The notes under the pieces: model-generated
What the model was told of the DNA's origin: nothing
Databases searched by the model: none
Seen by the model: only the letters and a program-made list of their open reading frames with translations
Shown: positions 1-23,263 of the stretch, one piece after another
How positions within the stretch are numbered: position 1 is the first letter of the stretch
Layout of the letters: every line of letters begins with the position of its first letter
Made by a program: the position numbers and the translations under genes
Virus record (IMG/VR): IMGVR_UViG_3300037502_001690
Span: 1 to 23,263 of that record
Length of the DNA: 23,263 nucleotides
Strand: one strand, 5' to 3'
Source of the DNA: a virus

Positions 1-113
1 TGTTCTGGTGCCTGCCTGCGGAGGGCGGGGCGGCGGATCATAACGCGATCAATGACGCTTATTACGCTTACCTGCGGGCGAGCAGGGGGTGGAAGGAGGG
101 CGGCCATGAGTGA
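1..113 (+). CDS. 3' end of an unrecognised phage gene (partial)
   Basis: A reading frame open at the window edge runs in frame 3 to a TGA at 111-113, giving about 36 C-terminal residues that include DHNAINDAYYAYLRASRGW. I recognise no family. The stop overlaps the next start (ATGAGTGA), the same tight coupling used by the following genes, so it is probably the preceding member of this early operon. The 5' part is outside the window, so length and function cannot be judged. Confidence 0.55.
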   Translation, partial: FWCLPAEGGAADHNAINDAYYAYLRASRGWKEGGHE

Positions 114-285
114 GCAGGCGCCGACTTATGGGGAGCAGATCATCACGCATGGCGTGGTGCTGGCCGTGAAGTTGCCCGTGCCGCTCAACCGCATGGGCCG
201 CTATCTGCGCGGGTGGTCGAAAGACGCGCGCATGGAAAAGCGCGGCGGCTACTTGGTGGTTATCGAGCCGGAGGAGCAGCCATGA
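106..285 (+). CDS. Small hypothetical early protein, 59 aa
   Basis: I do not recognise a family. The frame extends upstream to an ATG at 52, but I chose ATG 106 because a strong purine-rich Shine-Dalgarno sequence (GGAAGGAGGG, 91-100) lies just before it and because it overlaps the previous stop by 8 nt, as its neighbours do. The protein is soluble-looking, with a hydrophobic stretch (GVVLAVKLPVPL) near residues 14-25 and an acidic C-terminus. It is followed by an ATGA overlap with the next gene, so it is translated as part of the early operon. Confidence 0.6.
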   Translation: MSEQAPTYGEQIITHGVVLAVKLPVPLNRMGRYLRGWSKDARMEKRGGYLVVIEPEEQP

Positions 286-494
286 GCGAGTGGATACCCG
301 CCGAGAAGGAACTGCCGGGCAACCCGCGTTGCGTGCTGGCGACTGATGGCGAGGCGCATTACATCGCGTGCTTTGAAGCGGGCACGAAGACATCGGCCGC
401 GTTTTTTGCCCGATGGTTCAACGCCCACACATCCGACGAAATCGACAGCCATGTGACGCATTGGATGGAACTGCCGGAGGTGCCCGCCGTATGA
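282..494 (+). CDS. DUF551 domain protein, 70 aa
   Basis: The sequence has the hallmarks of the DUF551 family, common in phages and prophages: it opens with WIPAEKELP (residues 4-12) and closes with THWMELPEVP (59-68), matching the family pattern W-I-P...LP...HWMPLPEPP. The family has no established biochemical role. The start at 282 is preferred over an in-frame ATG at 213 because it overlaps the upstream TGA as ATGA, has GGAG at 270-273, and puts the conserved WIP motif at the N-terminus as in homologues. Length fits the family. Confidence 0.75.
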   Translation: MSEWIPAEKELPGNPRCVLATDGEAHYIACFEAGTKTSAAFFARWFNAHTSDEIDSHVTHWMELPEVPAV

Positions 495-694
495 GCCCGT
501 CGATCCGCCCCAGCAAAAACCCGAACCATCACTTGTGGCTCAACAACGGGTCGTGGTGGCTGAATGTCACGGAGCACCGGGACGATTACACGAAGCATCG
601 CATCCGCCGGCCGCTGGGCACGAAGGACGCGAACCAGGCGCGGCGGTTGCGGGATGAGTTGATGAGCAACTGGAATCGGAAGGAGGCGGCGTGA
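491..694 (+). CDS. Small protein resembling an integrase N-terminal (arm-binding) domain, 67 aa
   Basis: The middle of this protein, with GSWWLNVTEHRDDYTKHRIRR, then PLGTKD, then ANQARRLRDELM, looks like the N-terminal three-stranded sheet plus helix of tyrosine recombinases, which typically read W-y-v-r...k-r-i-r-r-s-L-G-T-r-d...A-r-r-l. The catalytic domain is absent and the next gene begins at once in another frame, so this is a free-standing small protein or a relic, not an active integrase. The start at 491 overlaps the upstream TGA and has GGAGG at 476-480. Resemblance is judged by eye; a small DNA-binding role is only inferred. Confidence 0.55.
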   Translation: MSPSIRPSKNPNHHLWLNNGSWWLNVTEHRDDYTKHRIRRPLGTKDANQARRLRDELMSNWNRKEAA

Positions 695-942
695 GCCAGC
701 AACTCGAACTACTGCCCGCACACCCGGACGAGCGCCTGTTCCCTTACTGGCGCAGGCGGTTGGCCGATTGGCCTCGGCAGGTCTTTCTTTACCGAAATAT
801 GCCGGAAACGACCGGCTGGTCGATGGCTACACAAATGATGTGCTTTGCCCGCTGGCTGTTTCAAGCGGGCCAGATGAGCCGGGCAGAGTTTCGGCGCTGG
901 TGGCGGTTCGATCGGGCGGTCATTCGGAGGGATTCATGGTGA
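691..942 (+). CDS. Hypothetical early protein, 83 aa, Arg/Trp-rich
   Basis: The gene starts at a GTG that overlaps the preceding stop (GTGA), with a good SD AAGGAGG at 680-686. The product is rich in Trp, Arg and aromatic residues (for example FRRWWRFDRAVIRRDSW at the C-terminus) and is predicted to be helical and basic. I recognise no family. It sits directly before the primase gene, which begins inside its last codons, so a replication or nucleic-acid-binding role is possible but not shown. Confidence 0.55.
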   Translation: MSQQLELLPAHPDERLFPYWRRRLADWPRQVFLYRNMPETTGWSMATQMMCFARWLFQAGQMSRAEFRRWWRFDRAVIRRDSW

Positions 943-1832
943 CCGACAGCAAATTCCTCGCTTGGTGCCGCAACCCGAACAAGCGCAAGCGCGTGGCCGC
1001 CAGCCTGCACACCCAGATTTATGCCTGGGCGTGCATGCTGCGGGATGACGGGGTGGCGCACCCTCGGGCCTACCGCATCATCCGCAAAATGGTGGACGTG
1101 GCGCGGCAGCGCAATGAGCGGTTCACGCCGGATCGTGAGATCCTGTCGGCCATCCAATATGCCTACGAGGTGACGCCGAGCACGGGCACGGCGCGGGTGA
1201 GGCCGTGGCCGGTGCCGAACAAGACCTTGCAGGCGGAATGCCGCAGGCTGTCCAAGCGGCGGGAGTGGTCGCTGGAGCGGCTGCGGGAGGCTTCGGTGGT
1301 GGATGCCGCGGAGATGGAGAAGACCGCGCCTGAGTGGTTTCTGGGCTCATTGCTGGGCGGCAAGGTGGCTTTGGTGTGCGTCGGGCTGGGTGTGGCGAAG
1401 TTTGAGACGGCACCGATGGACACATTTCTCGGCCAACTGCGGATGTGGGAATTCGTCGTGCCGAACGCTATGTCGGCGCTCGAGGGCAAGCGAAAGAGCG
1501 ACGGGGAGCTTTCCGCGCATACCTTGGACAACACCGGGCCGAGGCAGAATATCGTCGTGGAGTTCGATGACGGTTCATCGTTGGACGAGCAGGCGGCGCG
1601 GCATATCTGGCTCTCGGAGTTTCGGAAGCTGCAAATGGTGGTCTTCTCGGGGTCCAAGTCGCTGCACGGCTGGTATAAGGCCACAGACGAGGCCGAGGAT
1701 CGGAAATTTATGGACGAGGCGGTGCGTCTGGGCGGCGACCCGAAGACGTGGCTGAAAAGCCAGTTTGTGCGGATGCCGAACGGGCAACGGGAGAACGGGA
1801 CCATTCAACGGGTGGAGTTTTTCGATGCGTGA
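936..1832 (+). CDS. Putative primase of the archaeo-eukaryotic (AEP/prim-pol) type, 298 aa
   Basis: Three motifs fit the AEP primase fold: an acidic metal-binding motif VVEFDD (residues 207-212), the nucleotide-binding S-x-H motif in SGSKSLHGW (238-246), and a C-terminal region VRMPNGQRENGTIQRVEFF (278-296) that resembles the RxPxGxR...third acidic strand of these enzymes. The N-terminal 190 residues are mostly helical and unrecognised. AEP enzymes make RNA or DNA primers for phage replication, usually with a RepA- or D5-like helicase, which is exactly the next gene. The frame is open further upstream (ATG 768), but ATG 936 is preferred because GGAGGG precedes it and it avoids a long overlap with the 691 gene. 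Exact subfamily is uncertain. Confidence 0.65.
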   Translation: MVTDSKFLAWCRNPNKRKRVAASLHTQIYAWACMLRDDGVAHPRAYRIIRKMVDVARQRNERFTPDREILSAIQYAYEVTPSTGTARVRPWPVPNKTLQAECRRLSKRREWSLERLREASVVDAAEMEKTAPEWFLGSLLGGKVALVCVGLGVAKFETAPMDTFLGQLRMWEFVVPNAMSALEGKRKSDGELSAHTLDNTGPRQNIVVEFDDGSSLDEQAARHIWLSEFRKLQMVVFSGSKSLHGWYKATDEAEDRKFMDEAVRLGGDPKTWLKSQFVRMPNGQRENGTIQRVEFFDA

Positions 1833-3057
1833 TTTAACCGGAACACAACAGGCCGGCTTTGAGGAGTTCCATGCGACCAAGCACATGGAGGCCGAGGGCA
1901 TTGCGCCGGCCAATGTCCACAAGCTCGAGGTGGCCGATGACCCGCCGGAGTCGGATGCGTTGCCGCCGTGGCTGAAGGGCAACGAGCTTTTCGCGCTGAA
2001 GGCGCAGACTCCGGGGCTGCTCATTGCCGGGCCGGATGGGACGGAGGAGGGGGCTATTTTGCGGCAGAAGCGCAAGCTGGTCATCGGCGGTTCGTCCAAG
2101 ATGGGCAAGACGTGGACGCTGCTCGATCTGGCGCTGGCCGTGGCCTCGGGGGGCTATTGGCTCGGCAAGTTCAAGTGCGAGCAGGGGGCGGTGCTCTATG
2201 TGAACCTCGAGCTCGATGGCTCGACGGCCGCGCGCCGCGCCGAGTGGATCGCCACGTTTCGCGGGATCGCGGAGGATGACCGACTGCCGGCCGAGGTGCA
2301 TGAGCGGTTCCTGACGTGGAATCTGCGGGGCAAGTGCTACGACCTGACGATCATGCTGTCGGCGGCGCGCAAACGCCTGGCAGAAGTGCCGGGCGGGTTG
2401 CGGCTGATCGTGCTGGACCCGATCTACAAGACCTACGGCGGGCGGGACGAGAACGCGGCCGGCGACATGGCCGGTCTCATGCTCGAGCTCGAGCAGTTTG
2501 CCGACGAGTGCGGGGCGGCGATTGCCTTTGCCGCGCACTTCAGCAAGGGCAACCAGGCGGGCAAGGAGGCGATGGATCGGATCTCGGGCAGCGGGGTCAT
2601 GGCGCGCGACCCGGATGCCATCGTGACTTTCACGCCGCACGAGGAGGAGAATTGCTTTGTGCTGGAGGCGAGCCTTCGGGAGTTCGCGCCGATCCCGTCC
2701 ACGGTTTTTGAGTGGGCCGCCCCGGTGCTCAATCCGCGCGATGAGCTCGACCCGGGCAAGCTGCGGCAGGCCGGCAAGATGGCTATCACCAAGGCTCCTC
2801 AGCGGGCTGAGGCAGTGCGGGTGGCGTTGGAGGCCAATGGCGGGCATCTACCTGGACGGTCGGCGCTGACGGCGGCGATCAAACAGTCAGGAAGTTTCCC
2901 CGATAATGCGGCCATCGCGGCATGGAAAAAGTGCCTCAAAGATCACCCGCAGGCACTGGCCGATGTGGGGGTGGAAATTGTGAAAATTGGCGATGGGAAG
3001 GACACACTTTGGCGGCTGAAAACAGCCGATAGAAAGCCCTCAAATGACCCTTTTTGA
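1825..3057 (+). CDS. RepA-like / AAA_25 replicative DNA helicase (ATPase), 410 aa
   Basis: This is a RecA-fold ATPase of the RepA/AAA_25 type that probably unwinds DNA as a hexamer at the phage fork. Walker A is GGSSKMGKT (residues 88-96), Walker B is LRLIVLDP (192-199), followed by AAHFSKGN (236-243) and the typical SGSGVMARDPDAIV segment (254-267). The C-terminal third, after about residue 340, may be a winged-helix domain. ATG 1825 is chosen over ATG 1765 because GGTGGAG lies just upstream and it overlaps the primase stop by 8 nt; starting at 1765 would give a 68-nt overlap. The primase-helicase pair forms the replication module, followed at once by a hairpin-rich non-coding segment. Confidence 0.85.
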   Translation: MRDLTGTQQAGFEEFHATKHMEAEGIAPANVHKLEVADDPPESDALPPWLKGNELFALKAQTPGLLIAGPDGTEEGAILRQKRKLVIGGSSKMGKTWTLLDLALAVASGGYWLGKFKCEQGAVLYVNLELDGSTAARRAEWIATFRGIAEDDRLPAEVHERFLTWNLRGKCYDLTIMLSAARKRLAEVPGGLRLIVLDPIYKTYGGRDENAAGDMAGLMLELEQFADECGAAIAFAAHFSKGNQAGKEAMDRISGSGVMARDPDAIVTFTPHEEENCFVLEASLREFAPIPSTVFEWAAPVLNPRDELDPGKLRQAGKMAITKAPQRAEAVRVALEANGGHLPGRSALTAAIKQSGSFPDNAAIAAWKKCLKDHPQALADVGVEIVKIGDGKDTLWRLKTADRKPSNDPF

Positions 3058-3193
3058 ACCCTTAGACCCACCCCATACGACCCTTATAGGTAAAAGTATG
3101 GGGTATGGGGTTCCCGAAAGACCAAGGACGGACGTGCCTTACGTCCCGTCCGCCCAAGGTCTGTAGGGCGGAACCCAAATTGACCAATAGAAC
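3058..3193 (+). other. Hairpin-rich non-coding gap, possible origin or structured RNA
   Basis: No gene is visible in these 136 bases, but there is dense dyad symmetry. ACCCCATAC (3070-3078) is the perfect inverted repeat of GTATGGGGT (3096-3104), and TATGGGG is repeated at 3104-3110. Downstream, GGACGGACGT (3126-3135) pairs with ACGTC-C-CGTCC (3141-3151, one bulged C) around a 5-nt loop; outside it, AGACC/GGTCT (3119-3123 / 3158-3162) and GTTCC/GGAAC (3110-3114 / 3170-3174) nest as outer stems. No T-run follows, so it is not a simple terminator. Its place right behind primase and helicase fits a replication origin; a structured RNA is the alternative. Confidence 0.5.
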
Positions 3194-3388
3194 ATGAGAA
3201 AAAGAAAAATCAGACTGGCCGAACTACGAAGCGGCCTACCCGTATTGAACAACGGCCATCCGGCCGAATGGCTGGTTGAGGCCGTGGGCCAAGAGGCTGC
3301 TGATGCGGCTGTTCTTTTTGATGCCAAGTCGGTTGAGACTTGGCCTGATGGGGTGGTGCTGCGGTTGGCGGAAGGGAGGGCGGCGTGA
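3194..3388 (+). CDS. Hypothetical protein, 64 aa
   Basis: Not recognised. It has a basic N-terminus (MRKRKIRLAELR) and a mixed alpha/beta-looking body ending in WPDGVVLRLAEGRAA. There is no clear SD before the ATG; the upstream DNA is the structured gap. Its stop overlaps the GTG start of the next gene (GTGA), which supports it being translated. It is the first gene of a second short operon of accessory genes leading to the terminase. Confidence 0.5.
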   Translation: MRKRKIRLAELRSGLPVLNNGHPAEWLVEAVGQEAADAAVLFDAKSVETWPDGVVLRLAEGRAA

Positions 3389-3588
3389 GGAAGTGGGAGG
3401 CGTGCCTGTGGAAGCGGGGTTACGCGACCGAGGCGGAAGCGCAAGAGAAAGGCAAGGAGGTCTATTTCTGCGTTTACTGCGGAAAATTCCACCGACGTTC
3501 GCCGCTATCTGAAAAGATGGGGCACCTGCAATGGCGGCATAGCAACGAATTTATGAAAAACGTAATGAGGAAACGGAGGCTGGCATGA
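3385..3588 (+). CDS. Small putative zinc-finger protein, 67 aa
   Basis: The centre of the protein, YFCVYCGKFHRRS (residues 27-39), has a CxxC pair followed closely by His, and a further His-rich stretch (HLQWRH, 47-52) could complete a zinc-binding finger. Both termini are basic, which suits nucleic-acid binding. The GTG start overlaps the previous stop, with a GGGAGGG SD at 3374-3380, and the gene's own stop overlaps the next ATG. The zinc-binding call rests only on residue spacing; the function is unknown. Confidence 0.55.
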   Translation: MRKWEACLWKRGYATEAEAQEKGKEVYFCVYCGKFHRRSPLSEKMGHLQWRHSNEFMKNVMRKRRLA

Positions 3589-4241
3589 TGAATTTTGACA
3601 AACAAGACGCGCACAGGTTGGACATCGCGGCCTATCACCACGGCGACCCGCTTGACGGGCAACATTGCGAGCCAGAGCTACCGAAGGATGCTCCGGAAGA
3701 CTTGTGCCTGGATCACCTGTGCAACGCACGGGCGCAGATGGCCGAGCACATCGAGAAGCTGGCGCGTGGAGCGGCACCGATGCCGGCCGTAATGTCGTAT
3801 TTGCAAGGCGTTATCCGCGAATGTGTTAAAGCAGGAGTAGCGGAATGGATGGAGCAGGAGAATGACCCATCCACGTTTAAGGGCGACGAAGCGGTCATCA
3901 AGCTGCTCGATGTGGTTATGGGCACGATGCTGGGAGACGGGGGCATGGTGCGAATATCGGCCCGGCAGGTGAAATTTCGGGCAGAGGTCATTTTGTTTAT
4001 TCTCCAAAAGACACCGAAGACGCTGACGCAAATTGCCGCAGAGCATGGTTACACCAAGGCCAATGCTTCGGCTATCGCCAAGCAATATCAGCGCAAATAC
4101 GACCTTAGAAAGTCGCGTGGCATGAAGTCAGATGCCGCTGTGGAAGTTTACCGTGAGCGCGCCAAGCGGGTTCACAAAGAGAGAAAACAACAACAAACCA
4201 TATGCAAAACCAAATCGAAGTTCAACAGTTATTGGAGTTAG
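3585..4241 (+). CDS. Putative helix-turn-helix DNA-binding protein, 218 aa
   Basis: Residues about 143-170 (TPKTLTQIAAEHGYTKANASAIAKQYQ) look like a sigma-region-4-type or resolvase-like helix-turn-helix: helix, tight turn at GYT, recognition helix. It is followed by a strongly basic tail. The N-terminal half is Cys/His-containing and helical but unrecognised. Two adjacent ATG codons (3585 and 3588) can serve as start; GGAGG lies 6 nt upstream. The last 40 nt overlap the start of the next gene. Its place before the terminase suits a late-gene regulator or a packaging-related DNA binder, but neither is demonstrated. Confidence 0.6.
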   Translation: MMNFDKQDAHRLDIAAYHHGDPLDGQHCEPELPKDAPEDLCLDHLCNARAQMAEHIEKLARGAAPMPAVMSYLQGVIRECVKAGVAEWMEQENDPSTFKGDEAVIKLLDVVMGTMLGDGGMVRISARQVKFRAEVILFILQKTPKTLTQIAAEHGYTKANASAIAKQYQRKYDLRKSRGMKSDAAVEVYRERAKRVHKERKQQQTICKTKSKFNSYWS

Positions 4242-4759
4242 ACGTTCAGACGCTTGAAACGCTGGATCAGTGTTCTGAGGCGCTAAATCACGTTTCTGCT
4301 CAGGCAGACAAATACGCCGAACAAGCAGTTAGCGCCGGGAAGTCTGCAATAGGCTATGCTTTGAAAGGTGGAAGCATTTGTTTGCGTGCTAAAGAAATTG
4401 CAGATCACGGTCAGTTTTTGCCTTGGATGAATGAGCAAGCAGAAAAATGCGGAAGAAGTATTGAAACTCTTTACCGATGGATGCGTATGGCAAAGTTGTC
4501 ATTAATGACAAATTTGATGGCATCGCCAGGCGTTAAGGGCTTAACAGACGCATACATTGCCACTGGAATTTTACCAGAACCCGAACCCAAACGGGACAAC
4601 GGCGAGACACAAGACAAAGCCAAGCTCCCTTGGTCCCCGCTTAAGTTCAGCACGCGCATTGACGATTGGACGAAAGAAGCTGCGCTCGATTGGCTTTACG
4701 AATACGACCGCGCAGGGCAGTGGGCGAGGGCGCTTCGCATGGAGTTTGGGCTTACATGA
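4202..4759 (+). CDS. DUF3102-like protein, 185 aa
   Basis: Residues 44-98 (SAGKSAIGYALKGG, then CLRAKEIADHGQF, PWM and TLYRWMRMAKL) resemble the DUF3102 family found in phages and plasmids, where a helical block reads AG..L..aK..l.hG.F..W...s..tA.rym.la. The family's role is not established. The gene overlaps the previous one by 40 nt and has no SD; its start follows an AC-rich leader (AAAACAACAACAAACC). The first 360 nt are noticeably less GC-rich than the genes on both sides, hinting at recent acquisition. The C-terminal half is Pro/Lys-rich and unrecognised. Confidence 0.6.
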   Translation: MQNQIEVQQLLELDVQTLETLDQCSEALNHVSAQADKYAEQAVSAGKSAIGYALKGGSICLRAKEIADHGQFLPWMNEQAEKCGRSIETLYRWMRMAKLSLMTNLMASPGVKGLTDAYIATGILPEPEPKRDNGETQDKAKLPWSPLKFSTRIDDWTKEAALDWLYEYDRAGQWARALRMEFGLT

Positions 4760-4870
4760 CCCCGCCCCCCGGTAAGGAGTCTCCTCAAACCGTTGGGGAA
4801 GCGGTGTTTGGGCGTCATTTGGTGTGAATCGGAGCGTTTCCTTATTCCTTGACAGGGAAACAGAGGAAAC
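4760..4870 (+). other. Intergenic leader before the packaging genes
   Basis: These 111 bases separate the accessory genes from the packaging operon and hold no gene. CAAACCG (4786-4792) pairs with CGG-TG-TTTG (4802-4810) as a bulged 7-bp hairpin without a T-run. GTTTCC (4836-4841) is complementary to GGAAAC (4856-4861, repeated at 4865-4870) and could fold over the SD-like AGAGG (4862-4866) of the small terminase gene. A late promoter would be expected here; I cannot point to a convincing -35/-10 pair. Confidence 0.4.
4848..4854 (+). promoter_or_regulatory. CTTGACA start-proximal motif (6/7 match)
   Basis: A near copy of the recurrent TTTGACA heptamer lies 16 nt before ATG 4871. As a -35 box it would place a -10 box on the start codon, so a role at translation initiation fits better. 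Confidence 0.4.
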
Positions 4871-5488
4871 ATGGCACTCACGCACAGGGCAATGGCCGCA
4901 GCCATCGGGCTGACGCCAGGACAAGTTTGCAAGCTCGCCAAAAAAGGGATGCCGCTGACCTCCGCAGAGGAGGCGGCGGCGTGGCGCCAGCGCCACATCG
5001 GCGGCAAGCCGGCTGCACGGCCCAAGGTGTCACGCCCGAAGCCTCAAGATGTGGACGAGGCCAAGGTCGAGGAGTTGGCCGACCTGCCATTTGAGCAGAT
5101 CACCAACACCGAGAATTGCCGCCACGCATTGCAAGAAAGCCGGGACGCGCGGCGCTTTGCGTGGAAGAAGGTCAAAGACCTCGATGCCGAGGGGGCGCTG
5201 GAAGACTCGCGCAAGTGGATGCAGACGCACCAGCAGATGCTTTTGCGCCAAAGCAACCTTGAGGAGCAGTTTCGCAACCTGATCGAACGCGATGGCGTGA
5301 CCATCTCTTACCCCGAGGCCGAGCACCGATACCGTGCCTATCTCCAAGACGTTCGCGCCATCTGCATGGCTATGCCCGCCGCAATGGCGGCAAAGGTAAA
5401 CCCATCCGACCCGCCGCACGCGCAGAAGATGCTGGAAGAATGGCGCAACGACGTTCTCTTCAAGACCCTTAACGCCAAAGGCGCATGA
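4871..5488 (+). CDS. Terminase small subunit (DNA packaging, Nu1-like), 205 aa
   Basis: Residues 1-42 form a winged-helix/HTH of the kind seen in lambda Nu1-type small terminases: AAAIGLTPGQVCKLAKKGMP, then a short loop and AAAWRQRHI. A Pro/Lys linker and a long helical region (about 75-150) follow, suited to oligomerisation. The subunit should recognise the phage packaging site and hand the DNA to the large subunit, encoded next with a 4-nt ATGA overlap. The start has AGAGG at 4862-4866 and a CTTGACA motif 16 nt upstream. Length is close to Nu1 (181 aa). Assignment combines HTH pattern and position. Confidence 0.75.
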   Translation: MALTHRAMAAAIGLTPGQVCKLAKKGMPLTSAEEAAAWRQRHIGGKPAARPKVSRPKPQDVDEAKVEELADLPFEQITNTENCRHALQESRDARRFAWKKVKDLDAEGALEDSRKWMQTHQQMLLRQSNLEEQFRNLIERDGVTISYPEAEHRYRAYLQDVRAICMAMPAAMAAKVNPSDPPHAQKMLEEWRNDVLFKTLNAKGA

Positions 5489-7269
5489 CGCTGCTCGACA
5501 AGCTGGAGCGGTCAATGGCCGACGTGTTCAGCCCGCCAGACGAGCGCAAGGTCTGGGAGTGGGCGCAGGACGAAATTGTGCTGACTCGCCGGCAGACCGA
5601 AAGCATCGGGCCGTATTCGACCCTGCTGACTCCTTACGTCCGCGAGCCGCTGGAGTCGTTCAGTGATCCTCGCACAACCGACCTTGTGCTTTGTTTCGGG
5701 ACTCAGACCAGCAAGACCACGATTTTAATGATCGGAGCCGCGTGGCGCATGGCTAACGATCCGGCGCCGACCATCTGGGTCATGCCATCCGAGCACATGG
5801 CAAGATCGTTTTCGGAAAACAGATGGCAACCGATGGTGGAGGACTGCGGCGTGCTGCGCGAACTCAAGCCAACCAACCCGCACCGCTTCAAAGCTCTGGA
5901 GCAGCAGTTCCGAGACGCCACCCTGACCTTCATCGGCTCCAACAGTCCGGCCAACTTGGCAAGCCGCCCGGCGGGTCTGCTGATCATGGACGAGACGGAC
6001 AAGTTTGCGCCGGCCACCGACCGCGAATCTTCTGCTGTGGCTCTGGCTGAAAACCGGACCAAGTCCTACACCAACGCCCTGCGCGTTAAGGCGAGCACGC
6101 CAACCACCCCCGACGGCGAAATCTGGACCGCGTTCCTTGCCGGGGACCAGAGGTATTATTTTGTCCCATGTCCACACTGCGGCGAGAAACAGCAGTTGGA
6201 GTTCCCGCAAGTGAAATGGGACAAAGAGGCCAAGCTCGACGGCAAGTGGAACGAGGACGCCGTGCGATCTTCGGCCTACTACGAGTGCGCGCATTGCCAG
6301 GGCAAAATCACCGACGGGCACAAGACGAGGATGCTGCGCGAGGGGGAATGGCGGGCGACCAATCTTGCTGCCTCGGCAGGGCGCCGCAGTTACCACCTCA
6401 ACTCACTCTACGCCCCGTGGCGATCATGCGGCTTTGGCGAACTAGCCGTCAAGTTTCTGCAAGGCAAGGACACGCCCGCCGACCTGCAAGACTTCAACAA
6501 CTCGACGCTCGCTATCCCCTACGCGCCGATTGACGTGAACGTGCGCGAGGACAAGGTGCGCGAGTGCCGCGACCCGTATTGCTCGTGGCAGCAGATCCCC
6601 CCGCATTGCCAAGGAGACAACCTTGCCTACCTGTTCCTCGGCGCGGACCCCGGCCAGCAGCAAACGCATTGGGTCGTATCTGCCGTGAGCACGACGGGCG
6701 AGATCACGCCGATTGACTGCGGCACCGTGCTTTCGCCCGAAGACCTTGTTCAATTTGTGCAGGAGGACAACCCGGCGCGGCTGGCCTACAAAGACGCGGC
6801 AGGCAACACGGTTCACATCACGCGAGGGTTGGTGGACTCCGGCTATCTGACCGAGCGGGTTTACAATGTCTGCTACTCGACGGCCCCGGTGCTGTGGCCG
6901 AGCAAGGGAAGCGAGGCCGCGTTCGGCAAAGATCCGGTGCGCTACACCCGCCTGCAATCGCCCGCAGGACTTGGGCTCTACACCTACATTGACCACGAGA
7001 TCAAAACGGAGTTCTACGACTGGAAGATCAACCGCCGCCGCGCGCCGTTGTTTCGGTTGCCGATGGACGCGCCCGAATCGCTCATCGCCGGATTGAGCGG
7101 CCAGCAACTTATCACCAAGCGCACGGTAGCCGGGACATCGCAGGCGTGGAAGAAACTGCCAAATGACCACTACGGCGATTGCTGCAAGTTGGCCGTGGTC
7201 GGTTGGCAAGTGCTCAAAGACCATTTTATCGGCCAACCAGAACCTTTGACAGCAGACGCCCAAGCATGA
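5485..7269 (+). CDS. Terminase large subunit, GpA family, 594 aa
   Basis: This is the ATP-driven packaging motor and nuclease of the lambda gpA type. The ATPase half has a Walker-A-like LCFGTQTSKTT (69-79), the family segment PSEHMARSF...NRW (101-114), Walker B with catalytic Glu in LLIMDE (165-170) and a coupling region near VKASTPT (201-207). Two CxxC pairs (CPHC 229-232, CAHC 268-271) suggest a zinc knuckle between the domains. The RNase-H-like nuclease begins near FLGADPG, with Asp388 the likely first metal ligand. Length is near that of lambda gpA (641 aa). It overlaps the small subunit upstream and the gpW-like gene downstream by 4 nt each. Confidence 0.93.
   Translation: MTLLDKLERSMADVFSPPDERKVWEWAQDEIVLTRRQTESIGPYSTLLTPYVREPLESFSDPRTTDLVLCFGTQTSKTTILMIGAAWRMANDPAPTIWVMPSEHMARSFSENRWQPMVEDCGVLRELKPTNPHRFKALEQQFRDATLTFIGSNSPANLASRPAGLLIMDETDKFAPATDRESSAVALAENRTKSYTNALRVKASTPTTPDGEIWTAFLAGDQRYYFVPCPHCGEKQQLEFPQVKWDKEAKLDGKWNEDAVRSSAYYECAHCQGKITDGHKTRMLREGEWRATNLAASAGRRSYHLNSLYAPWRSCGFGELAVKFLQGKDTPADLQDFNNSTLAIPYAPIDVNVREDKVRECRDPYCSWQQIPPHCQGDNLAYLFLGADPGQQQTHWVVSAVSTTGEITPIDCGTVLSPEDLVQFVQEDNPARLAYKDAAGNTVHITRGLVDSGYLTERVYNVCYSTAPVLWPSKGSEAAFGKDPVRYTRLQSPAGLGLYTYIDHEIKTEFYDWKINRRRAPLFRLPMDAPESLIAGLSGQQLITKRTVAGTSQAWKKLPNDHYGDCCKLAVVGWQVLKDHFIGQPEPLTADAQA
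7245..7251 (+). promoter_or_regulatory. TTTGACA start-proximal motif
   Basis: The motif lies within the last codons of the terminase gene (read as Leu-Thr), 14 nt before ATG 7266. No SD is visible at this start, so the motif may substitute for it. Confidence 0.5.
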
Positions 7270-7559
7270 CCTCCGAGTTGGCCGGCATCCGAAAATTCCT
7301 CAAACGCACCAAGACTCTGGCGCAGTTGCAGGAAATGGCGACGGCACTTTTTGCCATTGCCGACAGCGAGGTGGTCATCACTTCGACAGGGTTTGAAGGC
7401 GGCAGCGCCAGCGGCCAAGCCCGCAAGTATTCCAAGGGCGACATCCTCAACATCGTCGAGGATCTGATCGAAGACCTCGCCCCCTCCGCAGAGCCCGCCA
7501 AAGTCCGCAGCGCGGGCATGGTTTACGCCGATTGGTCCGAAGCGCCCGCCCGTCTGTGA
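7266..7559 (+). CDS. gpW-like head-tail connector (positional), 97 aa
   Basis: A small protein encoded between the large terminase and the portal, exactly where lambda carries gpW, which stabilises packaged DNA and forms part of the head-tail connector. The sequence has an N-terminal helix (ELAGIRKFLKRTKTLAQLQEM), a beta-like segment SEVVITSTGF and a helix around SKGDILNIVEDLIEDL, roughly the gpW arrangement, but it is longer than lambda gpW (68 aa). The frame is open upstream to 7179; ATG 7266 is preferred for its 4-nt overlap with the terminase stop and the TTTGACA 14 nt upstream. Confidence 0.6.
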   Translation: MTSELAGIRKFLKRTKTLAQLQEMATALFAIADSEVVITSTGFEGGSASGQARKYSKGDILNIVEDLIEDLAPSAEPAKVRSAGMVYADWSEAPARL

Positions 7560-7566
7560 TTTGACA
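7560..7566 (+). promoter_or_regulatory. TTTGACA start-proximal motif
   Basis: It begins immediately after the stop codon TGA (7557-7559) and lies 13 nt before the GTG start of the portal gene. The spacer has no clear SD. Confidence 0.5.
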
Positions 7567-7579
7567 GACCGCCGCAGGC

Positions 7580-9076
7580 GTGGCGGAAAATCAAACGAAA
7601 TCAAAGCGCGGAGGCGCACGCCCCGGAGCCGGTCGCCCGCGCAAGCCCGTTGCCAAGAATGCCGCCTACGAGGCCGGCGAACTTTACCAACCCGGCAGGA
7701 CGTTCATCTACCTGCCGACCGTCGAGCCGCGCAACGAGCTAACCAACGGCACGCGCATCAACATCATGCGGAAGGCGCGCTGGCTCTACAACAACGTGGG
7801 CCTTGCCGCCCGCGCGGTGGACGGTGTGGCGCGCTACGTTTGCGGGACGGGCATCATCCCCGCCGCCCGCACCTCGGACGAGGCATGGAACCGCCAGGCT
7901 GAAGAAATGTTTGAGGACACCGTGGGCCGCGAGGCGTTCGGGTTCGACGCCGGGGGGCAGGTCAATTTCTACGAGGCGCAAAGTTTCATCGTGCGCCATG
8001 TCGCCATCGACGGCGACTTTTTCGGGCAGTTCATCAAATCCGACAGCGGGCGCGCCTTGGTCCGTTTCATGGGAGCCGAGCAAGTCGGCAACGCCTCCAC
8101 GCCGCTGGCGCAAGACGAATGGCAAGACGGCGTGCGGACGGATCGTTACGGCAAACCGACGCAATACCGCATCCTTGGCAGCGCCGACGCGCAGCGGTTC
8201 ACGGATGTTTCCGCCGACGACATCCTGCATTTTCGCCGCCCTGTCCGCATCGGCTACACCCGCAGCCCGTCATGGTTGGCTCGCGCGGCCCTGCACCTGC
8301 ACGACATGGCCGACATCGTCAGCTACACCAAGCAGACGTTCAAACTGGCGAGCCAACCCGCGTTTATCATCGAGTCGCCGGATGCCATGAACATCGGCAT
8401 GGGCGCCGCGCTTAAAAAGCAGGACGCCTCCACGGGCTCCGTGACCCTCGACAAACTCTATTCGCAATCCGGCGTGGTGCAGTTGCCGCCCGGCAGCAAG
8501 TTGCAGCAGTTCAAAAACGAGCACCCCGGCAACAACTTTCAGCAGTTCCTTGATTTCCTTGCCCGCGATATCTCGTGGGGCATTGGCCTCTCGCCCGAAA
8601 TGCTGTGGTCGGTGGCCGGGATCGGCGGGGCAAATACGCGCTATGTGCTGGCCGACGCGCAGGTGTTTTTCTCCGAGTTGCAGGATTGGCTCATCAATCA
8701 GTTTTGCCGCCGCTACTGGAAGTATTGGGTTTGGTCTGAGATCCAAGCCGGTCGCCTGCCACTGCGCGACGATTGGTGGAGGGTGGATTTTATCCCGCCC
8801 GCCCGCGCCACGGTGGACTTTGGCCGCGACACGAAAGCATTGCTGGAAATCGTCCGCACCGGCGCGATGTCCACCCGACGCTTTGCCGAGATGCACGGAC
8901 TGGACGAGGAGGCCGAGGAAGATGCGGCGATTGCCGCCGCGCTTCGCCGCAAAGAAAAGTGCGAAGCGGCAGGCTTGAGCGTTACCGACGTGTTCCCGCC
9001 TGCGCCCGGCTCGCCCATTAACGCGCCAACGCCAGAAGAACCAGAAGCGCCAACGCCGCCGCCTGCCGACGTTTGA
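7580..9076 (+). CDS. Portal protein, lambda family (Phage_portal_2), 498 aa
   Basis: The dodecameric portal is the vertex through which DNA enters and leaves the capsid. Family-like segments include NNVGLAARAVDGVARYVCGTGI (about 70-91), VRHVAIDGDFFGQF (134-147), a wing/stem region with ADDILHFRRP (213-222) and DISWGIGLSPEMLWSV (about 330-345). Length matches lambda gpB (533 aa). The GTG start is supported by TTTGACA 13 nt upstream and the short gap to the previous stop. The N-terminus carries KRGGARPGAGRPRKP (residues 9-23), a basic Gly/Arg/Pro tail with a GRP core like an AT-hook, which is unusual for a portal. The C-terminus is Pro/Glu-rich. Confidence 0.9.
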   Translation: MAENQTKSKRGGARPGAGRPRKPVAKNAAYEAGELYQPGRTFIYLPTVEPRNELTNGTRINIMRKARWLYNNVGLAARAVDGVARYVCGTGIIPAARTSDEAWNRQAEEMFEDTVGREAFGFDAGGQVNFYEAQSFIVRHVAIDGDFFGQFIKSDSGRALVRFMGAEQVGNASTPLAQDEWQDGVRTDRYGKPTQYRILGSADAQRFTDVSADDILHFRRPVRIGYTRSPSWLARAALHLHDMADIVSYTKQTFKLASQPAFIIESPDAMNIGMGAALKKQDASTGSVTLDKLYSQSGVVQLPPGSKLQQFKNEHPGNNFQQFLDFLARDISWGIGLSPEMLWSVAGIGGANTRYVLADAQVFFSELQDWLINQFCRRYWKYWVWSEIQAGRLPLRDDWWRVDFIPPARATVDFGRDTKALLEIVRTGAMSTRRFAEMHGLDEEAEEDAAIAAALRRKEKCEAAGLSVTDVFPPAPGSPINAPTPEEPEAPTPPPADV

Positions 9077-9078
9077 CA
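9072..9078 (+). promoter_or_regulatory. TTTGACA start-proximal motif (contains the upstream stop)
   Basis: The TGA at 9074-9076, which ends the portal gene, is embedded in the heptamer. The motif is 13 nt before ATG 9092 and continues as TTTGACACCCG, shared with the copy at 21187. Confidence 0.5.
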
Positions 9079-9091
9079 CCCGCGAGGGTGC

Positions 9092-10138
9092 ATGGCCCAG
9101 AAGTGGTATGCGTTTAAAAACTCTTCCGACAAGAGCGGCGAGGTTGAGCTTTCTATCTACGACGAAATCGGTGCGTTTGGCATCGGCGCAAAAGAGTTCA
9201 TTGCAGAACTGCGCGAATACAAAGGCCAGCACGTCCACGTCCGCATCAACTCCCCCGGTGGAGAGATCATCGACGGAAGCGCCATTGCCAACGCGCTAAA
9301 CCGCCACGAAGGCGGAGTCACCGTCCACATCGACGGCCTTGCGGCATCAATGGCGAGCTACATCGCCATGTCGGGGAACCCGACTTACATGAGCGAAAAC
9401 GCACTGCTCATGATCCACAACCCGTGGACGCTGGCCGCAGGCGAAGCCGAAGACCTCCGCAAGCAAGCCGACCTGCTCGACACCATGAAGGCCACGCTGG
9501 TGCGCGGCTACCAGCGCAAGAGTGGGATGCCTGCTGAAGAGATCAGCAAGCTCATGGACGAGGAAACTTGGCTGACCGCTTTGGAAGCCACCGCCCTCGG
9601 CTTTGTCGATGCCATCGAAGACGGCATCCCGGCCGCCGCCAGTGCCAAGGATCTCCGCCGCAGATTTGACAGCTTCGCGCAGCGTATGGACGAAAAAAAT
9701 TCCGTCGCTACCGAAACCGAAGTCGCCGCGCCTGCGGTTGAAGCTGTGGTCGAGGAAGCGCCTGTCGCCGTCGAGGCCGAAGCGCCCGAAGTCAAAGAAG
9801 CCCCCGCCGCCGAAGAGGCCGCGCCGGAAGCCAAGGCTGACGATTCCGCCGAGAAGGTCGCCGCGCTGGAAGCCGAGAAGGCCGAGGCCATCGCCCGCGC
9901 CGAAGCTGCCGAGGCTGAACTTGCCAAGGTCAAAGAAGCCTTTGCTGCGCTGGAGAAATCCGCGGGCGTTTCCGCCGCTTCCGACACCCCCGCCGTCAAG
10001 GCTGAAGCCGCCGACCCCGTCGCGCAGTGGATGGCCGCAGTCGAGGCCAAGGACTACGCGACCGCCAACAAACTTTACGCCGAGCACAAGAAGGCCATCT
10101 GGGCCGCTCGCGCCTCACTTTCCAAGGCCACCAGCTAA
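9092..10138 (+). CDS. Head maturation protease (ClpP/S14-like) with C-terminal scaffold domain, 348 aa
   Basis: Residues 1-190 are a ClpP-fold serine protease that should cleave scaffold and portal or coat tails during prohead maturation. The oxyanion strand NSPGGEIIDGSAI (53-65), nucleophile Ser86 in DGLAASMASY (81-90), His109 in MIHNP (107-111) and a likely Asp156 in LMDEETW (154-160) match the family triad. From about 199 the sequence becomes an Ala/Glu/Lys-rich, coiled-coil-like tail typical of scaffolding. This is the lambda C/Nu3 arrangement. The start is backed by GAGG at 9084-9087 and TTTGACA 13 nt upstream. An internal ATG at 9686 probably produces the tail alone. Confidence 0.88.
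   Translation: MAQKWYAFKNSSDKSGEVELSIYDEIGAFGIGAKEFIAELREYKGQHVHVRINSPGGEIIDGSAIANALNRHEGGVTVHIDGLAASMASYIAMSGNPTYMSENALLMIHNPWTLAAGEAEDLRKQADLLDTMKATLVRGYQRKSGMPAEEISKLMDEETWLTALEATALGFVDAIEDGIPAAASAKDLRRRFDSFAQRMDEKNSVATETEVAAPAVEAVVEEAPVAVEAEAPEVKEAPAAEEAAPEAKADDSAEKVAALEAEKAEAIARAEAAEAELAKVKEAFAALEKSAGVSAASDTPAVKAEAADPVAQWMAAVEAKDYATANKLYAEHKKAIWAARASLSKATS
9665..9671 (+). promoter_or_regulatory. Internal TTTGACA motif before the nested scaffold start
   Basis: This copy is inside the protease gene, in frame as Phe-Asp-Ser, and lies 14 nt before an in-frame ATG (9686), the same spacing as at real gene starts. It is the best evidence that the motif marks initiation sites rather than stop codons. 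Confidence 0.5.
9686..10138 (+). CDS. Nested in-frame capsid scaffolding protein (Nu3-like), 150 aa
   Basis: Translation from the internal ATG at codon 199 of the protease gene would give a 150-residue protein made only of the scaffold domain: an acidic Ala/Glu/Val/Pro-rich region (residues 8-70 or so), a coiled-coil-like helix (KVAALEAEKAEAIARAEAAE), and a helical C-terminal coat-binding-like end. Lambda makes Nu3 in exactly this way from within gene C. The sequence support is the TTTGACA motif at the standard 14-nt distance; there is no clear SD. The capsid gene follows 44 nt later. Expression as a separate product is inference. Confidence 0.6.
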   Translation: MDEKNSVATETEVAAPAVEAVVEEAPVAVEAEAPEVKEAPAAEEAAPEAKADDSAEKVAALEAEKAEAIARAEAAEAELAKVKEAFAALEKSAGVSAASDTPAVKAEAADPVAQWMAAVEAKDYATANKLYAEHKKAIWAARASLSKATS

Positions 10139-10182
10139 GGAAAAACCAACAAACAACAAAACCAACCTAATCAACCAAAGAT
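10139..10182 (+). promoter_or_regulatory. CAA-rich, G-poor leader of the coat gene
   Basis: The 44-nt gap before the coat gene is almost free of G after its first bases and consists of AAC/CAA runs (AACCAACAAACAACAAAACC, continuing to the ATG). There is no SD and no TTTGACA. Such a leader should be unstructured and may itself promote ribosome loading on the most highly expressed gene. Confidence 0.5.
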
Positions 10183-11034
10183 ATGGCTAACGTATTCGAT
10201 TCCGGGCTGGTGGTCGCCACCATCTCGCAACAGGTGCAAACGGTCTTGGCTAATCGCCTCGCCCCTCTTCGCATTTTCACCACTGACTTCTCCAACGAAG
10301 TCAAGAAAGCAAAGGACACCATTCAGGTGCCCATCGTCTCGGCAACCAGCGCCACCGCTGTCAACCCGACCAACTTTGAACCCGGCTCCGATGTGACCGT
10401 TGGCAAGGCCACCGTCACCTTGGATCACGTGGCTCAGTTCTTCGGCATCAGCCAGAGCGACCTCGCTCTCGGCCACCGCTTGGAGAACCTCATCAAGATC
10501 AACGTGGACGCTCTGGCCGACAAGCTCTGGAGCATCGCCATCACGCCGGTCACGACCGTCAACTACGGCGCGGCGGTTGTCACCACGACCACGATCACCC
10601 CCGGCAGCGGCCATCTGGCCACCCTGTGGAGCACGATCAGCAAAGCCCCGAACAAGGGACTGGTCGTCACCCCGCAGATCTACTCGGCGCTCATCCCGAC
10701 CAACGCCGACTTCCTGCCGCTCCAGAACGGTGCCTACGGTTTCGACAGCGGCATCTACTTCGCCAACAGCTTCAGTGGCGCAGTCGCGGGCCTCGACGGC
10801 TTCGCCTGCTCGCGCGAAGCGGTGTGCGTTGCCGCCGCCAAGCCGATGATCGACCCTGCGGTTTCCTCGCAGTTCCAGATCAGCGACCAGGTCGTGACCA
10901 TCGAAGACCTCGGTCTGTCGGTCTACTGGAACGTCTGGGGATCGACCAACAACCGCCAGGTCAACGCCTCCATCGAAGTCATGTTCGGCGCGGCTCCGGG
11001 CCTCAAGGACGGCACGATGGCGCTGATCGTCTGA
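10183..11034 (+). CDS. Major capsid (coat) protein, 283 aa
   Basis: Position directly after protease/scaffold, a separate unstructured leader and a following terminator all mark this as the coat gene. The sequence is Ala/Thr/Val-rich, beta-dominated and of neutral charge: FTTDFSNEVKKAKDTIQVPIVSA near residues 32-54 resembles the N-arm/E-loop entry of HK97-fold coats, and the C-terminus (NASIEVMFGAAPGLKDGTMALIV) resembles the usual final strand. I cannot place it in a named coat family by eye. It lacks an SD, unlike the early genes. Length is typical for a small HK97-type coat. Confidence 0.82.
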   Translation: MANVFDSGLVVATISQQVQTVLANRLAPLRIFTTDFSNEVKKAKDTIQVPIVSATSATAVNPTNFEPGSDVTVGKATVTLDHVAQFFGISQSDLALGHRLENLIKINVDALADKLWSIAITPVTTVNYGAAVVTTTTITPGSGHLATLWSTISKAPNKGLVVTPQIYSALIPTNADFLPLQNGAYGFDSGIYFANSFSGAVAGLDGFACSREAVCVAAAKPMIDPAVSSQFQISDQVVTIEDLGLSVYWNVWGSTNNRQVNASIEVMFGAAPGLKDGTMALIV

Positions 11035-11049
11035 GTCTGTGTGTTCATC

Positions 11050-11079
11050 CTCCCGGCGGATTGAGTGGCCCGCCGGGAG
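11050..11079 (+). terminator. Hairpin downstream of the coat gene
   Basis: A perfect 10-bp stem, CTCCCGGCGG (11050-11059) with CCGCCGGGAG (11070-11079), encloses a 10-nt loop and is followed by only TTT. It is a weak terminator at best, or a 3' stabilising hairpin for the coat mRNA. Confidence 0.55.
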
Positions 11080-11103
11080 TTTCCATCTGGGTTTCGACCC
11101 GAA

Positions 11104-11139
11104 GGGTCACGGTTCCACTCGCCGTGGCCCTTTCTTTTT
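11104..11139 (+). terminator. Intrinsic terminator after the coat gene
   Basis: GGGTCACGG (11104-11112) pairs with CCGTGGCCC (11122-11130; 9 bp, one G-U pair) around a 9-nt loop and is followed by TTTCTTTTT (11131-11139), a textbook rho-independent terminator. It ends 5 nt before the next start codon, so downstream genes need read-through or antitermination. GACCC (11096-11100) could pair instead with GGGTC (11104-11108), a possible competing hairpin. Confidence 0.75.
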
Positions 11140-11144
11140 GAATA

Positions 11145-12872
11145 GTGGCAAAAGTTCATCTCGGCATCATCTGCGGCAACGAAGCGGAAAACATCACCCG
11201 CTTCCTCAATAGCTTTCAGCCGCACGTTGATTCCGTCTCCGTAGTCCGCGCCTGCGGCAACCAGCCGCCCGACGCCACGCTGGACATCGCCAAAGAGCGC
11301 GGTTGCCTGACGGGCGAGTATGTGAACGCCGAGGCCGGCAAAGATTGGCCGCACGTGGACAGCTTCGCCGCTGCCCGCAACCAGAGCTTTGCCCTCGCAC
11401 CCGAAGGCGCCGACTGGCTCATGTGGGCCGATTGCGACGACCTGCTGACCCCCACGGGCGCGGAAGTCCTGCGGATGATACGGGAGGGACACCCGATGGA
11501 GGGTGACGCCATTTTTTCGCCTTACATCACCAACGCCAGCGGCAGCTACGCACGGCGCATACGCCTGGTCAAAGCCGCTGCGTTCAAGCAGTGGATCAAC
11601 GCCGTCCACGAGGACATCGAAACGCGCGAGGGCACGGAAAATTCATGGTGCGCGGAATTGCAGGTCATGCATATGCCGCAGACCAACAAGCGCGGCAGCG
11701 TCACCCGCAACCGCAATATCTTGGAAAGCATCCCGCCCGAAAAGCGCACGGGCCGCGAATGGTGGTTCCTGTTCCGCGAGTGCGAGATTCAGCAGGACAT
11801 TCCGACCGCCATGCACGCCGCCGTCATCGCCACGGGCCGCGATGATTTGGGCGACGAAGAAAAGTATGTGGCCTACATGACCATTGGCCGCTGGCTCAAA
11901 GACGTGGACGAGGCCGAGCGCCCCTTGCTGGAAGCCGTGCGCCTGATGCCGCACCGCCGAGAAGGCTATGCCGAGCTTGCCAAGCTGCATCTGGCGCGCG
12001 GCAAAGCCACCAAGGCGCTGGCCTACGCGAACGCTATGGAGGCCCAGCCCATGCCCGACGAACCAAGCTGGACGCACGACGCCTCGCTCTACGGCTGGCG
12101 GGCGCATGATTTGAAGACCCTGGCCCTTGCCAAAGCCGGCCACACCAAGGGAGCAGAGCGTCTGCGGAAAGAATGGCTCAAACGGCTCAGGCCCCGCATT
12201 GCCGTGGGCCACCCGGCGGGCAGGGGAGCCAAGGACATCGAGGTCCGCGACCTGTGGTTGAGTCGTGCCGCGCACCCGGAACGAGTGGCCTACTATTTCG
12301 GCATCTGCGAGTCGGACAAGGAGGTGGTCGAGCAGTTGCAGCACTACCCGCACGGGCTGGCTGCCGCCGTTCCCGAAGGCCACAGCAGCGCCGTGGCCAA
12401 CTACAACGCCGCCGCCCGCGCGGCCACCGCATCGGGCGCGCGCATCTTCATCATGGCGCAGTCGGACGTTTACCCGCCCCATGGATGGGACGAGCAGGTG
12501 ATCCAAGCCATGAAGCCGCACATGGACAAGCCTACGGTCTTGCACGTTTCCGACGGCTTTCGTGGCCCGACGGACCCGCTGATGACCATCATGTGCTTTA
12601 ACTGGCGCTGGTGGCTGGGGCGCGAGTGGTTGCTGTGCCCGGAATACGACGGCTATTGGTCGGACACCGAGTTTTCCTTCCGCGCCTACCGCGACGGGGT
12701 GGTGCAGGACGGGCGCCACATTAAGTTTTACCACGACCACCCGGCATTCACCGGCGCGGCCTCCGACGAGGTGTATATGCGCCAGCAAAACCCGGAAGCC
12801 AACGAGCGCGGCAAAGCCATCTTCTGCCGACGCAACCCCGACGCCGTAGCCAAAGGCTGGGCCAAACTTTGA
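11145..12872 (+). CDS. Two-domain glycosyltransferase with TPR-like linker, 575 aa
   Basis: The N-terminal ~200 residues are a GT-A, family-2-like glycosyltransferase: start KVHLGIICGNEAENITRFL and a metal-binding DxD-type ADCDD (95-99). A helical, TPR-like segment (about 205-345) follows, then a second GT-A-like domain (about 348-575) with AQSDVYPPHGW (Asp441 possible metal ligand) and WWLGREWLLCPEYDGYWSD. It should transfer a sugar from an activated donor; the acceptor is unknown. It sits between coat and connector genes, an unusual site, 5 nt after a terminator. The start is a GTG with no SD or TTTGACA motif. Related multi-domain enzymes decorate surface polymers or virion proteins; which applies here is not shown. 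Confidence 0.8.
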   Translation: MAKVHLGIICGNEAENITRFLNSFQPHVDSVSVVRACGNQPPDATLDIAKERGCLTGEYVNAEAGKDWPHVDSFAAARNQSFALAPEGADWLMWADCDDLLTPTGAEVLRMIREGHPMEGDAIFSPYITNASGSYARRIRLVKAAAFKQWINAVHEDIETREGTENSWCAELQVMHMPQTNKRGSVTRNRNILESIPPEKRTGREWWFLFRECEIQQDIPTAMHAAVIATGRDDLGDEEKYVAYMTIGRWLKDVDEAERPLLEAVRLMPHRREGYAELAKLHLARGKATKALAYANAMEAQPMPDEPSWTHDASLYGWRAHDLKTLALAKAGHTKGAERLRKEWLKRLRPRIAVGHPAGRGAKDIEVRDLWLSRAAHPERVAYYFGICESDKEVVEQLQHYPHGLAAAVPEGHSSAVANYNAAARAATASGARIFIMAQSDVYPPHGWDEQVIQAMKPHMDKPTVLHVSDGFRGPTDPLMTIMCFNWRWWLGREWLLCPEYDGYWSDTEFSFRAYRDGVVQDGRHIKFYHDHPAFTGAASDEVYMRQQNPEANERGKAIFCRRNPDAVAKGWAKL

Positions 12873-12874
12873 CA
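12868..12874 (+). promoter_or_regulatory. TTTGACA start-proximal motif (contains the upstream stop)
   Basis: The glycosyltransferase stop TGA (12870-12872) lies within the heptamer, 14 nt before ATG 12889. Confidence 0.5.
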
Positions 12875-12888
12875 GAAGGCCCAAGGCA

Positions 12889-13224
12889 ATGAATGCCGCG
12901 TCTCTGACCGAGTTTGCCAAGCTCGCCGCCAGCACCATCAAGACCAGTTTCGGCAGCACGGTCATTTTCGGCACCGCCTGGAACGGCGCCCCGCGCAGCT
13001 TCACCTGCGCCGTCTCGACGGGCACACCCGAACTTAACCTTGAGTCGGGCGGCTACCAGCAGCCGGTGGACTACGTGGTGCGCGTCAGCAAGACCGATAT
13101 GCCTTGCGCGCCCGAAGCCAAAGACCCTGTGACGATTGACGGCAAAAACTACCGCGTGCTGTCGGTGCGGCAAAACTACTCGCCGCTCGCGCAGGAGTGG
13201 ATCGTGGAGGTCGGCAACCCGTGA
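12889..13224 (+). CDS. Head-tail connector / tail attachment protein (FII-like), 111 aa
   Basis: Small connector protein at the head-tail boundary. The C-terminal part VTIDGKNYRVLSVRQNYSPLAQEWIVEVGNP (about 81-111) has the strand pattern of lambda gpFII-type tail attachment proteins (G-D-x-v-x-i-x-G-x-x-Y-x-V-x-x-V ... L). A helical N-terminus (about 1-20) precedes a beta-rich body. Length equals that of gpFII (117 aa). The start is supported by TTTGACA 14 nt upstream and an AAGG. It overlaps the next gene (GTGA). Confidence 0.65.
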   Translation: MNAASLTEFAKLAASTIKTSFGSTVIFGTAWNGAPRSFTCAVSTGTPELNLESGGYQQPVDYVVRVSKTDMPCAPEAKDPVTIDGKNYRVLSVRQNYSPLAQEWIVEVGNP

Positions 13225-13634
13225 ACCCTCTGGAAGTAGAAAAGGGCGTGGCAGCTTACCTGCGCGCGTTAAACACCCTTCCCGCAGGCACGCAGGTCCA
13301 CGAGTCCGTGAGCGCCGAGGACTTGGACTTTGAAAAGCAGGCCGTCGTCGTCGAGGTGAGCGATAGCGAGCACCGGGGGCCAGGCGCGTTTTTGGTCAAC
13401 CTCACCGTCAGTCTGCGCTCGCCGTCGATGGCCGTCAGCCTATCCGAGCACAGCACGCTTTTCGGCATCCTTGTCACCGCCATCGAGGCGCAAAGCGCCT
13501 TCCGCACCGCCTTTGATGCCGCCGCCACGGGCGTGGATTTTGCGGGCAGCTACATCACCGCCGTGCCGGGGCCGTCTTTTGAGGACCGCGCGTGGATCAA
13601 TTCCATGCAAGTGGCCCTTGGCGTGGCCGTTTGA
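13221..13634 (+). CDS. Tail terminator protein (gpU-like, positional), 137 aa
   Basis: The gene follows the FII-like connector and precedes the tail tube genes, the place of lambda U or Z. The protein shows an N-terminal helix (NPLEVEKGVAAYLRAL), alternating strands and a C-terminal strand WINSMQVALGVAV, as in tail terminators, which cap the tube and set its length with the tape measure. A longer frame begins at 13197, but GTG 13221 overlaps the previous stop (GTGA) and has GGAGG at 13206-13210. No sequence signature allows a firmer family call. Confidence 0.55.
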   Translation: MNPLEVEKGVAAYLRALNTLPAGTQVHESVSAEDLDFEKQAVVVEVSDSEHRGPGAFLVNLTVSLRSPSMAVSLSEHSTLFGILVTAIEAQSAFRTAFDAAATGVDFAGSYITAVPGPSFEDRAWINSMQVALGVAV

Positions 13635-13636
13635 CA
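13630..13636 (+). promoter_or_regulatory. TTTGACA start-proximal motif (contains the upstream stop)
   Basis: The stop TGA (13632-13634) is embedded; the motif is 14 nt before ATG 13651 and continues as TTTGACACCC. Confidence 0.5.
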
Positions 13637-13650
13637 CCCCTGTGGAGCGT

Positions 13651-13752
13651 ATGAGCGAAGCCGCGAAACCGCAGCCCAAGCCGCAAGCCGCGCCGAGTGG
13701 CCCGCGTGGCGCAATGGTTGAGGCCCGCCTCGCCAAGAAAGCCAAGAAATAG
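13651..13752 (+). CDS. 33-aa Lys/Pro/Ala-rich mini-protein
   Basis: A very short gene whose reality rests on its context: TTTGACA 14 nt upstream, GGAG at 13643-13646, an ATG start and a stop 2 nt before the tail tube gene. The peptide is basic (MSEAAKPQPKPQAAPSGPRG, then VEARLAKKAKK) and likely disordered. Function unknown; a small tail-assembly or nucleic-acid-binding peptide is possible. Confidence 0.45.
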   Translation: MSEAAKPQPKPQAAPSGPRGAMVEARLAKKAKK

Positions 13753-13754
13753 CC

Positions 13755-14069
13755 ATGCCCTCCATCGGAATCACCAGCACCGACATTGCCGAGCCGTCCA
13801 ACTCCACAACCGAGGAGTTCACGACCGACACTTCCCTTGAAGTCGCCACCATCCGCGACAAGACGGGCGTGACCAAGCACGTGCAAAAGCTCGGTTATTC
13901 CACGACCAACTTTACCCGGCGCGGACGCGGGGCAGGCGACTTGAGCGGCGTGGCCGCTGGAGCCATCAGCGAAGGCACCGCCAAAATCATTTCCGTTTCC
14001 AACACGCAAACAGCGGACGATTTCCCCTCCTACGAAATCAGCGCCGTGCAGAAAGACGACCTCCCTTAA
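13755..14069 (+). CDS. Putative tail tube protein A, 104 aa
   Basis: A Ser/Thr-rich, beta-type protein in the position of lambda V. It resembles the next gene product: SLEVATIRDKTG, RRGRGAGDLSG, and the end SVSNTQTADDFPSYEIS align with SLEELHISEKDG, VNGRGDFPTLDV and SLSITERNEDYPDWTFT. I therefore read the two as diverged duplicates, probably tail tube or tube-associated proteins. There is no SD; the stop of the 33-aa gene lies 2 nt before the ATG. Exact role is inferred from position only. Confidence 0.55.
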   Translation: MPSIGITSTDIAEPSNSTTEEFTTDTSLEVATIRDKTGVTKHVQKLGYSTTNFTRRGRGAGDLSGVAAGAISEGTAKIISVSNTQTADDFPSYEISAVQKDDLP

Positions 14070-14072
14070 CCT

Positions 14073-14399
14073 ATGGCCTCTCAAGTCGCAGACATCGGCG
14101 TGACCGCTTACAGCGAAAACCTCACGCAATCCGTCCAGATCACCAAGTCTCTGGAGGAGCTTCACATTTCCGAAAAGGACGGCAGTTATGGCCAAGGTAA
14201 AGCCTTTGACCCGACCTTTGAAATCGTGGTCAACGGGCGCGGAGACTTCCCGACGCTCGACGTGGGCGGCGCGGCCACCATCACGGGAGTCACCGGCGGG
14301 GCCAGCGTGGTCACGAGCCTGTCGATCACCGAGCGCAACGAGGACTATCCCGACTGGACGTTCACTCAGCGCAATTGGCCGGGCGCGACCTTATCGTAA
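14073..14399 (+). CDS. Putative tail tube protein B, paralogue of A, 108 aa
   Basis: Similar in size and pattern to the preceding gene product, with SLEELHISEKDGSYG (about 25-39), NGRGDFPTLDVGGAATITGV (54-73) and the closing strands LSITERNEDYPDWTFTQRNW. It begins 3 nt after the previous stop at an ATG without SD. The junction sequence CTTAACCTATGGCCTC (14065-14080) recurs at 17723-17738 before another tail gene. It could be the main tube subunit with A as a minor ring, or the reverse. Confidence 0.55.
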   Translation: MASQVADIGVTAYSENLTQSVQITKSLEELHISEKDGSYGQGKAFDPTFEIVVNGRGDFPTLDVGGAATITGVTGGASVVTSLSITERNEDYPDWTFTQRNWPGATLS

Positions 14400-14408
14400 T
14401 ACCGGCTG

Positions 14409-14855
14409 ATGCAGGTCCGAGTGGTCAAATCGAGGGACGATCAGCCTCTCTCTTCCTTGGAAGGCGCGTCTTGTGTTGCCGCGCTGACGGCGGGCTACCG
14501 CCTCATTGACGGCAAGCAGATCAAGAATTTCGAGGATTACGTCGAAGACACCGGCACAGGCGAACTGATCCGCGAAACCGTGTGGGTCTTCGATGACACC
14601 GTGACGGCCGACTTTGGCGACGAGCGCTTGCCGCTGGAGGCGTTCCTTGCCAAGTTCCGCGACTTGGAGTGGTGCCAAGCCAACCCGTCACACCCGATTG
14701 CCTACCTGCGCCACCAGCACGAAAACCTGTCCAAGTTCCGCGACCACTTCCGCAAGCATCGTCCGATGATCCTGCTCCGCAAGGGCAAGCGCACGCTGAA
14801 GATCCGCCCGGATTTGACTCCTGAAGACAAAGCAAAATGGCTCAAACTACTTTGA
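14409..14855 (+). CDS. Hypothetical tail-region protein, 148 aa
   Basis: Not recognised. The N-terminal half is mixed (QVRVVKSRDDQPLSSLEGASC) and the C-terminal half is helical and basic with several His (YLRHQHENLSKFRDHFRKHR) and a closing helix PEDKAKWLKLL. The last 19 nt overlap the start of the tail chaperone gene. Located between tail tube and G/GT genes, it may be a tail-assembly factor. The ATG has no SD; the 10-nt gap and absence of another frame support the gene. Confidence 0.55.
   Translation: MQVRVVKSRDDQPLSSLEGASCVAALTAGYRLIDGKQIKNFEDYVEDTGTGELIRETVWVFDDTVTADFGDERLPLEAFLAKFRDLEWCQANPSHPIAYLRHQHENLSKFRDHFRKHRPMILLRKGKRTLKIRPDLTPEDKAKWLKLL
14813..14819 (+). promoter_or_regulatory. 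TTTGACT start-proximal motif (6/7 match)
   Basis: A near copy of TTTGACA lies 17 nt before ATG 14837, inside the end of the previous gene. Confidence 0.3.
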
Positions 14856-15256
14856 CCGAAGAGGCGTTCCTTGAACCAAGTCTCAAGGAGATTGGAGACT
14901 TCAAGCTGCGGCCCTTCACGCTCGGCAGCGTCACGCTGTGCAAGAAGCTCGGTCTGTCGCAGTTCACGGGCGAGAAGTCCGACGAGCCGATGGATCAGGT
15001 CGAGCAACTGCGCCAGGTCGCGGGCTTCCTGTTTATCCACTGCGAACCCGTCGAAAAAGTCCTGCGCGCCGTCCGCGACAAGCAGCACTTGGAGGACGAG
15101 TTGCTGCGCTACCAGTTGCAAATCCCGCTCTCCATCGTGCCGCAGGTCATGGAGGAGATTCAGCGCGTGGGCGACATGACCGGCGCGGCCTCCGTGGAGA
15201 TCGTCGAAAAGCCCGCTGCGCCGGGCGCATCCCAAGCCGCACCGCCGGGAAACTGA
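14837..15256 (+). CDS. Tail assembly chaperone, G-like, 139 aa
   Basis: This gene has the size and position of lambda G (140 aa), whose product binds the tape measure and is needed for tail assembly but is absent from virions. The protein is acidic and helical (GEKSDEPMDQVEQLRQVAGFLF; IPLSIVPQVMEEIQRVGDM). Its final codons, ccG GGA AAC TGA, are a slippery heptamer directly before the stop, as used in many phages to make a G-T fusion. The ATG overlaps the previous gene by 19 nt and has a TTTGACT motif 17 nt upstream. Confidence 0.8.
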   Translation: MAQTTLTEEAFLEPSLKEIGDFKLRPFTLGSVTLCKKLGLSQFTGEKSDEPMDQVEQLRQVAGFLFIHCEPVEKVLRAVRDKQHLEDELLRYQLQIPLSIVPQVMEEIQRVGDMTGAASVEIVEKPAAPGASQAAPPGN

Positions 15257-15483
15257 CCGAGCCAACGTGGATTGCGACCTTCGCGTTCACGTTGGCGCGA
15301 GAAACCGGATGGTCTGAACATTACATCATCTGGGAACTGCCGCTCGCCCGACTCCTGCAATACCAGCACTGCGCCCTGCGGGCCAATGACGTGTGGACCG
15401 TCCCGCCGGGCCCTCCGACAGGGGAGACGGTGGACGCCTTTGAGCGGATGGCGGCTTTGACAGAGATGTTTTCAGCAGAATGA
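14837..15483 (+). CDS. Tail assembly chaperone fusion, GT-like, made by -1 frameshift (215 aa)
   Basis: If ribosomes slip back one base on G_GGA_AAC (15247-15253), translation continues with LTEPTWIATFAFTLARETGW to the stop at 15481-15483, adding 76 residues to the 139 of the short form. The extension frame has no ATG, GTG or TTG of its own between the junction and this coding-like stretch, so frameshifting is the simplest way to express it. The T-like part, with YIIWELPLARLLQYQHCAL, resembles the helical extensions of chaperones that bind the tail tube protein. Its stop overlaps the next start (ATGA). Confidence 0.75.
15247..15296 (+). promoter_or_regulatory. -1 programmed ribosomal frameshift signal
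   Basis: The slippery heptamer GGGAAAC (15247-15253) is in the correct X_XXY_YYZ phase, with the stop codon directly after it. After a 7-nt spacer, GCCAACGTG (15261-15269) pairs perfectly with CACGTTGGC (15288-15296). The loop contains a second small stem, GCGA/TCGC (15274-15277 / 15281-15284). Heptamer, spacer and stem match known phage and retroviral signals; lambda uses GGGAAAG. Confidence 0.8.
15456..15462 (+). promoter_or_regulatory. TTTGACA start-proximal motif
   Basis: It lies in the end of the GT frame (read as Leu-Thr), 17 nt before ATG 15480. The start has no SD. Confidence 0.45.
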
Positions 15484-16118
15484 AAGCGCGCTTTGAAGTC
15501 GATTCGACCAAGCTGATGGAGGCTTTCCGCAAGTTTCAATCAGCCAGCAAGCGCAACGCCACGGTCAACTTGAAGCAACAGGCCAAGTTGCTGGTGGTTG
15601 ATCTCGTCAAAGTCACGCCACCGAACAAGAATTTTAAATACAACAAGAAGGGCGGCGAAACCGCCGCGCGCAACGACTTGGCAAAACTCTTCCGCGCCAG
15701 CAAGTCGGCCAGCGCCGAGCGCAATTTAGAGCGCATCCACAAAGCCGCCCGCAATCGCCGGGGCCGTGTTCCACGTGGAGTCGTGCAAGTGCGCGCGGCT
15801 GGCCTCGCAGCCTATCGCAAGACTGTCTTGGCCCGTGTGGGCCGCATGGCCGCAGGCTGGAAAAACGCTGCCAACACGCTCGGCGCGAAGCTGCCCGTCT
15901 GGATCACCCGCCACAGCCTCCCCGGCTTTGGCAAGATCAAGGCCACGGGCTCCGGCATCGAGGTCGAGCTTGCCAACCAATCCGTCTATTCCGGCCAGAA
16001 AGGCTGGGTCGAGCGCGGCGTGAAAGCCGCCATGAAACGCCGCTACTGGCAGATGATCAAGCGTGTGAACTACGCGCAAAGCCAATCGGCCAAACAAGCA
16101 GGCTTCGCCACCACATAG
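15480..16118 (+). CDS. Basic minor tail/connector protein (gp10/Z-like, tentative), 212 aa
   Basis: A very basic, helical protein: FRKFQSASKRNATVNLKQQAKLLVVDLVKVTPP at the start is typical of the HK97-gp10/lambda-Z type of minor tail proteins, which open with a helix and a TP(P/V) turn. A Lys/Arg-rich middle (RNRRGRVPRGVVQVRAAG) follows, and the C-terminus has VYSGQKGWVERGVKAAMKRRYWQMI. The position between the chaperone and the tape measure is odd for that family, which normally precedes the tail tube, so a different tail role is possible. The start overlaps the GT stop (ATGA). Confidence 0.5.
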   Translation: MKARFEVDSTKLMEAFRKFQSASKRNATVNLKQQAKLLVVDLVKVTPPNKNFKYNKKGGETAARNDLAKLFRASKSASAERNLERIHKAARNRRGRVPRGVVQVRAAGLAAYRKTVLARVGRMAAGWKNAANTLGAKLPVWITRHSLPGFGKIKATGSGIEVELANQSVYSGQKGWVERGVKAAMKRRYWQMIKRVNYAQSQSAKQAGFATT

Positions 16119-16119
16119 T

Positions 16120-17727
16120 ATGGCAACCGTAACGACAAAAATGCGGCTCGACACCACGGGCTTTAACCGTGGTCTGAAGTCTGCCGAGTCGTCCATGTCG
16201 AAGTTCAAAGCGGTTGCCGGGCGTGCCGCTTTGGCAGGAGTGGCCGCAGGCTTTGCCGCTGCCACCGCAGCAGCCGCCGGGTTGGCCGCTGGGGTCAAAA
16301 ACGTCTTGGACATCGGCGGGGCGCTTTCCGACCTGTCTACCCGCACGGGCATTGCCGCAGGCGAGCTGCGCGTGTTGCAGGAAGCCTTCAAGCAAAACGG
16401 TCTTTCCGCCGAACAGGTCGGCCCGGCGGTCAACAAGCTCCAGCGCGCTATGGTGGAGGCAGGGCAGGGGCTCCAGACCTACAAGCGAGCGTTTGACCAG
16501 CTTGGCGTCTCTCTCGATGACCTGCGCGGCATGACCGCCGCCGAGCAATTCCAGACCATCGGCGCGGCCATCAATGCCTTGCCCGACCCCGCCGCCCGCG
16601 CAGCCACGGCCATGCAGATCTTTGGGCGCAGCGGCGGCGAACTGCTTACGCTGTTTGCCAACGCTGGCGCGCTATCCGAAGCGGCCACCACCATTGGCAC
16701 GCAGGCCGACCTTCTCACCAAAAACGCCAACATGTTCGACCGGGCGTCCGACATCCTCAACTCGGTCGGGGCCAAGCTGGAGGGATTCTTTGTCGGCGTG
16801 GCCGATCAAATCGTGCCTGCCATCATGCCGCTTTTGGAAGCAGCCAACGGATTGGACTTTGCCAGCATCGGGCAGGACTTGGGGCAGGCCATCGCCTTTG
16901 CCCTGACGGCCATCACCAGCGGCCAGATCGGCAACCTGCTTTCGGCGCAACTGCGCCTTTCAGGCGCTCAGTTTATCAACCTGCTCACCAGCGGACTTGT
17001 CGGCATCACGGCGTTTCTGGCGCAGCGCATGGTCGATATTCCGACTGACTTTGCCACCATCCTCGGCGTTGTGACCAAGCCAGAGTTTTGGCAGGGCGTT
17101 GGCAACGGGCTCCTCGGAGCCGCGCAGAAGTTTGCCGCCATCATCAACCGTGCTGCCGCCGCCTTGCTGGAGGCCGTCTCAAAAGTTCCGGGCCTTAGCG
17201 CCGTAGGCGGAATGGCTGCGACATTCCGTGGCACCGCCGACCGGCTCGACGCCTCGGCCAACCAAAACCTCGGAGAAGCAGGCGACCTGTTAAGCGGCCC
17301 GCTGGCCGAAGTCAGCGCCCGCCTTTCGGCATCTTTCGATAACGCTATCAACGCCGCCGCCATTGCCATGGAGGCCGCAGGCGAAACTATCGACACCTCC
17401 GAGCTGGAAGCCGCCCGCGACGGCATCGTTAACACAATCAGCGAGCAGATGAAGGCCAACGAGGAAGCTGCCCGCGCCCGTTTCGAAGCCACCAAGACCG
17501 CCACGCCGCTTTTCGACGGCGAAGGCATGGCCGGGGCAGGCCGCAGCAACACCGGCATCATCGCGCAATCGCTCCAGAAAGTTGGCGGCGGCGCGGCCTT
17601 TGCCCGCTTCTCCGACGCGGCCAACCCCGCCGCCCAAGCCGTCCGCGAGCAGCAAAAGACCAACGGATTCCTCGCCCGCATCGAACAAAAACTTACGCCT
17701 CAATCTATGGCCCTCATGCCCGCTTAA
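16120..17727 (+). CDS. Tail tape measure protein, 535 aa
   Basis: The gene directly downstream of chaperone genes with the right character: an N-terminal TTKMRLDTTGFNRGLKSAESSMSKF (tape-measure-type opening), an Ala/Gly-rich hydrophobic segment (about 34-58), long helical stretches with many Ala, and hydrophobic segments around 275-310. It sets tail length and is injected during infection. At 535 residues it is short beside lambda H (853 aa), which predicts a short siphovirus tail. The ATG follows the preceding stop by one base and has no SD. Confidence 0.85.
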   Translation: MATVTTKMRLDTTGFNRGLKSAESSMSKFKAVAGRAALAGVAAGFAAATAAAAGLAAGVKNVLDIGGALSDLSTRTGIAAGELRVLQEAFKQNGLSAEQVGPAVNKLQRAMVEAGQGLQTYKRAFDQLGVSLDDLRGMTAAEQFQTIGAAINALPDPAARAATAMQIFGRSGGELLTLFANAGALSEAATTIGTQADLLTKNANMFDRASDILNSVGAKLEGFFVGVADQIVPAIMPLLEAANGLDFASIGQDLGQAIAFALTAITSGQIGNLLSAQLRLSGAQFINLLTSGLVGITAFLAQRMVDIPTDFATILGVVTKPEFWQGVGNGLLGAAQKFAAIINRAAAALLEAVSKVPGLSAVGGMAATFRGTADRLDASANQNLGEAGDLLSGPLAEVSARLSASFDNAINAAAIAMEAAGETIDTSELEAARDGIVNTISEQMKANEEAARARFEATKTATPLFDGEGMAGAGRSNTGIIAQSLQKVGGGAAFARFSDAANPAAQAVREQQKTNGFLARIEQKLTPQSMALMPA

Positions 17728-17730
17728 CCT

Positions 17731-18420
17731 ATGGCCTCATTTCAAACAGCCGGATACCGCAGCACGATCACCCCCGAAGGGCGCCGGATCGTGCAAATCC
17801 CCGTCAGCGTCACCGACGACAACGCGGCCAGCGTTCCGTCCGCTCCGAGCGGGATGCGCCTTGTCTCCAGTGAATACACCATCCGCCCCGACGGTGGGCG
17901 CGACTACGTGTTCACTTACGAATCGGCAGGCACCGCGCCGGGGGACGCTCAGATTCAAGTCAACGGCCAAGCCGCGCAGGAACCCATCGAGACGCACCCG
18001 GCATTCAACGGCCAGCAAGGCGGCGGCACCGTGTCGGATGCCGACCTTGCCGCCATCAAAGCCTCGCTTAGTGACGGCTCCACGCCTCAATTCACGGGCA
18101 CCGGGGCCGCGCTGACCGCCGCGCAAAACCTTTACAGGCTCATGCTAAAAGGCGTGACGCACTTTTTTACGCCAAGTGGCATTACCTACTCCGAGACATT
18201 CGACGAAACCGTAAAGCCCAACCTTACCGAGCTTTGCACCGTGGACCGCCCGCCGCCCGACGCGCCTTCTTTGCGCCAAGGGGCAAACTGGCTGATGATC
18301 GGCATCCGCGCGCAAAAACTCTACCAGCCCGAAAGCGGCAACAGCTTTTGGCGCGTCACCCGCGAATGGCTGGCCAGCGGCCCGCGCGGCTGGAACGCCG
18401 ATTTCGACATCTACAAGTAG
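17731..18420 (+). CDS. Tail tip / minor tail protein (positional), 229 aa
   Basis: I recognise no family. The first ~80 residues are beta-rich with Ig-like spacing (VQIPVSVTDDN..., EYTIRPDGGRDYVFTYE), then a Gly/Gln linker, and a C-terminal domain with GVTHFFTPSGITYSET and SFWRVTREWLASGPRGWNADFDIYK. It directly follows the tape measure, where siphoviruses encode distal tail or tip proteins. The start shares a 16-base sequence with the junction at 14065-14080. No SD is visible. Confidence 0.55.
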   Translation: MASFQTAGYRSTITPEGRRIVQIPVSVTDDNAASVPSAPSGMRLVSSEYTIRPDGGRDYVFTYESAGTAPGDAQIQVNGQAAQEPIETHPAFNGQQGGGTVSDADLAAIKASLSDGSTPQFTGTGAALTAAQNLYRLMLKGVTHFFTPSGITYSETFDETVKPNLTELCTVDRPPPDAPSLRQGANWLMIGIRAQKLYQPESGNSFWRVTREWLASGPRGWNADFDIYK

Positions 18421-18423
18421 GCC

Positions 18424-19053
18424 ATGCGAAGCGGCATCCGCGAATTTCAGCCCCGCCAGCCGCTTGATCGCCAATTAAGCGCGGGCACGCTTAACGCCAT
18501 CCTGCGGGAATTGGAAAGCCTGCGGATCACCCGCGTGGTCAACGGCACCTTCCGCAAGCTGCCGGGCGGAACAGAAATCACCGTGGCCCCACAGCGCGGC
18601 AGCAGCAGCACCCCCGAAACAACGCACCCCTTTCAAATCACCAGTGCGCCTGATCCCGAAAGCAACCCTGAGTCACCTTCCTACTTGGCCACCGTGCGCC
18701 CCGGGACCATTAACCAGATCATTGCAGACAACCATTTCGATGGCGGCGAGTTGAGGGAGTTTTCTGTCTCTTCAGACGCATTGAACTACGTTGTGCTGAC
18801 GGCCACGACCAACGGAAAAGAAATCACCTCGGCAACACTGTCAGTTGAAAATGCCGCCCCCGCAGCGCAAACAGCAACGGTGTTTTCGTTGCCGACAGAG
18901 GTCAAATATACGCTGGGCATCATTTACAATTCCGCCGTCTTCCAGATAGCAAAAACCAACATTGTTCTAACGGGCAAAATTGTCGTCAGTGAATCTCGGA
19001 CGGTGAGCAATCCGGGAGAGCTTCCGTTCAACAGCTACTACATCTGGGCATGA
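18424..19053 (+). CDS. Putative tail tip/fibre-associated structural protein, 209 aa
   Basis: Not assigned to a family. The N-terminus (REFQPRQPLDRQLSAGTLNAILRELESLR) is helical; the rest is beta-rich, with PSYLATVRPGTINQIIADNHFD near the centre and a Ser/Thr/Ala-rich C-terminus ending in SYYIWA. AAGTAGG precedes the ATG, and the stop overlaps the next gene (ATGA). The 4-nt coupling to the large fibre-like gene suggests the two products act together at the tail tip. Confidence 0.55.
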   Translation: MRSGIREFQPRQPLDRQLSAGTLNAILRELESLRITRVVNGTFRKLPGGTEITVAPQRGSSSTPETTHPFQITSAPDPESNPESPSYLATVRPGTINQIIADNHFDGGELREFSVSSDALNYVVLTATTNGKEITSATLSVENAAPAAQTATVFSLPTEVKYTLGIIYNSAVFQIAKTNIVLTGKIVVSESRTVSNPGELPFNSYYIWA

Positions 19054-21191
19054 TTTCATGGACCGAAACAGCACCGTTTGCCGAGGCCTCCCAAAGTTAC
19101 AGCTTTTCTGAGTCTTACTCGTCGGAATACACCACTTGGCTTTTCGGAGGAACCGAGCCCTACCAAGATGAAACTTGGTCTGGTTCTGGTGGCGCGACTA
19201 TTTCCTCTGGAATCGACGGCGCTGGAGAAAGCACTTACAGCAAGGTCGAATCTGCTTGCAGCTATGTTGCTCAAATTCTGCGAAACCAAACCCTGACAGG
19301 AATTGTTGCAACGAGTCGCGAAACCCAGCGCACCGAACGGCGGACCAGCAATGTAGACTTTGGCTCTACCACAGAAGTTGTCGGAAGCATACTGGGGTCA
19401 ACAAGCAACAACTGGAATTTCAGAACGCAGTTTGGTGAGCAAACATTTTTCCAAGGCGTCACAGACTTGGCGGCAAATATTATTTCTACGTTCACGCCGA
19501 CAACTTTGACCTGCCAGACAACCACCGTTACGACCGTTGGCAATGTTCTAAAAACAACAACCCAAACCGACGCGGCAAGAAGCACGACAGGAACAACAGT
19601 CTCTTCGACCACTTCTCAAAAAGGCTCGGCATTTCAAACCCTGACCGGGACGTTCCCAAGAACAACGACAGCAACGCGCACCAAGCTCAGTGTTTACGCG
19701 GACTCGGCATCTACAACCCGGACAACATCCACCACCTACAACGGGGGGCGAACCGGGGTGTTGTTCGGCCAGTCGGTTACGCTGAGCGTTCCTCACAAGA
19801 AAATCACCAAATACTTGCTGACAAGGAACGAAGATGTCTGGCAATTTACGACGACATCGGCGGGCTTGGCCAACCTTTCGCAGGTTGCTTCCAAGCTACC
19901 AACATCGGGAAGCGTTCAAGAGAAAACCGAATTGGCCTCAGTGTTTGCCACAACACTGCCGTGGGAAATTGTCACTATCGACGGCGGTGAATACCTAACG
20001 CAACAAGCCGCAAGTTGGGATCAGGTTACCTTTACGTCAACCTACTCCTTGTGGAAGACGGAAACATCAACGCTTACTTCTTGGGCGCTGGCCAGCAATG
20101 CCGCTTTTGGGAATCGGTTGGGTCTGCCCGCGACCTCTTTCACATATACGCAGACCTACCAGCGCCAGACGACATCAACCAGTGAAGCGGTCTCATCTTC
20201 GTTTGTCAGCGGGCTGTCTCAAAGCTCGTTTGCCACAACCACCCAAAGCATTGGCGCTTTTAGCCGCGGGCAAAGTTATTCGACGGAATACCCAACCACG
20301 ACCACCGTCAGCGCCGATGTCCCGGTGGCCATCGTCGGCTCGTCATCTTATTCCGGCTTTGGCGGATTTACACAATTAACAATTACCAACGGGGTCACGA
20401 CCACCACCATCGGAGCCGATGTTAGCACCGAAATAAATTCAACCTATGTATCCACCGAAGCCCGCGCTTCAAATGTGATAAAGACGCAACTGTTTTACCA
20501 ACTCACGGGCGGCCAGGTGTCGGTCAACGAAACGTCATTTGCCGACGGGTGGGCTGCGCCGAACGCGCCAAGCGATGTTGCCTTTCTTGTGAGCGCGGCG
20601 GGGGTCAGCTTCCCCTTGAATGCCATCTTTTCGTGGCAGAAGCCTGCCGATTTGCTCAGTGCGCGACCGAGGATAAACGTCCCGACACTGACCTCCAGTT
20701 CCAGATCCGATCAGAACGGCAGCACAACTTTTTCAGTGTGGGGCGGCGGAGTCACCACCCGCAGCCAAGGATCGGCGTCGGACGCGCAGGCTGTCAGTTC
20801 TTCGGGCGCATGGGTAACAGTGGGCCAAGCCGCAACCTCTCAAAACCCGTTTGCTTTTGATCCTTTGGCTCCGACGCAAACAGTGGTCGAAGGGGCAAAT
20901 ACGCTTTCGAGATACGGCGGCATACCGGCAGAGGGGTCCGAGGTGTCGGCCATCCTGCCGCCGGGGCGCTACTGGACAGCAACGGGATCGTCTACGGGGA
21001 CCACCAATGTAACAACAACGACGGCTGTTGGCGGCACCGGCCAAACTGCGGCAATGTTTCTTCCTCAGATTGCCCATAGCGAACTTGCCACAGGATCACC
21101 CATGGCGGCCAGATATTCCGTCGTTCCCGCAGCGCCGTATCCCTCGGCTTCGTTTTTTGAGTCGTGGAACGGAAGCGCACTCGGCCTTTGA
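19050..21191 (+). CDS. Large Ser/Thr-rich fibre-like protein, probable receptor-binding structure, 713 aa
   Basis: A 713-residue protein extremely rich in Ser and Thr with very few Lys or Cys: runs such as TTTTVSADVPVAIVGSSSYS and many short Thr clusters. The composition, lack of long helices and position after tail tip genes fit an extended beta-structured fibre or adhesin-like tail protein, although no trimerisation or chaperone domain is evident. The DNA is somewhat less GC-rich than the head genes. Such Ser/Thr density would offer many O-glycosylation sites, and a glycosyltransferase-like gene follows directly. Receptor binding is inferred, not shown. Confidence 0.6.
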   Translation: MISWTETAPFAEASQSYSFSESYSSEYTTWLFGGTEPYQDETWSGSGGATISSGIDGAGESTYSKVESACSYVAQILRNQTLTGIVATSRETQRTERRTSNVDFGSTTEVVGSILGSTSNNWNFRTQFGEQTFFQGVTDLAANIISTFTPTTLTCQTTTVTTVGNVLKTTTQTDAARSTTGTTVSSTTSQKGSAFQTLTGTFPRTTTATRTKLSVYADSASTTRTTSTTYNGGRTGVLFGQSVTLSVPHKKITKYLLTRNEDVWQFTTTSAGLANLSQVASKLPTSGSVQEKTELASVFATTLPWEIVTIDGGEYLTQQAASWDQVTFTSTYSLWKTETSTLTSWALASNAAFGNRLGLPATSFTYTQTYQRQTTSTSEAVSSSFVSGLSQSSFATTTQSIGAFSRGQSYSTEYPTTTTVSADVPVAIVGSSSYSGFGGFTQLTITNGVTTTTIGADVSTEINSTYVSTEARASNVIKTQLFYQLTGGQVSVNETSFADGWAAPNAPSDVAFLVSAAGVSFPLNAIFSWQKPADLLSARPRINVPTLTSSSRSDQNGSTTFSVWGGGVTTRSQGSASDAQAVSSSGAWVTVGQAATSQNPFAFDPLAPTQTVVEGANTLSRYGGIPAEGSEVSAILPPGRYWTATGSSTGTTNVTTTTAVGGTGQTAAMFLPQIAHSELATGSPMAARYSVVPAAPYPSASFFESWNGSALGL

Positions 21192-21193
21192 CA
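21187..21193 (+). promoter_or_regulatory. TTTGACA start-proximal motif (contains the upstream stop)
   Basis: The fibre gene's TGA (21189-21191) is embedded; the motif continues as TTTGACACCCGC and lies 16 nt before GTG 21210, which has no SD. Confidence 0.5.
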
Positions 21194-21209
21194 CCCGCCG
21201 CGCTGCCGA

Positions 21210-22241
21210 GTGCTGGCCATAGCGACATACGCGACCAAGAGCTATTTCTTTTGCTGGCCGCAATTTCTGCGCCGGATCGCCGCTGCAGCCGGGCACCATG
21301 CCGAGGCGCATTTCATTCTGGCGACTGACCAGAGCAAGGAGGCCAAGGACGCCATCGAGGCGGCGCGGCACGAGCTTCCCGAGGGGTGGCGCATCCAAGC
21401 CGTGCAACTGCCGCTGGAGGACGGCGGGGCCGAGGGCAAGGACTACCAAGTGGAGGCCCAAATGCGGATTGCCGCGTTGCAAGGGGCCGCGTTTGCCGCC
21501 GCCCGCAAGATCCGCGCGACGGCCCTGTGGAGCGTGGAAGCCGACAACCTTGTCCCGGCTGACGCGCTGCGGGTGGCTGAGTGGGCACTGCAAATGCCGC
21601 AGGCGGACGGGTCGCCGTATTACGAGGTCGCCGCCGTGACTTATCCGAATGGTCTTTTTCTCGGCGGCAACGGGACGCCCCAAAACCCCATCGCCGAGGA
21701 CTTCACCGAAAAGGAGCGCAAGCTACCGCCGCGCCTCGTCCGCGCCTTGGAAGCCTGCCGCGAGCGGCTGAAGGCCGAGCCGACCAGCGAGCGCGAAGGC
21801 AAGCGCCTTGGCCGATTGCATGAGCGGGTGAAGAAGTGCCCGCCGGATGGCAACATTTGGGAAATTACTGCCAAGCACGGATGGCGGCGGCGCGGATGGA
21901 TGGACTTCGCGTATCCCGGTATTGGTCGCGGGGCCATCGTCCCGTCCGATTGGTGCGGCCTCGGCTGCACGCTGCTCTCGGCCAAGGCGTTGGCGCTGGC
22001 TGAGTTTAGTGGCTACGACGGACGCGGCACGCAAGACCTGTTCCTGTGCTGGCACCGCTGGCACCCGGCAGGGCTGCGGATCGCCTGCATTCCGCACACG
22101 GCGGCGGACCACGTGAAGCGCAAGGGCAAGGACGCACCCGCCGATGCGCCCGACATCATCCATTATCGAGCCTACCACGAAACCGAGGGCGAATACCGGG
22201 GCCACCTCCGCGTCCGGCAACAACCTTGGATGCCATGTTAG
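21210..22241 (+). CDS. Putative GT-A-fold glycosyltransferase, 343 aa
   Basis: The layout is that of a GT-A nucleotide-sugar transferase: a first strand LAIATYATKSYFFCWPQFL, a second strand HFILATD (34-40), the DxD-like acidic site ALWSVEADNLVPADAL (105-120) where E110-A-D112 would bind the metal and donor, and a C-terminal acceptor-side segment VPSDWCGLGCTLLSAKAL (about 244-261) followed by FSGYDGRGTQDLFLCW. I cannot name a CAZy family. The GTG start is chosen for the TTTGACA upstream and because no ATG precedes it. It overlaps the RmlC-like gene by 7 nt, so the pair is co-translated. Confidence 0.6.
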   Translation: MLAIATYATKSYFFCWPQFLRRIAAAAGHHAEAHFILATDQSKEAKDAIEAARHELPEGWRIQAVQLPLEDGGAEGKDYQVEAQMRIAALQGAAFAAARKIRATALWSVEADNLVPADALRVAEWALQMPQADGSPYYEVAAVTYPNGLFLGGNGTPQNPIAEDFTEKERKLPPRLVRALEACRERLKAEPTSEREGKRLGRLHERVKKCPPDGNIWEITAKHGWRRRGWMDFAYPGIGRGAIVPSDWCGLGCTLLSAKALALAEFSGYDGRGTQDLFLCWHRWHPAGLRIACIPHTAADHVKRKGKDAPADAPDIIHYRAYHETEGEYRGHLRVRQQPWMPC

Positions 22242-22663
22242 CCACCCTCCGCCCACTGACCGCGCACCTCGACGAGCGCGGACGCCTGACCGAGATCTTC
22301 CGCGCCTCGGATGACGCGCATGGCTTTGGCCAGTGCTATATCACCACCTGCGCGGCGGGGGTGGTCAAAGCCTGGCACCGCCACCGGCTGCAAGTGGATC
22401 GGTGGTATTGCGTAGCAGGGGCGGCCAAAGTGGGCATCTGGGACGCCGAGGCAATGCGCGGGCAGACGGTGATCCTTTCTGCCGACACGCCGCAGCTTCT
22501 CACCATCCCGGCAGGCTTGTTCCACGGCTTCACGCCATGTCACGGCCACCGGGAGGCGGCGATTCTTAACATCCCGTCCCGCGAATACGATGCGGCCAAC
22601 CCCGACGAGGAGCGTCGGGGGCCATGGGCCTTCCCGTTTCGGTGGGATGCAGAGAGCCGCTGA
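22235..22663 (+). CDS. RmlC-like sugar 3,5-epimerase (cupin), 142 aa
   Basis: A cupin of the dTDP-4-dehydrorhamnose 3,5-epimerase family. GVVKAWHRHRLQVDRW (42-57) matches the strand with the catalytic His (His48), KVGIWD (65-70) the following strand, LLTIPAGLFHGF (88-99) the family's IPPGxAHGF motif, and EERRGPWAF the end pattern. These enzymes epimerise C3/C5 of TDP-4-keto sugars on the way to rhamnose. Length is shorter than canonical RmlC (about 180 aa), closer to compact phage and bacterial relatives. The ATG overlaps the previous stop; a longer frame from 22046 is a shadow of the glycosyltransferase gene. Confidence 0.78.
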   Translation: MLATLRPLTAHLDERGRLTEIFRASDDAHGFGQCYITTCAAGVVKAWHRHRLQVDRWYCVAGAAKVGIWDAEAMRGQTVILSADTPQLLTIPAGLFHGFTPCHGHREAAILNIPSREYDAANPDEERRGPWAFPFRWDAESR

Positions 22664-22666
22664 CAC

Positions 22667-22673
22667 TTTGACA
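22667..22673 (+). promoter_or_regulatory. TTTGACA start-proximal motif
   Basis: It stands free in the intergenic gap, 3 nt after the upstream stop TGA (22661-22663) and 19 nt before ATG 22693, the longest spacing in the set; GAGGG lies between. Confidence 0.45.
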
Positions 22674-22692
22674 CAGGGGCGAGGGCAAGGCC

Positions 22693-23232
22693 ATGCGCGT
22701 CTATATCAACCTCGACACCAACGAGCCCGTCGTCTCGCCTGTTTTAACGCAGCGGGTCAACACGTTCTTTTTTGTCCGCCGCGATGTGGTGCCGGTAGAA
22801 GTGCAGTTTGTCCGCAACGGGGCCGTTGTGGAGCTTGGCGCGGGTGCCACCGGGGCCATCGGCCTGAAAAAAACCTACACAGGCAGCTTTCTCGCCAACG
22901 ATTCGGGCTGGACGAAAAGCGGTAGCGGCACCAGCACGATCTATCAGTTCGACCTTAACCTTAACACCACCGAACTGGACGCGGAGTTTAACCCGGACGC
23001 CTCGACGGATTCGGTCACGTGCAAGCTCGAAGTGTCTTGGTCGGTCAGCGGCACCACCTCAAGCATCCTGCCAACCAGCAGCATCATTTACAACGATGTG
23101 ATTCGCGGCACCGAGGGCAGTCCCAATTTCGCAACCGTCATGTCGCAGTTCGACATCAAATCACCCGACAACTCCACCTGGCGCGTCACCATCGACAACG
23201 ACGGCATCCTCTCCGCCGCCAAGCAACCCTAA
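22693..23232 (+). CDS. Putative tail fibre / baseplate-type structural protein, 179 aa
   Basis: Beta-rich protein with no recognised family. It opens MRVYINLDTNEPVVSP and continues with RVNTFFFVRRDVVPVEVQFVRNGAVVELG (about 24-52), which resembles the N-terminal beta module of baseplate-upper or fibre proteins that handle an input strand followed by a repeated beta sheet. Ser/Thr/Asn-rich segments (YTGSFLANDSGWTKSGSGTS; SWSVSGTTSSILPTSS) follow. GAGGG and AAGG precede the ATG. Position at the end of the tail module supports a fibre-type role. Confidence 0.55.
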   Translation: MRVYINLDTNEPVVSPVLTQRVNTFFFVRRDVVPVEVQFVRNGAVVELGAGATGAIGLKKTYTGSFLANDSGWTKSGSGTSTIYQFDLNLNTTELDAEFNPDASTDSVTCKLEVSWSVSGTTSSILPTSSIIYNDVIRGTEGSPNFATVMSQFDIKSPDNSTWRVTIDNDGILSAAKQP

Positions 23233-23236
23233 GCCC

Positions 23237-23263
23237 ATGAAACACCTCTCCGCCCTCCTGCTC
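23237..23263 (+). CDS. Start of a probable signal-peptide-bearing gene (partial)
   Basis: The last 27 bases read ATG AAA CAC CTC TCC GCC CTC CTG CTC, i.e. MKHLSALLL, a basic residue followed by a hydrophobic run, as at the beginning of a signal peptide, lipoprotein or small membrane protein. It begins 4 nt after the previous stop. It could be a lysis-related gene (holin or spanin), which would be expected here, but only nine codons are visible. Confidence 0.4.

Follow-up and report, generated by a model that had tools for sequence, protein, structure and literature searches.

A strict TTGACA motif 13–17 nt upstream of late-gene start codons in a segment of viral DNA and its relatives

RESULTS

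TTTGACA copies in the window and their counterparts in relatives

The window, i.e. the whole 23,263-nucleotide stretch of viral DNA analysed here, contains the exact heptamer TTTGACA ten times on the plus strand and never on the minus strand. Nine of these copies are linked to start codons, with gaps of 14, 13, 13, 14, 14, 14, 17, 16 and 19 nt, just as the first-pass annotation had read them; the tenth lies at 3594. The sites are listed below in map order, together with two near copies picked out earlier and one nested product.

3594..3600, + strand: TTTGACA just within an early gene; no ATG or GTG at 12–19 nt
4848..4854, + strand: CTTGACA, 16 nt before ATG 4871 of the small terminase subunit gene (TerS by PHROG 57)
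7245..7251, + strand: TTTGACA, 14 nt before ATG 7266 of a 97-aa connector-position gene; within the end of terL
7560..7566, + strand: TTTGACA, 13 nt before GTG 7580 (portal)
9072..9078, + strand: TTTGACA, 13 nt before ATG 9092 (ClpP-type head protease); the portal gene stops at the TGA of the motif
9665..9671, + strand: TTTGACA, 14 nt before ATG 9686, a start internal to the protease gene and in frame with it
9686..10138, + strand: C-terminal in-frame scaffold-like product of 150 aa, assigned by position (Nu3-like)
12868..12874, + strand: TTTGACA, 14 nt before ATG 12889 (head-closure/attachment protein)
13630..13636, + strand: TTTGACA, 14 nt before ATG 13651 of a 33-aa ORF just 5′ of the tail gene at 13755
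14813..14819, + strand: TTTGACT, near copy
15456..15462, + strand: TTTGACA, 17 nt before ATG 15480 of a 212-aa tail-region gene; within the overlapping upstream frame 14938–15483
21187..21193, + strand: TTTGACA, 16 nt before GTG 21210 of a 343-aa gene; its TGA is the upstream stop
22667..22673, + strand: TTTGACA, 19 nt before ATG 22693, beyond the usual 13–17 nt

The suspected excess over chance is borne out by dinucleotide shuffling: none of 100 shuffled sequences reached ten copies (mean 2.39, largest 8, both strands counted).

We compared the window with two sets of environmental phage loci, one fetched by terminase and one by protease. The site at 7245 recurs with an unchanged gap in those close relatives that reach the region. 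The TerS-position genes of relatives G002, G004 and G005 carry (A/G)TTGACA at a gap of 14–15 nt, the homologue of the 21187 site in G002 and G004 is CTTGACA at a gap of 16 nt before GTG, and that of the 22667 site in G002 has a gap of 20 nt. At the counterparts of 13630 in G002 and L008 the motif stands immediately 5′ of the tail gene, the 33-aa ORF being extra in the window. The copy at 3594 is probably due to chance.

The conserved core is the hexamer TTGACA

In the terminase set (773 kb), TTTGACA occurs 174 times in the forward and 10 times in the reverse orientation; in the protease set (77 loci), TTGACA occurs 440 times forward and 19 times reverse, and the start-associated copies number 327 versus 1. 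Unbiased ranking of the 7-mers located 5′ of called starts in the relatives, the kind of motif discovery proposed at the outset, placed TTTGACA at the top in both subgroups, with 14/34 copies (p = 4e-17) and 57/88 copies (p = 2e-74), p values that are optimistic because the rows include near-copies.

The heptamer itself had to be shortened. TTGACA is start-associated, that is, located 13–17 nt 5′ of ATG or GTG, in 74 of 105 independent contexts (70%), and each of its 18 one-base variants in 0–15%. A T precedes the hexamer in 82/123 independent contexts, so that the core comprises six nucleotides and the leading T is a preference. Since CTTGACA contains the full core, the near copy at 4848 is a true member, while the one at 14813 is probably due to chance, because TTTGACT is not enriched (start-associated in 2/28 among relatives). 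Apart from the base 5′ of the core and the start codon, flanking information is near zero in the 123 contexts, the conserved signal being limited to six bases plus the T preference. TTTAACA, examined for a NusB/S10 boxA (CUCUUUAACA-type core), is start-associated in 1/23, and we rejected this candidate. A reading as polar DNA elements was contradicted.

A seed-like length and a location just 5′ of the Shine-Dalgarno (SD) position would suit base-pairing with a small RNA or with an unusual segment of the host 16S rRNA (complement UGUCAA), but TTGGCA, TTGATA and TTGACG, which wobble pairing would tolerate, show background or near-background levels of start association, and the 16S rRNA of E. coli lacks UGUCAA; we regard such a pairing site as very unlikely. 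An antisense RNA encoded by the phage itself was rejected: in the near-complete records G005, G006 and G009, TTTGACA is absent from the opposite strand and all same-strand copies lie at starts, so that no full 7-nt complement encoded by the phage is seen in these three records.

The narrowness of the conserved signal also argues against an L5-type stoperator, a phage repressor site that halts transcription elongation. The one-strand distribution, oriented with transcription, fits such a site, and the stoperator core TGTCAA, contained in the L5 site, is the reverse complement of TTGACA. However, we see a 6-nt core with no wider 13-bp consensus, fixed spacing to start codons, sites placed in coding sequence at internal starts, and a phage-integrase family in just 1/15 records, some of which may be partial. 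A stoperator function is thus highly improbable.

Spacing to the start codon is constrained regardless of frame, stop and gene family

Across the 123 independent contexts the gap to the start codon was 13 nt in 32 cases, 14 in 40, 15 in 19, 16 in 21 and 17 in 11. When no gap range was preset and we counted independent contexts followed by an ATG with an open frame of ≥50 aa, 57 of 67 fell at 13–17 nt and none at 9–12 or 18 nt. Nor is the motif equally common away from starts in relatives, a possibility that could have undone the original claim: in the terminase set, 149 TTTGACA copies have an ATG at 13–17 nt and none have one at 9–12 nt. The distance stays constant though the flanks diverge, also across non-homologous genes, and the orientation goes with the gene: the opposite-strand metallophosphoesterase gene of G002 and G004 has TTTGACA 14–15 nt 5′ of its GTG.

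The link to start codons holds, as initially proposed, irrespective of frame and stop context, and it extends across gene families. Coupling to the upstream stop, which had been among the suggested roles, did not hold, as the distance to the stop is variable and starts nested in open frames bear the motif. Accordingly, we rejected stop-coupled reinitiation: of 38 contexts in which a long frame precedes the motif, 13 have the motif's TGA as the stop of that frame, and in the remaining ones the stop lies from 10 to hundreds of nucleotides away.

The nested starts are most evident in the protease genes. Fourteen of 15 ClpP-type protease ORFs have the motif at an internal start, and the 15th is truncated before the site. 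The motif is kept there at a gap of 14 or 17 nt, though the third residue varies between S, T, N and K (its codon always begins with A). Other protease-position genes, in G005, G006 and G016, likewise carry it at the internal scaffold start, and the protease/scaffold gene of L193 has three nested in-frame starts with a common stop and motifs at 5981, 6575 and 6695. The 150-aa scaffold-like product of the window had no convincing family match.

A constant distance to the start codon could also arise if a sequence-specific endoribonuclease cut late mRNA at UUGACA to give short leaders of fixed length. The short, exact, single-strand motif with no preference for flanks or structure is in line with this; by prediction, the motif is no more single-stranded than with shuffled flanks. 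Such processing leaves the 13–17 nt spacing unexplained unless short leaders matter, and we consider it distinctly unlikely.

The motif marks late genes, with and without Shine-Dalgarno sequences

With starts called by a simple gene caller, the motif is present at 36/281 late starts versus 1/199 other starts. The late genes that bear it include those for the small terminase, connector, portal and protease (the last also at the internal scaffold start), as well as tail genes and a small holin-like gene. It is missing from the gene for the major head protein, which is probably expressed more strongly than any other late gene.

An earlier suggestion was that the motif goes together with missing SD sequences. 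In the window, SD sequences indeed precede the early genes and are scarce at the late ones; the lack of an SD is, however, not peculiar to motif-bearing genes. An SD is likewise missing from late genes that have no motif, which means that the motif is not required for SD-less initiation, and in several relatives motif and SD stand together, e.g. at L041 5522 and L033 9502.

The motif is common to a large group of environmental phages that probably infect Verrucomicrobiota, a phylum that includes SD-scarce species (PMC10783764). Phages whose terminases are only 24–29% identical to that of the window carry it too, as would be expected if host genes themselves used TTGACA at this spacing and the phages followed their host. 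Against such a host-wide signal, initiation at the window's early genes relies on SD sequences instead, and the start-linked motif is absent from the Akkermansia phages L019 and L092 and from the Verrucomicrobiota phage P8625 (L155); we give this explanation little credence.

The motif is not accompanied by a −10 box

The hexamer TTGACA is that of the sigma-70 −35 box, a resemblance noted at the outset along with the misplacement of any −10 box. No −10-like signal was detected 16–18 nt 3′ of the hexamer in either 50 or 123 independent contexts, in which the start codon itself lies at 13–17 nt, and in the GC-rich clade there is no AT-rich melting region. Since the −10 box is missing and would have to lie at or beyond the start codon, a sigma-70 promoter is unlikely, and we rejected it.

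A phage-modified RNA polymerase might instead read TTGACA as the sole promoter element, starting transcription about 6–8 nt 3′, whereby the short-leader mRNAs would need no SD. T4 offers an analogy, its late promoters being limited to a −10-like box. The identity of the core with the −35 consensus, the intolerance of wobble that protein–DNA reading would predict, the confinement to late genes and the promoter-like TTGACA-N30-ATG arrangement found four times in P8625 all speak for a late promoter. Conversely, transcription offers no rationale for the strict upper bound of 17 nt; in the GC-rich clade the spacer has a GC content of 61%, equal to the genome value, making a poor melting region; successive genes each have their own motif, nested internal starts included; a normal −10 box, had there been one, would again coincide with or follow the start codon; and no sigma region 4 domain scored above cut-off in 14 records. 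On balance, we judge a late promoter unlikely.

DISCUSSION

In this study we have described a sequence element with a strict six-base core, strand specificity, a spacing of 13–17 nt to start codons, restriction to late genes and independence of frame, stop and gene family. Since it matches neither an ordinary ribosome-binding site nor an ordinary promoter, it looks like a hitherto unrecognised start signal for late proteins. In our estimate there is about an even chance that it works in mRNA, occupying roughly −23 to −14, by promoting or regulating the initiation of late-gene translation, with a protein or the ribosome as its reader.

According to this proposal, TTGACA (usually TTTGACA) would be a cis-acting element of late mRNA just 5′ of the SD position, its core lying between roughly −23 and −14, as set by the gap to the start codon, and would promote or regulate initiation for a subset of late genes. 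We infer that it acts as RNA. The reader may be a sequence-specific protein that assists in placing the ribosome on SD-poor starts: a late factor of the phage, or a host protein associated with the 30S subunit at the mRNA exit side. Phage bS21, sought as a candidate, was absent in 18 records. More tentatively, UUGACA could constitute an SD-independent, sequence-specific late signal with a dedicated protein reader, bringing about an early-to-late switch via ribosome recruitment. Several observations speak against a role in translation initiation: some SD-less late genes do without the motif, the major head protein gene is among the genes lacking it, and its predicted accessibility does not exceed that of shuffled controls. 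If the element does act as RNA, the identity of its core with the sigma-70 −35 consensus is an odd coincidence.

Like the SD sequence, TTGACA is a short element whose distance to the start is constrained; it differs in that it is not complementary to CCUCC, as computed duplex energies show, and sits 5′ of the SD position at about 5–9 nt. T4-type late promoters are single short elements with an AT-only −10 box, not known to be fixed at 13–17 nt from starts. TTGACA resembles them in being a short single element before late genes that may sit in coding sequence, but its sequence differs and it is held at 13–17 nt.

The closest precedent is provided by the Start Associated Sequences (SAS) that cluster K mycobacteriophages carry and that have similar counterparts in Microbacterium phages of cluster EF. 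SAS are short asymmetric repeats in one orientation, tied to many starts and sometimes holding the upstream stop; their mechanism is unexplained (PMC3203893, PMC7302621). TTGACA shares with them the single orientation and the link to many gene starts (327 forward versus 1 reverse). SAS are 13 bp long, contain AGGAG, occupy the SD position at 3–7 bp from the start, and precede non-structural genes, mostly with an upstream gap of >50 bp (PMC3203893). By contrast, TTGACA has a 6-nt core 13–17 nt before the start without AGGAG or SD and marks late virion genes that overlap or abut. The stoperators of cluster A (L5-type) phages are also asymmetric, oriented with transcription and present in many copies per genome (PMC9283540, PMC6550527). 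These 13-bp sites lie in short intergenic spaces, are bound by the repressor of the temperate phage and, unlike TTGACA, are not described as spaced from start codons.

While start-associated phage motifs were known earlier, without a mechanism, our search of the open-access literature (subscription journals and most preprints lay outside its scope) found no earlier description of a TTGACA start motif. The element is short, strict and very widespread, follows a precise spacing rule and is present even at nested internal starts, which makes the question testable with simple reporters. Should it recruit ribosomes, it would represent a non-SD initiation signal in a phylum that includes SD-scarce species, as well as a new means by which phages keep early and late expression apart. 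The motif would also aid the calling of gene starts in these phage genomes.

Results

TTTGACA copies in a probable Verrucomicrobiota phage

The window is a 23.3 kb virus record (61% GC) whose early segment encodes an AAA ATPase and is followed by a lambda-type late module. Its features are:

Late module: small terminase (PHROG 57), GpA-type large terminase, portal, ClpP-type protease, major head protein, head closure, tape measure
4202-4759: 185-aa protein directly 5' of the small terminase gene, without Pfam match; by position, a candidate late regulator
11145-12872: 575-aa protein resembling a glycosyltransferase by eye; its gene interrupts the head module, with the major head protein gene on one side and the head-closure gene on the other
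13651-13752: 33-aa ORF that separates the motif from the tail gene at 13755
14837-15256 and 14938-15483: overlapping frames between tail genes that look like a tail-chaperone frameshift pair of the lambda G/GT type

The ClpP-type protease gene contains an in-frame internal scaffold start. Homologues of the 575-aa protein are found in most near-complete relatives, among which a ~177-aa family, apparently including the 185-aa protein, also recurs. The top annotated match of the terminase is an Akkermansia phage (39%). The protease is most similar to that of Verrucomicrobia phage P8625 (53%), which is also the one phage that the head protein matches; together these point to a Verrucomicrobiota bacterium as the probable host. 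Some Verrucomicrobiota are reported to have few genes led by a Shine-Dalgarno (SD) sequence (PMC10783764).

The nine exact TTTGACA copies that the first-pass annotation had placed before start codons, and the gaps to those codons, were all correct on recheck. TTTGACA occurs ten times on the plus strand and never on the minus strand, against a mean of 2.39 on both strands of the shuffled window, and none of 100 shuffles reached ten. The hexamer TTGACA is found 11 times on the plus strand and once on the minus strand; since 22 of 100 shuffles reach this total, the count alone is uninformative, and the hexamer signal lies in strand bias and placement.

The motif recurs at a fixed distance in related phages

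In 13 close relatives the motif is present at homologous junctions, with gaps identical or codon-shifted. A wider terminase search left 80 loci, mostly new (43-61% GC); across this set (773 kb) TTTGACA occurs 174 times forward and 10 times in reverse, and its gaps to ATG are 13 (50 cases), 14 (44), 15 (18), 16 (21) and 17 nt (16). As per-locus counts include related phages, the reliable figures are those for independent contexts, i.e. after similar surroundings are merged. The distance holds when flanking bases diverge, a check proposed earlier: a start lies 13-19 nt 3' of the motif in 50 of 56 independent contexts, with flanks unconserved. In the terminase tree, 75 of the 84 rows that form the environmental clade have the motif, while both Akkermansia-type records (L019, L092) lack it.

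A second set was gathered by protease instead of terminase; a few of its loci are the same contigs, and many members have terminases just 24-29% identical to that of the window. Here TTGACA occurs 440 times forward and 19 times in reverse; 327 forward copies, against one reverse, stand 13-17 nt ahead of a start whose frame runs for at least 45 aa. After merging, it is start-associated in 74 of 105 contexts. The core is TTGACA, since all 18 one-base variants are only 0-15% start-associated, near their own reverse-strand background. T precedes it in 82 of 123 contexts, with no further conserved base.

The motif is bound to the start codon

Coupling to the upstream stop, one of the readings first offered, fails: only 13 of 38 contexts have the stop within the motif, the others having it at different positions. 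The motif is bound to the start codon instead, and precedes internal in-frame starts in different kinds of protease gene. In the environmental locus L193, three nested in-frame starts of one protease/scaffold gene, with a common stop as calculated from ORF lengths, have motifs at 5981, 6575 and 6695 (gaps of 14, 14 and 17 nt), suggesting two scaffold products; L189, L196, L206 and L211 have a similar arrangement. Within the ClpP-type gene the motif is conserved at the nucleotide level while the third residue varies between S, T, N and K, its codon always beginning with A. Motif strand follows the gene: in records G002 and G004, an oppositely transcribed metallophosphoesterase has TTTGACA 14-15 nt before its GTG. 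The metallophosphoesterase (PF00149) at L138:5428-6168, read in the direction opposite to the late genes, has its own TTTGACA before GTG and a homologue in G004. Across nine near-complete records, with crude gene calls and G003 under-called, the motif stands at 36 of 281 late starts versus 1 of 199 others. A 33-aa ORF also stands at the corresponding motif of G004, while in G002 and L008 no ORF separates the motif from the tail gene.

Relation to Shine-Dalgarno sequences

The contrast drawn earlier between SD-led early and SD-poor late genes is borne out in the window, where SD pairing is strong at 8 of 10 early starts and mostly weak at late ones; a lack of SD special to motif starts is not, since motif-less late starts are weak too. 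Over all loci, pairing at or below -5 kcal/mol is found at 26% of motif starts versus 19% of other called starts. Because motif starts are not SD-poorer, and some relatives have both elements, the SD immediately 3' of the motif, the motif sits 5' of the SD position and is no simple substitute for it.

Possible modes of action

The evidence is all drawn from sequence. The strict six-base rule and hard 13-17 nt spacing fit recognition by a protein, which would read the motif in concert with a ribosome placed on the start codon. Action through RNA base pairing is improbable, as wobble-compatible variants are not enriched, although short pairings commonly avoid wobble. An RNA-processing site is only slightly less improbable. 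An ordinary promoter was rejected: as the first-pass annotation had objected, the -10 element would fall on or inside the start codon, and none is seen. A single-element late promoter producing short leaders is unlikely, though less so than processing or pairing; in the GC-rich clade the spacer is as GC-rich as the genome, which counts against either kind of promoter.

P8625 (L155) offers an example of how a promoter might appear in such a phage. TTGACA lies exactly 30 nt 5' of ATG at four sites (5412, 10736, 15558 and 22406), the spacing expected of a promoter with transcription starting at or near the ATG; by their appearance these sites could be operators or could drive leaderless late mRNAs. 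Three of the four have a GTATC...GATAC-like inverted repeat just 5' of the start.

The nearest known counterpart of the motif is the Start Associated Sequences (SAS) of cluster K and EF actinophages, which are likewise unexplained (PMC3203893, PMC7302621). Since it differs in position, SD content and gene class, three of the features that define SAS, the motif is not a member, yet it would work at a comparable place. With stoperators it has only orientation in common (PMC9283540, PMC6550527).
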